Assembly: GCA_017481945.1 (NCBI GenBank)
Contig: JAFUOJ010000011.1
Location: 124,001-188,000, forward strand
Length of the DNA stretch: 64,000 nucleotides
Reading direction: 5' to 3'
DNA from: Parabacteroides sp.
GTDB taxonomy: Bacteria > Bacteroidota > Bacteroidia > Bacteroidales > Tannerellaceae
How positions within the stretch are numbered: the stretch's first letter is position 1; the number at the start of each line of letters is the position of its first letter. The position numbers and the translations under genes are program-made. Below are positions 1 through 64,000 of the stretch, in pieces. The notes beneath the pieces were generated by a model, which was not told the origin of the DNA, ran no database searches, and saw nothing but the letters and a program-made list of their open reading frames with translations.

Positions 1-1
1 C

Positions 2-430
2 AGTCCGATTCGTCATTGGAAAGATGGAGCACATGGGAACCAGTTGAGTAAAGCTACTCTATTATTGGCCATCGACCAATTGCAACAGGAATTTCCAGAA
101 TCGGTCAACTATTTTCCTGCGTATGAGATTCTTCTCGATGAGTTAAGAGACTATCGTTTCTATACTGATGATATGTTACATCCTTCTCCGCAGGCAGTAG
201 AATATATCTGGGAACAATTTTCAAAAAATCTCTTTTCGCAAGAGACACTTCACCTCCTCAAAGAATGGCAAGAGATACAAAAAGCTATTCAGCACAAGCC
301 ATTCCAACCGGAAAGTGAGACTTATAAACGATTTATCTCGCAAACTTTGTTAAAGATGGAACGACTTAACGAGAAATTCCCTTTCTTTGATATTACAAAT
401 GAAATTGAGATATTAAAAAAGAAATTCTAA
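2..430 (+). CDS. GSCFA-family protein, C-terminal part (5' end outside window)
   Basis: The reading frame is open from base 2, so the gene begins before the window. The first visible residues read SPIRHWKDGAHGNQLSKATL, the block that follows the active-site region in GSCFA-domain proteins (an SGNH-hydrolase-like family common in Bacteroidetes). The remaining ~140 residues match the usual helical C-terminal end, including a YFPAYEI-LLDELRDYRFY stretch. The in-frame TTG at 44 is not a plausible start because homology continues upstream of it. The stop lies 20 bp before the murF-alr gene on the same strand, so the two are probably co-transcribed. The substrate of this family is not known to me. 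Confidence 0.85.
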   Translation, partial: SPIRHWKDGAHGNQLSKATLLLAIDQLQQEFPESVNYFPAYEILLDELRDYRFYTDDMLHPSPQAVEYIWEQFSKNLFSQETLHLLKEWQEIQKAIQHKPFQPESETYKRFISQTLLKMERLNEKFPFFDITNEIEILKKKF

Positions 431-450
431 CTTAATTATAGAGTCATAGA

Positions 451-2916
451 ATGGAATATTCAATAAAAGAAATCGCCAATATTTTGGGAGTTAGTTCCCA
501 AAATTTACAGGACGACAAGATCAGCATTTTACTTACTGACAGCCGTCGTCTCTCTTTTCCAGAACAAAGTCTATTCTTTGCCCTCCAGACAAAAACGAAC
601 GATGGACATCATTATATACAAGGATTATATAAGTTACGCGTACGTAACTTTGTTGTCAGCCAGCAACTTCCAGAATTCGAGTCAATGCCTGACGCTAACT
701 TCCTTGTCGTAAAAGACACGTTGAAAGCCCTTCAGAAGCTGGCAACCTACCATCGGAAACGTTTCGACATTCCAGTGATCGGCATTACCGGTAGTAATGG
801 GAAAACCATCGTCAAAGAATTTCTTTATCAATTATTACACAATGAATTCAACATTGTTCGCTCTCCTCGTAGCTATAACTCCCAATTAGGGGTTCCTTTA
901 TCCGTTTGGCAAATGAATGAAAAGAATACGTTAGGTATTTTTGAAGCAGGTATTTCCCAACCGGACGAGATGGAGCGTTTACAACCCATCATAGCTCCAA
1001 CAATCGGGGTTATCACCAATATTGGCGAAGCTCATCAAGAGAATTTTATCTCTTCCACCCAAAAGTGTCAAGAGAAATTAATGCTTTTCCAAGATTGTGA
1101 AGCAATTATTTATGACGGAGATAATGCTTTCATTGCGAATTGTATTGAGTCTGCCTGTCTTTCTCACAAAGCAATTACCTGGAGTCGTACTGATTCGGAA
1201 GCTCCTCTTTATATAGAATCCATCCAAAAGAAGAGATCGGAAAGTATCATTCATTGTACCCTATTGGGATTTGAGCGTACTTTCACGATTCCATTTACCG
1301 ATGACGCTTCGATTGAAAACGTCATTCATTGCATGGCAGTCATGTTATATCTAAAGCCTACCAGCGTTAGTGAAACGGAAAAGTTCAAGCGATTAGAACC
1401 GGTAGCCATGCGTTTGGAGGTCAAGCAAGGGATAAACAACTGCCTATTGATCAATGATACCTATAACTCGGATATTAATTCATTGGACATTGCACTGGAT
1501 TTCCAACAAAGTCGTCGGGTAGAAAAACCTTTAAAGTCTACCTTGATTCTTTCGGATATTCTTCAATCGGGAACTCTTCCCAAATCCCTTTATAAAAAGG
1601 TAGCCGATCTTGTCTCTCGTAAAAAAATTGATCGGATCATAGGGATTGGTCGAGACTTGAAAGAGTATGGAAATGTTTTCACCATTGAAAAAGAGTTCTA
1701 TCTGACAACAGATGAGTTTATTCAATCACCCTCTTTCAAGCAATTTAAAGATGAATTGATTTTAATAAAAGGTTCTCGTCGGTTCCACTTCGAACGAATC
1801 TCTGAATTATTGGAGAAGAAAGTACATGAGACAATTCTTGAGGTAAACTTAGACGCAATCGTTCATAACTTTAATTTCTATCGCTCGAAATTAAAACCGG
1901 AGACCAAGATGGTCTGCATGGTAAAAGCCTTTGGATATGGAGCCGGTTCATACGAGTTAGCGAAAACACTCCAAGAACACCGTTGTGACTACTTAGCAGT
2001 AGCGGTAGCCGACGAGGGTGCGGAGTTGAGAAAAGAGGGTATCTCCATTCCGTTAATCGTGATGAATCCGGAATTTAGTAGCTTCAATGTTCTATTTGAG
2101 AATCAATTGGAACCGGAGGTTTATAGTTTCCGACTATTGGACGCGATCATTAAAGAGACGGAACGCAGAGGGATTACCTCCTATCCTATCCATATCAAGA
2201 TTGACACAGGTATGCACCGTTTAGGTTTTCAACCCAGTGATATTCCGGAAATATGTAAACGTCTAAGAGAGCAAAGCGGAGTGATTGCCCGCTCAGTATT
2301 CTCTCACTTGGTAGGGAGCGATTCTTATATCTTCGATGATTTCACAAAAAAACAATTAGATACCTTTACGAAGGCGGCCTCCGAATTGGAAAACGGATTG
2401 GACTATAAGGTAATCAAGCATATCTTAAATTCTGCCGGAATCGAACGTTTCACCGACTATCAAATGGATATGGTACGTTTAGGGATAGGGCTCTATGGAG
2501 TAAGTGCTTCCGGACTAAAAGGATTACGTAATATAAGCACGCTTAAAACTACGATTCTTCAAATACAAAACGTACCGGCAGGTGATTCTATCGGCTATAG
2601 CCGGAAGAGTTATGTAGAAAGAGATTCACGTATCGCCATTATTCCGATCGGTTATGCGGATGGCTTGGATCGCCATTTTAGTAATGGAAAGGGAGAAGTA
2701 TCCATTCGTGGACAACGTTGTCCTATCATAGGGAATATATGTATGGACGCCTGTATGATCGACGTAACGGATATTGACGCTCATGAGGGAGATACAGTAA
2801 TTCTTTTCGGGGAGGAGCTTCCAGTCACGGATTTATCCGATAAGTTGAATACGATTCCTTACGAGATTCTAACTTCCATATCCCCTCGGGTGAAACGTGT
2901 CTATTATCGAGAGTAA
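451..2916 (+). CDS. murF-alr: Bifunctional MurF ligase / alanine racemase
   Basis: This 821-residue protein joins two peptidoglycan-precursor enzymes. Residues ~1-455 are UDP-MurNAc-tripeptide:D-Ala-D-Ala ligase (MurF), with the ATP-binding loop GITGSNGKT near residue 110 and the LINDTYNSDI motif of Mur ligases near 330. Residues ~456-821 are a fold-type III alanine racemase, with the PLP-lysine block MVCMVKAFGYGAG near 485 and the SIGYSRKSY block near 690 that carries the catalytic tyrosine region. The racemase makes D-Ala and the ligase adds D-Ala-D-Ala to the precursor, both in the cytoplasm. The fusion is the known arrangement in Bacteroidetes, so it is not an assembly artefact. It follows the GSCFA gene at 20 bp and precedes fabI, which has its own promoter. 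Confidence 0.96.
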   Translation: MEYSIKEIANILGVSSQNLQDDKISILLTDSRRLSFPEQSLFFALQTKTNDGHHYIQGLYKLRVRNFVVSQQLPEFESMPDANFLVVKDTLKALQKLATYHRKRFDIPVIGITGSNGKTIVKEFLYQLLHNEFNIVRSPRSYNSQLGVPLSVWQMNEKNTLGIFEAGISQPDEMERLQPIIAPTIGVITNIGEAHQENFISSTQKCQEKLMLFQDCEAIIYDGDNAFIANCIESACLSHKAITWSRTDSEAPLYIESIQKKRSESIIHCTLLGFERTFTIPFTDDASIENVIHCMAVMLYLKPTSVSETEKFKRLEPVAMRLEVKQGINNCLLINDTYNSDINSLDIALDFQQSRRVEKPLKSTLILSDILQSGTLPKSLYKKVADLVSRKKIDRIIGIGRDLKEYGNVFTIEKEFYLTTDEFIQSPSFKQFKDELILIKGSRRFHFERISELLEKKVHETILEVNLDAIVHNFNFYRSKLKPETKMVCMVKAFGYGAGSYELAKTLQEHRCDYLAVAVADEGAELRKEGISIPLIVMNPEFSSFNVLFENQLEPEVYSFRLLDAIIKETERRGITSYPIHIKIDTGMHRLGFQPSDIPEICKRLREQSGVIARSVFSHLVGSDSYIFDDFTKKQLDTFTKAASELENGLDYKVIKHILNSAGIERFTDYQMDMVRLGIGLYGVSASGLKGLRNISTLKTTILQIQNVPAGDSIGYSRKSYVERDSRIAIIPIGYADGLDRHFSNGKGEVSIRGQRCPIIGNICMDACMIDVTDIDAHEGDTVILFGEELPVTDLSDKLNTIPYEILTSISPRVKRVYYRE

Positions 2917-2925
2917 CGAGAGTAA

Positions 2926-2956
2926 TTGGATATGTTGCACATTTTGCGTACTTTTG
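2926..2956 (+). promoter_or_regulatory. Bacteroidetes-type promoter for fabI
   Basis: TTGG at 2926-2929 and TACTTTTG at 2949-2956 are separated by exactly 19 bp, matching the Bacteroidetes primary-sigma consensus TTTG-N19-TAnnTTTG apart from one base in the -33 box. Transcription would begin ~2963, leaving a leader of about 18 bases before the fabI ATG at 2981. Confidence 0.7.
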
Positions 2957-2980
2957 TGCCGTAATTTATAATTTATAGGT

Positions 2981-3838
2981 ATGAGTCATAATTTATTGAA
3001 AGGCAAGCGAGGCATTATTTTCGGTGCGCTGAATGAGATGTCTATCGCCTGGAAAGTGGCAGAAAGAGCCGTAGAAGAAGGAGCAACCATTACTTTAAGT
3101 AATACACCTATCGCCGTTCGCATGGGTCAGGTAGATGCATTAGCAGAAAAGTTACACGCCGAAGTAATACCGGCAGACGCAACCAGCGTAGAAGATTTGG
3201 AAAACGTATTCTCTAAATCAGTAGAAATATTAGGAGGCAAGATTGACTTTGTTTTACATTCTATCGGTATGAGTCCAAACGTGCGTAAGAAACGTACATA
3301 CGACGATTTGGATTATAGCATGTTGGAAAAGACATTGGACATCTCTGCTATCTCTTTTCATAAGATGTTACAAGTAGCTAAAAAGCAGGACGCAATCGCC
3401 GAATATGGTTCGGTTATCGCTCTCTCTTACGTAGCTGCTCAACGTACTTTCTTCGGATATAATGACATGGCGGACGCAAAGAGCCTTTTGGAATCCATTG
3501 CTCGTAGCTTCGGATATATTTATGGTCGTGAGAAAAATGTACGTATCAATACCATTTCACAATCTCCTACGGTCACAACGGCCGGAAGTGGTGTAAAGGG
3601 AATGGAACATTTGTTAGATTTCTCAGCCAAGATGAGTCCATTAGGAAATGCGACGGCAGATGAATGTGCGGACTATTGCGTGATGATGTTCTCCGACTTC
3701 ACTCGTAAGGTCACAATGCAGAACCTCTACCACGATGGTGGCTTCTCAAGCATGGGTATGAGCCTTCGTGCCATGAACCAGTATAGCAAAGGATTAGAAG
3801 AATATACGGACGAAAACGGAAAGATTATTTACGGATAA
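2981..3838 (+). CDS. fabI: Enoyl-[acyl-carrier-protein] reductase (FabI)
   Basis: This 285-residue short-chain-dehydrogenase-like protein catalyses the last reduction of the fatty-acid elongation cycle, NAD(P)H-dependent reduction of trans-2-enoyl-ACP, in the cytoplasm. The N-terminal GKRGIIFGALNEMSIAWKVA is the modified nucleotide-binding turn of FabI rather than the classical TGxxxGxG. VLHSIGMSP and the Y-x6-K pair in GYNDMADAKSLL (about residues 165-172) form the active site. The length is slightly above the ~260 residues of enterobacterial FabI, as is usual in Bacteroidetes. It has its own promoter and is followed by a stem-loop. This is the triclosan-target family, but no resistance inference is made. 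Confidence 0.95.
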   Translation: MSHNLLKGKRGIIFGALNEMSIAWKVAERAVEEGATITLSNTPIAVRMGQVDALAEKLHAEVIPADATSVEDLENVFSKSVEILGGKIDFVLHSIGMSPNVRKKRTYDDLDYSMLEKTLDISAISFHKMLQVAKKQDAIAEYGSVIALSYVAAQRTFFGYNDMADAKSLLESIARSFGYIYGREKNVRINTISQSPTVTTAGSGVKGMEHLLDFSAKMSPLGNATADECADYCVMMFSDFTRKVTMQNLYHDGGFSSMGMSLRAMNQYSKGLEEYTDENGKIIYG

Positions 3839-3850
3839 TCCGATCTTCTT

Positions 3851-3891
3851 TAGATAATGGAGAATCTCCCCAGGGGCTTGTCCATTATCTA
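3851..3891 (+). terminator. Stem-loop between fabI and the tsaC-like gene
   Basis: TAGATAATGGA (3851-3861) is perfectly complementary to TCCATTATCTA (3881-3891), with a small inner CCCC/GGGG pairing in the loop. There is no clear T-run after it, so it may be an attenuating or processing hairpin rather than a full terminator. Confidence 0.45.
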
Positions 3892-3913
3892 TCATTAATT
3901 ATCAACAACGATT

Positions 3914-4522
3914 ATGCTTGTCAAAATTTATCCCGAAAACCCTAATCTTAGGGAGATAGACAAGGTTGTCAATATCCTACGTGATGGAGGTTTAGTAATC
4001 TATCCTACGGATACGGTTTACGCCATCGGGTGTGACGCGCTCAATGTTCGGGCCGTAGAGAAGATATGTCAGCTCAAAGGGGTGAACCCACAAAAAAGTA
4101 ACCTATCTATCATCTGTTATGATTTGTCCAACCTCAGTGAGTATGCCAAAGTAAGTAATATGGCATTCAAGCTCATGAAGAAGAACCTACCGGGAGCTTT
4201 TACCTTCATCCTCCCTACCAGTAGTGAGCTTCCTAAAATCTATAAGAATCGGAAAGAGGTAGGTATCCGTGTGCCTGATAATAATATCATTCGCACTTTG
4301 GTACAAGAATTAGGGAATCCTATCCTGACCATGTCCATACATGATGAAGATGATATTATCGAATACAGTACTGATCCGGAACTCATCGAAGAGAAGTTTG
4401 AGAACTCAGTTGATCTTGTGATTGACGGGGGATATGGGGGGACGGAACCATCTACCGTAGTCGATTGTACGACGGATGACTTCGAGATTATCCGCCAAGG
4501 AAAAGGTGAATTAATTTATTAA
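3914..4522 (+). CDS. L-threonylcarbamoyladenylate synthase (YrdC/Sua5 family)
   Basis: This 202-residue protein has the YrdC fold, which makes threonylcarbamoyl-AMP from threonine, bicarbonate and ATP, the first step of t6A37 modification of ANN-decoding tRNAs. Visible family blocks are GGLVIYPTDTVYAIGCDA near residue 30, KICQLKG near 55 and the PGAFTFILP and VGIRVPDN blocks in the middle. It lacks the extra C-terminal Sua5 domain, so it is a single-domain TsaC/YciO-type protein. The YciO subgroup is often of uncertain activity, so the exact role is inferred. It lies 15 bp before dgt and is probably co-transcribed with it. Confidence 0.85.
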   Translation: MLVKIYPENPNLREIDKVVNILRDGGLVIYPTDTVYAIGCDALNVRAVEKICQLKGVNPQKSNLSIICYDLSNLSEYAKVSNMAFKLMKKNLPGAFTFILPTSSELPKIYKNRKEVGIRVPDNNIIRTLVQELGNPILTMSIHDEDDIIEYSTDPELIEEKFENSVDLVIDGGYGGTEPSTVVDCTTDDFEIIRQGKGELIY

Positions 4523-4537
4523 GTAGCGCATATAAAG

Positions 4538-5863
4538 ATGAATTGGGACCAATTACTCTCCGGGAAACGCTTCGGCATGGAGGAATATCACGAACGTAAG
4601 CATGAACGTACCGATTTCCAACGGGACTATGACCGTCTGATATTCTCCTCTCCTTTCCGTCGTCTTCAAAACAAGACACAAGTATTTCCCTTACCGGGAA
4701 GTATCTTCGTACATAACCGTTTGACCCATAGCTTGGAGGTCTCCTGCGTAGGACGCTCTTTGGGGAATAACGTTGCCAAGGGATTAATGCAAAAATATCC
4801 GGATGGAAGTATTAACTTCCCAGAGATCGGCTCTATCGTCTCCGCAGCCTGCCTGGCGCATGATATGGGGAATCCCCCCTTCGGTCACTCCGGTGAACGG
4901 GCTATCTCCGCCTACTTCTCCGAGGGGAACGGCCAGCAACTGCAAGAAAAGATCTTAGCCGAGGGGGGACGTTTCGATGATTTCCTTCACTTCGAAGGGA
5001 ATGCCAACGCAATGCGCCTTCTTACTCATCAATTTATCGGACGGAGAAAGGGTGGTTTTGCCCTCACCTATAGTACGTTGGCTTCCATCATCAAGTACCC
5101 CTATTCCTCCCTATATGCAGGTAAGAAGGGAAAATTCGGGTTCTTCCAATCTGAGGAAAGCAGCTATCTGCAAATAGCCAAAGAGTTAGGTATCGGTCGG
5201 AACCCGGAAGATGAGAACAAGTTTGTCCGCTATCCCCTTGTCTATTTAGTAGAAGCAGCGGATGACATCTGTTACCAGATTATGGACATCGAAGACGCTT
5301 GTAAGCTCCATATCCTCACGACCGAAGAGGCAATCCATCTCCTACAGAACTTCTTCGAAGGGGCTCGCTTGGAGCATATCAAACGTATCATGCAGACGGT
5401 AGACGATACGAACGAGCAGATAGCCTACCTTCGTTCCTGTATCATCGGCCTACTGGTAGACGAATGTTCCCGTGTCTTTTTAGAAAATGAAGAGGAGATT
5501 CTCAAAGGAACCTATCATACGCCTCTGATTGATAAGATATGTACCCCAGCCAAACAGGCCTATGACACCTGTTCGGAGACTGCCTTCAAAAAGATCTATC
5601 GGGCTAAGGAGGTCTTAGACATCGAGCTGGCCGGTTATCATATCTTTAGTCATCTCATCGACACGCTGACGGAGGCTGTCATGAATCAAAATCATGCTTA
5701 TAGTAAACTCATCCTCCAACGCATTCCGGAGCAATACGACACACATGCCCCCACCGTCTATGGCAAGGTACAATGTGTGCTCGATTACATCTCCGGCATG
5801 ACAGATGTGTACGCTTTGGACCTATATAGGAAGATTACGGGGATGAGTCTACCGGCTGTATAA
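4538..5863 (+). CDS. dgt: dGTPase-like HD-domain triphosphohydrolase
   Basis: The 441-residue protein belongs to the deoxyguanosinetriphosphate triphosphohydrolase family, which cleaves dGTP (or other dNTPs) to deoxynucleoside and tripolyphosphate. The N-terminal block DFQRDYDRLIFSSPFRRLQNKTQVFP is typical of the family. The HD metal site is spread over NRLTHSLEVS (His, about residue 63) and AACLAHDMGNPPFGHSGE (His-Asp, about residue 110). A third block, VEAADDICYQIMDIEDA, supplies the later aspartate. The full length and motif order agree with the family. It is 15 bp downstream of the YrdC-like gene. Confidence 0.92.
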   Translation: MNWDQLLSGKRFGMEEYHERKHERTDFQRDYDRLIFSSPFRRLQNKTQVFPLPGSIFVHNRLTHSLEVSCVGRSLGNNVAKGLMQKYPDGSINFPEIGSIVSAACLAHDMGNPPFGHSGERAISAYFSEGNGQQLQEKILAEGGRFDDFLHFEGNANAMRLLTHQFIGRRKGGFALTYSTLASIIKYPYSSLYAGKKGKFGFFQSEESSYLQIAKELGIGRNPEDENKFVRYPLVYLVEAADDICYQIMDIEDACKLHILTTEEAIHLLQNFFEGARLEHIKRIMQTVDDTNEQIAYLRSCIIGLLVDECSRVFLENEEEILKGTYHTPLIDKICTPAKQAYDTCSETAFKKIYRAKEVLDIELAGYHIFSHLIDTLTEAVMNQNHAYSKLILQRIPEQYDTHAPTVYGKVQCVLDYISGMTDVYALDLYRKITGMSLPAV

Positions 5864-5900
5864 GGGGGGAGGGAATATTTCTTTCAAAATGGGCACAACG

Positions 5901-6626
5901 ATGAAACATAAGCTACAATTAATCCTTGTTTTTTTAGTTTTTTCAATCTCTATATACGGGCACAAACCCGTATATAGAGATTCTCTTTTTCTATCTAAAA
6001 GTGAGTTAATAACCCCTTCAGGGACAAACTTGCCAAACGTAGTCCCCTCCTACAAACTGACACACGAATGGCAGAGGCATAAAACCTTTCAGACGTTAGG
6101 ATGGACTGCCTTAGGGACCGGGACAACCCTGATGATCGTTGGTGCGGGTGGTTCCTATTTTAAGAACGAAGAGAGTACACTGTTTTATAGCCTATTCTAT
6201 TCCGGCATAGCAGTGACATCTTCCAGTATTCCCTTGTTTGTTTACTCTATTAAAAATAAACAGAAAGCTCTAAACGAGGAAACTGATTCTGGTTATAAAC
6301 AGACAGTGAGGTGGAAAAGACATAAAACACTACAGACCTTGGGATGGGTTACTTGGGGTACGGGAACAACCTTAATGTTGGTTGGATTTATCGGACAGGA
6401 GATTGAGACGAAACCTTACAAACCTGTCAATCATTATTATTTCAGAAGATTGGGATATGTCGGGGTCGGTCTGACAGCAGCCAGTATTCCTCTGTTTGCA
6501 TTCTCCATCAAGGACGAAAATAGGGCACATGCCCTAAGCATAGGGAGTTGTTCTTTAACAAAACCTTTGCGAAACGGTGCGGGAATAGCCTATACTCCCG
6601 GAGTCTCCCTTGGGTTCAACTTTTAA
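5901..6626 (+). CDS. Secreted or membrane protein with an internal duplication, function unknown
   Basis: I do not recognise this ~241-residue protein. The chosen ATG at 5901 gives a clean signal peptide (MKHKLQLILVFLVFSISIYG); an ATG at 5889 adds four residues. The body contains two copies of one module: THEWQRHKTFQTLGWTALGTGTTLMIVG and, about 85 residues later, TVRWKRHKTLQTLGWVTWGTGTTLMLVG. Each copy is followed by a second hydrophobic stretch ending SIPLFV/AYSIKNK or SIPLFAFSIKDE, giving about four membrane-spanning segments. The end, GVSLGFNF, resembles the last strand of an outer-membrane protein. The signal-peptide codons overlap a perfect 16-bp inverted repeat. It follows dgt and converges on rsgA. 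Confidence 0.75.
   Translation: MKHKLQLILVFLVFSISIYGHKPVYRDSLFLSKSELITPSGTNLPNVVPSYKLTHEWQRHKTFQTLGWTALGTGTTLMIVGAGGSYFKNEESTLFYSLFYSGIAVTSSSIPLFVYSIKNKQKALNEETDSGYKQTVRWKRHKTLQTLGWVTWGTGTTLMLVGFIGQEIETKPYKPVNHYYFRRLGYVGVGLTAASIPLFAFSIKDENRAHALSIGSCSLTKPLRNGAGIAYTPGVSLGFNF
5945..5982. repeat. Perfect 16-bp inverted repeat inside a signal-peptide coding region
   Basis: AATCTCTATATACGGG (5945-5960) and its exact reverse complement (5967-5982) flank a 6-base loop, CACAAA. The hairpin falls about 45-80 bases after the start codon of the duplicated-repeat gene and would form in its mRNA close to the translation start. Confidence 0.85.
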
Positions 6627-6635
6627 AGAGATTCC

Positions 6636-6677
6636 ATGACAATTATTACAATAATGACAAATGACAATTATTACAAT
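6636..6677. repeat. Two direct copies of a 17-bp sequence at 25-bp spacing
   Basis: ATGACAATTATTACAAT occurs at 6636-6652 and again at 6661-6677. The copies fill the short gap between the converging duplicated-repeat gene and rsgA. No convincing terminator stem is visible here. Confidence 0.8.
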
Positions 6678-6692
6678 TACAAAAAGAGTTGA

Positions 6693-7625
6693 TCAATACT
6701 CCTCCCTGTATTTGCTCTCCTGTTTGTCCTCCATGATATTCAGGTAACTCTTATAGCGAGACTCACTGATGTAATGCTCCTCTACAGCACGAAGAACGGC
6801 ACAACCGGGTTCATGACGATGGGAACAATTATTAAATCGACAATCGGAAGAGAACTTGAATATCTCAGGGAAGTAGTGAGCAATCTCGGCTCCCTCCATC
6901 TCAATGGTCCCAAAGCCCTTGATTCCCGGAGTGTCAATCAAATAACCTCCTTGAGGTAAGGGGATCATCTCGGAGAAAGTAGTCGTATGCATACCCTTAT
7001 TATGATACTCGGATATATCTCCCGTCCGTAGGTTCACACCGGGTATCAGCTTATTGATAATGGTGGATTTACCTACTCCTGAATGTCCAGACAACAGGGT
7101 AATCTTTCCTTGTAGATCGGCTTTCAACTCTTCCAAGCCCTCTTCGGTACGGGCACATAGTTTGGAACAGGGATAGCCAATCGTCGTATAGAGATGAATC
7201 AGGCCGTCTAAGAGGGCTAAATCATCACCATGATAGCGATCAATCTTATTGAAGACTAACTTTACGGGGATACGATAGGCCTCGGCTGTAGCAAGAAAAC
7301 GATCAATAAAAACGGTAGTCGTAATCGGATAATTGACCGTTACGATCAGCATAGCCTGATCTACATTGGCCGCGATGATGTGCGCCTGCTTGGATAGATT
7401 GGAGGCACGCCGGATGATGTAGTTCTTCCGATCCTCTATTTCAGTAATGAAAGCAGTCCCCTCCGTATTGATGTCAATCCTCACTAAGTCACCTACGGCT
7501 ACAGGGTTCGTCGTACGTATCTCTTTCAAACGGAAGTTTCCTTTGATTTTACTTTCAATATCACGTCCATCTTCCGTACGAACCGTGTACCAACTTCCGG
7601 TATTTTTGATCACCAGCCCTTTCAT
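6693..7625 (-). CDS. rsgA: Small-subunit-dependent ribosome GTPase RsgA
   Basis: This 310-residue GTPase assists late 30S maturation and couples GTP hydrolysis to 30S binding. An N-terminal OB-type domain (about 1-70) is followed by a circularly permuted GTPase domain, recognisable because NKID (126-129) precedes the P-loop GHSGVGKS (180-187) and the DTPG block follows at about 230. The C-terminal zinc site is visible as [14 protein letters not shown] near residue 270. These features and the length fit the family well. It lies downstream of frr, separated by a 13-bp-stem hairpin. Confidence 0.95.
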
Positions 7626-7639
7626 GTCTATCGTAATAA

Positions 7640-7670
7640 TTGAGCGTTAAGAGTGATTCTTAACGCTCAA
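7640..7670 (-). terminator. 13-bp stem-loop between frr and rsgA
   Basis: TTGAGCGTTAAGA (7640-7652) pairs perfectly with 7658-7670 around a 5-base loop. In the minus-strand direction the following bases are AT-rich without a long U-run, so it may only partly terminate transcription from frr. Confidence 0.55.
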
Positions 7671-7676
7671 CTTTAT

Positions 7677-8240
7677 TTATACAGTCATTATTTCTTTTTC
7701 TTTAGCAGCGTAGAGGTCATCTACCTTCTTGATGTATTTATCGTGAACTTTTTGAACATCGGCTTCGGCGTCTTTCTCTACGTCCTCCGGAGTCCCCTCC
7801 GTCTTGATACTCTTCTTCAATTGTTCAATGGCTTCACGACGTGCATTACGAATACTAATCTTAGCTGTTTCCGCTTCTTGTTTCGATTGTTTTGCCAATT
7901 GGCGACGACGTTCTTCCGTCAAAGGAGGGATACCTAAACGAATCACTTCTCCATTGTTCTCCGGCGTAATGCCTACTTCTGAATCCAAGATACCTTTTTC
8001 TATATCACGGATGATTTTCTTTTCCCAAGGAGTAATCATGATTGTTCGTGCGTCCGGGACAGTTACCGTAGCGACGTTGGTCAATGGAACCGGAGCACCA
8101 TAGTACATCACTCGTACGCAATCCAAGATCTTTGGATTGGCTTTACCTGCACGGATGTGAGATAATTGTTCATCTAAATAATCAATAGCAAAAGTCATTT
8201 TCTCTTCTGCTGCCTTCACATATTGCTTTATATCTGCCAT
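7677..8240 (-). CDS. frr: Ribosome recycling factor
   Basis: The 187-residue protein matches ribosome recycling factor in length and motifs. The N-terminal helix ends in [15 protein letters not shown], followed by the small domain with [27 protein letters not shown] and the long second and third helices ([31 protein letters not shown]). With EF-G it splits post-termination ribosomes in the cytoplasm. It has its own exact-spacing promoter, and pyrH lies immediately upstream on the same strand, an order common in bacteria. Confidence 0.97.
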
Positions 8241-8274
8241 AAGGATGATTTTTTTAATTTATTGTTCGGATAAA

Positions 8275-8305
8275 CAAAAGTAGTAAAGTTTTCTTATCCG
8301 ACAAA
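8275..8305 (-). promoter_or_regulatory. Promoter for frr
   Basis: On the minus strand, TTTG (8302-8305) and TACTTTTG (8275-8282) are separated by exactly 19 bp, a complete match to the Bacteroidetes consensus. The start codon of frr lies about 28 bp past the expected transcription start. Confidence 0.8.
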
Positions 8306-8334
8306 CGGTTTCACGTATATCTCTCAAATATAGC

Positions 8335-9045
8335 TCAATTATGAACCAATGTCCCTATATTTTCTCCACTCATCACCTTCTTTAAATTCCCATTGGTATC
8401 CATATCGAAGACGATAATCGGAAGGTTATTCTCTTTACACATGGTGGTAGCCGTAAGGTCCATCACCTTTAAACCTCGATGATAAATCTCATCATAAGTA
8501 ATATCAGAGAACTTCGTTGCTGTCGGATCTTTCTCCGGATCAGCTGTATAAATACCATCCACACGAGTTCCTTTCAACATGACATCGGCTTCGATTTCAA
8601 TACCTCGTAAGGAAGAACCTGTATCAGTCGTAAAGAAAGGGTTACCGGTTCCACCCGACAAGATTACGACATTCCCCTGTTCCAATAGCTCAATCGCACG
8701 CCATTTATTATAAAACTCACCGATCGGTTCCATACGAATAGCTGTTAACACTTTTGCTTTCACACCATGAGCAACCAAAGCAGAACTTAACGCCAAGCTA
8801 TTAATCACGGTTGCCAGCATACCCATCTGATCTCCCTTTACCCGATCAAAGCCTTTAGACGCTCCACTCAACCCACGAAAGATATTTCCTCCGCCTATTA
8901 CGATCCCGATTTGTACACCCATCTCGGCAATCTCCTTGATCTGTGTAGCATATTCATTCAGACGTACTTCGTCTATACCATATTGTTTTCCTCCCATAAG
9001 CGACTCACCGCTTAATTTCAAAAGAATACGTTTGTATTGAGCCAT
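8335..9045 (-). CDS. pyrH: UMP kinase
   Basis: UMP kinase phosphorylates UMP to UDP in pyrimidine nucleotide synthesis. The ATG at 9045 gives the expected N-terminus MAQYKRILLKLSGESLMGG with a total of 236 residues; a longer reading from 9096 would place the promoter inside the coding region. Family blocks are GGGNIFRG near residue 60, GTGNPFFTTD near 135 and ADVMLKGTRVDGIYTADP near 160. It belongs to the amino-acid-kinase fold and acts as a hexamer in other bacteria. The order pyrH-frr on the minus strand is widely conserved. Confidence 0.97.
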   Translation of the reverse strand: MAQYKRILLKLSGESLMGGKQYGIDEVRLNEYATQIKEIAEMGVQIGIVIGGGNIFRGLSGASKGFDRVKGDQMGMLATVINSLALSSALVAHGVKAKVLTAIRMEPIGEFYNKWRAIELLEQGNVVILSGGTGNPFFTTDTGSSLRGIEIEADVMLKGTRVDGIYTADPEKDPTATKFSDITYDEIYHRGLKVMDLTATTMCKENNLPIIVFDMDTNGNLKKVMSGENIGTLVHN

Positions 9046-9074
9046 ATTATTTTTAATTATTAGATGTTTATTCA

Positions 9075-9105
9075 CAAAAGTACAGTATTTCAACAATCTG
9101 ACAAT
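9075..9105 (-). promoter_or_regulatory. Promoter for pyrH
   Basis: On the minus strand, ATTG (9102-9105) and TACTTTTG (9075-9082) are 19 bp apart. The expected start, about 9068, lies upstream of the ATG at 9045 and supports that start codon. Confidence 0.75.
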
Positions 9106-9212
9106 ACCCCTTCTTCATTTTATTAACAGGAAAGGGAAAACAAAGAAGTTTCCCCTCTTGTTCTCTTGGAAACAAAAAGATGATATAGTATTTATTTTTA
9201 AAACGTATCGGT

Positions 9213-9440
9213 ATGAAAGACTTAGTGATTGGATTGATTTCCGGAGTGGTTGCAGGTTATCTACTCCGGAAGATGGAGGATGATGGTAGATTTCGTTGTC
9301 TTCATGAAAGGTTACACAAGATGGCGGCCAAGGTAAAACATGAAGCGGAGTTCTTAAAGGATACTGGTTTGGATACCGTGGAGTGTGTAGCCGACCATGT
9401 TCATCAAATGGCCGAACAAGAAAAGACTAAAAAGAGCTAA
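9213..9440 (+). CDS. Small membrane-anchored protein, function unknown
   Basis: This 75-residue protein starts with a short glycine-containing hydrophobic segment (LVIGLISGVVAGYLL) and continues as a charged, probably helical tail rich in Lys, Glu and His. The layout resembles YtxH-like stress proteins, but I cannot assign it firmly. It stands alone between the pyrH promoter region and a large hairpin that would end its transcript. Start choice is simple: a single ATG precedes the hydrophobic segment. Confidence 0.6.
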   Translation: MKDLVIGLISGVVAGYLLRKMEDDGRFRCLHERLHKMAAKVKHEAEFLKDTGLDTVECVADHVHQMAEQEKTKKS

Positions 9441-9458
9441 CCTCTCCTCCCCTAAAAA

Positions 9459-9512
9459 ACTCATTATCCTTTGAACAAATAAAGAACCCCATTTGTTCAA
9501 GGGATAATGAGT
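9459..9512. terminator. 22-bp stem hairpin after the small membrane protein gene
   Basis: ACTCATTATCC plus TTGAACAAAT (9459-9480) pairs with 9491-9512, with one T-G opposition and a 10-base loop. A T-run follows it when read on the minus strand; on the plus strand the sequence is only AT-rich. The hairpin is unusually long for a simple terminator. Confidence 0.6.
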
Positions 9513-9710
9513 GTTTATCCAAAGGGAAACCTCTATTCTTTTCCCCAAAAAACTATCAGTTCAAATTATCTCCTCTGCTTTCATTTCTTTTCCTACAGGA
9601 GAAAGTTCCCCAACAACCCTTAATAAAGAGAGAGGGAAAAGAGATTAAGTAGGTTTCTTTTATAATAAAGAGTACATTTGTAAGAAGAATTGAAAAGTAG
9701 GAGAAATTTT

Positions 9711-10250
9711 ATGGAAACTAAAAAAGAGAATCTATCATCCAAGAATATGCTTGGAATCGTAACGGCTCGTCGTGCTATCAGAAACTTTTTACCGAAAGAG
9801 GTTGAACAGGAAAAAATTGATTATATCCTCGAATGTGTTCGTTTAGCTCCTTCCGCAGTCAATTTTCAACCCTGGTATTTCTATATCGTAAAGAGTAAGG
9901 AGGCCAAGGCGGCTATTTATCAAAGTTACACAATTGGTAATATCAAGGGAGATCCGATGTTCATCATTGCTTGTGGAGATTCTACCAAATCATGGAAAAG
10001 GAAGATAGATGGGAAGGACTTCATAGACGTTGATGTAACTATTGCTACCGAACATTTAGTATTGGCTGCTACCGAACAGGGATTGGGGACTTGCTGGTTA
10101 GCTCATTTCAACGTAGAAAAATTAAAAGAATTATTGGAGATCCCGGAACATCTTACCCCAATCGCTCTTCTCCCCATCGGTTATCCACAAACAGAACTTC
10201 CCAAACAACCGGAACGTAAGTCCGTGGAAGAAATATATAAAGTTCTATAA
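9711..10250 (+). CDS. Nitroreductase-family flavoprotein
   Basis: The 179-residue protein has the nitroreductase fold: ARRAIRNFLPKEV near the N-terminus supplies FMN-phosphate contacts, RLAPSAVNFQPWYFYIV is the usual second FMN block, and EQGLGTCWLAHFN the third. Family members are FMN-dependent NAD(P)H oxidoreductases of broad substrate range; the substrate cannot be read from sequence. The ATG at 9711 is preceded by AGGAG and by a -7 box TACATTTG (9673-9680), so the longer reading from a TTG at 9690 is not needed. It is convergent with uvrA and shares a terminator with it. Confidence 0.9.
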   Translation: METKKENLSSKNMLGIVTARRAIRNFLPKEVEQEKIDYILECVRLAPSAVNFQPWYFYIVKSKEAKAAIYQSYTIGNIKGDPMFIIACGDSTKSWKRKIDGKDFIDVDVTIATEHLVLAATEQGLGTCWLAHFNVEKLKELLEIPEHLTPIALLPIGYPQTELPKQPERKSVEEIYKVL

Positions 10251-10287
10251 AGTGATACTTTTTATTTCTCATATATCATAAAGAGAA

Positions 10288-10311
10288 AAGGGGGATGTTA
10301 TAGTCCCCCTT
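10288..10311. terminator. Convergent terminator between nitroreductase gene and uvrA
   Basis: AAGGGGGA (10288-10295) and TCCCCCTT (10304-10311) form an 8-bp G+C-rich stem with an 8-base loop. A pyrimidine-rich tail (TTTTCTCTTT) follows on the minus strand, serving uvrA. Confidence 0.8.
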
Positions 10312-10322
10312 GATATCCTCTA

Positions 10323-13103
10323 CTATTTCTTTAGGAACTTACCGGTATAGGAACTCGGACATTCCATAATCTCTTCCGGAGTGCCGGTACATACCAAATT
10401 ACCTCCGGCACTTCCCCCTTCGGGTCCTAAATCAATCACATAGTCCGCACACTTTATCACATCCATATTGTGTTCAATGATTACCACTGTATGTCCCTTT
10501 TCTATCAAAGCATTAAAGGCCTTCAACAGGGTTTTAATATCATGGAAATGCAATCCGGTAGTCGGTTCATCGAAGACGAAAAGAGTCGGTTCTTGCTTCT
10601 CCTGTCCCAAGTAGTAGGCTAACTTCACACGTTGGTTCTCACCCCCGGACAAGGTAGAGGAGGTTTGTCCTAACTTAATGTAACCTAATCCGACATCTTG
10701 TAAAGGTTTTAACTTCTTTACGATCTTTTTCGCTTGTGCATTGGTATGCTGATCAAAGAATTCAATTGCTTGATTAACGGTCATCTCCAGCATATCGTAG
10801 ATATTAACCCCTTGGTATTCTACATCCAAGACATCCTGCTTAAAACGTTTCCCATGGCAGACATCACACTCTAAAGTTATATCCGCCATAAATTGCATTT
10901 CGACTGTAATCTTACCCTCTCCTTTACACTCTTCACAACGCCCTCCCTCTTTATTAAAGGAGAAATAGGCAGAAGAATAACCCATTTGCTTTGCCAAAGG
11001 TTGATCTCCATAAAGTTTACGGATCTCATCATACGCCCCGATATAGGTAACCGGATTGGAACGTGAACTCTTACCGATGGAGTTTTGATCGACAAACTCG
11101 ATCCCCTTTATCAAATGTAGATCTCCTTCCAAACCGGAACAATCAACCATCAGGCGGGCGGCGTCATCTAAATAATGCTTCACGCCTTCATAAAAAATAT
11201 CCCGTACTAAAGAACTTTTACCGGAGCCACTTACCCCTGTCACTACCGTCATCACATTCAAAGGGAACTTTACATCAATTCCTTTCAGATTGTTCTTTCG
11301 GGCGCCCTTCACCTCTATGTAATTATTCCACGGACGGCGGAAAAGAGGTTTCTCTATTTGATCTTCTCCGGTCAGATAACGGACGGTATAACTTCGGCTA
11401 TTGGTCTGCAGATCATTAACCGCTCCTTGATAGACCACTTCTCCTCCTAAACGTCCGGCTTTCGGACCAATGTCTATAATATAATCCGCAGCTCGGATAA
11501 TCTCCTCATCATGTTCAACAACTACGACGGTGTTACCCAAAGCCTGTAATTGCCTTAATACTTTAATCAACAATTCAGTATCACGAGAATGCAACCCGAT
11601 ACTGGGTTCATCCAAGATATATAATGAGCCTACTAAGCTACTACCTAAAGAGGTTGCCAAATTGATACGTTGACTCTCCCCTCCTGAGAGGGTAGACGAA
11701 AGGCGATCCAAAGTCAAATAACCTAAACCGACATCCAATAGGAATTGCAGACGGTTCGTAATCTCGGTCAATAGGCGTTTTGCGATCGCGGCTTCGTTTT
11801 CATCCAGTTGTAGGTTATCAAAGAAAGCTTTCGCCTCCGTAATCGGCATAGCAACTAATTCCGCAATATGCTTACCTCCAATCTTCACATAAAAAGCTTC
11901 CGGACGGAGTCGGGAACCTTTACAAGTAGGACATATCGTCTTACCACGATAGCGCGCTTGCATAACGCGATACTGTATTTTATATAGATTTTCTGCTACA
12001 AACTTAAAAAAGTCATCAATCCCGTGTAACCCGCGTGCCCCATGCCAAAGTAAATCCTTTTGCTCTTGTGTCAATTCGTAATAGGGACGATGAATCGGGA
12101 ACTTATATCGTTCACTTTTCGCAATAAACTCCCGTAACCATTCTCCCATTACTTCACCTTTCCAGCAAACAACGGCCCCCTGATAGACAGACAGACTTTT
12201 ATCCGGTATCACTAAGTTCTCATCAATTCCTAAGACCTTACCGAATCCCTCACAAGTCGGGCAAGCCCCTAACGGGTTATTGAAGCTAAACATCATATCG
12301 GTAGGTTCCTTGAAAGTCATGCCATCTGCTTCAAATTTTTTAGAGTATTCTTTTACCACCGTCTTTTCCGGTGTATAAATACGAATGATACAGGTATCGT
12401 GCCCCTCAAAAAAGGCCGTCTCCGCAGAGTCCGCCAGACGACTCTTTAAAATCTTATCTTCAGAAACCGCCAAACGGTCTATCAATAATTCTATTTGTGG
12501 CGAAGCCAATAAGTTTTCATCCGCTAACACCTCGGCCATTCGGTAGACAGTCTCATTGATAGACAAACGAGTATATCCCTCCTTTTGTAGTATCTCCAAC
12601 TGCTCCTTCATGCTTCGACCTTCCGGTAAGATAACGGGAGCATACACCGCAAAGCGAGTTCCAACCGGATAGGACAAAACCTCTCCAACAATATCACTTA
12701 CTTGGTGCTTCTTTACCTCCGTACCCGAAATAGGTGAAATCGTTTTCCCGATACGGGCATATAACAATCGAAGATATTCATAGATTTCAGTGGAGGTCCC
12801 AACTGTCGAACGCGGATTGCGTGTGTTCACCTTCTGTTCAATCGCAATTGCAGGAGGGATTCCTTTGATATAATCACATTCCGGTTTACCCATACGCCCC
12901 AAAAACTGGCGGGCATAAGAAGAAAGACTCTCTACATACCGGCGTTGTCCCTCAGCATACAGCGTATCAAATGCCAATGAAGACTTTCCACTACCGGAAA
13001 GACCGGTGATTACAACTAATTTATCACGTGGAATCTCGACATCAATATTTTTCAAGTTATTGATTCGAGCTCCTTTAATATATATTGAATTACTTTCGGA
13101 CAT
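10323..13103 (-). CDS. uvrA: Excinuclease ABC subunit A
   Basis: UvrA (about 926 residues) is the damage-recognising ATPase of nucleotide excision repair. It has the family's two ABC-type modules: Walker [14 protein letters not shown] near residue 35 with signature LSGGESQR near 475, and the second Walker [12 protein letters not shown] near 625 with LSGGENQR near 815. Zinc-binding blocks [19 protein letters not shown] and CEECKGEGK...CDVCHGKRF are intact. I prefer the ATG at 13103 (MSESNSIYI), which has AAGGGA upstream; an ATG at 13118 adds five residues but coincides with the expected transcription start. The gene is isolated, with a shared palindromic promoter-like site upstream. Confidence 0.97.
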
Positions 13104-13119
13104 ACGATTTCCCTTCATT

Positions 13120-13135
13120 TACATTTGCAAATGTA
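13120..13135. promoter_or_regulatory. Perfect 16-bp palindrome carrying a -7 box on each strand
   Basis: TACATTTGCAAATGTA reads the same on both strands and contains TACATTTG, a match to TAnnTTTG, in each direction. The minus-strand box is placed to start the uvrA transcript just upstream of 13103. It could also be an operator. No proper -33 box at 19 bp is visible. Confidence 0.5.
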
Positions 13136-13225
13136 GGAAAGTTCTCATTTTCTTGTCGTATCTTTGTCTCAAATTATACTTAAGGTATTCAGAAATAAAC
13201 AAAAATCTCAAACTCACGGACCATT

Positions 13226-14749
13226 ATGATAACAAAGTATTATCAACTATTCTTAGTCCTATTGCTTTGCATAGCAACCTCTTGTAAAACGACTCAACAG
13301 ACCTCCCAACAGCCAAAAGGTAAAGAAGCGAAGCGGGAATTTCGCGGAGCCTGGATACAGACCGCTTTTCAGGGAGAATATAAAAATATGACACCGGCGC
13401 AAATGCGCAAGGACTTCGTTCGTAAGTTGAACTATCTTCAACGCTGTGGAATCAATGCTATTATCTTTCAGGTTCGCCCGGAAGCCGACGCTTTCTACAA
13501 ATCGGATATAGAACCGTGGAGCCGTTTCTACACAGGACAGCAAGGAGTAGCCCCAGAAGGGAACTTTGATGTCATGGCATTCCTTATCGAAGAATGCCAC
13601 AAACGAAACATGGAGTTTCACGCTTGGTTGAACCCCTACCGGGCAAGTACAGCAGGAAATACACGCTTTGCCGATTCACATGTTTACTATAAACATCCTG
13701 AATGGTTCGTTTCTTACAATAAACAGATCCTTTTCGATCCGGGTATTCCTGATTGCCGACAGTTCATCTGCCGCGTTGTTCGTGACATAGTGACCCGTTA
13801 CGATGTAGACGCCATCCACATGGATGACTATTTCTATCCCTATCCGGCAGCCGGCCTCTCCTTTCCGGATGATGACAGCTTCCGTAAATATGGACTGGCA
13901 AAAGGATACACCGCCTCACAACGTGGCGATTGGCGTAGAGAAAACGTAAACAAACTTATTCAAGAGATAAAACGTACGATTCTATTAGCGAAACCTTGGG
14001 TACGTTTCGGTATCAGTCCGTTTGGAATCTATCGCAATAAAAAAAGTACTCCCGATGGTTCCGGTAGTAACACCAACGGTTTACAAAACTATGATGACCT
14101 GTATGCCGACGTTGTTCGCTGGGTAAAAGAGGGTTGGATTGATTACAATATGCCACAGATCTATTGGGAAATTGGTCATGCGGCAGCAGACTACATTACT
14201 CTGATCAAATGGTGGAACAAAAATGCTTATAACCGTCCGCTTTACATCGGACAAGACGTTGCCCGCACGATGAAAGCCGACCAATTAACACGTAAAATGT
14301 TATACGAACGCTCCTTGTCTAAGGTCAGCGGAAACTGTTTCTGGCCAGCAAATGAACTTCTTTGGAACAACAAAGGGGTTGCCGATAGCCTAAAACGTCA
14401 TTATCATCGCTATCCGGCATTAATTCCGGCCTATACTCATCTGCACAACCGTGCTCCTCAAGAGGTAAAGAAACTAAAAACCGAATGGACCGAGAAAGGG
14501 TATATTTTACATTGGAAAGCAGAACAAAGTAAAACAAATCCGGAATTGGCTCATTACTTCGTTATCTATCGTTTTGAAGATAAAGAACCGATTAACCTCA
14601 GCGATCCGTCTAAGATTGTTAAGATCACTCGGGAAACAAGCTATCTGCTCCCCTATGACAATGGACAACGGAAGTACCGTTATGTCGTGACAGCTGTAGA
14701 CCGCTTCCACAATGAGAGCCAAGGGAAAAGTAAAAAGGTTAAACTCTAA
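13226..14749 (+). CDS. GHL10 (DUF187)-type glycoside hydrolase-like lipoprotein
   Basis: The 507-residue protein begins with a lipoprotein signal (LLLCIATSC, lipobox cysteine about residue 20), so it should be attached to a membrane and possibly surface-exposed. [12 protein letters not shown] is the first beta strand of the GHL10 TIM barrel; [44 protein letters not shown] and [10 protein letters not shown] are later family blocks, the last two carrying conserved acidic and aromatic residues. About 80 C-terminal residues look like a fibronectin-III-type domain ([10 protein letters not shown]...[15 protein letters not shown]). Related proteins act on polysaccharides or on cell-wall glycans; the substrate is not evident. 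It lies 9 bp before a clostripain-like lipoprotein gene, so the two are probably one unit. Confidence 0.88.
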
Positions 14750-14758
14750 ACAGAGAAT

Positions 14759-15892
14759 ATGAAACTAAAACAGATTCTATGCCTCCTGATTATTTGTCTG
14801 GGTTTTGCCAACTGTTCCAACGATGACATACCGGAACCCACTCCGGTTCGTACCATCTTGGTCTATATGATGGCAAACAACAGCTTGGACGGCTATGCGA
14901 CAAAAAACATTGAGAGCATGATCGAAGCAGTCACACAAGGCGATCTCAACGGGGGAAACCTAATCGTTTTTCATGCCGCACGAGGAGCTGAACCAGAGCT
15001 GCTCCAGATCAAAAAAGAAAACGGTGTCGCAAACAAATTTCATATAAAGGAGTACACCAGCTTAGACCCGACTGACCCGGTTGTCATGAAACAGGTCTTA
15101 CAGGATGTGATTAGCCTATATCCGGCTAATAGCTATGGCTTAATTCTGTGGAGTCATGGGACTTCCTGGCTCCCTTCAGAATATAAAACCATGTCAAAGG
15201 CTTTCGGCCAACATGGAAGTAACTGGATGGAAATTGATGAGTTAGCACAAGGAATACCGGATGCTCTCTTCGACTTTATCCTATTTGACGCTTGCTACAT
15301 GGCAAGTATAGAATGTGCTTACGAACTTCGAAACAAGGCTGATTATATCTTAGCTTCGCCAACAGAGACGATGGGAGACGGATGGCCTTACGCAGAGATG
15401 GTTCCGCAGCTATTTGTCAATAATCTACGGTTAGAGACAATCTGCCAAACGTTCTATAACTATTATAACCGGCTAAGCGGAGATTACCGCACAGCGACCG
15501 TCTCTTTAACGCAAACCAGTGAATTAGGAAACTTGGCAAACATTGTTCATGAAATATTGGAAAACAAAACAGAAATCGAGTTGATTTCAACCGATCGTTC
15601 GCAAATGCAACGTTTGGAATACCTACCGAACAGCAACGGTATGCTGTATGACTTCAGTGATTTCATTCGACAATTGGCAACAGATGAGCAATATGCCCGT
15701 TTTACAGCTTGCCTTCACAACGTAGTTCAATACGAGGCACATACTCCTACAGCCTTCTTTGCCAAACCGAACAACAGTTATACAATTGACCACTGTTGCG
15801 GTTTGACCAGCTTTGTTCCGCAGGCCGAATCAGAATTATATAATTGGTATAAAGTACACGTTAGCTGGTACAAGGCTGTATTCCCTCAGTAA
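14759..15892 (+). CDS. Clostripain-related (C11) cysteine peptidase lipoprotein
   Basis: This 377-residue protein has a lipoprotein signal with Cys19 (IICLGFANC). RTILVYMMANNSLDGYATKNI is the opening block of family C11. The catalytic pair is visible as H133 in LILWSHGTSWLPS and C179 in FILFDACYMASIECAYELR. Family members hydrolyse peptide bonds, often after Arg or Lys, but this short lipid-anchored Bacteroidales group is little characterised, so specificity is not inferred. It follows the GHL10-type gene at 9 bp and ends at a strong bidirectional terminator. Confidence 0.88.
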   Translation: MKLKQILCLLIICLGFANCSNDDIPEPTPVRTILVYMMANNSLDGYATKNIESMIEAVTQGDLNGGNLIVFHAARGAEPELLQIKKENGVANKFHIKEYTSLDPTDPVVMKQVLQDVISLYPANSYGLILWSHGTSWLPSEYKTMSKAFGQHGSNWMEIDELAQGIPDALFDFILFDACYMASIECAYELRNKADYILASPTETMGDGWPYAEMVPQLFVNNLRLETICQTFYNYYNRLSGDYRTATVSLTQTSELGNLANIVHEILENKTEIELISTDRSQMQRLEYLPNSNGMLYDFSDFIRQLATDEQYARFTACLHNVVQYEAHTPTAFFAKPNNSYTIDHCCGLTSFVPQAESELYNWYKVHVSWYKAVFPQ

Positions 15893-15943
15893 GCATTAGA
15901 AAAAGATAGGCAGGGATTTCAAATCCGATGCCCACCCAGCAAA

Positions 15944-15985
15944 AAATGGCTGCCGACCGAAATCCAAATGGGTCGGCAGCCATTT
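15944..15985. terminator. Strong bidirectional terminator
   Basis: AAATGGCTGCCGACC (15944-15958) pairs perfectly with 15971-15985. An A-run precedes and TTTATTTTTG follows, so it can end both the clostripain-like gene (+) and the lamin-tail gene (-). Confidence 0.9.
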
Positions 15986-15992
15986 ATTTTTG

Positions 15993-18383
15993 CTACCGTA
16001 CCAAAAAGACCTTCTTATAAGGCTGAACTTTTCCACTCTCCGGATGATACACCTCTGCATAGAAGATATAAACGCCGGGGGACAAAGAGCGCCCATTTTG
16101 TCCCATTCCATTCCAAATTAACTCACCAGAAGTTCCCAATAGTTCATGATTGGATATTTCTGCAACTCGAATACCGGAGGTATTAAAAACAAAAGCACGA
16201 CAATAATAGCCCGGCTGGTCTAATAAATAGGAAATCCGATAATTCCCCGTCTCCGCTATCCAAACCGGAGTTTCAATACCCGTCGGTTCATCCGAAGATA
16301 GGTTTAAATATTGTGAGTTCTGGTAGCCCGGTGTACCACCTCCGGTAGAGGCTAAAGCAGAGCTCCAATTCTTTTCGTCCTGCGTCTCTGCGTCCGGGTC
16401 AATACGTTCCAAAGCGACTCCTTTTTCATTTTTAACAAAGGTGGCGTGCCATTTAGAGGAATAAGAGACCTCATCAATCACCACCCCATCTGCTGTCCGA
16501 AACAGAACCAAAGTAGAAGCCGTATTCGCCAAGATTGGTAATTTCGCCACTTGACAAAGCGTAGAAGGGGTAACAATATCATAAAAGGCAGTCACTGCCT
16601 CCACCTCTTTTGTCAATAAAAGATAACTTTCTCCCTCTAAAAGCTGTGTTAAAGGAGAAAGAGGATAGCTCGTACTCAACGTTCCATCGGACTTACGGAC
16701 AGCTAAAGAGAGAGTAGAAACAGGCAGTGCTCTATCCGAACGATTGTACAATTCAATGTATTCACTACCTCCTACGTACGGATTAGGTAATAATTCATTA
16801 AAGACGATCTCCCCAGGGAGAACCGAATCTACGACGAGTGGGGTATCCGGTTCATTAGGGACCTCCGGTGTTTCCGGCTTATCGGGTTCTTCTGTCTCCG
16901 GTTCTTCCTCCTCTACCATTTGCGAATTGATGGAACCGGGAGTTCCCCCTCGCGAATCGGTTGATAGATACCAATCGGTTGTCCCTCGTTCCCAAGACCT
17001 ACCAGCAGTCGCCTTCGCATAAGTTACTTGATCTATCACCTCTCCCGAAACACTCCAAAGCTGTAACTCTTTTCCCGTATTGGCCAAAGCACTGGGGAAC
17101 TTTTCCATCGGGACAGCCACACCGGAAGCATCAACCTCAATCTCTCGTCCGGAACGATATAGGACAGCATACCCTTTTGCAGGCAAGGTAACCTTCCCTA
17201 TCTCCTTTCCTGACCCACCATAAACAAATTGCCATCCGGCTAAAGAAATAGCCTTGTCCGATGTATTGAATAATTCTACATATTCCGTCTCCGGCAAAGC
17301 GGTCAATCCTTTAGGATTTGCCATAACCTCATTGATCAACACAATACCTTCCGGATAAGAGGTAGGCGTATCCTCTTCGGTCTCTTCACCATCCGTTTCC
17401 TCCTCATCCTCGACCTCTTCCAATACCAAATCAACCGAATAATCAGGTAAAAGGTTACCGGACTTTGATTCTACCCCGAAATAACTGATGGTGTACTGCT
17501 TTCCTGCTTCCATCTCTTTCTTAAAAAAGACGTCCACCGCTGCCTGTGTCTTTTCATCTACATAGTTTTTTCGGTAGGCGTCTCCAATATCAGAAATAGA
17601 GAAGGTCGCATTTTGAATCACGACAGATTGGTCAAAAGTAAATCGGAGACTGGAGGTTGAAAGAGGTTCTATCTCTATTAACTGCGGAAGTTCATTCGTT
17701 GAAATATCAGGGGTTTCCGGTTCCTCCTCTTCCTCTGATTCCAAAGGAGTTTCCGTAATCTGATTAGATATAGAGAGATTGTCTATACGAAAGAGGGCAC
17801 TGCGTGACTTTGTATAATTAATGGCAAAGATGAAGTTTCCCTCCTCCTGCGGATGTTCAATCGGATAGATAGCAGTTCCCTCTACCTTATATCCGTTCAT
17901 CTCCTCTGTACGACTGTATAAAGTCCACTTTTCATTGTCTTCCAATGTAACTTTCAAATGTAACAGCAAAGGAGTTTCTTGAAAAGCATTTTCCTGACGC
18001 TCAATGAGATCTACATTTCCATGTCGCCGTAATCCTAATTTTTTCTTTCCGGCGTATCCCAAACGGACGTAATAATAGTGATTCGAATCTTCTTGATACA
18101 GATAAATACACAGCTTATTATCATCGCTTGGCGCATGCTGCATTTGAATATCTACTTCCCACTGCATATCGGAAGAATAGGATATCTTTCTGCCTATCGA
18201 AGCTTTCCCGGCTTCTGTCGGACTGATGTTCAATTGGAGTTGCCCGGCCTCATTAATACAGAACTGTTCCCGGTCTTTACCGATCCATTCACTACTTAAA
18301 TCCGTACCACTGAAAGTCTCATTTACCTGTGAATACACACAAAAAGGAAGTAACACGAGGAGAAAAAGAATAAATTGTTTCAT
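15993..18383 (-). CDS. Exported protein with two lamin-tail domains
   Basis: The start at 18383 gives a signal peptide (MKQFILFLLVLLPFCVYSQ) and 796 residues. After it comes a jelly-roll/lectin-like region (about 20-220, WEVDIQMQHAPSDDNKLCIYLYQ), then a beta-rich domain, and two lamin-tail domains marked by GIVLINEVMANPKG...YVELFNTSDKAISLAGW and EIVFNELLPNPYVGGSEYIELYNRSDRAL. Acidic, proline-rich linkers (EEEEPETPD; EEEPETEEPDKPETP) separate them. The end, GVYIFYAEVYHPESGKVQPYKKVFLVR, resembles the FlgD-like or type IX-secretion C-terminal beta domain. It is likely surface-exposed or secreted; its ligand is unknown. A longer reading to 18452 would swallow the promoter region. Confidence 0.85.
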   Translation of the reverse strand: MKQFILFLLVLLPFCVYSQVNETFSGTDLSSEWIGKDREQFCINEAGQLQLNISPTEAGKASIGRKISYSSDMQWEVDIQMQHAPSDDNKLCIYLYQEDSNHYYYVRLGYAGKKKLGLRRHGNVDLIERQENAFQETPLLLHLKVTLEDNEKWTLYSRTEEMNGYKVEGTAIYPIEHPQEEGNFIFAINYTKSRSALFRIDNLSISNQITETPLESEEEEEPETPDISTNELPQLIEIEPLSTSSLRFTFDQSVVIQNATFSISDIGDAYRKNYVDEKTQAAVDVFFKKEMEAGKQYTISYFGVESKSGNLLPDYSVDLVLEEVEDEEETDGEETEEDTPTSYPEGIVLINEVMANPKGLTALPETEYVELFNTSDKAISLAGWQFVYGGSGKEIGKVTLPAKGYAVLYRSGREIEVDASGVAVPMEKFPSALANTGKELQLWSVSGEVIDQVTYAKATAGRSWERGTTDWYLSTDSRGGTPGSINSQMVEEEEPETEEPDKPETPEVPNEPDTPLVVDSVLPGEIVFNELLPNPYVGGSEYIELYNRSDRALPVSTLSLAVRKSDGTLSTSYPLSPLTQLLEGESYLLLTKEVEAVTAFYDIVTPSTLCQVAKLPILANTASTLVLFRTADGVVIDEVSYSSKWHATFVKNEKGVALERIDPDAETQDEKNWSSALASTGGGTPGYQNSQYLNLSSDEPTGIETPVWIAETGNYRISYLLDQPGYYCRAFVFNTSGIRVAEISNHELLGTSGELIWNGMGQNGRSLSPGVYIFYAEVYHPESGKVQPYKKVFLVR

Positions 18384-18411
18384 AGCTTTACTGTTTTGTT
18401 TATAATTTGTA

Positions 18412-18478
18412 TATCTTTGCACCCCAAAGCGTTTAGCAAAGGAGAAAGGCAAAGTTTGCTTATCACGCTGTAAAGATA
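18412..18478. promoter_or_regulatory. Facing divergent promoter boxes of asd and the lamin-tail gene
   Basis: TATCTTTG on the plus strand (18412-18419) and TATCTTTA on the minus strand (18471-18478) are -7-like boxes within an inverted repeat (GTATATCTTTGCA / TGTAAAGATATAC). Expected start points are ~18426 (+) and ~18464 (-), so the two leaders would overlap by about 40 bases. -33 boxes are weak. Confidence 0.45.
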
Positions 18479-18516
18479 TACTATTTTTTCAATAAACAAC
18501 TTAATTAGTGCTCAAA

Positions 18517-19527
18517 ATGAAAGTAGCAATTGTTGGAGTAAGTGGAGCCGTAGGCCAAGAGTTCTTGCGCGTGCTCGACGAAAGAAATTTCCCGATTGAT
18601 GAGCTGGTTCTTTTTGGTTCATCTCGTAGTGCCGGACGTGTTTATACTTTCCGTGATAAACAGTACACTGTTAAGGAGCTTAAGCACAATGACGACTTCA
18701 AGGGAATCGACGTTGCTTTCGTTTCTGCCGGTGGTAGCACCTCTATTGAATATGCAGAAACCATTACTAAACATGGCACAGTCATGATTGACAACTCCAG
18801 TGCATTCCGTATGGAAAACGATGTGCCTTTAGTAGTTCCTGAAGTAAATCCGGAAGACGCATTGAACCGCCCACGGGGTATCATTGCTAATCCGAACTGT
18901 ACAACTATCCAGATGGTTGTTGCTTTGAAAGCAATCGAAAAATTATCACATATCAAACGTGTACATGTTTCTACCTATCAAGCTGCCAGCGGTGCTGGGG
19001 CTACAGCTATGGCTGAATTGGTAAAACAATACGAACAACTGCTGAAGGGAGAAGAACCGACAGTAGAAAAATTCGCTTATCAGTTGGCTTATAATGTAAT
19101 CCCTCACGTAGATGTATTTACGGACAACGGTTATACTAAAGAAGAGATGAAGATGTATAACGAAACCCGTAAGATCATGCACTCAGACATTGAGGTAAGT
19201 GCAACTTGTGTTCGCGTACCGGTTATGCGTGCTCATAGCGAAGCTACTTGGGTTGAAACAGAACGTCCAATCAGTGTAGAAGAAGCTCGTCAGGCATTTG
19301 CTGAAGCTGAAGGGGTTATCTTGCAGGACGAACCGGCTAAGAAGGACTACCCAATGCCATTGTTCATTGCAGGTAAGGATCCGGTTTACGTAGGTCGTAT
19401 CCGTAAAGACCTTTGCAACCCGAATGGTTTGACGTTCTGGACAGTCAGTGATCAGATTAAGAAAGGGGCTGCCTTAAACGCTGTACAGATTGCAGAATAT
19501 CTATTGAAGGTAAAAAACATCGGATAA
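18517..19527 (+). CDS. asd: Aspartate-semialdehyde dehydrogenase
   Basis: The 336-residue enzyme reduces aspartyl phosphate to aspartate semialdehyde with NADPH, the branch point to lysine/diaminopimelate, threonine and methionine. [19 protein letters not shown] is the nucleotide-binding loop, [12 protein letters not shown] carries the catalytic cysteine near residue 130, and [16 protein letters not shown] contains the active-site histidine. ATG 18517 is chosen over a GTG at 18508, because MKVAIVG is the usual start. A perfect 23-bp terminator stem follows the gene. Confidence 0.96.
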
Positions 19528-19544
19528 TCATTTTTATCTTATAT

Positions 19545-19595
19545 AAAAGAAGCGCCCGCTGGTTTATCATTAATAAACCAGCGGGCGCTTCTTTT
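19545..19595. terminator. 23-bp perfect stem terminator between asd and the rhamnosidase gene
   Basis: The arm 19545-19567 is perfectly complementary to 19573-19595 around a 5-base loop and begins AAAAGAAGCGCCCGC. T-rich tails exist in both directions, so it can end both asd (+) and the GH78 gene (-). Confidence 0.92.
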
Positions 19596-19607
19596 TATAA
19601 CGATGTC

Positions 19608-22370
19608 CTACTCTACCTTAAACAGATATTGACCGGAACCAACCTCAAATCGTGCATATCCATTTTCATGGCCTAACGATTTAACTCCTTTTGCTTGAGA
19701 AGCCAATGTCTTTCCCTCCTTGATTACAGCAGTTGATGAGGCCGGTACATACACAATCGCTTTGGTATTTACCGGAACTTCTACCTGCAACGTAAAAGTA
19801 TTCCCCTCTTTCTTCCAGTTACTCACAATATCACCTTGAACAGAGCGATACTTGCAATTTACCCAATGCAAGCTATCAACCGGTTGTGGTTGAATCACGA
19901 TCTCTTTAAACCCGGGAGCAGCTGCCCGAATTCCCCCTAAAGACTGATACATCCATTCCCCTACACTTCCAAACATCGGATGGTTATGCGAATAAACATG
20001 GTCGGAATACTTCCAAGTTTCCCATAAAGTTGTCGCACCGGATTTCAGCATGTGTCCCCAGCCGGGGAAAGTTCTTTTTGTCACCATATCATAGGCAACA
20101 TCATTCCGATTGTGCTCACGCAAAACATTCAGAATTGCCGGAACTCCAAAGATTCCTGAAGCGATATGTCCATCTTGTTTCTCAATTGCTTGTAAAAGGC
20201 CTTTGAATACGGCCTCTTTTTCTCCTTCCGGAAGAAGATCATAATACAAAGCAAAAGCCTGGGCAGATTGTGTTCCATTCCCCACCTTACCGTCTCCTGT
20301 ATTCACGAACCGAGAGATAAAAGCCTTGCGAATGTTTTCGGCCAGCTGTGTATAAATAACCACATCCTCTTTCTTTCCTAAAATATCCGCAAATTCAACC
20401 AAGAGCTTAACATGATGATAATAATGGGCAGTAGCAAACAATGCCGGGATTCGTTCTTCCAAACTCTCATGGTCATTGATACACTTGTCTATCATGTGAT
20501 CTTTAGCACTTGACGCCAAGAATTGTATCTGTTTTAAGAAGGCCGGATAGTAGCTTTTCAGAATCTCTTTATCTCCATAATACTCATACAACTGCTTTTG
20601 AACAAAGCCAAAAGCTAATTGCCAACCAATCGGTCCCGATTTATCTCCCAATCCTTCAGCCTCCAAACCATTATAAGGAGCCGTCTCCGTCATTCCACCC
20701 AACGGCCGTTGGTCATTAGCAAAGTCCCGTACAACCTTCCGATAGAAGTTCTCCATATCATAATACCAACAGAACGTGCGAGCAACACCCACAATATCAC
20801 CGCCATACCCAAACTTCTCACGTGCCGGACAATCAGACTGCACACTAAATACATTACTCTTAAAGGTATAATCCAGAACCGTATCCAGCTTATTCAACAT
20901 CGGTTCTGAGCAGGCAAAGAATCCGGTCTGCTGTAAATCTGCATTCAAACGAATTCCTTCTATATTCTCTAATGAAGGACGTCCCGGCCATCCGGTAATC
21001 TCGACATAACGGAAACCATGAAAGGTAAAACGAGGTGACCATATTTCCTCTCCTTCCCCTTTCAATGTGTAACGATCTTCTTGCCAAGCAGTCTGGGGTT
21101 GACCCGGTTGACTCCAATCAGCATTCCAAAACTTCTTCTGCTGACCAGCCACAGAGGTCATTACATTTAAGCTTTTATCCGAATAAACATCTTCTCCATA
21201 ACGCACCTTGATAGTGGTTCCTTTTGGTCCCTTTACCTTTAGACGGACTACCCCAGCGAAGTTTTGTCCCATATCAAATACGAACTCTCCCGGACGTGTC
21301 TCCGTCATCCGAATCGGTTTCAATACTTTCGTTGCACGAATGGGTGGTTGCATTTGTGCAGTCAATATACCGGTCGGAATGCTATCCAACAAGACAGCAG
21401 ACTTCCAATTACTATCATCTAACGAAACTTCTGCCCAATCTTTTATCTCCCGACGAGCATCATAATGTTCACCTAAATAGACATTGTTTCTTACAATCGG
21501 ACTTTGTGCCGTTTTCCAACTTCCATCAGTAAGAATCGTTTCTACCGAGCCATCTTCATAGACTATGCGAAGCTGCGCTTTCAAACAGGGACGACCTATA
21601 TACAACATCTCACGCAATGGTCTAAAAATCCGAATGGGAAGCGGATTAAAGAACCCATTTCCTAACACTACACCAATCGCATTCTCTCCCTTTTGCACCT
21701 GTCCTGTGATATCATAAGTTGCGTATAATATTTGCTTTCCGAAATTTGTCCACCCAGGATCTAACCAATGATCTCCGACTTTATTTCCATTCAGATGAGC
21801 TTCATAGTAACCCAATCCGGCAATATACAAACGAGCAGTCTTCACCGGCTTACCAATTGTAAATTTTTTTCGGAACAACGGAGCCGGATCTTCTTTATAG
21901 AAGTCCTCAACCTTTTCCGGGGTAACCGAGCCATCCCCAATCCATTGAGCTTTCCAATCCGTAGGTGTCATCATCGCAGTTTCCCAATAAGCCGGTTCAC
22001 TCCAAGGCGAAACAACTCCATCCTGATTATAAACACGCACTTTCCAATAATAACGAGTAAAGGATTTCAATCGCTTTCCTGTATAATGTATATTGATGTT
22101 TTCCGAACTTTTTACTTTACCACTCTTCCAATACAATCCTTTCCCGGCAACTAAATTTGCCTTATCCGTTGCCACTTCAATTTCATAAGCCGCCTGTCGT
22201 TGCCCTCTCTCCGTTGCCGTTATCTTCCATCCCAACAAAGGAGAAGGCGTATCAATACCCAATGGATTCGTTGCATACTCACAGGTCAAATCCGTTAGAC
22301 GCAAGTTTTGCCCACTTACCCAAAGAGGACAAAGCAGTAAATAAATAAGTAAAGGAAGTATTCGTTTCAT
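19608..22370 (-). CDS. Alpha-L-rhamnosidase (GH78)
   Basis: The ATG at 22370 gives a signal peptide (MKRILPLLIYLLLCPLWVSG) and about 920 residues, the normal size. LRLTDLTCEYATNPLGIDTPSPLLGWKI is the characteristic N-terminal strand of Bacteroidetes GH78 proteins; ARLYIAGLGYYEAHLNGNKVGDHWLDPGWTN marks the rhamnosidase N domain; SDCPAREKFGYGGDIVG and GATTLWETW lie in the (alpha/alpha)6 catalytic domain and contain its conserved acidic residues. The enzyme removes terminal alpha-rhamnose from plant or bacterial glycans, probably in the periplasm or on the surface. It is the third gene of a minus-strand unit with a porin and an RmlD-like reductase. Confidence 0.93.
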   Translation of the reverse strand: MKRILPLLIYLLLCPLWVSGQNLRLTDLTCEYATNPLGIDTPSPLLGWKITATERGQRQAAYEIEVATDKANLVAGKGLYWKSGKVKSSENINIHYTGKRLKSFTRYYWKVRVYNQDGVVSPWSEPAYWETAMMTPTDWKAQWIGDGSVTPEKVEDFYKEDPAPLFRKKFTIGKPVKTARLYIAGLGYYEAHLNGNKVGDHWLDPGWTNFGKQILYATYDITGQVQKGENAIGVVLGNGFFNPLPIRIFRPLREMLYIGRPCLKAQLRIVYEDGSVETILTDGSWKTAQSPIVRNNVYLGEHYDARREIKDWAEVSLDDSNWKSAVLLDSIPTGILTAQMQPPIRATKVLKPIRMTETRPGEFVFDMGQNFAGVVRLKVKGPKGTTIKVRYGEDVYSDKSLNVMTSVAGQQKKFWNADWSQPGQPQTAWQEDRYTLKGEGEEIWSPRFTFHGFRYVEITGWPGRPSLENIEGIRLNADLQQTGFFACSEPMLNKLDTVLDYTFKSNVFSVQSDCPAREKFGYGGDIVGVARTFCWYYDMENFYRKVVRDFANDQRPLGGMTETAPYNGLEAEGLGDKSGPIGWQLAFGFVQKQLYEYYGDKEILKSYYPAFLKQIQFLASSAKDHMIDKCINDHESLEERIPALFATAHYYHHVKLLVEFADILGKKEDVVIYTQLAENIRKAFISRFVNTGDGKVGNGTQSAQAFALYYDLLPEGEKEAVFKGLLQAIEKQDGHIASGIFGVPAILNVLREHNRNDVAYDMVTKRTFPGWGHMLKSGATTLWETWKYSDHVYSHNHPMFGSVGEWMYQSLGGIRAAAPGFKEIVIQPQPVDSLHWVNCKYRSVQGDIVSNWKKEGNTFTLQVEVPVNTKAIVYVPASSTAVIKEGKTLASQAKGVKSLGHENGYARFEVGSGQYLFKVE

Positions 22371-22414
22371 GCTATTTCTATTTAAAGTTACTACATACAA
22401 GAAGAAAAGATTTC

Positions 22415-23302
22415 TCATTTCATCTCTTCCAATCCTTCTTCAAAGGTATGAGGTGTATAATCTAATTCTATACCTGCTTTCTCTATAGACAAACCACTAT
22501 AACGCGGACGCGGAGTCGCTTCGTTCATCTCCTCTGTCGAAACCGGATGAATCAAAGAACGGTCCAAATGAAAATAGTCTGCCACTCGGTAAGCCATCTC
22601 AGCAATAGACAATTGTTCGCCGCCCGCTATATGATAGACCCCGGACTTTTCCGTTAAGATTAACCGTTCCACCCCTACAGCTACATCAGCAACCCAAGTC
22701 GGTGTCCGGTACTGATCAGAAACCACTCGTATCTCTTCTCCGGCCTCCAATCGGTTTTTAACTAACTGAACAATATTCCCATGTTGCCCCGGCAAAGCCT
22801 TTCCGTATATTACTACGACACGCGCAATTGCATAATCGGAACAAATTTCTTCAATTTCTTGTTCCCCTTGATGTTTTGTCTGCCCATAATAGTTTACCGG
22901 AGCTGGTGTATCTTCCTCTGTATAGAGACGATTCTCTTTGCCATCAAACACAAAATCCGTTGAAAGATGAATCAGACGACTACCCAAATGTTCACAACAT
23001 TCAGCTAAATTAGCCACTGCCTCAACATTGATGGCAACCGCCTCCTCCGGATGTTGCTCACAATAGTCCGGTGCAGAGAGAGCTGCACAATTAATCACTA
23101 CGTCCGGAGCTATATGTTCCAACAAAGTTTCTACCGCAGGATAGTCTTGAATATCCAAACGGATAAATGTATGGTTTTCCGTAGGCTGAATATCCGGATG
23201 TAACGAACAAGCAAACAGTTCATACGTTCCCTGTTCCGAAAGCTGATCTAAAATCCGCCGTCCGACAAACCCGTTAGCCCCTATAATCAGTATCTTTTTC
23301 AT
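22415..23302 (-). CDS. RmlD-like NAD(P)-dependent sugar-nucleotide reductase
   Basis: The start at 23302 (MKKILIIGANGFVGRRIL) gives 295 residues with the SDR nucleotide-binding motif GANGFVG at about residues 8-14. STDFVFDGK and YYGQTKHQGE (the Y-x3-K pair) are the RmlD-type active-site blocks, and YRTPTWVADVA follows as in dTDP-4-dehydrorhamnose reductases. It may make dTDP-rhamnose or act on a related sugar; many Bacteroidales carry several such paralogues. The start codon overlaps the stop of the upstream porin gene in TAATG, indicating translational coupling. The rhamnosidase gene follows after 44 bp. Confidence 0.82.
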   Translation of the reverse strand: MKKILIIGANGFVGRRILDQLSEQGTYELFACSLHPDIQPTENHTFIRLDIQDYPAVETLLEHIAPDVVINCAALSAPDYCEQHPEEAVAINVEAVANLAECCEHLGSRLIHLSTDFVFDGKENRLYTEEDTPAPVNYYGQTKHQGEQEIEEICSDYAIARVVVIYGKALPGQHGNIVQLVKNRLEAGEEIRVVSDQYRTPTWVADVAVGVERLILTEKSGVYHIAGGEQLSIAEMAYRVADYFHLDRSLIHPVSTEEMNEATPRPRYSGLSIEKAGIELDYTPHTFEEGLEEMK

Positions 23303-24522
23303 TAAAACATATAAAGCATTACACCTAATATACGGTGATTCGTTACTGAATGAGTATTTTCTATTTTCCCGTTCTTCGCATTCATATCTCCATACCATGC
23401 GACAGAGGGCGTATATTCAAAGCCAAACTTCCAATGCGGCAGGTTATAAGAAAGCTGTATATTAGTCGTGAATAACTGGTCAACATCTAATCCTACACCA
23501 TACGTTGAACCAACAATATCCTTCCCAGTTCCCAAATTCTTCAAATAACCGACAAAGATGCCGGGTTTCCATTTCTTACCATAAACAATATTTACCCATG
23601 TCATTGAATGACGATACGGCGTATATTTCTGTTCACCGGTACGTTCATTTATATCTGTAACTGCATATCCTCCCAACATTGAACACTGTGTCAAGTTAGA
23701 AGCTAACAAAGTCTTAGCAGCAACCACCCAATCATTACCTACATATTTCGTATGTGCTTCAAAAGAAAGAGCAGTTATTCGCTCATCTACCTTATATACA
23801 TTATCTAATACAGTAGACTGTTGACGAGGTGTTAAAGACAACATCTCCATACCTGCCCCGGCAATCCAACCATTCTTTTTATAATCAGCTCCCACATACA
23901 CTTCCGGGACACAACTATTCTTGATATATTCTTCACTCTTTCCATTCGGTCCGGCAGAAAGATATTGCAACTGCCATAAAACAGAACCGGTCAACTGAAA
24001 ACCACCACCGGAAGTATAACGATAGCGAATCTGCGGACTACGGTTAAATGGTTGGAAGGGAGCACCCGTACAAAGATTTAACATCTGCGGAGAAACATCT
24101 CCAAACAAAGGATGCCAGGTCTGTCCGACCAAGACTGCTGATTTTCCCCAGTCCAAGTTTACATAAGCATGACGAATACGCAATACGGCCCAATTACTAC
24201 CGGAACCACGGAAATCCACTTCCAACTTTGCACTGGATTTCGCCTTACCAATCATAGGACCAGTCACATCCAATCCCAAGCGAGAATACAAAAGATAGAA
24301 ACTTCCATTGGGAGTTGCATTCAAATCTTTACCGTCCGCATCATACTTATGATCTTTCGGATACAAATAGAAAAGCCCGTCTACGGTTTCTGAATTAGCT
24401 CGCGAGTTATAAAATAAATCCCCGCGCACCTGTCCATAAAACTTATAAGAAATATTCTTCTTCTGCGCAAAACCGGGTATTGCCATACATAAGGCTACAA
24501 AGAGTACTAAATACGTTTTCAT
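23302..24522 (-). CDS. Outer-membrane beta-barrel (porin-like) protein
   Basis: The 406-residue protein has a signal peptide (MKTYLVLFVALCMAIPGFAQ) and alternating aromatic/hydrophobic strands typical of an outer-membrane barrel, for example YKFYGQVRGDLFYNSR at the start and HRILGVMLYMF, ending in Phe, at the end. LLYSRLGLDVTGP and LDWGKSAVLVGQTWHPLFGD resemble DcaP-type and related Bacteroidetes porins, but I cannot name a substrate. It heads a coupled unit with an RmlD-like reductase and a rhamnosidase, so a role in uptake linked to rhamnose-containing material is possible but unproven. It has a complete consensus promoter. Confidence 0.8.
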   Translation of the reverse strand: MKTYLVLFVALCMAIPGFAQKKNISYKFYGQVRGDLFYNSRANSETVDGLFYLYPKDHKYDADGKDLNATPNGSFYLLYSRLGLDVTGPMIGKAKSSAKLEVDFRGSGSNWAVLRIRHAYVNLDWGKSAVLVGQTWHPLFGDVSPQMLNLCTGAPFQPFNRSPQIRYRYTSGGGFQLTGSVLWQLQYLSAGPNGKSEEYIKNSCVPEVYVGADYKKNGWIAGAGMEMLSLTPRQQSTVLDNVYKVDERITALSFEAHTKYVGNDWVVAAKTLLASNLTQCSMLGGYAVTDINERTGEQKYTPYRHSMTWVNIVYGKKWKPGIFVGYLKNLGTGKDIVGSTYGVGLDVDQLFTTNIQLSYNLPHWKFGFEYTPSVAWYGDMNAKNGKIENTHSVTNHRILGVMLYMF

Positions 24523-24545
24523 GCTGTTCTTTATCTAATATTTCA

Positions 24546-24576
24546 CAAAAATAAAGAAGTTTCATTTTTTTACAAA
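24546..24576 (-). promoter_or_regulatory. Promoter of the porin-reductase-rhamnosidase unit
   Basis: On the minus strand, TTTG (24573-24576) and TATTTTTG (24546-24553) are exactly 19 bp apart, a full match to the Bacteroidetes consensus. The leader before the ATG at 24522 would be ~16 bases. Confidence 0.85.
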
Positions 24577-24581
24577 ACAAA

Positions 24582-24608
24582 GCCCCGGAAATACTATATT
24601 TCCGGGGC
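24582..24608. terminator. 11-bp stem-loop upstream of the porin promoter
   Basis: GCCCCGGAAAT (24582-24592) pairs with ATTTCCGGGGC (24598-24608). It lies immediately upstream of the porin promoter and downstream of the DUF6249-like gene, and may isolate the two. Confidence 0.65.
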
Positions 24609-24633
24609 CTGTTTAACTAATATCCCAATAAAA

Positions 24634-24670
24634 ATGGCTCCCGGGCTATTTTTATTTGCACAGGAGCCAT
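24634..24670 (-). terminator. Terminator of the DUF6249-like gene
   Basis: ATGGCTCC (24634-24641) pairs with GGAGCCAT (24663-24670). In the minus-strand direction the stem is followed by TTTTTATT. Confidence 0.75.
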
Positions 24671-24703
24671 AAATTTTTTCCTCGTGAGGCATTTTTCTTT
24701 GGG

Positions 24704-25120
24704 TCACTTCTTATCTTTTTTACCAATCTTCATTTCAAGTATAAAGGCAAGAATCAAACCAAGACCTCCGAACAACAGAACAGAAGCACTATAAGCAGAA
24801 GTTAACACCTCGTATTCACGGGTAATTTCTAAATAATGTTTATTCGCAGAAACTATTATATTTAGAATAAATCCGACCAATATACCAAACCCTATTCCCA
24901 TCAATAAGCACCCAACTTTTAAGGCATTAAATGAGATTTTCGGCATTCCATATCCTAATATATAACTACTTGGAAGTTGGGGAAGATTCAAATTATCTCC
25001 TAATTTCTCAATAATAGCCATACGTTCCTTACGGCGAACAAAAAGTTCAAACAACCCATAAATTCCAGCAGTAATAATTCCTACTACCACTATTGGTATT
25101 AAAAAGTCAAATCTAGCCAT
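24704..25120 (-). CDS. Membrane protein, DUF6249-like, function unknown
   Basis: The 138-residue protein has three likely membrane segments: LIPIVVVGIITAGIYGLFELF near the N-terminus, a glycine-rich GCLLMGIGFGILVGFILNIIV in the middle, and SASVLLFGGLGLILAFILEM near the C-terminus, followed by a lysine-rich tail. The middle linker carries the RRKERMAIIEKLGDN block seen in small Bacteroidetes proteins that sit beside an ECF sigma factor and its partner. It is divergently placed with respect to the sigma factor gene starting at 25277, so a link to that regulon is plausible, but there is no direct evidence of function. Confidence 0.7.
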   Translation of the reverse strand: MARFDFLIPIVVVGIITAGIYGLFELFVRRKERMAIIEKLGDNLNLPQLPSSYILGYGMPKISFNALKVGCLLMGIGFGILVGFILNIIVSANKHYLEITREYEVLTSAYSASVLLFGGLGLILAFILEMKIGKKDKK

Positions 25121-25223
25121 AACTATTACTATTTACTTTAATGTTACATTTATTTCTTTGTTACATTTGACGCAATGAACTTCGAAAGGTTACAAATTTA
25201 CAGATAAAAATTATTTTTTTATT

Positions 25224-25255
25224 TTTGTTGCCGTTTACTGTAACCATTTTCTTTG
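25224..25255 (+). promoter_or_regulatory. Promoter of the ECF sigma factor gene
   Basis: TTTG (25224-25227) and TTTCTTTG (25248-25255) are 20 bp apart. The expected start, ~25262, leaves a leader of about 15 bases. It looks like a housekeeping promoter rather than an obvious self-recognised ECF site. Confidence 0.6.
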
Positions 25256-25276
25256 GTTTGCGTCCATTCTTATATA

Positions 25277-25831
25277 ATGGAATTGTATACCGATACATAT
25301 TATATTCATCGAATACTCGAAGGAGATACTGCATGCTTTGCTTGTCTACTAGATAAATACAGCCGTCCGGTTTATTCACTTATTTATAAAGTGATTCGTA
25401 ATCGGGAGGACGCGGAAGAGTTTACCCAAGATGTTTTTATAAAAGTATTTCAAAAATTATCGACGTTCAAAGGTGAGTGTAGTTTCTCCACTTGGATTTA
25501 CCGAATTGCTTATAATACTGCAATCTCCGAAACTCGAAAAAAGAAATATGAGTACTTGCCCATAGAGGAATCGATAATTAATAATGTATCAGAAGAAGAG
25601 GTAACAGACATGTTAGGACAAACCGATAATCATCAACAAATACAAATGTTAGACAAAGCATTAACCCTGTTACCGACAGACGAACGAGCATTGATACTAC
25701 TTTATTATATGGAAGAAAAAACAATAGAAGAGGTATCAACAATTAGTGGATTAACTGAATCCAATGTAAAAACAAAACTATTTCGTATACGAAAGAAGTT
25801 ATTTGTATTATTAAAAGGGATGGAGGAGTAA
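25277..25831 (+). CDS. ECF-type RNA polymerase sigma factor
   Basis: The 184-residue protein has sigma region 2 (FACLLDKYSRPVYSLIYKVIRNREDAEEFTQDVFIKVFQKL...FSTWIYRIAYNTAISETRKKK) and region 4 (ALTLLPTDERALILLYYMEEKTIEEVSTISGLTESNVKTKLFRIRKKL), with no region 3, as expected for an extracytoplasmic-function sigma factor. The ATG at 25277 agrees with the promoter; a reading from 25253 would begin inside the -7 box. A small membrane protein gene starts 4 bp after it, the usual place of an anti-sigma partner. The signal it answers is unknown. Confidence 0.93.
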   Translation: MELYTDTYYIHRILEGDTACFACLLDKYSRPVYSLIYKVIRNREDAEEFTQDVFIKVFQKLSTFKGECSFSTWIYRIAYNTAISETRKKKYEYLPIEESIINNVSEEEVTDMLGQTDNHQQIQMLDKALTLLPTDERALILLYYMEEKTIEEVSTISGLTESNVKTKLFRIRKKLFVLLKGMEE

Positions 25832-25835
25832 AGAG

Positions 25836-26198
25836 ATGAAGAAAAATAATGATATATTGAAAGACTTATTTAGTCGAATGCCTGAAGAGGAACTTCCCGC
25901 TTCATTTCGTGTCAACGTCATGCAAAAGGTTATGATTGAGGCAGAACGGATACGTAAACGGAATGAACGAATAGAATGGTTTGCATTGATTATAGCTTCC
26001 CTATTCTTTATCGGATTAGCAATTATTGCTTTCTCCTATTTAAATATATCTTTTGAATTAAAATGGACATCAATCTCTATGCCAGATTTAAAATTGTTAC
26101 CTTTTTATTCTTTGATTGGTACTACGGTACTTATTTTATTGGGAATTGACCACAAATTCAGACAGATATATAAAAAGAAACACGAAAAAGAAGTGTAA
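25836..26198 (+). CDS. Probable membrane partner (anti-sigma-like) of the ECF sigma factor
   Basis: The 120-residue protein has a ~45-residue cytoplasmic N-terminus with LKDLFSRMPEEELPASFRVNVMQKVM, a block common in small Bacteroidetes proteins next to ECF sigma factors, then two membrane segments (FALIIASLFFIGLAIIAFSYL and LLPFYSLIGTTVLILLGI) and a basic tail. There is no zinc-binding ZAS motif, so a classical anti-sigma fold is not shown. The 4-bp gap to the sigma gene strongly suggests co-expression and a regulatory link; the role itself is an inference. Confidence 0.7.
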   Translation: MKKNNDILKDLFSRMPEEELPASFRVNVMQKVMIEAERIRKRNERIEWFALIIASLFFIGLAIIAFSYLNISFELKWTSISMPDLKLLPFYSLIGTTVLILLGIDHKFRQIYKKKHEKEV

Positions 26199-26297
26199 GT
26201 ATCAAAAAAAGCATTACCTTTGCCCCGATTTTTGAGAAACGACAATATAATGTCTAACTTACTAATTAAAACAAACTTAAGTATTAACAATTAAAGA

Positions 26298-28088
26298 ATG
26301 GAAAATTTAAAGAACATTCAACCAATCGCTGATTTTGATTGGGACGCTCTTGAACAGGGCGAATCTTACGGTCAAGTAAGCAAGGACGATCTTGTAAAAA
26401 CGTATGACAACACTTTGAACACAGTAAAAGACAAAGATGTTGTTATGGGAACTGTAACTGCAATGAACAAACGTGAAGTTGTAGTAAATATCGGTTTCAA
26501 ATCAGACGGTGTTGTTCCAATGTCTGAATTCCGTTACAATCCGGAACTAAAAGTTGGTGACGAAGTAGAAGTATACATCGAAAACCAAGAAGACAAAAAA
26601 GGACAGTTGATCCTATCTCACAAGAAAGCACGCGCTACACGTTCTTGGGATCGTGTTAACGAAGCTCTTGAAAAAGATGAAATCATCAAAGGTTACATTA
26701 AATGTCGTACTAAGGGTGGTATGATCGTTGATGTATTTGGTATCGAAGCATTCTTACCAGGTTCTCAGATCGACGTTAAACCAATCCGCGATTATGATGT
26801 ATTTGTAGGTAAGACAATGGAATTCAAGATCGTGAAGATCAATCAAGAATTCAAAAATGTTGTTGTATCTCATAAGGCTCTTATCGAAGCTGAACTTGAA
26901 CAGCAGAAGAAAGACATCATTTCTAAACTTGAAAAAGGTCAAGTACTTGAAGGTACAGTTAAGAATATCACTTCTTACGGTGTATTCATCGACTTGGGTG
27001 GCGTAGACGGTTTGATCCACATTACAGATTTGTCTTGGGGTCGCGTTTCTCATCCGGAAGAAATTGTTAAGTTAGATGAAAAGATCAATGTAGTTATCCT
27101 TGATTTCGATGACGAAAAGAAACGCATTGCTCTTGGTTTGAAACAATTAACTCCGCACCCATGGGATGCATTAGATGCAGACTTAAAAGTTGGTGACAAA
27201 GTAAAAGGTAAAGTAGTTGTTATGGCTGACTACGGTGCATTCATCGAAATTGCTCCGGGTGTAGAAGGTTTAATCCACGTTTCTGAAATGTCTTGGACAC
27301 AGCACTTACGTTCTGCTCAGGACTTCATGAAAGTTGGTGACGAAATCGAAGCTGTTATTTTGACATTGGATCGCGACGAACGTAAGATGTCTTTAGGTAT
27401 CAAACAGTTGAAATCAGATCCGTGGGAAGATATCGAAGCTCGTTTCCCTGTAGGTTCTCGTCACACTGCAAAAGTACGTAACTTCACAAACTTCGGTGTA
27501 TTTGTTGAAATCGAAGAAGGTGTAGATGGTTTGATTCATATTTCTGACTTATCTTGGACAAAGAAAATCAAACATCCGTCTGAATTCACTCAGATCGGTG
27601 CAGAAATCGAAGTTCAAGTATTAGAAATCGATAAAGAAAACCGTCGCTTAAGCTTAGGTCACAAACAATTGGAAGAAAATCCTTGGGATGTATTTGAAAC
27701 TATCTTTACAGTAGGTTCTATCCACGAAGGTACTATTATCGAAGTATTAGATAAAGGTGCTGTTATCGCATTACCTTACGGTGTTGAAGGTTTCGCTACT
27801 CCGAAACATTTAGTAAAAGAAGATGGTTCTCAAGCTCAGGCTGATGAAAAATTACAATTTAAGGTAATTGAATTCAACAAAGAAGCTAAGAGAATTATCC
27901 TTTCTCACAGCCGTATCTTCGAAGACGAACAAAAAGTTGCAAAGAAAGAAGTTAGCGAAAAGAAAGCTTCTACAAAACGCAACAAGAAAGAAGAAGATTC
28001 TACTATGATTACTGGTGCTGTTGAAAAAACAACATTAGGTGACATTGAAGAACTTGCTGCTTTGAAAGAAAAATTAGCAGGTAAATAA
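26298..28088 (+). CDS. rpsA: 30S ribosomal protein S1
   Basis: The 596-residue protein consists of six S1 RNA-binding domains in series (about 40-110, 125-195, 210-280, 295-365, 385-450, 470-540), each marked by a G-x-V-x3-D/T-YGxFV-like strand such as GTVKNITSYGVFIDLGGVDGLIHITDLSW. S1 helps recruit mRNA to the 30S subunit. The N-terminal stretch (IADFDWDALEQGE) and the lysine-rich C-terminal tail fit Bacteroidetes S1. Codon use is visibly biased to favoured codons, unlike the neighbours, as expected of a highly expressed gene. A -7-like TACCTTTG lies at 26215-26222 but without a clear -33 box. A strong terminator follows. Confidence 0.97.
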   Translation: MENLKNIQPIADFDWDALEQGESYGQVSKDDLVKTYDNTLNTVKDKDVVMGTVTAMNKREVVVNIGFKSDGVVPMSEFRYNPELKVGDEVEVYIENQEDKKGQLILSHKKARATRSWDRVNEALEKDEIIKGYIKCRTKGGMIVDVFGIEAFLPGSQIDVKPIRDYDVFVGKTMEFKIVKINQEFKNVVVSHKALIEAELEQQKKDIISKLEKGQVLEGTVKNITSYGVFIDLGGVDGLIHITDLSWGRVSHPEEIVKLDEKINVVILDFDDEKKRIALGLKQLTPHPWDALDADLKVGDKVKGKVVVMADYGAFIEIAPGVEGLIHVSEMSWTQHLRSAQDFMKVGDEIEAVILTLDRDERKMSLGIKQLKSDPWEDIEARFPVGSRHTAKVRNFTNFGVFVEIEEGVDGLIHISDLSWTKKIKHPSEFTQIGAEIEVQVLEIDKENRRLSLGHKQLEENPWDVFETIFTVGSIHEGTIIEVLDKGAVIALPYGVEGFATPKHLVKEDGSQAQADEKLQFKVIEFNKEAKRIILSHSRIFEDEQKVAKKEVSEKKASTKRNKKEEDSTMITGAVEKTTLGDIEELAALKEKLAGK

Positions 28089-28106
28089 ATAATCTTTCTG
28101 TTTAAT

Positions 28107-28142
28107 AAAAAAAGGAGATATCAATTAGATATCTCCTTTTTT
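28107..28142. terminator. Bidirectional terminator after rpsA
   Basis: GGAGATATC (28114-28122) pairs with GATATCTCC (28128-28136), flanked by an A7 run and a T6 run. It serves rpsA (+) and the small gene ending at 28163 (-). Confidence 0.92.
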
Positions 28143-28162
28143 ATTGCTGTTTAATTAATAGC

Positions 28163-28360
28163 TTAATCTGTGATTTCAAGCATAGCGTTAATTTCTTTAC
28201 GCTTATCTAAATCCGTAAAATAAACTTCTACAACTTTGTAAATATCAAAACCTTCTGTAGAACCAGCAGTCAAATTTAAAGATTCAACCAATTTACGTGT
28301 TGCATTACGAATTTCAGCTGGATTGATCAGATGAAGCTCATTGTTGTGAATTAATCCCAT
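28163..28360 (-). CDS. Small conserved protein, function unknown
   Basis: This 65-residue protein (MGLIHNNELHLINPAEIRN...LDKRKEINAMLEITD) has no signal peptide, membrane segment or recognisable domain and looks like a small helical cytoplasmic protein. Coding character is supported by an ATG start, a compact reading frame filling the space before the shared terminator, and ordinary local codon use. About 270 bp of very AT-rich DNA without further features separates it from folE. Confidence 0.6.
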   Translation of the reverse strand: MGLIHNNELHLINPAEIRNATRKLVESLNLTAGSTEGFDIYKVVEVYFTDLDKRKEINAMLEITD

Positions 28361-28630
28361 GACGTTTGAATTTAAAGTTATACTTATTTTTATTAATAAT
28401 CTCTTTTAGGAGCAAGCCTTTTCAGCCTTTTTCCATTTCATGCACTAAATATACAAACAACCTTTGAAAATACAGCCTTTCTATAAACTTTTTTTGTCAA
28501 ATTACTTTCAAATTCACTTAATAGTAAACAATATTCTATCACTTAATAACATGAATCACAACTATTTTCACCTTATAAAAAGAATTTCTCTTTTTTACAA
28601 AAAGTACAGTAATAAAATTTCCCTTCTATC

Positions 28631-29224
28631 CTATCTATTATGTTTTATCAGATTCATAAATTCTTCACGTGTTTTAGCTTGTTGAAAAAAACCAGTAAAG
28701 TCAGAGGTTGTTGTCAATGAATTTTGCTTTTCAACACCACGCATTTGCATACACATATGCTGAGCCTCTATAACAACCATTACTCCTAAAGGATCCAAAG
28801 TCTGTTGAATACAATCCTTTATCTGCATAGTTAAACGTTCTTGTATTTGAAGGCGACGAGCAAAAATATCCACCACACGAGGAATTTTACTCAAACCCGT
28901 AATATATTTTTTAGGAATATAAGCTACATGTGCTTTTCCAAAAAAAGGTAACATATGATGTTCACAAAGAGAAAAGAAATCAATATCTTTTACTATTACC
29001 ATCTGTTTGTAGTCTTCTTCTTGAAACATTGCACTACGAAGTACTGCTGATGGATCTTCTTGATAACCTTTTGTTAGAAACTGCATAGCTTTAGCTACAC
29101 GTTCAGGGGTCTTTACCAAGCCTTCGCGGTCAACCTCTTCACCGAGCAAATTGATAATGCTCTTATAATGTCCTGCCAACTCTTCACGGACTTGTAAAGT
29201 CTTTTCGTTAAATTCTTCTCTCAT
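28631..29224 (-). CDS. folE: GTP cyclohydrolase I
   Basis: The 197-residue enzyme converts GTP to dihydroneopterin triphosphate, the first step of folate (and pterin) synthesis. The zinc ligands are in [25 protein letters not shown] and [48 protein letters not shown] is the usual central block. All match full-length family members. It starts 1 bp after the SPOR-protein stop, at the end of a probable operon: DUF1599, DoxX-like, tpiA, SPOR, folE. Confidence 0.96.
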
Positions 29225-29225
29225 C

Positions 29226-29723
29226 TTAGTTCAAAGGGATTTTGACCTCTTCCTTTACAATATACATTTCTTTCTTGTACTCAGGAAAAGCTTCCATTAA
29301 AAGACGTTGCATATGATATGCCTCTTCATGCGAACGAAAATCTCCAATTCGCAATCTCCAAAACGGAGCATTATAAGTCACATAAGCCGGTATATCGGGG
29401 AAAAGCTCTTTAATTTCTTTTTCTTTCCGGAAAGCCTCATCTTTAGATACACGTTGATTATTACCTGAAAACACCTGGGTACGATAACCTTGTATCTTTA
29501 AAAAGGCTGTACTATCTGTTTTTTCTACACTTTCTCCATGCAAACGTTTTCCGATCATATTACGAAGTGCTTCCGATTGATGTACAGTGACAACACCTTT
29601 CCCTACCTCTTTTTCTTGTAAAGTATCAAAAATAGTTTCAGGTTCTTCTGATGTTGCTTGTGCAAATAGAATCGAAGTTCCCAACAATAAATAAAAAGAA
29701 ATAATACAAGATATTCGTTTCAT
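29226..29723 (-). CDS. Exported SPOR-domain protein
   Basis: The ATG at 29723 gives a signal peptide ([22 protein letters not shown]) and 165 residues. The C-terminal ~75 residues form a SPOR domain ([31 protein letters not shown]...[28 protein letters not shown]). SPOR domains bind septal or denuded peptidoglycan, so the protein probably acts in the periplasm or at the outer membrane at division sites. Its position between tpiA and folE follows a gene order I know from other Bacteroidetes. A short stem-loop separates it from tpiA. Confidence 0.88.
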
Positions 29724-29735
29724 ATAAAACATAAT

Positions 29736-29757
29736 AGGAGCGGCATACACCGCTCCT
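29736..29757 (-). terminator. Stem-loop between tpiA and the SPOR gene
   Basis: AGGAGCGG (29736-29743) pairs with CCGCTCCT (29750-29757). On the minus strand the tail is ATTATGTTTTAT; it may attenuate read-through from highly expressed tpiA. Confidence 0.55.
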
Positions 29758-29764
29758 GAGAAAA

Positions 29765-30526
29765 TTATTTATCAAATGCTTCAATAATTGGCATAAACTT
29801 ATCAACAGATAAAGATGCACCACCAATCAAACCACCATCTACATTCGGTTTAGAGAACAATTCCTTAGCATTACCTGCATTACAGCTTCCACCATAAAGG
29901 ATTGTACAGTTATCTGCAATTTCCTGACCATATTTAGCTGCCAAAGTAGCACGAATATGAGCATGAATTTCTTCTGCTTGTTCTGCTGTTGCAGTTTTAC
30001 CTGTGCCGATAGCCCAAACCGGTTCATAAGCCAAAATAATCTTAGCAAAATCCTCAGCAGACAAATCAAATAAAGAACCTTTAACCTGAGCGTCTACAAC
30101 TTCAAAATGTTTACCAGCTTCTCTTTCTTCCAAAACTTCACCTATGCAGAAGATCGGAGTTAAACCGTTAGCTAAAGCTAATTCAACTTTTGTTTTTAAA
30201 ATTTCTGGAGTTTCACCATAATAAGCACGTCTTTCTGAGTGACCTAAAATAACATACTTTGCACCAGTAGAAGCAACCATAGCAGCAGAAACTTCACCTG
30301 TATAAGCTCCTTTTTCTTTATCTGCACAGTTTTCTGCAGCAACGCCAATCTTATCCGTATCAATAGCAGCAACAACACTTGCCAAATGAGTAAACGGAGT
30401 ACCGATAACTACGTCACAATTAGGAGTTTTACCTTTAAGAGCCTCGTCTAAACCTTTTGCTAAAGCAAGACCTTCAGGAAGATTTGTATTCATCTTCCAG
30501 TTTCCTGCAACAATATTCTTTCTCAT
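29765..30526 (-). CDS. tpiA: Triosephosphate isomerase
   Basis: The 253-residue glycolytic enzyme interconverts dihydroxyacetone phosphate and glyceraldehyde 3-phosphate. The active-site lysine is in AGNWKMN near residue 10, the histidine in VILGHSERR near 99, and the glutamate in [14 protein letters not shown] near 170, where the mobile loop follows. [15 protein letters not shown] and GGLIGGASL bind the phosphate. Codon use is strongly biased as in rpsA. It is the third gene of the DUF1599-to-folE unit. Confidence 0.97.
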
Positions 30527-30560
30527 GACTTAATTAATTAAATATATTATAATACAATAG

Positions 30561-31835
30561 TTATTCTTTCCTCTTCTGCTTACGTCTAAAGCGAAACAGA
30601 TCATATACCCAAACAAGTAGCAAAGGTACAGTAAAAGTCAATAAATTGAAAATAAGAGTCCCCTCTTCTTTACGTTTTATTTCATTCTGCCCCAAACAAT
30701 GATCTATTTCCTTCGCTATTTCCTCCTCTTTCGGTATATCATTATAATGCCACTTTCCTAAAATTGTTCCATTCTCCAATAACACCAAACCCGGATTAGA
30801 ACGAATTATCGTTTTAAGAAGCACTTCATCTGCCACTAAGAAAGGATATTCAGACCCCGTATTCTCACTCCACACATCCATAGTCTCAGAAGAAGATCCC
30901 GTTACACCATAAAAAGGGATATGATGTTCAAAAGCATAATCATACACTCCATTAATTACATCCATTTGCTCATCATCTGCCATTTCTAACTTAGGAGAAA
31001 TTAAAAGAAATACCAAACCTGAAGAACGGATAATATCATCAGTAACCTCTTCTCCCGTCTTATTATAAATATTAAAATCTGTGATCTGAGGTTGATAACC
31101 TTTCTTTAATAATACACTTTTAGACTCCACAAAAGTCCAACTACTATCATTTGCCGGATAATCTTCTAAAGAGAACTCTTTCTTTACTCCCTCCTTCTCA
31201 TAAATAAAAGTATATTTATATTCATCCTCAGGAGCACCTTCCGGAATATCCATTAATTGTGGAATATTTACACCGACTTTATAAGGACGGAAATCAATAA
31301 TGGGTAAATGATTATAATTATAAAAAGCAAAACCAACTCCAAATAAATAAGCATACAAAACAACAAACCAATAGACCCAATAAGTGTAACATTGGAATAA
31401 ACGCTGATTATACTTAAACGTAATAATGGCAGCAGCAGAAAGAACTACATTTTTAAAAAATGTCTCCCAATTACTTATCACTAAAGCATCCCCGAAACAG
31501 CCACAATCTGAAACCGGATCAAAAAGAGCCAAATACAATGTCAAAGGCGTCATAAACGCCATAAATATTAATACCCAAAAGGAGGTATATCGTCTATACA
31601 CCCCTAAAAGCATACAGACACCTAACATAAATTCTATCGCAGAAAGGTTAAAAGAGAGTAATACCGAAAAAGGTTGTAACTTATCAAATCCAAAAGAGAC
31701 CAAATATTCACTAATCTTAATGGCTCCTCCCATAGGATCAACTGCTTTAACAAAGCCAGAAAAGATAAACACCACCCCTATTAATAGACGGCTACATTCT
31801 GCCAATATTTTTATAACGGTATCTCTATTATTCAT
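30561..31835 (-). CDS. DoxX/MauE-like membrane protein with thioredoxin-like tail (BT_3928 type)
   Basis: The 424-residue protein has a four-helix DoxX/MauE-like membrane domain (about 1-150: LLIGVVFIFSGFVKAVDPMGGAIKISEYL; FDPVSDCGCFGDALVISNWETFFKN, with the conserved CGCFG). A periplasmic region follows whose last part (ITDFNIYNKTGEEVTDDII...PFLVADEVLLKTIIRSNPGLVLLENGTILGKWHYND) looks like a thioredoxin-type fold without a CxxC pair. A final membrane helix and a basic tail (RFRRKQKRKE) end the protein. This family is conserved in Bacteroidetes beside tpiA and DUF1599. Its function is unknown; a redox or quinone-linked role is only suggested by the domain. Confidence 0.85.
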   Translation of the reverse strand: MNNRDTVIKILAECSRLLIGVVFIFSGFVKAVDPMGGAIKISEYLVSFGFDKLQPFSVLLSFNLSAIEFMLGVCMLLGVYRRYTSFWVLIFMAFMTPLTLYLALFDPVSDCGCFGDALVISNWETFFKNVVLSAAAIITFKYNQRLFQCYTYWVYWFVVLYAYLFGVGFAFYNYNHLPIIDFRPYKVGVNIPQLMDIPEGAPEDEYKYTFIYEKEGVKKEFSLEDYPANDSSWTFVESKSVLLKKGYQPQITDFNIYNKTGEEVTDDIIRSSGLVFLLISPKLEMADDEQMDVINGVYDYAFEHHIPFYGVTGSSSETMDVWSENTGSEYPFLVADEVLLKTIIRSNPGLVLLENGTILGKWHYNDIPKEEEIAKEIDHCLGQNEIKRKEEGTLIFNLLTFTVPLLLVWVYDLFRFRRKQKRKE

Positions 31836-31848
31836 ACGGCCTTTTTAT

Positions 31849-32394
31849 TTATTCCTCGCCATATTCTAACTTAATTAAGCCAAAGAGTGCATAATTAATC
31901 ATATCCATGTAATTTGCATCTATACCTTCAGACACCAATGTTTTCCCATTATGGCTCTCTATCTGTTTAGTACGATAAAGCTTCATCAAAATCAAATCCG
32001 TATATGAACTTATACGCATACCTCGCCACGCTTCATCATAATCATGATTCTTGGCATACATTAACTCTTTAGTCTCTGTAATATATTTATCATACAATGA
32101 TAAAGCTTCTTCATTACTAATATCCGTTGTATCCGCAAATCCCTTTGCCAACTGGATCAAACCAATTACTCCATAATTTACAATCGCAACAAACTCCGGA
32201 CGAATTCCTTCATTTATCATACTCACCCCCTTAATTTCAAGGCTGCGAATACGATTGGCCTTAATAAAAATCTGATCTGTCACTGATTGTGGACGCATAA
32301 TCCGCCAAGAGGGCCCATAATCTTTCAACTTTTTCTCAAACAGTTCCTGGCACTGAGAGATCACTTTTTCGAATTGTTCCTTCGTATCTGCCAT
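31849..32394 (-). CDS. DUF1599 protein
   Basis: The start at 32394 gives 181 residues. The family domain is duplicated: KLKDYGPSWRIMRPQSVTDQIFIKANRIRSLE and, near residue 110, KNHDYDEAWRGMRISSYTDLILMKLYRTKQIE. Both repeats keep the D-Y-x3-W-R-x-M-R signature. The biochemical role is not known to me. It is the first gene of the unit leading to folE. The longer reading to 32439 would place its own promoter within the coding region, so it is rejected. Confidence 0.88.
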   Translation of the reverse strand: MADTKEQFEKVISQCQELFEKKLKDYGPSWRIMRPQSVTDQIFIKANRIRSLEIKGVSMINEGIRPEFVAIVNYGVIGLIQLAKGFADTTDISNEEALSLYDKYITETKELMYAKNHDYDEAWRGMRISSYTDLILMKLYRTKQIESHNGKTLVSEGIDANYMDMINYALFGLIKLEYGEE

Positions 32395-32418
32395 GATTCT
32401 TATCTTTTTAGATAGGGA

Positions 32419-32450
32419 CAAAGATACAGATAAATCCATAGCGAACCAAA
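32419..32450 (-). promoter_or_regulatory. Promoter of the DUF1599-tpiA-folE unit
   Basis: On the minus strand, TTTG (32447-32450) and TATCTTTG (32419-32426) are 20 bp apart, close to the Bacteroidetes consensus. The expected start lies ~18 bases before the ATG at 32394. Confidence 0.8.
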
Positions 32451-32489
32451 AGAGATACTTTTTTTACCGCTTCGAATGAAAGAATAAAA

Positions 32490-32517
32490 AAGCCGTCTAT
32501 AAATCTACAGACGGCTT
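32490..32517 (-). terminator. Terminator of the LysM/M23 peptidase gene
   Basis: AAGCCGTCT (32490-32498) pairs with AGACGGCTT (32509-32517); on the minus strand the stem is followed by TTTTTATTC. Confidence 0.88.
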
Positions 32518-32544
32518 ACACAATATCACATTAAATATTACCTA

Positions 32545-33789
32545 TTATGAACAACGGAGCGAACGACCCAATCTTAGGATTGTAGTCCTTTTGATTCCGT
32601 TCAACTCACAAAGTTTAGCTACTGTCGTTCCATATTTTGCAGCAATTCCACCTAAAGTATCACCTGATTTTACTCGATGATAAACCGGAGTAACCCCTTC
32701 ATCTGTATCAACTTGTGATTCATTCTGTATAGAAGCTACAGCCGCTACATCTGCTGCCACTGTTACCGTTTTCTTCGCTACTGCAGATTTCGTGTTATTA
32801 GTCTTAGATGTGTTTGAGACTTCAACTCCTGCACTACAACGAATAGACTGACCTATACGTAAGGTAGAAGTTGGTTTCAAACCATTTAGACGACATAACT
32901 GTGCGACTGTTGTTCCATAACGACGTGCTATTTTTCCCAACGTGTCTCCAGATTTTACCCGATGGTAAACCATCTGATTAGAAGAAGAGGTATAAATATT
33001 ACTACGACGTCCATTTATTTTTATATTGCGGAACACATAAGAATCTTGGTGAGGGACTCCATTTTCAAAATCAATAATTTCAGCAGGATTAATAGCTTGT
33101 CCTAAGAAACGAGTTTCAAAATGTAAATGAGAACCTGTTGAACGTCCTGTATTTCCCCCTAAACCAATCGTTTCTCCAGCTCGTACAATCTGATTTTCTG
33201 AAACTAAAATCTTAGATAGATGTCCATAAATTGTCTCTAATCCATTCGGATGGCGAATTACTACATAATAACCATACCCTCTACGTTCATATCCTTTAAT
33301 ACGGACTTTACCATCAAACGAAGAACGGATTGTATCTCCTTTCAAGACTTTTAAATCAATACCTCGGTGCATACGACGACGACGAGGACCATATTTAGAA
33401 GTTACTCTTGCTATTGAATCTATTGCAATTGGATAAACAAAAGATGAACAATCAATATTAAATGAATCAGGGAAATTCACTAACGTCTTATTTTTCCCTT
33501 GAAAAGGATTTACCCATTTATTCTCCCAATGAGAACCATACAACTCATCTGCGGGAAACATCAAATCCTCTTCTGCTACCAATTTTCTTTCTTCAAGAAC
33601 GGCCAATTCTTTCAACTCCATATTCTTACGAATACCCACACGTCCTGCCATTAATTCAGAAGCATGATTTTCCATCTTCTTAATGTGTACAACGGGTGTT
33701 GGAGTCTCTCCTTTCTTTTGGGCTTGGACTTCAAAAACTGACGCAAATAGAGTGGTACAACAAATTATCAGTAATGCCTGTATTTTCAT
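32545..33789 (-). CDS. M23 peptidase with two LysM domains
   Basis: The 414-residue exported protein (signal MKIQALLIICCTTLFASVFEVQAQ) has an M23 LytM-type zinc endopeptidase domain at about 140-265: RRRRMHRGIDLKVLKGDTI carries the first ligands (H-x3-D) and GSHLHFETRF the H-x-H pair. Two LysM domains follow (YHRVKSGDTLGKIARRYGTTVAQLCRLNGL near 285 and a second copy near 370). It probably cuts or remodels peptidoglycan cross-links in the periplasm; the active site looks complete. It has its own promoter and terminator. Confidence 0.93.
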   Translation of the reverse strand: MKIQALLIICCTTLFASVFEVQAQKKGETPTPVVHIKKMENHASELMAGRVGIRKNMELKELAVLEERKLVAEEDLMFPADELYGSHWENKWVNPFQGKNKTLVNFPDSFNIDCSSFVYPIAIDSIARVTSKYGPRRRRMHRGIDLKVLKGDTIRSSFDGKVRIKGYERRGYGYYVVIRHPNGLETIYGHLSKILVSENQIVRAGETIGLGGNTGRSTGSHLHFETRFLGQAINPAEIIDFENGVPHQDSYVFRNIKINGRRSNIYTSSSNQMVYHRVKSGDTLGKIARRYGTTVAQLCRLNGLKPTSTLRIGQSIRCSAGVEVSNTSKTNNTKSAVAKKTVTVAADVAAVASIQNESQVDTDEGVTPVYHRVKSGDTLGGIAAKYGTTVAKLCELNGIKRTTILRLGRSLRCS

Positions 33790-33863
33790 TCTTATTTAAT
33801 CTTTCGAATAGTAATTAGCGATGAAAAATCGCTGACGGAATGGCTTATTCCTTTTTGTTTCGT

Positions 33864-33894
33864 CAAAGTTCGTAATTTTGAGTAAGCTAACAAA
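33864..33894 (-). promoter_or_regulatory. Promoter of the M23 peptidase gene
   Basis: On the minus strand, TTTG (33891-33894) and GAACTTTG (33864-33871) are exactly 19 bp apart; the -7 box deviates at its first base. The leader would be about 70 bases. Confidence 0.6.
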
Positions 33895-33998
33895 ATACAA
33901 TGCCGAAAAATTTCCGCAATGAAAATAAAGAAAAGCAAAATCCATTTTCTGTCAAGTTGAAAAACAAGCAGTTAGAAACAAATATGTTTTACAACATA

Positions 33999-36095
33999 TC
34001 AGCTAATCATCCCCCAATTTATCTCTTTTGAGAAAAGCGTTTTTAGCCTTTCGTTCAAAATCCGATTGGGTTCAGACAATAAATCGGGATCTTCGTTTAA
34101 AACCACCCGGGCAATGTCACGAGCATATTGAAGGATCTGTCCATCCGCTGCCAAATTTGCAATTTTCAAATCAATACCTTCTCCACTTTGTCGTGTACCC
34201 TCCAAATCGCCATGCCCACGTAAACGTAAATCAGCTTCCGCAATCTCAAACCCATTATTACTATTGACCATAATTTCCAACCGTTTTCGTGTTTCATTAC
34301 TCAACTTATAAGAAGATACCAAAACACAATACGATTGTTCAGCTCCACGTCCTACTCTTCCTCGAAGCTGGTGTAACTGAGACAATCCAAAACGTTCCGC
34401 ACTTTCAATAACCATTACCGAGGCATTAGGCACATTCACTCCCACCTCAATAACAGTAGTTGCCATCAATATCTGCGCTTCTCCTGAAATAAACTTCTGC
34501 ATTTCAGCCTCCTTATCCGCAGCCTTCATCTTTCCATGAACCATACATACTGTATATTCAGGAAAAACCTCTTTAAACGTCTCAAATCCCTCTTCCAGAT
34601 TTTTGTAATCCAACTTCTCGCTACCCTCTATCAACGGATAAACCACATAAACCTGTCGGCCTAACTGAATTTCTTTACGCAAAAAATCATACAGTTGAGC
34701 CTTCTTATTATCATACCGATGTACCGTCTGAATCGGTTTTCTCCCGGGGGGCAATTCATCAATCACAGAGACGTCCAAATCTCCATAAAGCGTCATAGCT
34801 AATGTACGAGGTATCGGTGTCGCAGTCATTACTAATACATGCGGCACTAACTCATTCTTAGTCCACAGCCGAGACCTTTGCTCCACCCCAAAACGATGTT
34901 GTTCATCAATAATAGCTAATCCCAAAGAGGAAAAAACCACAGTTTCTTCAATCAGTGCATGCGTTCCTATTACGATCTGAATTTCTCCATTAGCAATTGC
35001 AGGTAGAATCTGGTTCCGTTCTTTCTTTTTAGTTGATCCGGTTAGCAAAGCCACCCGTATATTCATATCCTTCAAGAAGTTCATTACCGTTGCATAATGC
35101 TGTGTCGCTAAAATTTCAGTGGGAGCCATTAAACAGGCCTGACAGTGATTATCCACCGCCAACAGCATAGCAAGCAAAGCCACCAAAGTTTTTCCACTCC
35201 CTACATCTCCTTGCAGCAGACGATTCATCTGCCGCCCACTTCCCATATCCGCACGAATCTCACGCACGACTCGCTTCTGAGCATTTGTAAGTTCAAACGG
35301 CAAATAATTCTTGTAGAACGTATTAAAGCAATCCCCAACCGAAGGGAAAACAATTCCTTTCAGTTTTCTTTTTCGCAAATGAGCCGTTCTCAACAAATTT
35401 AATTGTATAAAGAATAGCTCATCAAACTTTAAACGCAATTGTGCTTTCCTAAGCATGTCCACAGACTCCGGAAAGTGAATATTTCGAATCGCTTCTGGAA
35501 AAGAGATCATCTGAATACGTTTCAAAACCGTATCCGGAAGTGTCTCCGGCAACGTCCAATTCAAACCCGTTAATAAAGTATATTGTAAATTTTGTATCGC
35601 CCGTGAATTAAGGAATGCCTTCTTCATCTTTTCAGTAGTACTATAAAAAGGAGTCAATCCATTCGCGACTTTGTCCGCCTCCGCTACCAAATCAATATCC
35701 GGATGAGCAATGTTATAGATATGTCCAAACTCTGTCGGTTTTCCGAAAACAATATAATCGACACCCGGCTTGATCTTTTCCGTTACATAGTGAATTCCTT
35801 TAAACCAAACCAAATCTATTGTTCCCGTACCATCCGTAAACTTTCCAATTAACCGCTTCGTCCTTCCCTCACCCAACGTATCAAAATACAAGATACGTCC
35901 TTTCAATTGGATATAAGGCATATCCCCCGTTACCTCTGCGACCTTATAAAAACGACTCCGATCTATATATTTATAAGGAAAGTAGAATAGTAAATCTTCA
36001 TAAGAAGAGATACCAGCCTCTTTCTGCAAAATATCTGCCTTTTTCGGACCTACCCCCGACAGATACATAATAGAACGTTTGTCAAGATCAAGCAT
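33999..36095 (-). CDS. recG: ATP-dependent DNA helicase RecG
   Basis: RecG (698 residues from ATG 36095) remodels stalled forks and Holliday junctions. An N-terminal wedge/OB region (about 1-230) includes YLSGVGPKKADILQKEAGI and GKPTEFGHIYNIAHPD. The helicase core has Walker A QGDVGSGKT near residue 295, DEQH box IIDEQHRFG near 395, TATPIPRTLAMTLYGDLDVS, and motif VI QLHQLRGRVGRG near 575. A -7 box TATATTTG (minus strand, 36129-36136) supports this start over one at 36170. The gene lies downstream of the unusual membrane protein gene. Confidence 0.96.
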   Translation of the reverse strand: MLDLDKRSIMYLSGVGPKKADILQKEAGISSYEDLLFYFPYKYIDRSRFYKVAEVTGDMPYIQLKGRILYFDTLGEGRTKRLIGKFTDGTGTIDLVWFKGIHYVTEKIKPGVDYIVFGKPTEFGHIYNIAHPDIDLVAEADKVANGLTPFYSTTEKMKKAFLNSRAIQNLQYTLLTGLNWTLPETLPDTVLKRIQMISFPEAIRNIHFPESVDMLRKAQLRLKFDELFFIQLNLLRTAHLRKRKLKGIVFPSVGDCFNTFYKNYLPFELTNAQKRVVREIRADMGSGRQMNRLLQGDVGSGKTLVALLAMLLAVDNHCQACLMAPTEILATQHYATVMNFLKDMNIRVALLTGSTKKKERNQILPAIANGEIQIVIGTHALIEETVVFSSLGLAIIDEQHRFGVEQRSRLWTKNELVPHVLVMTATPIPRTLAMTLYGDLDVSVIDELPPGRKPIQTVHRYDNKKAQLYDFLRKEIQLGRQVYVVYPLIEGSEKLDYKNLEEGFETFKEVFPEYTVCMVHGKMKAADKEAEMQKFISGEAQILMATTVIEVGVNVPNASVMVIESAERFGLSQLHQLRGRVGRGAEQSYCVLVSSYKLSNETRKRLEIMVNSNNGFEIAEADLRLRGHGDLEGTRQSGEGIDLKIANLAADGQILQYARDIARVVLNEDPDLLSEPNRILNERLKTLFSKEINWGMIS

Positions 36096-36196
36096 ACCTT
36101 TTCTGCGAACAATAACCAATAGTTTGTGCAAATATACGAAAAAAACAACGGTCTGTTTTTTACTATCCAAAAACAGACCGTCAAAGATTACCCCAA

Positions 36197-37474
36197 TTAC
36201 TTAAAAAGGAATTCTCTGTATATTTGAGTAGAACTTTGCAAACCTATCACATTCTTTAAACCATAGGACTCTGCTCGCCAATCCTTAATCTTTACATCCA
36301 AATAATATTTTAACCTTTCTATATCATCTTTCTCCATTGAGTTTTTAATATCACATACTTTATTATAAACCTCTTTTTCTGTTGAACCTATTACAGCAGC
36401 CTCACATATAATACAACGATTATCTGTATCTAGCTTTAAAAAGGAAGCCCAACAATAAACCTCATCATCTATACTAAAATTAAGCACTTGTTCTTCAGGA
36501 ACATGACAAACATAATATCTACCAAGATGATCAAGCTGGGCTCTTGCTGATACCGGTTTTATACAAATTTCACAACCTTTATCAATAAAGGATATCTTTG
36601 CTATTAAACCCTTTACTCCCCAAAATGGAACACCATGAAAACTCACCACCTCCTCTATAAGCTTCTTAAATAAACCAGGGCTATTTAAGCCATCAATAAA
36701 CCCCTCTACTGGAAAAAAGTATCGTGCAAAATGATAATATAAATCATCTTCTACTTGTGGTTCAAGCAACTCGGGTAGTCCTGTTCCCTTTACAGTTACT
36801 TCTTCATCCTCATCTTTCACTTGCGGTTCAGGCACTGAAGAAACCAACTCAACCTCATTGTTCTTTATTTCTTCTGTCTTTTCAACATTGTTATTATTAC
36901 TGTTACAACTACTAAAAACAAATACCCCTAAGAAAGCTATATAGCAAGATATTTTTGTCATTCCACTTAAATCTGAGTGAATAAATGTTTTTTTCTTAAA
37001 CAACAACAATAACGCCAATAGAAAAACAGCCACAATACCCACTGTAGCCAGCCATAACAAATTCCAATAAGCATGAGCAATATACAATATATATGCTCCC
37101 CAAGCCAAAACAACAGTACTAATAAACAGTTGGGTAAGGACAGGTGTAGATAAAAAATATTTTTCTTCACCCTCTTTACAATAATAACTACTATACATAG
37201 ATTTCGAACTTACAGTAGTTTCTTGTTTTACAATCTGCAACCAACTGTTCATCCAATAACGATTACCGACTATTGAACCAAGCCAACACAGACCTGCAAC
37301 AAATCCAACTATAGACAAAATCAATAACAAAAAAGGACTCTCTTTTTCTTTATCAAATAGAGAATACACAGCGACCAACAACGCTCCATTAAAAAGAGAA
37401 TAGTAATTCATCCAAGTGTGGTAGCGTTCCACTTGGAATTGATAAGCTGCAATAGCTTTTTCATGAGTGGGCAT
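36197..37474 (-). CDS. Membrane protein, RipA-like N-terminus joined to a lipoprotein-like C-terminal half
   Basis: The 425-residue reading frame has two parts. Residues 1-170 start AYQFQVERYHTWMNYYSLFNGALLVAVYSLF and contain four membrane segments, resembling RipA-type small membrane proteins, a tentative match. From M172 the sequence is MTKISCYIAFLGVFVFSSCNSNNNN, a typical lipoprotein signal with lipobox cysteine at residue 190, followed by a soluble acidic domain of ~235 residues that I do not recognise. Either this is a fused protein with a fifth membrane segment, or a separate lipoprotein is made from ATG 36961. No stop codon separates them. It lies between recG and ispD, downstream of a candidate RNA, and its codon use is AT-rich compared with recG. 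Confidence 0.65.
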   Translation of the reverse strand: MPTHEKAIAAYQFQVERYHTWMNYYSLFNGALLVAVYSLFDKEKESPFLLLILSIVGFVAGLCWLGSIVGNRYWMNSWLQIVKQETTVSSKSMYSSYYCKEGEEKYFLSTPVLTQLFISTVVLAWGAYILYIAHAYWNLLWLATVGIVAVFLLALLLLFKKKTFIHSDLSGMTKISCYIAFLGVFVFSSCNSNNNNVEKTEEIKNNEVELVSSVPEPQVKDEDEEVTVKGTGLPELLEPQVEDDLYYHFARYFFPVEGFIDGLNSPGLFKKLIEEVVSFHGVPFWGVKGLIAKISFIDKGCEICIKPVSARAQLDHLGRYYVCHVPEEQVLNFSIDDEVYCWASFLKLDTDNRCIICEAAVIGSTEKEVYNKVCDIKNSMEKDDIERLKYYLDVKIKDWRAESYGLKNVIGLQSSTQIYREFLFK

Positions 37475-37523
37475 AAAAAAAAGAAATATTTAGCTTCCCT
37501 GTCCCCTCCGGTCAGCATGATAT

Positions 37524-37762
37524 AAAAAAGAAAGCGGGAGACCATCATTCTATTACTGTCCCGAGGCTCTCGACTGCCCACCAATCAATAATAGAATAAT
37601 GATCCCACGCTGTATGCAAGTATATAGTGTTCCCTTCACAGGGATACATATATAACAAACATAAGCGTAGGAGCCATTTTCCCATTATCTTGATCGGTTG
37701 AAATTGTCGAGATTTCAGGACAAGATAATATCGAAACGCTTCTACGTTATTTTATTCCTAAT
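37524..37762 (-). ncRNA. Candidate structured RNA with its own promoter and terminator
   Basis: Read on the minus strand, an exact-spacing promoter (37769-37799) would start a transcript near 37762. Three structured parts follow: a 9-bp stem (37721-37729 with 37684-37692) enclosing an inner TGAAAT/ATTTCA stem, a TCCC/GGGA hairpin near 37629-37650, and a long near-continuous stem (37533-37611) with a CGAG-AGC-CTCG tip, ending in a T-rich run at 37524-37532. About 235 bases without coding potential. It could be a stand-alone RNA (6S or Bacteroidales-1 models should be tried) or a leader/attenuator of the membrane protein gene at 37474. Confidence 0.5.
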
Positions 37763-37768
37763 ACGGTG

Positions 37769-37799
37769 CAAAGAAAATATTTTCAGGTGAGGATTCAAA
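37769..37799 (-). promoter_or_regulatory. Promoter of the candidate RNA
   Basis: On the minus strand, TTTG (37796-37799) and TTTCTTTG (37769-37776) are exactly 19 bp apart; the -7 box has T for A at its second base. The 23-bp-period palindrome array ends about 30 bp upstream of the -33 box. Confidence 0.65.
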
Positions 37800-37828
37800 A
37801 AGAGTTCTTGTTATAAAGCGTTAAAAAA

Positions 37829-37915
37829 CTTACTCCTCGAGTAAGGAGCCGCTCGCTCCCCGAGTAAGCTACCCCCTTACTCGAGGAGTAAGCTCGTCTT
37901 TACTCGAGGAGTAAG
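37829..37915. repeat. Array of four ~17-bp palindromes, 23-bp period
   Basis: CTTACTCCTCGAGTAAG (37829-37845) is followed by a variant at 37852-37868 (CTCGCTCCCCGAGTAAG), then by the reverse-complement form CTTACTCGAGGAGTAAG at 37876-37892 and a near-copy at 37899-37915. Successive unit ends are 23, 24 and 23 bp apart; the extra base falls where orientation changes. Spacers of 6-7 bp are not conserved. The array lies between ispD and the promoter of the candidate RNA. No other gene or feature is visible in 37930-38013. Confidence 0.85.
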
Positions 37916-38013
37916 GTTCGGGCTGCTTTTTATGCTAAAAAATGTAAGATTAGGCAATCTCCTTTTTGTTTCATTAAGATTTATCCGTTACTGCTTTCTG
38001 TAGCTATTTTGTT

Positions 38014-38736
38014 CTATTTCCGTTGTGTAATCAAAACTTCTGCAACCAATAAATCCAGCGGTGTAGTAATTTTGATATTCTCACGGTTTCCGGAGACGGT
38101 ACTGACAGTATGTCCCATCGCTTCCACTACGGAGGCGTCATCCGTAAAGAACTCTGTATAAGGTTGCTGATAGGCTTCCCACAGCAAAGCCATGTCAAAC
38201 ACTTGCGGTGTTTGAACTGCGACATAGCGAGAACGATCAACCGGTCTGCTTCCCCCTTCGACTGTTTCACGAAGCGAATCAATCACGGGTATCACAGGTA
38301 TGGCGACTCCCGACACTTCAGCCTCTGCAAAACAATCACTTATCACCTCCGAAGTCACAAATGGGCGAACTCCGTCATGCACAGCCACGAGCAACCTCTC
38401 ATCGCCTCCCGTCCCATTTTTTTTCGCTCCGCAGCCGTCTCGCATTTCCTCGGCAAGGAATTGCAAACCGTTGCGCACCGAATGAAAACGCGTTGCGCCT
38501 CCGTTGACGACTCGGTGCGGGGCTTTACACCCAATCTCTTGGCAGAGCATTTTCCAATAGGGCTGATGATCTTCCGGAAGCACCAGAATCAATTCGGCCG
38601 AAGCGTCCCAGCGATAAAAAGCTTCCAACGTATGCATTAAAACCGGTTTCCCCTCCATTGGGATAAACTGTTTGGGCAAATCGCCTCCCATACGCAAACC
38701 GCGTCCTCCAGCAACAATTATAACTGCTCGTTTCAT
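38014..38736 (-). CDS. ispD: 2-C-methyl-D-erythritol 4-phosphate cytidylyltransferase
   Basis: IspD (240 residues) transfers CMP to methylerythritol phosphate in the non-mevalonate isoprenoid pathway. The CTP-binding loop IIVAGGRGLRMGGDLPKQF is at the N-terminus, VNGGATRFHSVRNGL near residue 80, VAVHDGVRPFV near 118 and DDASVVEAMGHTVSTVSGNRENIKITTPLDL at the end. All are typical. Its start overlaps the xseB stop by 4 bp (ATGA), so it is translationally coupled to xseB and belongs to a subtilase-xseA-xseB-ispD unit. Confidence 0.96.
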   Translation of the reverse strand: MKRAVIIVAGGRGLRMGGDLPKQFIPMEGKPVLMHTLEAFYRWDASAELILVLPEDHQPYWKMLCQEIGCKAPHRVVNGGATRFHSVRNGLQFLAEEMRDGCGAKKNGTGGDERLLVAVHDGVRPFVTSEVISDCFAEAEVSGVAIPVIPVIDSLRETVEGGSRPVDRSRYVAVQTPQVFDMALLWEAYQQPYTEFFTDDASVVEAMGHTVSTVSGNRENIKITTPLDLLVAEVLITQRK

Positions 38737-38933
38737 TCCTCTAATTCCTCCAATACTTTTTTTACCTCTTCATCTACTTTATAAAGCTTCTCTTTACATA
38801 GCTTTATAAGGCGTGTTGCCTCTTTCACCTTCTCTGAAAGAAGATCTACGTCTAAATCTCCATTTTCAATATCAGCGACTATCTTACGCAACTTATCGAC
38901 TGCTTCGTTATATGATTCTGTTTTCTTCGGCAT
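38733..38933 (-). CDS. xseB: Exodeoxyribonuclease VII small subunit
   Basis: The 66-residue helical protein (YNEAVDKLRKIVADIENGDLDVDLLSEKVKEATRLIKLCKEKL) matches XseB, which binds XseA to form exonuclease VII, a single-strand-specific exonuclease. Size and the IVxxxExGxLxxDxL pattern fit the family. It lies 23 bp after xseA and overlaps ispD. Confidence 0.95.
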   Translation of the reverse strand: MPKKTESYNEAVDKLRKIVADIENGDLDVDLLSEKVKEATRLIKLCKEKLYKVDEEVKKVLEELEE

Positions 38934-38956
38934 AATAGGACCTTATATATTTTGAA

Positions 38957-40327
38957 TTATGATTTATCTTTAATCTCTTCGGCAGACAACTGCACTTGTG
39001 TCACCGAAGCACGAATTTCTCCATCCGAGAAACGGGTTACAATCTCATCTCCGGACTGCAAATCAGTGGCTTGCTTCACTATCTTTCCTTCCTTTAGAGT
39101 TAAGCTATATCCCCGTTTCAAGAGATATTCCGGTGAAGCCATTTGGGCAAATTGTTCGGTCAGCTGAATGAAACGGTTCTGTTCGGCCAACCAAGTTTCC
39201 GTTCGGTTTTTCAAATGTAATTGCCAAGTATCTACCGTTGCCCGCTGTTGTTTCAAAAGCGAAGAGACCATCAATGGCAATTGCCCTCCCAAACGTTGCA
39301 ATAGCGAACGATTCCGCTCGATCCGGTTTAAAGCTAATGCCGGCAAACGGTTAGCCAACGTATGCAACTGATTCTTTTGTGCAGACAGAATCTCTGTAGC
39401 CAACAGGCTTACACTTTGTTGCAATGAATCCAATTCCCCGGCAACTTTATCCATCCGGGCAATCAGGAATTCCGCAACAGCCGTAGGCGTCTTCATCCGG
39501 GTATGTGCCACTAAATCCAAGATGGTATCGTCACGCTCATGACCAATCCCGGTAATAATCGGTAAAGGGAACTGGGCACAGTTTGCTGCCAACAGATAAG
39601 AATCAAAACTATTCAAATCGGACGTTGCCCCTCCTCCTCGGATGATTACCACCACATCAAAGCAATCAAGATGTTGATAGATTCGCTCCAAAGCAGCAAT
39701 CACAGATTCCTCCGTTCGCTCTCCCTGCATAAGAGCCGGAAATAACTTCGTATAGAAAAGATAACCCGCCGTATTATTAGCCAACTGATTCAGGAAGTCC
39801 TCGTATCCGGCAGCCGTAGGCGAAGTAATCACCGCTACTCGCTTAGGTAAAGTCGGGAAAGGTAATTCTTTATTTAATGTAAAGACTCCCTCCTCTTGTA
39901 ATTGCCGGATAATCTCCATACGTCTCCGAACCATATCCCCTAACGTGTAGGCCGGATCAATATCCAATACAGTCAAACTATATCCATACAGTTCGTGAAA
40001 CTCGACAGCGACCTTCACTAAAACCTTCAGCCCCGAAGCAAATTGTTGCCCCGTCTCCATCTCAAAATAGGGTTTCAGGAGACGGAAGGTCTTCGCCCAA
40101 ATAGAGCCTCGTGCTCGAGCAACCAACTGTCCGGTAACCGGATTTTTCTCGATAAACTCCAAATAGCAATGTCCGGAAGCTGCATTGGTACGCACATCAC
40201 TCATTTCTGCGCGAATCCAGCAAGTTTCCGGGAATGCGTCCAACAAGACATTCTTAATCCGATTATTCAGTTCAAGCAAGGAAAACTCCTGCCGATCCTG
40301 TCCGGCACTATTTAGATCGAGATTCAT
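38957..40327 (-). CDS. xseA: Exodeoxyribonuclease VII large subunit
   Basis: From ATG 40327 the protein has 456 residues. The N-terminal OB domain (FSLLELNNRIKNVLLDAFPETCWIRAEMSD) is followed by the catalytic region with KRVAVITSPTAAGYEDFLNQL near residue 140 and DVVVIIRGGGATSDLNSFDSYLLA...PIITGIGHERDDTILD near 230, then a long helical segment and the KRGYSLTLKEGK end typical of XseA. The start overlaps the end of the upstream subtilase gene by 20 bp, so the two are coupled. A reading to 40384 would extend the overlap without added homology. Confidence 0.95.
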   Translation of the reverse strand: MNLDLNSAGQDRQEFSLLELNNRIKNVLLDAFPETCWIRAEMSDVRTNAASGHCYLEFIEKNPVTGQLVARARGSIWAKTFRLLKPYFEMETGQQFASGLKVLVKVAVEFHELYGYSLTVLDIDPAYTLGDMVRRRMEIIRQLQEEGVFTLNKELPFPTLPKRVAVITSPTAAGYEDFLNQLANNTAGYLFYTKLFPALMQGERTEESVIAALERIYQHLDCFDVVVIIRGGGATSDLNSFDSYLLAANCAQFPLPIITGIGHERDDTILDLVAHTRMKTPTAVAEFLIARMDKVAGELDSLQQSVSLLATEILSAQKNQLHTLANRLPALALNRIERNRSLLQRLGGQLPLMVSSLLKQQRATVDTWQLHLKNRTETWLAEQNRFIQLTEQFAQMASPEYLLKRGYSLTLKEGKIVKQATDLQSGDEIVTRFSDGEIRASVTQVQLSAEEIKDKS

Positions 40328-41678
40328 ACTTTTTCCCCTTTTTATAGGCCTTATAGACATTGGGTATTCCGTATCCCAATTCAACGTTCGGACGTTTGTA
40401 CAGATGGGAAGAGCGACGCAACAGATCCATCACCTCCCGATTGGTCAATCCCGGAAGTGACTGCCAAAGACAAATACCCAATCCTGCCAAAATAGGAGTA
40501 GAAAAGGAGGTTCCACTGGCAAAACGTACATCTCCTCGCGAACCGATGACGCAACTGCTTGTACCTAAAGCCACGGCATCCGGTTTCACCCGTCGATCCG
40601 CAGTAAAGCCCATTGAGCTGAAGTTACTTCGTTTCTTTTCTTGCGTGATAGATCCGACTGTAAAAGCGCCGATTGCGTCTGCCGGGACAGTAATCTTTCT
40701 CCATTCGTTCCCTCCTTCGTTTCCGGCACTGCAAAAGACCAATATTCCTTTTTCCGAAGCCCGATTAGCCGCTTGACTAATAAGGGCATGTTTCCCCGTC
40801 AGAGCCTCATAACCATAAGAAAGTGATTCGTCATCAAAAGAAAAATAACCTAACGAAGAGGTAACAACATCTACCCCTACACTATCCGCATACTCAACAG
40901 CAGCCGTCCAATAGTCCTCTTCAATCGGGTATTCGGAAGCCCCATCCTCACTCTTTAACAATAAAAAAGAGGCATTAGGAGCCGTCCCTACCATAATCCC
41001 CGGTAGATTGGCAGCCAAACAGGACAAGACCTTTGTCCCGTGGTCATCATCCAGGAATACGCTCTCTCCCGGTGTTACAAAATTATAGGTTCCCAACAAA
41101 TGCAAAGAGTCAAAAGCTGCAATCCGGTCTACATGCTTAAAGCCAGCGTCAATGACAGCGACCTGCATACCTTCGCCTTGGAAACCGGCTTTATGCAGTT
41201 TCATCCCGTTCAACATTTTTATTTGTTTCTGAGCATGACCATATTTATCCGGTAGAGGCTCTTTTTCCGGATAAAGCTTTCCGGTTTCCTCTACCCTCTC
41301 CAGATTTTCTCTTTTGCCTTTCCAAACGTACTTCACTGAATCAACAATGTCCAGCTGTTCCAACTGTTTTGCGACCAAACTATCTGTACTCTCCATTACA
41401 ACCGTTGCAAACCATCGGCTCTGCACTATCGGCTTAGCACCGGTCTTTGACAACTGATTGATATAAGCCGGTGAAATAGGAAAGTCTTCTTGAGTCACTT
41501 CAATTGCCTGTTTGATCCTTCGTTCTATCGCTCTCTTAGAAAGATAAACCTCAGGATTCTCCACTCGATAACCAGCATTCCCTTTATCTTTCAAATAAAC
41601 ACGGAAACAATAATACTCATCGGCCCACAAACCAATAGGAAGGCAACATACCAACAATATGAACAGAATTCTACACAT
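40308..41678 (-). CDS. Exported subtilisin-family (S8) serine peptidase
   Basis: The 456-residue protein has a signal peptide (MCRILFILLVCCLPIGLWA) and a propeptide-like region to ~150. The catalytic triad is complete: D177 in VAVIDAGF, H213 in DDDHGTKV, S391 in ASGTSFSTP, with the oxyanion Asn in CSAGNEGG (N320). It is probably exported and processed in the envelope or beyond. The last residues overlap the start of xseA by 20 bp, an odd pairing of an exported protease with a DNA-repair nuclease in one transcript. Substrate unknown. Confidence 0.92.
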   Translation of the reverse strand: MCRILFILLVCCLPIGLWADEYYCFRVYLKDKGNAGYRVENPEVYLSKRAIERRIKQAIEVTQEDFPISPAYINQLSKTGAKPIVQSRWFATVVMESTDSLVAKQLEQLDIVDSVKYVWKGKRENLERVEETGKLYPEKEPLPDKYGHAQKQIKMLNGMKLHKAGFQGEGMQVAVIDAGFKHVDRIAAFDSLHLLGTYNFVTPGESVFLDDDHGTKVLSCLAANLPGIMVGTAPNASFLLLKSEDGASEYPIEEDYWTAAVEYADSVGVDVVTSSLGYFSFDDESLSYGYEALTGKHALISQAANRASEKGILVFCSAGNEGGNEWRKITVPADAIGAFTVGSITQEKKRSNFSSMGFTADRRVKPDAVALGTSSCVIGSRGDVRFASGTSFSTPILAGLGICLWQSLPGLTNREVMDLLRRSSHLYKRPNVELGYGIPNVYKAYKKGKKYESRSK

Positions 41679-41721
41679 CTTAAATCAGCTTTTTGCAAAA
41701 ATATAAATTGTACACTATAAA

Positions 41722-41759
41722 AAAAAGCCCGGCGACACAAGAGGGTCACCGAGCTTTTT
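41722..41759 (-). terminator. Terminator of the Lrp/AsnC regulator gene
   Basis: AAAAAGC (41722-41728) pairs with GCTTTTT (41753-41759), and CGG/CCG and GAC/GTC extend the stem with two mismatches. A T-run follows on the minus strand. Confidence 0.7.
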
Positions 41760-41774
41760 CAATTAAATATCCTA

Positions 41775-42245
41775 CTACTCAGAAAAGATATCGCAAATAG
41801 GAATTTCGCGCTTTACGCTCTGACGCAAAGAAATAAGCGTCTCGGTAGCTGTCACTCCGGGGATTTCCTGAATCTGAGTATTTAACAATTCCATCAAGTG
41901 TTCGTTATCTCTCGCGTACAACTTAATCAACATCGTGTACGGTCCTGTGGTAAAGTGGCATTCCACAATCTCTGGAATTTTTTCAAACTCTGGTACAACT
42001 TCTTTATACATAGAACCTCTTTCCAACTTTACGCCAATATATGTACATGTATTATAGCCTAAAATCTTCGGATTAATGTGGTAACCTGATCCAACAATCA
42101 CGTTCATTTCAATCATTCGTTGTACTCGCTGATGAATAGCAGCACGCGATACTCCGCATTCTTCTGCCACATCTTTAAAAGGAATTCGGGCATTCTTGGA
42201 AATAATATTCAAGATTTGCCGATCCAGCTTGTCTATCTTCTCCAT
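41775..42245 (-). CDS. Lrp/AsnC-family transcriptional regulator
   Basis: The 156-residue protein has an N-terminal winged helix (LDRQILNIISKNARIPFKDVAEECGVSRAAIHQRVQRMIEMNVI) and a C-terminal RAM/ligand domain (YIGVKLERGSMYKEVVPEFEKIPEIVECHFTTGPYTMLIKLYARDNEHLMELL...IPGVTATETLISLRQSVKREIPI). Such proteins form octamers and respond to amino acids or related small molecules. Its targets are not evident from neighbours. A -7 box TACTTTTG is present on the minus strand at 42281-42288, but the -33 is weak. Confidence 0.93.
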   Translation of the reverse strand: MEKIDKLDRQILNIISKNARIPFKDVAEECGVSRAAIHQRVQRMIEMNVIVGSGYHINPKILGYNTCTYIGVKLERGSMYKEVVPEFEKIPEIVECHFTTGPYTMLIKLYARDNEHLMELLNTQIQEIPGVTATETLISLRQSVKREIPICDIFSE

Positions 42246-42346
42246 CGTTTACTTATTTTCCATTTTTAGATTTAATGTATCAAAAGTATATATTTAATTT
42301 TAATATTGTATCATTCTGAAAGGGAAAAGTGAGGAATAAACAATAA

Positions 42347-42387
42347 AAGTGGGCGAAATATGCTATCAAACATATTTTCGCCCACTT
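42347..42387 (-). terminator. Terminator of the FKBP pair
   Basis: AAGTGGGCGAAATATG (42347-42362) pairs with 42371-42387 with one bulged base. On the minus strand a TTTTATTG tail follows. Confidence 0.85.
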
Positions 42388-42412
42388 CCAATTCAATCAA
42401 TATATCTGCTTT

Positions 42413-43132
42413 TTATTTCTTTTTTTCGTCTTTAACGATTTCAAGCAACTCGATTTCGAACTTCAATGTGCTATTCGGTTTAATGTCAGCACCAGCACCA
42501 CGTTCGCCATAACCTAATTCAGAAGGAATCCAAACGATATATTTAGAACCAACTGGCATTAGCTGAAGAACTTCTGTCCAACCTTTGATTACTTGGCCAA
42601 CACCAAATTCAGCAGGTTCGCCACGATCTACAGAACTATCAAACTTTGTACCATTTAATAATGTACCTGTATAGTGAACTTTTACGCGATCTTCTGCAGT
42701 CGGTTTAGCTCCTTTACCTTCTGTAACTACCTGATATTGCAAACCGCTTTCAGTTGTAATCACACCGCTCTTTGTTTTATTCTCAGCCAAGAACTTTTCG
42801 CCTTCTTCTTTATTCTTTTCAGCGTCTCTTGTTGAAGCCTGCATAAAATAATTCTGCATAAAAGCCTGAGCTTCTTGCGGAGTCATTTTCATAGCAGCAC
42901 TATCACCCTTAATTGCCTGTACGAAACCTGCAATCAAGTCATCCACGTTAGCAGGATCACCCGGTAATGTCTTCAAATTTTCTTTATAACCGGCACCTGT
43001 AGTAATACCAATCGCATAGCTCACGCTATCTGCACCAGTTTTCAAAGAAGCACTCTTGTGTGAACCACCTCCACAAGAGGTCATGCCCATAGCTACAATT
43101 ACTGTAGCAACCAATACACTAATTTTTTTCAT
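42413..43132 (-). CDS. FKBP-type peptidyl-prolyl isomerase, lipoprotein
   Basis: The 239-residue protein has a lipoprotein signal (VIVAMGMTSC, Cys near residue 20). An FKBP N-terminal dimerisation-type region (DSVSYAIGITTGAGYKENL...MTPQEAQAFMQNYFMQ) precedes the FKBP catalytic domain (GAKPTAEDRVKVHYTGTLLNGTKFDSSVDRGEPAEFGVGQVIKGWTEVLQLMPVGSKY...PNSTLKFEIELLEIV). The arrangement matches FkpA/Mip-like folding helpers of the envelope. It lies 15 bp after a paralogue and shares its terminator. Confidence 0.93.
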   Translation of the reverse strand: MKKISVLVATVIVAMGMTSCGGGSHKSASLKTGADSVSYAIGITTGAGYKENLKTLPGDPANVDDLIAGFVQAIKGDSAAMKMTPQEAQAFMQNYFMQASTRDAEKNKEEGEKFLAENKTKSGVITTESGLQYQVVTEGKGAKPTAEDRVKVHYTGTLLNGTKFDSSVDRGEPAEFGVGQVIKGWTEVLQLMPVGSKYIVWIPSELGYGERGAGADIKPNSTLKFEIELLEIVKDEKKK

Positions 43133-43147
43133 CTTTCTATATTATAT

Positions 43148-43735
43148 TTATTTTACTATGTCTAATAATTCTACATCAAAGATCAATGTACTATTCGGTT
43201 CAATCGCGTCACCAGCTCCATGTTCACCATAAGCCAATTCAGAAGGGATAAAAAGACGCCATTTTGAGCCAACCGGCATTAACTGCAAAGCTTCCACCCA
43301 ACCCGGAATCACTTGTGACACACCAAATACTGCTGGTTGACCACGCTGTACAGAACTATCAAAGACAGTACCATTAATCAATGTTCCATGATAATGACAC
43401 TTTACTTTATCTGTGGCAGTTGGTTTTGCACCTTCTCCTTTCTGCAAAACTTGATATTGTAAACCACTTGGCAAAGTAACGACTCCTGCTTTTCCTTTAT
43501 TAATAGTCAGGAACTCTTCTCCGGCTTTCTTATTCAGTTCTAACTTTTGCTTCTGAAGATTCATAAAGAATTCATTGATTATTTGCTTAGCTTCATCATA
43601 GCTAATTACAGGCTGAGCACCACTCAACACATCATTTACTCCTTTTACAAAATCCTCAACTTGGAGATTGTTAATACCTGAATTCTGGAAATTATTTCCG
43701 ATACTTAGACCCAGTGCGTAACTAATTTTATCCAT
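43148..43735 (-). CDS. FKBP-type peptidyl-prolyl isomerase without signal peptide
   Basis: From ATG 43735 the protein has 195 residues, starting MDKISYALGLSIGNNFQNSGI, with no signal peptide. The FkpA-type N-domain and the FKBP domain (VKCHYHGTLINGTVFDSSVQRGQPAVFGVSQVIPGWVEALQLMPVGSKWRLFIPSELAYGEHGAG) mirror the downstream lipoprotein gene closely, so the pair looks like a tandem duplication with one copy cytoplasmic and one exported. A reading from 43768 passes through the -7 box and is rejected. Confidence 0.9.
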   Translation of the reverse strand: MDKISYALGLSIGNNFQNSGINNLQVEDFVKGVNDVLSGAQPVISYDEAKQIINEFFMNLQKQKLELNKKAGEEFLTINKGKAGVVTLPSGLQYQVLQKGEGAKPTATDKVKCHYHGTLINGTVFDSSVQRGQPAVFGVSQVIPGWVEALQLMPVGSKWRLFIPSELAYGEHGAGDAIEPNSTLIFDVELLDIVK

Positions 43736-43765
43736 TCTTTTTTCTTTTCTACTAATAATGAGCCA

Positions 43766-43824
43766 CAAAAGTAATGCTTTTCACTACATAAACTGCAAAC
43801 AACAACACTTTTTTACTACTTTTG
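43766..43824. promoter_or_regulatory. Divergent -7 boxes between the FKBP pair and the DUF4886 gene
   Basis: TACTTTTG occurs on the minus strand (43766-43773, for the FKBP genes; TTTG lies 22 bp upstream) and on the plus strand (43817-43824, for the gene at 43888). Both match TAnnTTTG exactly. The plus-strand -33 box is not clear. Confidence 0.6.
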
Positions 43825-43887
43825 CAACACTTATGTAAAGTATAACAGGTTAAAAGATATATTTGTTGACAATTTAAATTTCAAAAA

Positions 43888-44796
43888 ATGAAACACAGAA
43901 TTCTTTCATTAGTCATTGTATGCTTGAATCTTTTCAGCATTTCAGTATTCGCACAAACTAATTATCCGCTTCCTCAGAATCCGGATACGCTGCGTATTTT
44001 AGGTATCGGTAACAGCTTCACAGATGACGGTATGATGTACCTTCCTGAATTATTAGAGGCTGCAGGTATTAAGAATGTAATCTTAGGTCGCCTTTACATC
44101 GGAGGTTGCTCATTAGAAGGTCATTGCATTGAAGACCAAAAAGCTCCGGGAGAAGGTCGTTACATTTATTATAAGTCTACAGAAAACAAATGGGAGCCGG
44201 GTGTTAAAGGGACTCATTTGCATACAGGTATTGAAGACGAGAACTGGGATATCGTCGTTCTACAACAGCAATCAGGTAAATCTGGTTGGTATATGACTTA
44301 TCAGCCGTGGTTGAATCAATTGATTGAAATCGTTCGCATGCATTGTTCAAATGCTGGAGCTTGTATTGCATGGCAACAGACTTGGTCATACGCTAATACC
44401 AGCAAACATGGAGAGTTCAGTCGTTACGGTAAAAGTTGTAATATGATGTATCAATCTATCATCAACTGCAACAAACAATTGATGGAAGATACACAAATCA
44501 ATGTTATTATCCCTTCTGGTACAACAGTACAGAACTTGCGTGAAACAGCGATGGCTGATTCTTTGCAATTCACTCGCGATGGTTTCCATTTAGATTATAA
44601 GATGGGACGTTACGCAGCAGCTTGTGCTTGGTTCCAGACTTTAGTAGCACCGGTTCTAAAAACAAATTTAGCAGGTAATCCTTGCCGCTTAGCAGGTACA
44701 GAACATGCTTTAACAGACGAACAAGCTTTAGCTTGCCAATTAGCAGCTCGCCAAGCTTGCGCAAGATTATTTGAGGTTACTAAATCCGAAAAATAA
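43888..44796 (+). CDS. Exported DUF4886 (SGNH-like) protein
   Basis: The 302-residue protein has a signal peptide (MKHRILSLVIVCLNLFSISVFAQ). LRILGIGNSFTDDGMMYLPELL carries the GxSF nucleophile-type block, and DGFHLDYKMGRYAAACAWF the D-x2-H pair, as in SGNH hydrolases. DUF4886 proteins are common in Bacteroidetes and occur in glycan-use loci as likely esterases, but activity is not demonstrated from sequence alone. It lies 26 bp before a GDPD gene on the same strand, so the two form a probable unit. Confidence 0.88.
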   Translation: MKHRILSLVIVCLNLFSISVFAQTNYPLPQNPDTLRILGIGNSFTDDGMMYLPELLEAAGIKNVILGRLYIGGCSLEGHCIEDQKAPGEGRYIYYKSTENKWEPGVKGTHLHTGIEDENWDIVVLQQQSGKSGWYMTYQPWLNQLIEIVRMHCSNAGACIAWQQTWSYANTSKHGEFSRYGKSCNMMYQSIINCNKQLMEDTQINVIIPSGTTVQNLRETAMADSLQFTRDGFHLDYKMGRYAAACAWFQTLVAPVLKTNLAGNPCRLAGTEHALTDEQALACQLAARQACARLFEVTKSEK

Positions 44797-44822
44797 AATC
44801 CTTTAAACATATCCTCTGCCGT

Positions 44823-45719
44823 ATGAAAAAAATATTATTCTTTGCATTTATTGCTTTAACAATTCTGCCAGGGTTCGCACAAGATCGGGCAATGCAGATT
44901 AGAGAAAAACTTCTGAAGTGTGATGAAAGTAGTGTATTGGTAACTGCTCATCGAGGTGACTGGAGAAACTTTCCCGAAAACTCTTTAGAAGCTATTGACA
45001 ATGCTATTCAAATGGGAGTTGATATTGTTGAATTAGATGTACAACGTACAAAAGATGGGGTTCTCATCTTAATGCACGACAACACATTAAATCGTACAAC
45101 TACAGGTAAAGGGAAAATAGAGGAGACAACAATGGCCGAGATCAGTCAGCTAAAACTAAAAAATGGCTGTGCGATCCGAACCATACATAAAGTACCTACT
45201 TTAGAAGAAGCTTTACTTCATGCCAAAGGGAAAATCATGATTAATCTGGATAAAGCAGACCGTTTCTTTGAAGAGGTCTATGCTTTATTAGAGAAAACTG
45301 GTACAACTAAACAGATTATCATGAAAGGAGGCAAACCAGCAGAAGAGGTAAAAGCACAATTCGGTAAATATCTTCAAGAGGTTATTTATATGCCGATTGT
45401 TAACTTAGACAAAGACAACGCAGAACAACAGATCGAAAGCTTCATCAGCGATATGCACCCTGTTGCATTTGAATTGGTCTATGCTAACAAATCAAATCCT
45501 TTACCTCAAAAACTACAGAAAAGTTTAAAAGGACGTACACTCATTTGGTATAATACTTTATGGGATACATTAGCCGGAGGTCACGATGATGACGCTTCAT
45601 TACGCAATACAGATGACGGTTATGGTTATCTTATTGATCAATTGGGAGCACGTATCATTCAGACTGACCGTCCTCAGTTCCTTTTAGACTATTTACGTAG
45701 TAGAAAATTACATGAATAA
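44823..45719 (+). CDS. Exported glycerophosphodiester phosphodiesterase-family protein
   Basis: The 298-residue protein (signal MKKILFFAFIALTILPGFAQ) has the GDPD core: VLVTAHRGDWRNFPENSLEAIDNA near residue 40 supplies the first catalytic His and metal Glu, and IVELDVQRTKDGVLILMHDNTLNRTTTGKG the next Glu, Asp and His. These enzymes cut glycerophosphodiesters to glycerol 3-phosphate and an alcohol; the periplasmic location suggests lipid-head-group or polymer turnover. It shares a probable transcript with the DUF4886 gene and is followed by a strong terminator. Confidence 0.92.
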   Translation: MKKILFFAFIALTILPGFAQDRAMQIREKLLKCDESSVLVTAHRGDWRNFPENSLEAIDNAIQMGVDIVELDVQRTKDGVLILMHDNTLNRTTTGKGKIEETTMAEISQLKLKNGCAIRTIHKVPTLEEALLHAKGKIMINLDKADRFFEEVYALLEKTGTTKQIIMKGGKPAEEVKAQFGKYLQEVIYMPIVNLDKDNAEQQIESFISDMHPVAFELVYANKSNPLPQKLQKSLKGRTLIWYNTLWDTLAGGHDDDASLRNTDDGYGYLIDQLGARIIQTDRPQFLLDYLRSRKLHE

Positions 45720-45729
45720 TCTTACAAAC

Positions 45730-45768
45730 AAAAATGGGCTGTCTTCTTTATAAGGACAGCCCATTTTT
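45730..45768. terminator. Bidirectional terminator between the GDPD gene and sppA
   Basis: AAAAATGGGCTGTC (45730-45743) pairs perfectly with GACAGCCCATTTTT (45755-45768) with T-runs in both directions. Confidence 0.92.
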
Positions 45769-45781
45769 TATAGTTCTATTA

Positions 45782-47557
45782 TTATAAACCTTTTACATTA
45801 AATGGCATTCGAGCAATAATACCGGATTCAGTTTCCGCTCTTTTTATAGTCGTATACAACTCATATTGTTCTTTGCCTAATACTGACTTCACCATAGAAA
45901 CCTTCATTTCCTCCATCTGTTTTTCTAAAAGTTTAGTGAAAAAATCTTTCGGTCCATCAGCTATAGTTACAGAATAATCACTCAAATCAGCTAAAGCAGC
46001 AGCCTCTTGAATTGCCACTTCCATACCACCTAACTGATCAACCAGACCTCTCTCCAAAGCTTGCTCACCTGTCCACACACGACCTTGACCGATTGAATCG
46101 ATTTCGCTCTTAGTCATACCACGACCATCAGCACAACGAGTCAAGAACAAATCATAAGTACGTTCAACACTTCTCTGGATCAAAGTTTTTTCGTCCTCAC
46201 GCATTGGGCGAGTCAAATCTCCCATATCTGCATAAGTATTTGTTTTTACCATATCAGTAGTAATACCCACCTTCTCTAAAGTTCCTGTGAAATTTTGAAT
46301 CACACCGAACACACCGATAGATCCGGTTAAAGTTGTCCGCTCTGCAATAATCTTATTTGCAGCACAAGAGATATAATAACCACCGGAAGCCGCATAGTTA
46401 CCCATAGATACAACGATCGGCTTTTTCGCCTTTAAATCAACGACTGCTTTCCAGATTTGTTCAGAGATATATGCACTACCTCCCGGAGAGTTTACACGAA
46501 ATACGACCGCTTTCACATCTTCATCATCTTGTAATTTACGTAGCTTTTTCACCATCTCTTCTGAAATAACCGATTCATTGGCATACATAGAAGATGATGG
46601 ATCTTCTTCACGAATCTCTCCTTCAGCATATAAGACGGCAATTTTATTAGAGAAGTCTTTCTCCTTCACCGGAATTGAAGCAACTTTATCAACATTGGCT
46701 GTTTTTAATTTACCCTTCATATCCTGACCAGCCATTGCTTTCACACAATTTTCAGCTTCATAACGATAACGAAGTCCATCGACTAATTTATAATCAACAG
46801 CGTTAGAGGCCTCTCCCATTGACAGTCCTTCATTTAAATAACGTTCCAAAGCTTCAGATGAGATTGAACGACTCTTCTCTATTTCCGTTGTCAAATTTCC
46901 CCAGATACTACCTAAGAAAGAAGTCAATTGTTCCCGATTTGCTTCACTAAACTTCTTCAAGAAGAAAGGTTCAACAGCACTTTTATAGGTTCCTACCTTA
47001 AATATATAAGTTTCTACACCTAACTTTTCTGTTAATCCGGTAAAGAAAACTCCCTGTGAAGCCAATCCAACCAAAGCGACACTACCCTGTGGATTTACAA
47101 ATATTGAGTCTGCAACACTACACAAATAGTAAGCCCCTTGTGTATAATAATCTCCATAAGAGACAATAAACTTTCCGCTATTCTTGAAATCTACTAACTC
47201 ACGACGAATGGCTTCTATATTCGCAAAGCCTGAAGACAATAAGCCTGCTTCTAAATAGATTCCTTTAATATAATCATTTGTCTTTGCTCTACGAATTGCT
47301 TTTACAACATCAGAAAGAGCCAACTGCTCATTCGTTTCTCCCATCAACTCTGCAAATGGATTTTGAACAGCTTGATCAACTAAAGTTCCTTTCAAAGAAA
47401 GTTTAAAGACTGTATTTTCAGTCGGTTTATACTCCGTCGTTCCTTCAGCACTGGCCACTATCCCTATTACAAAGAAGAAAGAGGCCACCATAACGATTCC
47501 CAATGCGATCAACACACCTAACGTGGACGCAAATACTGTTTTAAAGAATTGTTTCAT
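45782..47557 (-). CDS. sppA: Signal peptide peptidase SppA, 67-kDa type
   Basis: The 591-residue protein has one N-terminal membrane segment (FASTLGVLIALGIVMVASFFFVIGIVA) and two tandem S49 peptidase domains. The first (about 90-280) contains SYGDYYTQGAYYLCSVADSIFVNPQGSV; the second (about 310-520) has VNSPGGSAYISEQIW and the nucleophile block VVSMGNYAASGGYYISCAANKIIAE...TGSIGVFG. The double-domain length fits the E. coli-type protein, which degrades leftover signal peptides in the membrane. It has its own exact-spacing promoter. Confidence 0.95.
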   Translation of the reverse strand: MKQFFKTVFASTLGVLIALGIVMVASFFFVIGIVASAEGTTEYKPTENTVFKLSLKGTLVDQAVQNPFAELMGETNEQLALSDVVKAIRRAKTNDYIKGIYLEAGLLSSGFANIEAIRRELVDFKNSGKFIVSYGDYYTQGAYYLCSVADSIFVNPQGSVALVGLASQGVFFTGLTEKLGVETYIFKVGTYKSAVEPFFLKKFSEANREQLTSFLGSIWGNLTTEIEKSRSISSEALERYLNEGLSMGEASNAVDYKLVDGLRYRYEAENCVKAMAGQDMKGKLKTANVDKVASIPVKEKDFSNKIAVLYAEGEIREEDPSSSMYANESVISEEMVKKLRKLQDDEDVKAVVFRVNSPGGSAYISEQIWKAVVDLKAKKPIVVSMGNYAASGGYYISCAANKIIAERTTLTGSIGVFGVIQNFTGTLEKVGITTDMVKTNTYADMGDLTRPMREDEKTLIQRSVERTYDLFLTRCADGRGMTKSEIDSIGQGRVWTGEQALERGLVDQLGGMEVAIQEAAALADLSDYSVTIADGPKDFFTKLLEKQMEEMKVSMVKSVLGKEQYELYTTIKRAETESGIIARMPFNVKGL

Positions 47558-47591
47558 ATTACTTTATATTCTTAAATTCACTTTTCAGGCA

Positions 47592-47622
47592 CAAAAGAAT
47601 ACAATATTTCCTATTTCACAAA
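47592..47622 (-). promoter_or_regulatory. Promoter of sppA
   Basis: On the minus strand, TTTG (47619-47622) and TTCTTTTG (47592-47599) are exactly 19 bp apart. The leader before the ATG at 47557 is about 28 bases. Confidence 0.7.
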
Positions 47623-47626
47623 ATAT

Positions 47627-47675
47627 CTCCTGTCCCATTTTTTCTCGCTCAAGTCCTATTTTTTCTGGGACGGGA
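47627..47675. repeat. Stem-loop with two direct repeats upstream of the sppA promoter
   Basis: GTCCCATTTTTTCT (47632-47645) and GTCCTATTTTTTCT (47653-47666) are direct repeats 21 bp apart. CTCCTGTCCCA (47627-47637) also pairs with TGGGACGGGAG (47666-47675) with one mismatch. The element ends 5 bp from the sppA -33 box and may be a weak or decayed relative of the 22-23-bp arrays. Confidence 0.6.
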
Positions 47676-47701
47676 GCCATTAATTAAAAACACACGTCCC
47701 A

Positions 47702-48376
47702 TTAAACGCGCCCCAAGTATTCGTCTACAGTATAATTCAGAAAACGGTTGAATGGATACAGTAATTTAAAATCTTCAACGACTTTATCCAGCCAATCGGG
47801 AGTAAAAAAATATTCATCCGGCTTATAAGAAGCTACACAAAAGTCCTTATGACGAAGTATTTCTCCATATTCAAAATCAGAAGGATAACCAACTGGCATA
47901 CGTTTCAATACCTCCCCCTCCATCACTGGATAAGTCTTCTTAAATTGGGGATTCTCAAGAATTTCCACCAACTCCTCAATATTCTCATAAATATCCTTAC
48001 GAAGCATTTTTAACAAGACAGGAGGAGGACACCAAACTCCACCCGAAAGCATACAACCACCCGGCTCTAAATGAATATAATAACCCCCGCGTTCACTACC
48101 TCTTCCACCACAAGAGGCTATATAAGCAGCGAAGTGGCGTTTATACGGTGTTTTGTCTGGAGAAAAACGGATGTCTCGATAAATACGGAAAAGGCAATCT
48201 TTTGCGTCTAAGCCTGCAACTTCCGGATCAAACAAGCCGATTCGGTCAATCAACAGTTGAACATTTTCTATAAAGTTTTTACGTAAGACATCGTATCGAC
48301 TCTTATTAGCTTGAAACCACTCTCTATTATTATTTACCTGTAGTTCCTTTAAAAACTGAATTATCTCTGCATTCAT
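47702..48376 (-). CDS. DUF2461 (TIGR02453-type) protein
   Basis: The 224-residue protein carries the family blocks IIQFLKELQVNNNREWFQANKSRYD at the N-terminus, DCLFRIYRDIRFSPDKTPYKRHFAAYI near 60, and GYYIHLEPGGCMLSGGVWCPP near 100, with HKDFCVASYKPDEYFFTPDWLD toward the end. No signal peptide, so cytoplasmic. The family is widespread and its biochemical role is unknown to me. No clear co-transcribed partner. Confidence 0.93.
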   Translation of the reverse strand: MNAEIIQFLKELQVNNNREWFQANKSRYDVLRKNFIENVQLLIDRIGLFDPEVAGLDAKDCLFRIYRDIRFSPDKTPYKRHFAAYIASCGGRGSERGGYYIHLEPGGCMLSGGVWCPPPVLLKMLRKDIYENIEELVEILENPQFKKTYPVMEGEVLKRMPVGYPSDFEYGEILRHKDFCVASYKPDEYFFTPDWLDKVVEDFKLLYPFNRFLNYTVDEYLGRV

Positions 48377-48496
48377 AAAGTCCTCATTATTATAAAGAAT
48401 TTATGCAAACATAATCATCATTTTTCAAATAACAGTTCAATCCCAATACATTCTTTCACTTTAACAACAAAACGACCTTCCTTCCGGCTCTCACGC

Positions 48497-49267
48497 TCAT
48501 TGTTCCTTATTTTTCAGTCCTAAAGTATCCGCCTGTAAAACATTTCCTTGACGCTGTTTTTCTTGTTCTCTTTTCTTTTTCATCTGTGCCTGCATTTGCT
48601 CACGTAAAAGTCGCTTTTCAGCAGGCATTTCCGGTAATTGATTAACCAATTCACGCATTTTTTCAACAGGGATTGTCATCTTTTTCCCATCAGGAGCCAA
48701 CATGACTATCTCATCTGCACTACGGAAAAAGGCATCTTCACAAACAGCTTCCAAAAACGGACGATAGTTATATAAATTCTCTTGTGACTTTTCTGTCTTC
48801 AGATAAGCTTTTAAATAGGCATACTTACTAAAGATCGTCTTTTGTAATCTAACTTCGTCTTCAAATAGACTGGGATCTAAATCCCAATAGTGCCGATTAA
48901 TTTCATATAGAAAGATCAATTGTTTAGGGTCTGCCTTCCAAGCAGCATAATACAGTTTCTCAGCCTCATTCCAACGTCCGTCACGTTGTAAAACATCCCC
49001 TCGAAATGTAGTCAACATATTGACGAGAAATGGCTTCGGTTGCATATTCAATTCGGCTTGATCCAACAGTTCAAATGCTCGCTTCCGGTCATACGTTTTC
49101 CCTATTGCAGCCCCATATAACAATGCAGTCTCTATGTCTGTAGAGTCTATCTCATAAGCCTTAGCCAATAAATCAACAGCGTCAAAAGCATGACCGGACA
49201 TATAACGAGAGGCTCCCGCATATTTTAAGTTTAAGAAGGAAATTACTAAACAGTAACAAGAAAGCAA
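48497..49267 (-). CDS. TPR protein fragment, 5' end fused to or lost beside the M56 gene
   Basis: The reading frame (up to 256 residues from a TTG at 49267; ATG candidates begin at 49201) opens in the middle of a TPR-like repeat (YAGASRYMSGHAFDAVDLLAKAYEIDSTDIETALLYG) and continues with further helical repeats (AEKLYYAAWKADPKQLIFLYEINRHYWDLD). The end is a Lys/Gln-rich coiled coil (REQMQAQMKKKREQEKQRQ). No signal peptide is present, and the first residues look like read-through of the M56 gene's last membrane segment in another frame. Removing one A from the AAAA run near 49226-49229 would join it to the M56 frame. So it is either the C-terminal part of one damaged gene, or a TPR gene truncated by a deletion. 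Confidence 0.6.
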   Translation of the reverse strand: MLSCYCLVISFLNLKYAGASRYMSGHAFDAVDLLAKAYEIDSTDIETALLYGAAIGKTYDRKRAFELLDQAELNMQPKPFLVNMLTTFRGDVLQRDGRWNEAEKLYYAAWKADPKQLIFLYEINRHYWDLDPSLFEDEVRLQKTIFSKYAYLKAYLKTEKSQENLYNYRPFLEAVCEDAFFRSADEIVMLAPDGKKMTIPVEKMRELVNQLPEMPAEKRLLREQMQAQMKKKREQEKQRQGNVLQADTLGLKNKEQ

Positions 49268-50113
49268 CTATCGGTATGAAGACCAAATACTTCGTTCTTC
49301 CGATTCCCCGTGTACGTTTCTTATTCATCATCAGAATCCGATTCTTCAAATGCAACATATTGAAGTTATTGGATAAAGCAGCTATTGATTTATCGGTGTG
49401 GGCCAACCCTAACAAATGATATTGATAACTTCTACTATCATATCCTGACTTCAACACCTTATCATCTGCCAAATACTCTAAATTATGGCGGACTTCACGC
49501 TTCAGCAACCAAGCAAACGGATTCACCCAACAGGCTATACAAACTAACTCGCTTAACATGACATCAATGGAATACCATTGATTGACATGCGTGCACTCAT
49601 GCGTTAAAATCTCATCTATTTCCTTCTCGGAATGACTCTCTACATGTAAGAACACTAAGCGGAAAAAAGAAAAGGGTCCAGCCGGATCACTTAATAAATG
49701 TACACGTACATTTCGGACATAAGCAACTTCTGATTTATAGGCCAACCCAAGATACTACCCAACTGGACAAAGAATCTAAGAAGCAGTATGAACACACCGC
49801 CCCAATACAGATAAGAGATACCGGAAAGGAAAAGCTCCTGCCAGTTTACTCCGGTAGCACTACTTTCTGAAACGGGGGTTACTTCCGGCAGAATAGCCGA
49901 ATACATCTGAATCACCTCCGTCATTGGCTCCTGTTCCCGAATCCAATCTTGAATATCCAAAAACGGATATATCACTGATACTCCGAAGAACACCAGTAAG
50001 ATGGTACGACGCAACTTGAAAAAGGTATCCTTATAAAAGAACAACCGATAGAAAGCGTAGAGGAGTACAAGAGCCATATTTACCTTCAGAAAGTAGGCAA
50101 ATTCCGGTATCAT
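49182..50113 (-). pseudogene. M56 (BlaR1-like) membrane metallopeptidase, frameshifted
   Basis: The N-terminal part (50113 to ~49750: three to four membrane segments, LVLLYAFYRLFFYKDTFFKLRRTILLVFF...YWGGVFILLLRFFVQLGSIL) runs into a stop at 49691, while the continuation (LAYKSEVAYVRNVRVHLLSDPAGPFSFFRLVFLH) lies in another frame. Restoring one G to a GGG run near 49745 gives a continuous protein. The zinc motif HECTH and EIDEIL are intact, followed by NPFAWLLKREVRHNLEYLADDKVLKSGYDSRSYQYHLLGL, all typical of M56 sensors that cleave a BlaI-type repressor. The gene follows a BlaI-type regulator at 18 bp. A second shift near 49226 separates it from the TPR-like end. Confidence 0.82.
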
Positions 50114-50131
50114 AATATCTCTGTATTAAAA

Positions 50132-50494
50132 TTATTCCTGTCCCTTTTCAATCATGTCAATGATTTCTTTCAACTCGTCAGCCGAAATAGACTGTTCTTT
50201 AGCGAAGAAAGAAACCATTTCCTTGTATGAATTAGCAAAATAGTTATTTACCACACTACCCATGAAGAAACGTTTGTACTCTTCGATTGGGATAATCGGT
50301 GTGTACTCATACGTATTCCCATAACGTTTTGCTTTTACATACTTCTTACGTTCTAGGTTTTTCACAACAGAGGCCAACGTAGTATAAGGCGGTTTAGGAT
50401 TCTCATACTCAGCCAATACATCTTTAATGAAACACGGAGCAAGCTTCCAAATGCGGCGCATTGCTTCTTCTTCTTGTCTAGTCAATCTTTCCAT
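50132..50494 (-). CDS. BlaI/MecI-type transcriptional repressor
   Basis: From ATG 50494 (MERLTRQEEEAMRRIWKLAPCFIKDVLAEY) the protein has 120 residues, the normal size for BlaI/MecI/CopY winged-helix repressors. YTTLASVVKNLERKKYVKAKRYGNTYEYTPIIPIEEYKR is the recognition-helix and wing region. Family members bind operators of their own operon and are cut by the partner M56 sensor. Here that sensor gene, 18 bp downstream, is frameshifted, so the usual switch may not work. An alternative start at 50503 adds three residues. Confidence 0.9.
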   Translation of the reverse strand: MERLTRQEEEAMRRIWKLAPCFIKDVLAEYENPKPPYTTLASVVKNLERKKYVKAKRYGNTYEYTPIIPIEEYKRFFMGSVVNNYFANSYKEMVSFFAKEQSISADELKEIIDMIEKGQE

Positions 50495-50642
50495 TTTTAT
50501 CATTTTAATTTTATGATTACGGTGCGAATATGCGAAATAACCGTAAATATCCAAAGAATAGTCTGTTAAATTCTATCAAAAAAGTATACTGTTTTAAAAC
50601 ATATATTTCTTTCTTGCTCTGTCTCATTTTGTTTCATCCTTC

Positions 50643-50727
50643 GAAAGTTACCGCTTTCTAAGGGCGAAAGCGGTAACTTTCGGGTCATGAAAGCGGTAAG
50701 TTTCGTCACCCGAAAGCGGTAACTTTC
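50643..50727. repeat. Array of four 16-bp palindromes, exact 23-bp period
   Basis: GAAAGTTACCGCTTTC (50643-50658) is followed by GAAAGCGGTAACTTTC (50666-50681), GAAAGCGGTAAGTTTC (50689-50704) and GAAAGCGGTAACTTTC (50712-50727). The first unit is the reverse complement of the second and fourth. Spacers are 7 bp and differ. TTTTGTTTC just left and GAAACAAAA just right (from 50735) form an outer inverted pair. The array occupies the 356-bp divergent gap between the BlaI-type gene and kdgK, upstream of both; the rest of the gap shows only a -7-like TATTTTTG at 50814-50821 for kdgK. Confidence 0.88.
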
Positions 50728-50850
50728 ATGACTCGAAACAAAACTTTTCCTTTAATTTGTACCGAGAACCCCGATGTTTTGCAAAACAAAAGGCTTATTT
50801 AAAAATAAACCTTTATTTTTGTAGCCTAAAATATATTATAAACCATTGAT

Positions 50851-51894
50851 ATGGAGAAAAAAGTAATAACCTTTGGAGAAATCATGCTTAGACTGGCTAC
50901 ACCAGACTATCTCCGTTTTTGTCAAAGTGATAAATTGAATGCTACCTTTGGTGGTGGCGAAGCAAACGTAGCTGTATCACTGGCTAATTATGGTATTGCA
51001 ACAGAGTTTGTAACCCGTTTGCCGAAAAACGACATTGCACGTGCTTGTGTAATGGATTTACGTAAATATGGTGTAGGTACAAACCACATCGTTTATGGGG
51101 GCGACCGTTTAGGTATTTATTTCTTAGAAACAGGTGCTGTAGCACGTGCCAGCAAGGTGGTTTACGACCGTGCTCATTCCGCAATCTCTGAAATTCAGCC
51201 GGGAATGGTGAATTGGGAAGAGGTATTCAAAGACGCTTCTTGGTTCCACTGGACAGGTATCACACCTGCTATCTCACAAGGAGCTGCTGACGCTTGCTTG
51301 GAAGCCATTCAAGTAGCCAACCGCATGGGTATCCCTGTCTCTTGTGACTTAAACTACCGCAAGAACTTATGGAAATATGGAAAGACAGCTTCTGAAATCA
51401 TGCCGGAGCTGGTAGCCGGTTGCGACGTAATCTTAGGAAACGAGGAAGACGCAGAAAAGGTATTCGGTATCAAACCGGAGGGATTCGATGTTACTGCAAC
51501 CAATGGTGAAGTAAACGCAGCTGAGTTCGAATCAGTTTGTACACAGTTGATGGCTAAATTCCCACGTGCAAAGAAGGTAATCATTACGCTACGTGGCGCA
51601 ATCAATGCAAACCACAACACTTGGGGCGGTGTTCTATATGCAGACGGTAAGCTCTACCAGTCTCGTCGTTACGACATTACTCACATTGTAGACCGTGTAG
51701 GTGGCGGTGACTCTTTCATGGGTGGCTTAATCTATGGTTTATTGACTTATACAACAGACGACCAGAAAGCGCTTGACTTCGCAGTCGCTGCTTCTTGCTT
51801 GAAACACACGATCTACGGTGACTACAATCAAGTAACAGTAGAAGAGGTTGAAAAGCTAATGAGCGGAGACGCTTCCGGACGAGTTTCAAGATAA
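50851..51894 (+). CDS. kdgK: 2-keto-3-deoxygluconate kinase (PfkB family)
   Basis: The 347-residue PfkB-type kinase phosphorylates 2-keto-3-deoxygluconate to KDPG. ATFGGGEANVAVSLANYG and DLNYRKNLW are substrate-side blocks, and RVGGGDSFMGGLIYGLL near residue 290 contains the catalytic aspartate and anion hole. Adjacent eda and uxaC genes support a KDG kinase over other sugar kinases. Start at 50851 with a -7 box upstream. Codon use is biased to preferred codons, suggesting high expression. Confidence 0.88.
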   Translation: MEKKVITFGEIMLRLATPDYLRFCQSDKLNATFGGGEANVAVSLANYGIATEFVTRLPKNDIARACVMDLRKYGVGTNHIVYGGDRLGIYFLETGAVARASKVVYDRAHSAISEIQPGMVNWEEVFKDASWFHWTGITPAISQGAADACLEAIQVANRMGIPVSCDLNYRKNLWKYGKTASEIMPELVAGCDVILGNEEDAEKVFGIKPEGFDVTATNGEVNAAEFESVCTQLMAKFPRAKKVIITLRGAINANHNTWGGVLYADGKLYQSRRYDITHIVDRVGGGDSFMGGLIYGLLTYTTDDQKALDFAVAASCLKHTIYGDYNQVTVEEVEKLMSGDASGRVSR

Positions 51895-51924
51895 TCACAA
51901 TCATACAAATTCATTATTCTTAGC

Positions 51925-52593
51925 ATGGCAAGATTCAATAAATTACAGGTACTGGACGCTATCATTAGCACAGGCATGGTTCCTGTATACTATAATAAAG
52001 ATGTAGAAACAGCTAAACAAGTTGTAAAGGCTTGTTACGAAGGCGGTGTTCGTGCGTTCGAATTCACAAACCGCGGTGACTTTGCTCATGAGGTATTCGC
52101 TGAGTTGAATAAATTCGCAGCTAAAGAATGTCCGGAATTGGTATTAGGCGTAGGTTCTATTGTAGACGCAGGAACTGCCTCTTTATATCTGCAATTGGGA
52201 GCTAACTTCATCGTAGGCCCGTTGTTCAATCCGGAGATTGCAAAAGTTTGTAACCGCCGTTTAGTTCCTTACACACCGGGTTGCGGCTCTGTTTCTGAAA
52301 TCGGCTTCGCACAAGAAGTTGGTTGCGACCTTTGCAAGATCTTCCCGGCAGGCAACGTAGGAGGTCCTTCATTCGTAAAGAACATGAAAGCTCCAATGCC
52401 TTGGTCTATGATCATGGCTACCGGTGCTGTTGAACCGACTGAAGAAAACCTATCAGCTTGGTTCAAGGCTGGCGTTACTTGCGTAGGTATGGGTTCTAAA
52501 CTCTTCCCGAAAGAGATGATCGCAGAAGGCAACTGGGAGGGTATCTCTGCTCTTTGCCGCAACGCGTTGGATATTATCAAGAAGTATCGTTAA
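51925..52593 (+). CDS. eda: KDPG / 4-hydroxy-2-oxoglutarate aldolase
   Basis: The 222-residue class I aldolase splits KDPG into pyruvate and glyceraldehyde 3-phosphate. FEFTNRGDF supplies the catalytic Glu region, [13 protein letters not shown] the phosphate-side block, [15 protein letters not shown] the central strand, and [10 protein letters not shown] the Schiff-base lysine. Length is normal. It lies 30 bp after kdgK and 20 bp before uxaC on the same strand, forming the lower hexuronate pathway. Confidence 0.94.
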
Positions 52594-52613
52594 CAGCATA
52601 AACCACTAATAGT

Positions 52614-54017
52614 ATGAAAACATTCATGGATTCTAATTTCCTGCTTTTGTCAGACACAGCTCAGCAGCTGTATCACGAACATGCAGCGAAAATGCCGATC
52701 ATTGACTATCACTGTCACCTAATTCCTCAGCAGATTGCAGACAACTATCAGTTTGCAGACCTGACTGAGATCTGGTTAGGCGGTGACCACTATAAATGGC
52801 GTGCCATGCGTGCGAATGGTGTCCCCGAAGAATACATCACAGGCGATAAACCTGCCTATGAGAAGTTTGAGAAGTGGGCTGACACGCTTCAACACGCTAT
52901 GCGCAACCCGTTGTATCACTGGACACACTTGGAACTAAGCCGTATCTTCGGTGTAGACAAGGTGTTGAATCCGGCTACTGCACGCGAGATCTACGACGAA
53001 TGTACTGCCAAGTTGCAGACACCGGAGTTCCGTGCGCAGGCCATCATGGAACGTATGAACGTAGAGGTTGTTTGTACGACTGACGACCCCATCGACGATT
53101 TGAAGTATCACGCTGCTATCCGTCAAGGCAGTCTGAAGACGAAAGTCCTTCCGACTTGGCGTCCGGACAAGGCTATGGCAATCGACAATACAGAGGCTTA
53201 CAACGAATATCTGACCAAGTTGGAAGCTGCTGCCGATATGTCTATCCTTAGCTACAAAGACTTAGTGGCTGCTTTGCAGAAACGTCATGACTACTTCGCT
53301 GCCGAAGGGTGCGTCTTGTCTGACCACGGCTTGACAGCCTTCATCTATGTGCCTTATACAGACGCTGAGATCGAAGCTATCTTCATGAAAGCCCGTATGA
53401 ACAAGGAACTGACCGCTGAAGAGGTCGACAAGTTCCGCTCTGCGATCCTACATGACTTAGCAGTTATGAACGCACATAAAGGATGGGTACAGCAGTTCCA
53501 CATCGGTGCGACTCGTAACAACAACGCCCGCATGTTTAAGAAGTTAGGTGCTGACACCGGCTATGACGCTATCGGCGACTTCGAGGTGGCTGCTCCTATG
53601 TCACGCTTCTTAAGCCGTTTGGACGAAGAGGGCGAGTTGGCTAAATCCATCTTCTACAACTTGAACCCGCGTGATAACGAGTTGATTGTGACTACAATCT
53701 ACAGTTTCAACGACGGTACGGTTCCGGGCAAAATGCAGTACGGTTCCGGCTGGTGGTTCTTGGATCAGATTCACGGTATGGAGCGACAGTTGAACGCTTT
53801 GTCAGACTTAGGTCTGCTGAGCCGTTTCGTCGGTATGCTGACGGACTCTCGTAGCTTCTTGTCTTATCCGCGCCATGAATATTTCCGCCGTATCCTTTGC
53901 AACCTCTTAGGTCGCGAGGTGGAAGACGGTTTGCTTCCGGCTTCCGAACTTCCATTCATCGGCAAGATGGTCGAGGACATTAGCTACAATAACGCTAAGC
54001 AATATTTCGGCTTTTAA
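52614..54017 (+). CDS. uxaC: Glucuronate isomerase (uronate isomerase)
   Basis: The 467-residue enzyme of the amidohydrolase superfamily isomerises D-glucuronate to fructuronate, or galacturonate to tagaturonate. IIDYHCHLIPQQIADNYQF near residue 25 carries the HxH metal ligands; VCTTDDPIDDLKYH, WVQQFHIGATRNNN and SRFVGMLTDSRSFLSYPRHEYFRRILCNLLG are typical later blocks. Together with eda and kdgK it forms a uronate catabolic unit; uxuA/uxaA-type and uxuB/uxaB-type genes are not within this window. A terminator follows. Confidence 0.95.
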   Translation: MKTFMDSNFLLLSDTAQQLYHEHAAKMPIIDYHCHLIPQQIADNYQFADLTEIWLGGDHYKWRAMRANGVPEEYITGDKPAYEKFEKWADTLQHAMRNPLYHWTHLELSRIFGVDKVLNPATAREIYDECTAKLQTPEFRAQAIMERMNVEVVCTTDDPIDDLKYHAAIRQGSLKTKVLPTWRPDKAMAIDNTEAYNEYLTKLEAAADMSILSYKDLVAALQKRHDYFAAEGCVLSDHGLTAFIYVPYTDAEIEAIFMKARMNKELTAEEVDKFRSAILHDLAVMNAHKGWVQQFHIGATRNNNARMFKKLGADTGYDAIGDFEVAAPMSRFLSRLDEEGELAKSIFYNLNPRDNELIVTTIYSFNDGTVPGKMQYGSGWWFLDQIHGMERQLNALSDLGLLSRFVGMLTDSRSFLSYPRHEYFRRILCNLLGREVEDGLLPASELPFIGKMVEDISYNNAKQYFGF

Positions 54018-54106
54018 TTTGTTTTATGGCATAATAATTAAACAATGTGTACGACGTGATGTCGTTTAGAATTTCATTTTATTTCAATTAAAAACGTAAT
54101 TTATAA

Positions 54107-54146
54107 GAAAGGTTCCCCTTGTGATAAGTCGAACCTTTCACTTTTT
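54107..54146 (+). terminator. Terminator after uxaC
   Basis: GAAAGGTTC (54107-54115) pairs with GAACCTTTC (54131-54139), followed by CTTTTTAT. Confidence 0.8.
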
Positions 54147-54182
54147 ATATCCCTCTCTTAATTTAAAATCAACAAATAATAC

Positions 54183-54190
54183 TATCTTTG
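54183..54190 (+). promoter_or_regulatory. Possible -7 box for the HU-like gene
   Basis: TATCTTTG matches TAnnTTTG. No TTTG lies at the right distance upstream. If real, the leader would be about 220 bases and would contain the whole 23-bp-period palindrome array. Confidence 0.4.
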
Positions 54191-54238
54191 TTCGGGTTGT
54201 AAGAGAATGATTCGAGGCGGTCTTTTTCTTCCTTAAAA

Positions 54239-54346
54239 CGACATACCGATGTCCCCCCTGACGACATACCGATGTCGGCGGGTGCTTCATACCGATGTCA
54301 CCGGGGTCGACATACCGATGTCGGCAGCAGCGACATACCGATGTCG
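54239..54346. repeat. Array of five 16-bp hairpin-forming units, exact 23-bp period
   Basis: CGACATACCGATGTCG or a close variant starts at 54239, 54262, 54285, 54308 and 54331, each step exactly 23 bp. The arms CGACAT/ATGTCG enclose a constant ACCG centre. Unit 1 ends in C instead of G and unit 3 has a changed left arm. The 7-bp spacers (for example GCGGGTG, CCGGGGT, GCAGCAG) are G+C-rich and unrelated. The array fills the middle of the 400-bp gap between uxaC and the HU-like gene; nothing else but the terminator and -7 box is visible there. Confidence 0.92.
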
Positions 54347-54417
54347 TTTTTAGGTACAAAAGCGTCAGAATCCGGCTCTCACATCCATTATTGTTAAACC
54401 TATTAAAATTTTTTCTC

Positions 54418-54912
54418 ATGGCTATTTCTTATAAGTTAGTTCAGAAGGGAAATCCCTCCAAGAAGGAGGATCCGAAGAAGTGGTACGCTGTACCTAAGAG
54501 TTCTACCGCACAGACTGGCAAGCAGATGACCAAGGCTGCCACCGAAAACACGACCGTTGCTCCTATTGAATTAGAAGCGGCTCTTGATTTATTGGCCAAA
54601 TATGTACCCAAGCAGATTGTGCAGGGGCATACGGTACATATCCCCGGGGTCGGTTATTTACGTCTATCGTTCAAGAGCAAAGGGGTGGAAAACATTGAGG
54701 ACTTCAACGCCGGCGAAATGATCTACGACGCAAAACTGGTTTTCAAACCGGACGAAGAGTTGCGCAGTGCTATCCTTGAGAATCTGCAGTACGAGGAGGG
54801 CGGTGTCCTTGCCGAAGGCATTGAGTATGCCAACCGGAAGTCCTACCTGCAGCTCGTCAATCCGGGTGGCTCAGGCAGCACCGGTGAGGACGACGCGCCG
54901 GATGAGCTTTAA
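54418..54912 (+). CDS. HU-type DNA-binding protein of the long Bacteroidetes class
   Basis: The 164-residue protein starts MAISYKLVQKGNPSKKEDPKKWYAVPKSS and has an HU/IHF-like core (IELEAALDLLAKYVPKQIVQGHTVHIPGVGYLRLSFKSKGVENIEDFNAGEMIYDAKLVFKPDEELRSAIL). A short Gly/Ser/Asp-rich tail ends it. Bacteroidetes have many such HU-HIG proteins beside classical HU; binding preferences are mostly unknown. The ATG at 54418 is chosen because the frame upstream runs through the palindrome array with no similarity. It has a strong terminator and is convergent with the SprE gene. Confidence 0.88.
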   Translation: MAISYKLVQKGNPSKKEDPKKWYAVPKSSTAQTGKQMTKAATENTTVAPIELEAALDLLAKYVPKQIVQGHTVHIPGVGYLRLSFKSKGVENIEDFNAGEMIYDAKLVFKPDEELRSAILENLQYEEGGVLAEGIEYANRKSYLQLVNPGGSGSTGEDDAPDEL

Positions 54913-54914
54913 TT

Positions 54915-54949
54915 AAAAAGGCTGGGATTCAAGGGATCCCAGCCTTTTT
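54915..54949. terminator. Bidirectional terminator between the HU-like gene and sprE
   Basis: AAAAAGGCTGGGAT (54915-54928) pairs with ATCCCAGCCTTTTT (54936-54949), with T-runs both ways. Confidence 0.92.
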
Positions 54950-54956
54950 TGTATGC

Positions 54957-57900
54957 TTATCTTCTGCGTTTCGCCTTTGCGGCAGCCTCCTTCGCCTTCA
55001 GTGCCTCTTTGCGGGCTTTCTCTTTGGCCTTGAGTTTGGCTTTGTACTCGCGTTCCTTCTGCTTACGAGCCTTTTCTTTGGCTTTCAGACGTGCTTTGTA
55101 GTCACGTTCTTTCTGCTTACGTAGCTCTTCGCGTGCTTTCAGCTTCGCTTTACGGTCGGCAGCGGTCTGCTTAGCCTTCTCCTTACGGTCTTGTTCGAGT
55201 TGCTTTTCGCGGTCGGCCTTCGCTTTCAATAAGGCTTCTTCCTCGGCTTTCTGGCGTTTCAGCAGCTCTTCGTTCTCTTTGGCAGCTCGTTCCTGTAACT
55301 CTTTATCGGCCTTCTGTTGTGCTTCGAATGCCTTACGGGCCTCTTCCTTACGAGCAGCCTCTTCAGCGGCTTCCTTATCGCGTAGTTCCTTGATCTCCTT
55401 CAAGGTGAGTTGCTTCGGCTGTTCCACCGGAGTGGTCGTCTCAATCTTCGGTACCGCCAAGGTATCTGCTGCCGGACGGGCCGGTGGTAGAGTGACCTCT
55501 TCTGCCGGAGCCTCTTCGGGCTCAGGAGTAGCGGTTTCTGTTTCGGCTTTCGCCTCTTCCTCTTTAATCTCTTCTGCGGTCATACGGGCTTTCCAACGGG
55601 CTGCTAATTCCGGAGCCGCCTCGCCAAAGTTTTCTTGGAAGAAGAGGATATATTCATCCAAGGTCTTTCCGCGCATAAGTGTCTCATAGTTATCATCCGA
55701 GATAGGAAGGATAGCGACATTCTTATCCAACGAAGTGCCATAGCCGTCTGCCCCGTATATCATCTTATAATAATGTAGAGCTTCGTCTACACTATAGAAG
55801 CCCTTTATCGTCAGCATACTCATCGGACCGGCCTCTTCAAAGCTGAGGTCAAACTCTTTCACCATGAAGTTGGCGAAGTTGTAGGCGGCAACAGCGAAGA
55901 GCAATTGGTTGCGGTCTATCGTTCCGGTCGGGAACATCAACAGCATACGGTAAGGCGTATTCGGTTCAGCAGTAAAGACACGTGCCGAATCGGCAGCCGA
56001 TAGGGTTCCATCTTCACCCAAACCGAAGCGTAGGTTCCAAGTCATCCCCTTGATACCGCCTTGTACCAGCATACGACCTCGAAGCACCCCTTTCAACATC
56101 TCGCCTGCCAGCTCGGTGACATCTGCCGATGGATACTTTTCGACTAATGCCTTCAATGCAGCCTTGAAGCCCTCAGCGTCTCCGGCCTGCACATAGGTCA
56201 AAGCGTCCAAGAACATAAACTTCGGCATTAGGTCTGCCAACGGGTATTTCTCACTGACATAGTGATAGTTCCGACGCACGGCCGTCGTATCTTCTGCCAG
56301 ATAACTGCTATAGGTCTGTTGATAAATGGAATCCTGCACCACATCCATCATGCGGATATTATAGGCGTAGTTCGGATCGGAGATAGCCACTGTATAGTCC
56401 GATTCGGGGAAGGCGGTCATCAGCTTATTCTTATAAGTGGTAGCTACCGTCTCGTTTCCTGCACGGAGTGCCATCAAATAGACTTGATAATAGCTTTCCA
56501 ACAGGTATTTAGTCTGAGGGAAGCGACGTTCCAACTCCTCAAAGGCTTCGATTGCCAACGGAATATCTTCCAACTTGTCTTTATAGATCATGGCCATGTT
56601 ATAAAGCCCGTCCTCGATAATCAGGTTGGAAGCCTCTACATCCTCCGGAGTCATCGGGAGCTGCTGGATGTAGTACTCACGCGTCTTGGGGTCATCAGCA
56701 GCGACCGGTTCCAAGCCGCTCTCAAGGGATTCTGCTGCTTGGTCAGCCTGTGCGACATTCTCTCCCTCGACTGCCTGTTGCGTCTGTTCCTCTGTATTCT
56801 CATTGAAGGTAGACATCTCCTTCTTCCGGCGACGCCAATGGTCCTCTAATGTACGCCGTCCCCACTTCCGTTGAAAGGCGGTCTTACCCTGTGCTACAGT
56901 CTGCGGATTATAGAAATAGAAACCGGAGCCTCCACCGGCAGTCGGGAGTACAATGCCACCCGTCTCCGTACCCGGTCGGTCGATACCTGTACCTTTCGCC
57001 TCTTGTTCGGCCAAGTAGGCCTCCTTCTCGGCTAACTTCTTCGCCTCTTCCTCCTCTTTCTTCACCTGTTCGATGATTTTATCAATCACTGCCAGCCGTT
57101 CTGCTTCCGGCATTTTAGCCAAGGTCTGCAAACTGTCCTGCAGGTGAACAGCCTCCACATGTACCACCAATTCATCCAGTACTGCGGATAGTTTGGAGAC
57201 ACGCTCGTAATCTTTATATTCTTTCTGAATACCGGCCAACGCTCCGCTAAAGTTCGGTTGCGCCTGCACATAGTTACGCTGTTGAAAATAGAGGTCACCT
57301 AATTTAATCTGACATATCGCTTTGTCTAAACCGTTCTGCGTACTTTTCTCCACTCCCAACTCATAGTTTTTTATGGCGTTCAGCGTATCCTCCCGACTTA
57401 GATACAGGTTCCCCAAAGCATAGTAGACCTGATCTAACAGGTCTTTATTCTTCTCACTCTTCGCCATCCGCTGAAGCTTCTTCACGACCTTCTGATAGTT
57501 TCCTCCGGTAAATACTTCTGTCTGACGAATGCGAGCGGCGAACTCCAGCTCATACGGGGGATTTGCTTTTATCACCTGTCCAAACATCTGATAAGCCAGC
57601 CCGTTTTGTTCCAACTCGGTGTATATCTGTCCTAAGAGGTATTTCATGCGGGAACGCTGACGGCGATTCTTTTCTGCCTTAATAGCGGTCTTAAAGTAGG
57701 GAACTGCCTCCTCAAACTGTTTGTTCTTTACCAAGTAGTCGGCATACACAGCTGCATACTGGTTCAAGTTCTTCTTTGGAATCCCATTGGTATTCAGTTT
57801 TCCTAAAATATCTTCTGCCTCGTAGAACCAATCCATCTCTGAGTAGCAGCGAGCTTGCCACAAGCGAGCTTCCGCCACGACCTCTTCATCATGTGCATAA

Positions 57901-58385
57901 TGACGGGCGATATAGGAAAAGGTAGCCGAAGCCTGCAAAAAGTCTGCGTTATAGAACTGTGCCTGTCCCATCAGCAACCAACATTTCTTTAGGAAAGGGT
58001 TGTATTCCTCTTGCTCTTGCCAAGCACGTTGTTTCGGGTCATTACGCCATCCGGCTTTCTTAGGCGGCTTTGCCTTAATGGAGTGTAGTTTAATGGCTTT
58101 GTTGCTCTTTTCAATGGCTCGGTCGAAGGGACCGCCGGTGTTTTGCTTCTCTTTGGGTTGGGCACTGATCGGGTACATCAGAATCATGTCAGAATAACTC
58201 TCTTTGTAGCCGTTCTGCATGGAGAGTAGTGCCTCATCAAAAGAGGTCTTTCCGTTGAAGTAAATATTATAGCGGGAAGTAAAGGCATGATAAAATCGGC
58301 TCGCCTTCGTATTCTTCTTCGTACTGCAAGACCAGAACAGAGAGACTGCCAACAATAGAATTATATAATAGAAACCTTTCTTCAT
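54957..58385 (-). CDS. SprE/PorW-type TPR lipoprotein of type IX secretion
   Basis: From ATG 58385 (1142 residues) the protein has a lipoprotein signal (LLAVSLFWSC) followed by KASRFYHAFTSRYNIYFNGKTSFDEALLSMQNGY, the characteristic opening of SprE/PorW proteins. TPR-type repeats fill about 130-420 and 590-720 (for example PYFKTAIKAEKNRRQRSRMKYLLGQIY; YNMAMIYKDKLEDIPLAIEAFEELERRFPQTKY). The last ~160 residues are a Lys/Glu/Arg/Ala-rich helical region with repeated KAKEKARKQKER units, likely a coiled coil. SprE/PorW is needed for type IX secretion in gliding and periodontal Bacteroidetes; that this organism secretes by this route is an inference. It follows the metal permease gene by 70 bp. Confidence 0.88.
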   Translation of the reverse strand: MKKGFYYIILLLAVSLFWSCSTKKNTKASRFYHAFTSRYNIYFNGKTSFDEALLSMQNGYKESYSDMILMYPISAQPKEKQNTGGPFDRAIEKSNKAIKLHSIKAKPPKKAGWRNDPKQRAWQEQEEYNPFLKKCWLLMGQAQFYNADFLQASATFSYIARHYAHDEEVVAEARLWQARCYSEMDWFYEAEDILGKLNTNGIPKKNLNQYAAVYADYLVKNKQFEEAVPYFKTAIKAEKNRRQRSRMKYLLGQIYTELEQNGLAYQMFGQVIKANPPYELEFAARIRQTEVFTGGNYQKVVKKLQRMAKSEKNKDLLDQVYYALGNLYLSREDTLNAIKNYELGVEKSTQNGLDKAICQIKLGDLYFQQRNYVQAQPNFSGALAGIQKEYKDYERVSKLSAVLDELVVHVEAVHLQDSLQTLAKMPEAERLAVIDKIIEQVKKEEEEAKKLAEKEAYLAEQEAKGTGIDRPGTETGGIVLPTAGGGSGFYFYNPQTVAQGKTAFQRKWGRRTLEDHWRRRKKEMSTFNENTEEQTQQAVEGENVAQADQAAESLESGLEPVAADDPKTREYYIQQLPMTPEDVEASNLIIEDGLYNMAMIYKDKLEDIPLAIEAFEELERRFPQTKYLLESYYQVYLMALRAGNETVATTYKNKLMTAFPESDYTVAISDPNYAYNIRMMDVVQDSIYQQTYSSYLAEDTTAVRRNYHYVSEKYPLADLMPKFMFLDALTYVQAGDAEGFKAALKALVEKYPSADVTELAGEMLKGVLRGRMLVQGGIKGMTWNLRFGLGEDGTLSAADSARVFTAEPNTPYRMLLMFPTGTIDRNQLLFAVAAYNFANFMVKEFDLSFEEAGPMSMLTIKGFYSVDEALHYYKMIYGADGYGTSLDKNVAILPISDDNYETLMRGKTLDEYILFFQENFGEAAPELAARWKARMTAEEIKEEEAKAETETATPEPEEAPAEEVTLPPARPAADTLAVPKIETTTPVEQPKQLTLKEIKELRDKEAAEEAARKEEARKAFEAQQKADKELQERAAKENEELLKRQKAEEEALLKAKADREKQLEQDRKEKAKQTAADRKAKLKAREELRKQKERDYKARLKAKEKARKQKEREYKAKLKAKEKARKEALKAKEAAAKAKRRR

Positions 58386-58455
58386 GAAATCATCTGCCAC
58401 ATGCCCATCCCTACGTAGGAATAACCTTGTTTATCCCCTTGTGCATATTTTTATT

Positions 58456-59259
58456 TTAACGCTCACGTACTGCTTTTATTGCTTTCATTATTAAAAAGAA
58501 AAGAACCAGTACCAAAATGATAAACGCTCCAGAAGGCACATTCAGATAGTAAGAGAGAACCAATCCGGAGACACAGCCCAAGAACCCCAGTAGCATACTT
58601 CCCCAGATAATCTTTTTGAAGTCTGAAGTAAACAGGTTTATGGAAATCTGCGGTAGGGTCAGCAGACTCATCAAAAGCATAATGCCGACCATACGAATCG
58701 ACAGCACAATAGTCACCGCTACCAAGCAAATCATCGTATATTCTATCAACCGTACCGGAAGCCTTTGCGTCAGTGCGAAATCCCGATCAAAAGCGACATA
58801 AACAATCTCCCGCAAAAAGAATCCGAAAAGAAGGATGAGGAGGAGGGTCAAGATAGCCATCCCGATCAAATCACCGGTAGAGATCGTCAATATGTTTCCA
58901 AACAGATAGGCCGAAAGATTAGGAGCATACCCCGGAGTCAAGAAGATAAAAATAACTCCCAATGCCATCCCTAACGACCAGACTCCTGCAATCGCAGAAT
59001 CCTCCCGAATGTTTTGTGTCCGACTCATCCACTCTACTCCCAACGCAGAGAGTACGGAAAAAACCATCGCCATCAGTACCGGATTCATCCCCAAATAGAA
59101 CCCCAGACCTAACCCGCCAAAAGAGGCATGCGTAATCCCGCCGCTAATAAAAACCAAACGTCGTGAAACAATATAGGTCCCCACAATACCGCAAGCAATG
59201 GCGGTAAGCAGACTTCCTAATAAAGCATGTTGAAAAAAACTATATTGCAGTAAATCCAT
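58456..59259 (-). CDS. ABC-3-type metal ABC transporter permease
   Basis: The 267-residue protein has about eight membrane segments and the ABC-3 (ZnuB/MntB) family pattern: FFQHALLGSLLTAIACGIVGTYIVSRRLVFISGGITHASFGGLGLGFYLG, with GGITHASFGG as the conserved loop near residue 38, and MLLMSLLTLPQIS later. These permeases import Zn, Mn or Fe with an ATPase and a solute-binding protein; neither partner gene is within the window. The 5' region carries a 22-bp-period repeat array. SprE follows downstream. Confidence 0.92.
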   Translation of the reverse strand: MDLLQYSFFQHALLGSLLTAIACGIVGTYIVSRRLVFISGGITHASFGGLGLGFYLGMNPVLMAMVFSVLSALGVEWMSRTQNIREDSAIAGVWSLGMALGVIFIFLTPGYAPNLSAYLFGNILTISTGDLIGMAILTLLLILLFGFFLREIVYVAFDRDFALTQRLPVRLIEYTMICLVAVTIVLSIRMVGIMLLMSLLTLPQISINLFTSDFKKIIWGSMLLGFLGCVSGLVLSYYLNVPSGAFIILVLVLFFLIMKAIKAVRER

Positions 59260-59292
59260 TCTCTATCTCTTCTTAATCTCTATTTTTTTCGG

Positions 59293-59352
59293 TCGGCAGG
59301 GAAATAGTATTCCCTCGGCAGGAAACAAGAATTTCCTCGGCAGGGAATTTTC
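59293..59352. repeat. Array of three units, exact 22-bp period
   Basis: TCGGCAGG starts at 59293, 59315 and 59337, each followed by arms that pair: GGGAA/TTCCC in unit 1, GGAAA/TTTCC in unit 2 and a shortened GGGAA/TTTTCC in unit 3. The array lies between the 3' end of the gene at 59361 and the start of the metal permease gene. Confidence 0.8.
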
Positions 59353-59360
59353 CTCCAATG

Positions 59361-59786
59361 CTAATGGATTCGCCGTTCACCGACAATCAAAAAAGCTTCA
59401 TCCTTCAATGCGTCCGGCAAATTGATCTCACGCAACTGAAGACTCCGTAACCATCCGGCAACCTCTACCTCCTGCAACGTGTAGAGTACCTCTCGAAACT
59501 CATTCTCCGCCTCCTCGTCATAGGCGTCCGAAGCTATGCCCCGAAACCGATCCAGCTCCTCGTCATCATAATATTCGATTCCTTTACTCACAGCAGCTAA
59601 CAGGCTATCCCGTTCGCAGGTCTCATGCTGTCCGCAGCATTCTTCTTCTGCAGTCAGCTCTTTCGGTTCAGGAATCTCTGTGATCTCTCCGCGCTCCAAC
59701 ATCTGTTGCAGCTTCCGGTTCCGGAAATATCCAGCTACAGCGGCGACAAGTCCTAAAGCAATTATACCTATTATAATATACCACAT
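59361..59786 (-). CDS. Membrane-anchored acidic protein downstream of aroA, function unknown
   Basis: The start at 59786 gives 141 residues: an N-terminal membrane segment (MWYIIIGIIALGLVAAVAGYF), then an acidic soluble part with a cysteine cluster (ECCGQHETCERDSL) and an FREVLYTLQEVEVAGWLRSLQLREINLPDALKDE block near the end. CC-x5-C could hold metal, but this is speculation. ATG 59786 lies 5 bp after the aroA stop, so the genes are co-transcribed; a reading from 59837 would overlap aroA by 46 bp with no support. Confidence 0.7.
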   Translation of the reverse strand: MWYIIIGIIALGLVAAVAGYFRNRKLQQMLERGEITEIPEPKELTAEEECCGQHETCERDSLLAAVSKGIEYYDDEELDRFRGIASDAYDEEAENEFREVLYTLQEVEVAGWLRSLQLREINLPDALKDEAFLIVGERRIH

Positions 59787-59791
59787 GATAC

Positions 59792-61018
59792 TTAATAAGA
59801 GGTTATAGAATATCCAGCCGCCTTGAGATCTTCCCAAAAATGCGGGTAACTCTTACTTACAACTTCGGGATCAGCAATCTCTATTCCTTCCGGGCGAACC
59901 AACGCAGCCGGGGCAAAAGCCATAGCCATACGGTGATCTTCATAGGTAGCAATCACCGGATGTTCTTCCGGTTCACAGCGTTCACCATTCCACTCCAGAA
60001 TGCTATCATTACTATCCGTCAGCAGATACCCTAACTTACGAAGCTCTGTTTTCAATGCCTCAATACGATCCGTCTCCTTAATCTTCAGGCTTTGCAATCC
60101 CGTAAAGCGGAAAGGCGTATTCATTAACACGCAAGCCACCACAAATGTTTGTGCCAAGTCCGGTTCATTCACGAAGTTATAGTTCAACTTCTTAACGCTG
60201 TTACCATTACGTCTGAGAAGTACTCCCCGTTCAGTGAAAGTAGTACCGACTCCCAATTGAGCAAAGAGTTTGGCTCCTGCAGAATCTCCTTGCAAACTAT
60301 TCTTAAATAATCCCAACAACTCAATCTCTGCGTTTCGCGACAACGCCATCATAGCATACCAGTAGGAAGCGGCGCTCCAATCTGACTCCACCGTGAAAGG
60401 GATTGGGTTGTACTCTTGCGGACGGACTTTAATGGTAGAGCCGTTCCACTCTGCTTTTACAGCATATTGCGCCATCAATTGCAGTGTAAGATTGATATAA
60501 GGCTTTGAGATGATATTTCCCTCCAAATGCAAAGTCAATCCGTTCTCCATCAGCGGAGCAATCATCAACAATGCAGATATATACTGCGAACTAACTCCGC
60601 CGGCCAACGAAATCTCGCCACCCTGCAAAGCACTTCCGAAGATTCGCAAAGGAGGATACCCCTCTTTCTCCATATACTCGACCTTTGCCCCCAAAGCATT
60701 GAGCGCGTCTACCAAGATCTTTATCGGACGGTTCTTCATACGTTCCGTACCGGTGATTGTCCACTCGCCTACTACCTTAGACAAAAAAGCTGTCAAGAAC
60801 CGCATAGCAGTTCCCGCAGCTTTTATATCAAAATCACGTTCGTTTGAGTTCAGAGCCTTAACCATCACTTCCGTATCGTCACAGTCCGACAGATTCTGAA
60901 TATCATACGGACTATAACTCAATGCGTTTAGGATTAACGCACGATTACAGATACTCTTTGAAGCAGGAAGCTTAACAGAAGCTTTCAATAAGGCTGGAGC
61001 TGTTATTCTATATTTCAT
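59792..61018 (-). CDS. aroA: 3-phosphoshikimate 1-carboxyvinyltransferase (EPSP synthase)
   Basis: The 408-residue enzyme joins shikimate 3-phosphate and PEP in aromatic amino-acid synthesis. LPASKSICNRALILNALS near residue 18 contains the K-x4-N-R phosphate block; GTAMRFLTAFLS binds PEP; RMKNRPIKILVDALNALGA, SSQYISALLMIAPL, KETDRIEALKTELRKLG and YEDHRMAMAFAPAAL are further family blocks in correct order. The protein is somewhat shorter than enterobacterial AroA (~427), usual for Bacteroidetes. It has its own promoter and is followed by the acidic membrane protein gene. Confidence 0.96.
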   Translation of the reverse strand: MKYRITAPALLKASVKLPASKSICNRALILNALSYSPYDIQNLSDCDDTEVMVKALNSNERDFDIKAAGTAMRFLTAFLSKVVGEWTITGTERMKNRPIKILVDALNALGAKVEYMEKEGYPPLRIFGSALQGGEISLAGGVSSQYISALLMIAPLMENGLTLHLEGNIISKPYINLTLQLMAQYAVKAEWNGSTIKVRPQEYNPIPFTVESDWSAASYWYAMMALSRNAEIELLGLFKNSLQGDSAGAKLFAQLGVGTTFTERGVLLRRNGNSVKKLNYNFVNEPDLAQTFVVACVLMNTPFRFTGLQSLKIKETDRIEALKTELRKLGYLLTDSNDSILEWNGERCEPEEHPVIATYEDHRMAMAFAPAALVRPEGIEIADPEVVSKSYPHFWEDLKAAGYSITSY

Positions 61019-61043
61019 TATAATTGCACAATTATACGGAGTG

Positions 61044-61074
61044 CAAAAGTACAGATTTTATGCTTTCCAATAAA
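61044..61074 (-). promoter_or_regulatory. Promoter of aroA
   Basis: On the minus strand, TTTA (61071-61074) and TACTTTTG (61044-61051) are exactly 19 bp apart. The leader before the ATG at 61018 is about 20 bases. Confidence 0.75.
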
Positions 61075-61086
61075 GCCCCTCGCTCT

Positions 61087-62070
61087 CTATTTCTTCAAAT
61101 AAGGCTTCCCTTTCTTCCAAAAGACCTCCTCTTGCGTGATAAACCAAGTCTTTCCATGATCATTATTGCCCTGATAAAAGAGGTAAGTCCGTCCGTCTAC
61201 ATCTGTGAAGATATGAGGATGTCCGGATTCACTGGAGTTCCATTCCCCCGGCTTACCGTTAGGCAAGAAAGGCTCCTCCGAGAGGCGTTTCCAGACGATG
61301 CCATCCCGGCTTTCCGCCACTCCGACCTGTTGGGGAGCATTATTGTAGGCACCGGCATAGAACATAAACAGTTTCTTTCCTTTCTTGGCGATAGAAGCAC
61401 CTTCGATACACTGTCCTTCCCAAGGATAAACCGGATAGAGGATCGATGAATCGGCAGCCTGTACCCAATCCTCCCGATTAAAAGTCGTATTTCCCGGAGC
61501 AACAGCCACTCCCTGCATTTGGATCTTATAGTCCTTGTCGCGAGTCGCAAAATAGAGGAAATAGCGTCCTTCAAATTCGCACACCTCCGCGTCTATCGCT
61601 CTTCCACAATTCCAATCACCTGTAGGAGAGAAAATCGGATTCGTCGCGTTCCGTTCAAAATGAATACCATCTTCAGATACGGCATGACAAATCGCATCCT
61701 TTTTCCCATTCCCATACGTCTGATAGAACAGATGAACCTTGCCATCCTTCACCAAAGCACCGGGGGCACAAAGTCCCTTCTTCTCATATTCAGCATTCGG
61801 AGCAGGCGTGATCTCCCCCACCTTAGTCCAATTCACCAAATCGCTGCTGGCTGCAATACCTATATTCCAGCCGGAATTAGGATCACCCTTCTTAGGCGGT
61901 ATCGAATGATACATCAAATAACGTCCCTTGAAATTCACCACGTGCGGGTCTTTCGCATAAGGGACTCCCACTCGAGAGGTATCCCCGTACATCATCCGTA
62001 CCTTCTGGGCTCCCATCCTCCCCGGGAGTAAAATCAAAGCAAGAAACAGCAATAAAGTCTTTATTCGCAT
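61087..62070 (-). CDS. Exported five-bladed beta-propeller glycosidase (GH43-like)
   Basis: The 327-residue protein has a signal peptide (MRIKTLLLFLALILLPGRMGAQ) and the blade repeats of GH43/GH32/GH117-type hydrolases: VPYAKDPHVVNFKGRYLMYHSIPP near residue 40 carries the first acidic residue, GLCAPGALVKDGKVHLFYQTYG the next blade, and CGRAIDAEVCEFEGRYFLYFATRD, QCIEGASIAKKGKKLFMFYAG and SGHPHIFTDVDGRTYLFYQGN follow. The general acid Glu is probably in CIEGAS. Substrate is not clear; such exported enzymes attack plant or host glycans. It lies 13 bp after the Rpn-type gene on the same strand. Confidence 0.85.
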   Translation of the reverse strand: MRIKTLLLFLALILLPGRMGAQKVRMMYGDTSRVGVPYAKDPHVVNFKGRYLMYHSIPPKKGDPNSGWNIGIAASSDLVNWTKVGEITPAPNAEYEKKGLCAPGALVKDGKVHLFYQTYGNGKKDAICHAVSEDGIHFERNATNPIFSPTGDWNCGRAIDAEVCEFEGRYFLYFATRDKDYKIQMQGVAVAPGNTTFNREDWVQAADSSILYPVYPWEGQCIEGASIAKKGKKLFMFYAGAYNNAPQQVGVAESRDGIVWKRLSEEPFLPNGKPGEWNSSESGHPHIFTDVDGRTYLFYQGNNDHGKTWFITQEEVFWKKGKPYLKK

Positions 62071-62083
62071 GGTATTTAAGTTT

Positions 62084-62977
62084 TTATTTTGAGCCTAACA
62101 AAGTCATAACCTCCTCTTCCGACAGCTTGGCTATCTTGGCAATTGAAGAAATGTCCATCCCCTGTTCACGCATATTTTGAATCATAAGACGAATACCCTC
62201 GAATTTACCTTCCGCTCGTCCTTTGGCTTCCCCCTCTTCGAGTCCTTCTGCCTTACCTTCTTCAAGCCCTTGGTGATAAAAGGTGTACATCGTATTGTTA
62301 TAATCCCTATAGTGCTTCAATGCCTGGTCGTATTCCCAACGTTCTTCCTCACTCAAAGTAGCCACGTTTGCAACCTCCAGGATCTTCCCGAAAACGGATT
62401 TCTCTACATAAAAAGGATAATTCTCAAATGTTTCCATATTCTTCAATAAATAAATCCAACGATCAAAATCGGTCTGACACTCCTCCACCGTCTTGTTAAA
62501 ATGGGGCAAACTCAAATAAATCTGACGCATTTTGTTGTTCACCACCTCTCCCGTTTCACGGTCTGCCAATACAACATCCGTACGAAACTTCGTCAACGAC
62601 GCTATCTTAAAATTCAAAAAGAAGATGCCATATACCGGACAAATCTCATATCTCCAAGCGGTACCTTTCAGCCCCTGCTCGTCTATCATTCGGCATAGAT
62701 AATACAACGCACGATCCAGGAAATAACCCTGATACTGGTTTTGTATCTCTACGATGAACTGTGTGCCGTCCTCATCCTCACATAGAATGTCGTAAATCAC
62801 CACCTTATGATTCAAAGACCTCGGAACCTTCTCCTTATTCATCAGGTTGATACGCTTCACATGGCGCTCATCTCCCAAAATCACTCGTATCAGTTCCGTC
62901 AGCAACTCTTTACTCACTTCCCTACCGAACAGATGTTTAAACCCCACGTCGGTAAAGGGATTCATATACTTTCCCAT
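62084..62977 (-). CDS. Rpn-type PD-(D/E)XK nuclease / transposase-related protein
   Basis: The 297-residue protein begins MGKYMNPFTDVGFKHLFGREVSKELLTELIRVILGD, the signature of the Rpn/YhgA (PD-(D/E)XK nuclease family transposase) group. The catalytic core is visible: D63 in YDILCEDEDG and E77-x-Q79 in FIVEIQNQYQGYFLDRALYY, a complete site. The end has a glutamate-rich repeat (EGKAEGLEEGEAKGRAEGKFEG), also typical, and a short helical C-terminus. Rpn proteins promote recA-independent recombination and some act in phage defence; this copy has no visible terminal repeats and is not a typical insertion sequence. It lies beside the largest palindrome array. Confidence 0.9.
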   Translation of the reverse strand: MGKYMNPFTDVGFKHLFGREVSKELLTELIRVILGDERHVKRINLMNKEKVPRSLNHKVVIYDILCEDEDGTQFIVEIQNQYQGYFLDRALYYLCRMIDEQGLKGTAWRYEICPVYGIFFLNFKIASLTKFRTDVVLADRETGEVVNNKMRQIYLSLPHFNKTVEECQTDFDRWIYLLKNMETFENYPFYVEKSVFGKILEVANVATLSEEERWEYDQALKHYRDYNNTMYTFYHQGLEEGKAEGLEEGEAKGRAEGKFEGIRLMIQNMREQGMDISSIAKIAKLSEEEVMTLLGSK

Positions 62978-63105
62978 AGTTTTTAGGATTTAGTTAATAC
63001 TGTTATTTGTTTGAAAGCAAAGATAAGAGTTTATTCAGAACATCATCGCCATTTCAGAGGGAATTTTCCAGTCCGGACAAAGTTTCAGGGAGAGGCTTAG
63101 TGGTC

Positions 63106-63315
63106 GTGACTTCCCAACGCGGACGGTCGCAACCTTCGCGACCGGTAAGGTATTACTTCTTATTCCGTACGGAATATACTCGTATTCCACTCGGAATAAT
63201 TTACAATTCCACTCGGAATATAATTTTATTCCGTACGGAATATTTCTTTATTCCACGTGGAATTATAAAAAAGACCTTACCAGTCGCGGAAGTAGCGACC
63301 GGTAAGGTTGGGAAG
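63106..63315. repeat. Five 14-bp palindromes at exact 22-bp period, flanked by hairpins
   Basis: ATTCC-N4-GGAAT units start at 63162, 63184, 63206, 63228 and 63250, exactly 22 bp apart, with 8-bp AT-rich spacers. Centres are GTAC, ACTC, ACTC, GTAC and ACGT, so three of five are perfect palindromes. Flanking hairpins share one motif: GGTCGC/GCGACC on the left (63124-63145) and ACCTTACC-GTCGC/GCGAC-GGTAAGGT on the right (63274-63308). CTTCCCAA (left) and TTGGGAAG (right) bracket the whole element. It fills most of the 470-bp gap between the Rpn-type gene and the protease gene. Confidence 0.9.
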
Positions 63316-63447
63316 GGAAGAAGCTATGGGGTAGCTGGAGATAACAAAAAAGGGGATTGGGATAAATCCTTTCTCAACATATTTATCTTTCAAATTCTGT
63401 CTGAAATAGAAGAATAATCTCTTTTAAATCGTATATTTGCGACTGTT

Positions 63448-64000
63448 ATGATGAAAAATAATATTCTCTACATTATTTGCTTGCTCTTTTGTGTTTCGGG
63501 CAAGGCTCAAATTAGCCACGGCGGAACACCCTTACCTCTTTCCATCACAAAAAGTCAAGAGGAGGATCTATTTATTCAAATGCCTGAGTTTAACCTCAGA
63601 GAGCAACTTCGGCAGGATTCACTTGAGGCAAGTGATTTTCGTAACGGATATCGGTTTGCTTACAAATTTATAACTGATTACACACCGGACAATTCGGGTA
63701 TTCATTTCACGCTTCCAGACGGAACAAAAGTATGGCGATTAGGTTTTTATTCTCCCAATGCTTACTCTCTCAATCTGTTATTCAGTCAATATCATCTTCC
63801 AGAAGGGGCTCGCGTGTACCTTTATAATAAAGACCAAACAGAAGTATTAGGTTCTTTTACTCACTTAAATAATTCAGAATTAGGATTACTGCCTGTTGCA
63901 CCGATTGTGGGAGACCGAATAATCGTCGAATATCAAGAGCCGGCTACGGTTGCTTTCCCGGGACAACTGACCATTGGGGAAGTTAATCATGGATATCGTC
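63448..64000 (+). CDS. Lysyl-endopeptidase-like exported serine protease, N-terminal part (3' end outside window)
   Basis: The frame is open to the end of the window. The start gives MMKNNILYIICLLFCVSGKAQ as a signal peptide, then ISHGGTPLPLSITKSQEEDLFIQMP and TLPDGTKVWRLGFYSPNAYSLNLLFSQYHLPEGARVYLYNKDQTEVLGSFTHLNNSELG, the propeptide region of S1-type proteases related to Achromobacter lysyl endopeptidase, often ending in a type IX secretion domain in Bacteroidetes. The catalytic domain lies beyond the window, so activity cannot be checked. A TATATTTG -7 box is at 63432-63439, only 8 bp before the ATG. Confidence 0.8.
   Translation, partial: MMKNNILYIICLLFCVSGKAQISHGGTPLPLSITKSQEEDLFIQMPEFNLREQLRQDSLEASDFRNGYRFAYKFITDYTPDNSGIHFTLPDGTKVWRLGFYSPNAYSLNLLFSQYHLPEGARVYLYNKDQTEVLGSFTHLNNSELGLLPVAPIVGDRIIVEYQEPATVAFPGQLTIGEVNHGYR

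Follow-up and report, generated by a model that had tools for sequence, protein, structure and literature searches.

What are the five intergenic arrays of short palindromes in a 64,000-nucleotide stretch of a Parabacteroides genome (the window), and which protein might they serve? The original prediction gave them a common geometry, and we found all five, with 3-5 units at steps of 22-24 bp.

37829..37915, no strand: array 1, four units CTTACTC-N3-GAGTAAG at steps of 23, 24 and 23 bp
50643..50727, no strand: array 2, four units GAAAGCGGTAACTTTC, the first inverted, period 23 bp
54240..54345, no strand: array 3, five units GACAT-ACCG-ATGTC, period 23 bp
54418..54912, plus strand: HU-HIG gene, 164 amino acids, HU superfamily (PF18291, E=9.1e-21)
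59293..59356, no strand: array 4, three copies of TTTCC-TCGGCA-GGAAA type by eye, period 22 bp
63137..63151, plus strand: CGCGACCGGTAAGGT, left inverted flank of array 5, seen in the sequence
63161..63264, no strand: array 5, five units ATTCC-N4-GGAAT, period 22 bp

The first unit of array 1 is inverted relative to the third and fourth, and the second is degenerate. Array 2 occupies the divergent gap between a BlaI-type repressor gene and a KDG kinase gene. Array 3, in which the left arm of the third unit is damaged, is bordered by the inverted flanks CCTTAAAAC and GTTTTTAGG and lies 72 bp upstream of the HU-HIG gene; 49 nt before it, TATCTTTG (54183..54190, plus strand) resembles the Bacteroidetes -7 promoter element, TAnnTTTG, and is a candidate for that role. 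Array 4, between a gene ending at 59361 and an ABC-3 transporter gene, was missed by the window detectors and was counted by eye and via orthologues; the array is real, but its palindrome is better read as listed above than as first described. The units of array 5 mostly extend to TATTCC...GGAATA, and CGCGACCGGTAAGGT recurs at 63274-63288 (inverted) and 63295-63308 (direct).

Arrays of this kind extend well beyond the window. At a score threshold of at least 33, we counted 18 arrays of at least three palindromic units at 22-23 bp in 464 kb of the same genome, and 24 in 632 kb of the genus. Other genera of the family had 18 in 397 kb (0, 0 and 0 in shuffles of this last set), and other families a single one in 244 kb. 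The stretches were not all random samples: the 464 kb comprise the window and contigs chosen for the unit of array 3 or for adjoining the window, the 32 genus stretches include 12 orthologues of the window and 2 selected by GACAT matches, and one locus (L246) is on a contig picked for its HU gene. Taking all scores, the own-genome count was 22; control periods gave 4 and 0, and shuffles 2, 0 and 3. Pairs of similar palindromes in the 464 kb peaked at spacings of 22 bp (9 versus 0.6 after shuffling in 100-base blocks) and 23 bp (15 versus 0.2), with echoes at 42, 44 and 46 bp. Arrays of a separate 41/42-bp class form long stems, in which the outer arms seem by eye to co-vary (L019:10440).

Across 42 arrays with 214 units, the units (14-18 bp) were 0.80 identical and the spacers (4-9 bp) 0.47, and 149 of 172 steps measured 22 or 23 bp. 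This agrees with the expectation of near-invariant units and variable spacers within a locus, although the identity and step figures are partly built in, because the detector favours similar units and steps near 22 and 44. The idea that all units face one side of the DNA fails on arithmetic: at 10.5 bp per turn, 22-23 bp corresponds to 2.1-2.2 turns, so that successive units rotate by about 35-70 degrees.

The units are not, as had been supposed, wholly unrelated across loci. By eye, about a dozen sequence versions, here called dialects, occur in the 464 kb, and those searched were found at 2-14 places each, the commonest, GAAACT-N3-AGTTTC, as 27 units at 13-14 places. The unit of array 3 forms further arrays at C3:41728-41833 and C7:7440-7568; an array related to array 2 lies at C3:212242-212326, with one spacer-like 7-mer common to both; and a copy of array 1 on contig C13 aligns with it by eye from end to end, including the degenerate unit. 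Arrays have been copied between loci with their spacers in order, some with their flanks. In addition, even-centred units have a loose common core, nAY-N4-RTn. An A at position 4 occurs in 21 of 34 HU-linked arrays and 23 of 38 other arrays, in a test that treats the 72 deduplicated arrays as independent although their independence is not full.

The strongest new result is that the arrays adjoin genes of the HU superfamily (PF18291) more often than they adjoin control genes. We examined the top HU-HIG match in each of the 30 best-scoring genomes, from 51 with a match among 59 searched (13 genera). An array lay within 420 bp at 17 of these 30 loci, upstream at 12 and after the stop codon at 5, with none elsewhere in the flanks; the remaining 13 had no array at the threshold used (at least 33). 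Upstream arrays accompanied 12 of 21 long HU forms, while 5 of 9 short forms had an array just 3' of the stop codon. Adjacent arrays were found at 2 of 30 control loci for TetR (3 arrays elsewhere) and at 2 of 27 for KDG kinase (1 elsewhere), and the difference between 17/30 and the pooled 4/57 is significant (Fisher 6.6e-7). An earlier, looser look at HU loci of 28 relatives had shown an array beside the gene at only about a dozen.

Within the genus, all 18 homologues of the window HU protein at E<=1e-15, itself included, have an upstream array: a script run with laxer settings and no matched control detected 17, and one was seen by eye; the G007 orthologue (71% identity) has an array of GACATCCCGATGTC. 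In the genome of the window, an array stands beside 11 of 17 intact HU genes above the cut-off (one by eye, and one scan at the laxer setting) and is absent from the other 6, where a weak AT-rich call after L090 was excluded. In the own-genome sample, a script test placed arrays beside 3 of 5 HU genes, compared with 35 of 370 genes; the window gene was added by hand as the fourth, since its ORF call began within array 3. The linkage recurs in another genus: in 22 stretches (440 kb) of G075, searched at the threshold of at least 33, we found six arrays, of which one is upstream of an HU-HIG gene, three lie elsewhere in that gene's dialect and two are different. Parabacteroides distasonis TSDC17.2-1.1 has an array of five 23-bp repeats 15 nt after the HU gene UNS60_RS08480. 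This locus (L298) was the one with an array among six inspected of nine HU matches on plasmids or phages; two others from P. distasonis and those from B. finegoldii, Ph. massiliensis and a phage scaffold did not.

In several cases, one dialect is common to an HU-linked array and to distant arrays. Besides array 3, the copy of array 1 on C13 lies about 320-410 bp upstream of an HU-HIG gene (L089), and the unit of array 5 is also found upstream of an HU-DNA_bdg gene on contig C11 (L095/L119). Palindromes related to CGCGACCGGTAAGGT occur at L023:16336 and, by eye, about 20 nt after another HU-DNA_bdg gene, L118 on C41. In this genome (G000), dialects a, c and e recur at other loci, as does n by eye, while among the HU-linked dialects f, g, j, k and the one at L117 had no second locus in the own-genome sequence examined. 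Conversely, the GAAACT-N3-AGTTTC, array 2 and array 4 dialects had no HU neighbour in the sequence examined of this 83% complete genome, and G002 and G014 have GACAT-type arrays but no homologue of the window HU protein at E<=1e-15. A proposed pairing of the AAACAY-N4-RTGTTT dialect of G014 with a short HU gene failed at both genes tried.

Among the 18 homologues, protein similarity and array similarity were correlated (Spearman 0.30; 1 of 5000 permutations as high). Five pairs exceed 75% identity; array words are clearly shared in three of them (0.51-0.87) and weakly in the other two (0.07 and 0.10), and ten within-genome paralogue pairs share only 0 to 0.07; a dialect set by the genome alone is therefore not favoured. 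A profile of 39 relatives matched HU (2.1e-10) and IHF (3.9e-10) in the PDB. The arm-tip proline of HU and IHF is not conserved in the linked proteins, which leaves no ground for assuming the classical kink, and a reading of CA steps as proline-kink sites was dropped for this reason. HU-HIG genes have multiplied strongly in the family, with up to 25 matches at E<=1e-15 in one genome.

At one fixed position the units turn over. In the gap orthologous to that of array 4, G013, G014 and G002 have full arrays, G023 and G021 have one or two palindromes (by eye) and G012 has none. Across the seven genomes compared, this gap mostly keeps the place of its array while the units change. At another locus, three relatives differ in copy number by approximately whole 22-bp units. 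Many more loci, and unit turnover with a fixed period, were the support named by the original prediction, and both were observed; base-for-base conservation of the units was not seen at the gap compared, and Rfam has no match in window positions 37000-64000. That every array lies 5' of a gene holds in the window but not in the wider sample, where 41 arrays fell into 22 co-directional, 9 divergent and 6 convergent gaps, with 4 on ORF calls, against a background of 160, 72 and 32; the 6 include the mis-called array 3, leaving about 5 of 41 truly convergent. Because the gap types follow the background, a strict 5' operator is rejected. A conserved operator of the target gene also fails for KDG kinase, with an upstream array at 1 of 27 loci: the other 26 gaps are array-free by eye, including that of G023, which has a repressor-like neighbour.

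We consider it reasonably probable that the arrays are multi-site platforms for paralogue-specific HU-type proteins, dispersed as whole cassettes. The binders would be an expanded set of HU-superfamily proteins, HU-HIG (PF18291) and HU-DNA_bdg (PF14848), and we propose the product of 54418..54912 as the putative binder of the array 3 dialect. Each binding paralogue would recognize its own dialect, two inverted half-sites mostly built around the loose nAY-N4-RTn core, and the 22-23-bp repeat would let neighbouring dimers pack side by side, possibly with cooperativity. An array next to the paralogue's own gene could permit autoregulation, and further arrays of the same dialect, dispersed in intergenic gaps as cassettes of about 85-150 bp, might repress, block or fold nearby DNA when bound. 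The dialect would drift along with its HU protein, and selection for binding together with unequal exchange may keep the units of an array alike. Some arrays lie inside likely operons (gltB/gltD-like and bioA/bioF-like) or in convergent gaps; such places are odd for a simple operator and count against this account. The three explanations offered originally are thus partly supported as a set: operator arrays for related regulators fit best and now have a concrete candidate in the HU-HIG and HU-DNA_bdg proteins; nucleoid-protein platforms are partly right, as these candidates belong to the HU/IHF superfamily; and a copying mechanism gains some support from whole arrays copied between loci, some with flanks, and from the likeness of units within an array.

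A rather unlikely alternative is that the arrays are mobile or self-copying, REP/BIME- or MITE-like, with an enzyme that copies cassettes into gaps, often right after stop codons, and HU genes as passengers or helpers. Copies that keep their spacer order, the 13-14 places of one dialect and the KDG kinase gap, occupied at 1 of 27 loci and array-free in G023 beside the same neighbour, would all fit such movement. So would the outer flanks, which over 60 arrays are inverted with a mean of 8.52 of 16 positions against 6.51 for cross pairs (0 of 2000 permutations; in G075 clearly so in two of four arrays, at 14 of 16, and more weakly in the others, at 11 and 9), and the 15 of 22 co-directional gaps in which the array overlaps the upstream stop codon or begins no more than 35 nt from it. 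However, a search of the 83% complete own genome gave no match to a Y1 (HUH) transposase (PF01797), and neither the HU adjacency (17 of 30 loci, with none elsewhere in the flanks) nor the common core is explained by a passenger role. The nearness of many arrays to stop codons, within 35 nt, would also suit RNA hairpins that terminate or stabilise transcripts or regulate from the 5'/3' UTR, as would the A/T-tract borders of several arrays and the long stems and seemingly co-changing outer arms of the 41/42-bp class. We think this improbable for the 22/23-bp class given the arm changes: with 9 of the 214 units set aside as too different, 234 changes were one-sided and double changes at paired positions numbered 14 against 14.0 under independence, although 10 of the 14 were complementary, above the one third expected. 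The 9 of 41 arrays in divergent gaps and the lack of an Rfam match in 37000-64000 also argue against hairpins. Least probable are neutral tandem palindromes made regular by replication slippage and quasi-palindrome correction; these would account for copy numbers that vary by about whole units at one locus and for units alike within arrays, but not for spacers that diverge (0.47) while units stay alike (0.80; figures partly built in), nor for the HU adjacency, the common core and the family-wide period.

Known systems share some of these features. REP/BIME-RAYT elements are likewise short intergenic palindromes, clustered and dispersed, and a cognate gene stands beside some copies there too; their units carry a terminal tag, GTAG or CGTC, on one side (PMC3733652). 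The arrays described here differ in having about a dozen dialects in 464 kb rather than one abundant palindrome family, in their 22/23-bp period and in their link to an HU-type DNA-binding protein, and identity with RAYT/REP is rejected because the 83% complete own genome gave no Y1 transposase match. The BrickBuilt MITE of Porphyromonas gingivalis, a species of Bacteroidales, consists of 23-nt tandem repeats between genes in 19 copies, with mostly conserved positions, variable repeat number, mention of 22-, 23- and 41-nt repeats, units without spacers, a leader and tail, and IS5-like ends (PMC4596501). Our arrays resemble it in their period (149 of 172 steps) and intergenic position (4 of 41 on ORF calls), but combine a palindromic unit with a spacer that varies, contain few units, come in many dialects, are linked to HU genes and, by inspection of dialect a and G075, have flanks that differ. 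CRISPR arrays, with their cas genes, have longer repeats, at 24-48 bp with unique spacers of similar length, compared to units of 14-18 bp and spacers of 4-9 bp here. In operator arrays beside autoregulated DNA-binding genes, and in parS/parC-type clusters beside par genes, inverted half-sites are repeated next to the gene of their binder, with further copies elsewhere. Adjacency to a putative binder gene above controls and the recurrence of sites elsewhere in the genome are common to both; the putative binder of the HU superfamily, the many paralogue-specific versions and the arrays downstream of genes are not. IHF, TF1 and other sequence-selective proteins belong to the same superfamily as the linked genes, but the array-linked proteins do not conserve the arm-tip proline of HU and IHF, and the sites of the former are not known to be short palindromes strictly repeated in tandem. 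Our search of the open literature found no description of HU-linked palindrome arrays.

Taken together, palindrome runs in gut bacteria of the Parabacteroides type often adjoin HU-like genes, and this adjacency points to many protein-site pairs. As a more speculative extension, which we hold to be possible but doubtful, each HU paralogue and its array family might form a co-diverging lock-and-key pair, REP-like and transposase-free, selfish or domesticated, whose mobile cassettes provide many parallel, mutually blind HU 'channels' that rewire expression or chromosome folding across the family. We know of no assigned DNA targets for HU-HIG proteins, and a computable link between paralogue and array would predict targets for many HU-HIG genes in gut commensals such as Parabacteroides distasonis. 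If the link is true, the family would offer a natural series of HU-type proteins whose specificity shifts in step with that of their sites, and with it a direct test of how HU proteins recognize sequence.

All five intergenic arrays of the original prediction, runs of evenly spaced palindromic units with variable spacers between them, were present in the window sequence:

37829-37915, array 1
50643-50727, array 2
54240-54345, array 3
54418-54912 (+), gene for an HU-superfamily protein of the HU-HIG type, 3' of array 3
59293-59356, array 4
63161-63264, array 5

Across 464 kb of the same genome, distances between similar palindromes peaked sharply at 22 bp (9 pairs) and 23 bp (15 pairs; 0.6 and 0.2 in shuffled sequence), with echoes at 42-46 bp, and the genus set, 632 kb drawn from other species, gave 27 pairs at 22 bp and 11 at 23 bp (shuffles 0.2 and 0.4). 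Counting arrays of all detector scores, we found 22 in the own genome (two other period ranges 4 and 0; shuffles 2, 0 and 3), 39 in the genus set (6 and 5; 1, 3 and 2) and 7 of low score in 244 kb from other families of the order (3 and 3; 2, 1 and 0). At a score of at least 33 these counts became 18, 24 and 1, and 397 kb from other genera of the family yielded 18 (shuffles 0, 0 and 0), the stretches behind all array counts having been chosen partly non-randomly.

The gene 3' of array 3 encodes an HU-HIG protein (PF18291, E=9.1e-21), and we examined the association of arrays with such genes. The own-genome set comprised 17 HU genes, 13 with intact PF18291 and four with PF14848 matches above the cut-off, leaving out two matches with internal stops and one below the cut-off. 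An array lay within about 450 bp of 11 of the 17 (L080, L082, L084 at a laxer setting, L086, L087, L088, L089, L116, L117, L118 by eye, and L119) and of none of the other six (L079, L081, L083, L085, L090 and L091). The unit of window array 1 is that found beside an HU gene on contig C13, where a second copy of the entire array, degenerate unit included, was seen by eye, and the unit of array 5 is that beside an HU gene on contig C11. All 18 matches to the window HU protein at E<=1e-15 (itself counted; 12 of 38 genus genomes) had an upstream array, 17 detected by script at the laxer setting and one by eye. In a matched test using the best HU-HIG match in each of 30 family genomes, an array lay upstream of 12 of 21 long forms and after the stop of five of nine short forms, with none elsewhere in the flanks of the 30 loci, compared to 2/30 TetR and 2/27 KDG-kinase control loci (Fisher 6.6e-7). 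P. distasonis TSDC17.2-1.1, whose contigs were drawn from a plasmid collection, had four arrays in three 50-kb stretches; five 23-bp units began 15 nt 3' of the stop of the HU gene UNS60_RS08480, and no array was found at two HU genes that lie among amidase or glucosaminidase genes. Arrays were absent from HU genes preceding amidase or glucosaminidase genes at L079, L083 and L307 (neighbours assigned by eye) and at L299, L300 and L301 (annotated), which suggests that HU genes form two functional classes.

We additionally sampled G075, a genome of another genus, through 22 stretches totalling 440 kb, with two stretches centred on the choice of HU genes. This sequence contained six arrays. One lay upstream of an HU-HIG gene, and three at other places shared its dialect, or palindrome unit type (TTTCYAYA-N2-TRTRGAAA type); the remaining two were of a different, A/T-rich, 21-bp kind, and the second HU gene lacked an array. 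Two of the four same-dialect arrays had clear inverted-repeat flanks near ATCCTTTATTTTTCTT, which were weaker in the other two. Among the genus matches to the window HU protein, arrays were clearly alike in three of five close orthologue pairs and weakly alike in two, and between paralogues within one genome they were unlike in ten pairs.

Other results cut against a pairing of arrays with HU genes. In the sequence examined, no HU neighbour was found for window arrays 2 and 4 or for the GAAACT-N3-AGTTTC dialect, which accounts for 27 units at 13-14 places (backward control 2), and five HU-linked own-genome dialects (f, g, j, k and that of L117) had no second place. Arrays of the GACAT type occurred in G002 and G014, two genomes in which the window HU protein has no close homologue, and neither of two short HU genes checked in G014 had such an array. 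Some arrays lay inside likely operons or between convergent genes. Furthermore, the arm-tip proline typical of HU/IHF was not conserved in these HU-type proteins.

Arrays also appear at dispersed sites and differ among relatives. The GACAT-N4-ATGTC unit of array 3 formed arrays at three places in the own genome, those on C3 and C7 having similar spacers in the same order (by eye). GACAT-type arrays were additionally seen in two probable operons, between gltB/gltD-like genes in G002 (L114:6382-6510; gltB by Pfam) and between bioA/bioF-like genes in G014 (L063; by eye). The array-4 gap carried 22-bp arrays in the own genome, G013, G014 and G002, one or two palindromes in G023 and G021, and none in G012; its units differed among genomes (TTTCC-TCGGCA-GGAAA, GTTTCATGCCTATGAAAC, TCCCATGCCGATGGGA and others), with a TTTCCCGGCAGGAAA-like first unit still discernible in several. 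Array 2 was present upstream at one of 27 KDG-kinase loci, and in G023 the KDG-kinase locus kept a repressor-like neighbour with no array in the gap. At one locus, copy number differed among three close relatives by approximately whole 22-bp units. Across 60 arrays, the inverted-repeat match between left and right flanks was higher within an array than between different arrays (8.52/16 vs 6.51/16; 0 of 2000 permutations). No Y1 transposase was found in the own-genome assembly (2.79 Mb, 83% complete).

Inverted GCGACCGGTAAGGT elements enclose array 5 (window 63137-63308) and are related to palindromes at L023:16336 and directly 3' of the HU-DNA_bdg gene at L118. Genes for PD-(D/E)XK nuclease family transposases adjoin array 5 (window 62084-62977) and lie near the array-bearing P. 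distasonis HU gene (L298:1546-2211). An unusually long array, scoring 174 and spanning nearly 300 bp, was found upstream of a TetR-type gene in G092 (L266, -532 to -239).

Each unit consists of two half-sites in inverted orientation, each roughly 4-7 bp long and separated from the other by a few bases. Within 42 arrays (214 units), identity was 0.80 for units and 0.47 for spacers, and 33 held a single exact period, figures that the detector itself favours. Arm changes were mainly one-sided (234 of 1230 cells); double changes numbered 14, with 14.0 expected for independent half-sites, and 10 of these were complementary. The centre was even in 72 of 86 distinct array consensuses; 44 of these 72 had A as the fourth base from the centre, with a pyrimidine next inwards in 39, and this core is common to HU-linked (21/34) and other arrays (23/38). 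A second class with a 41-42-bp period and longer stems was observed at L019:10440-10620, L018:18030-18171 and 18262-18359, and L232:8164-8432; its outer arms seem to vary jointly, more like RNA or DNA hairpins. Repeats of 41 nt are also mentioned for P. gingivalis in PMC4596501.

The nearest published relatives found for the arrays are REP/BIME elements (PMC3733652) and BrickBuilt, a 23-nt repeat element described in P. gingivalis (PMC4596501), one copy of which adjoins a PF00216 DNA-binding gene according to a table in the latter. The accessible parts of the open literature searched yielded no description of HU-linked, dialect-forming palindrome arrays.

The simplest account of these results is that HU paralogues bind their own palindrome arrays. 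Each HU-superfamily paralogue would recognize its own palindrome type in a multi-site array, with one array beside the gene that encodes it and further arrays distributed as cassettes, in which the whole array is copied. We infer that HU proteins bind these arrays, that binding may be cooperative and that it may serve regulation.
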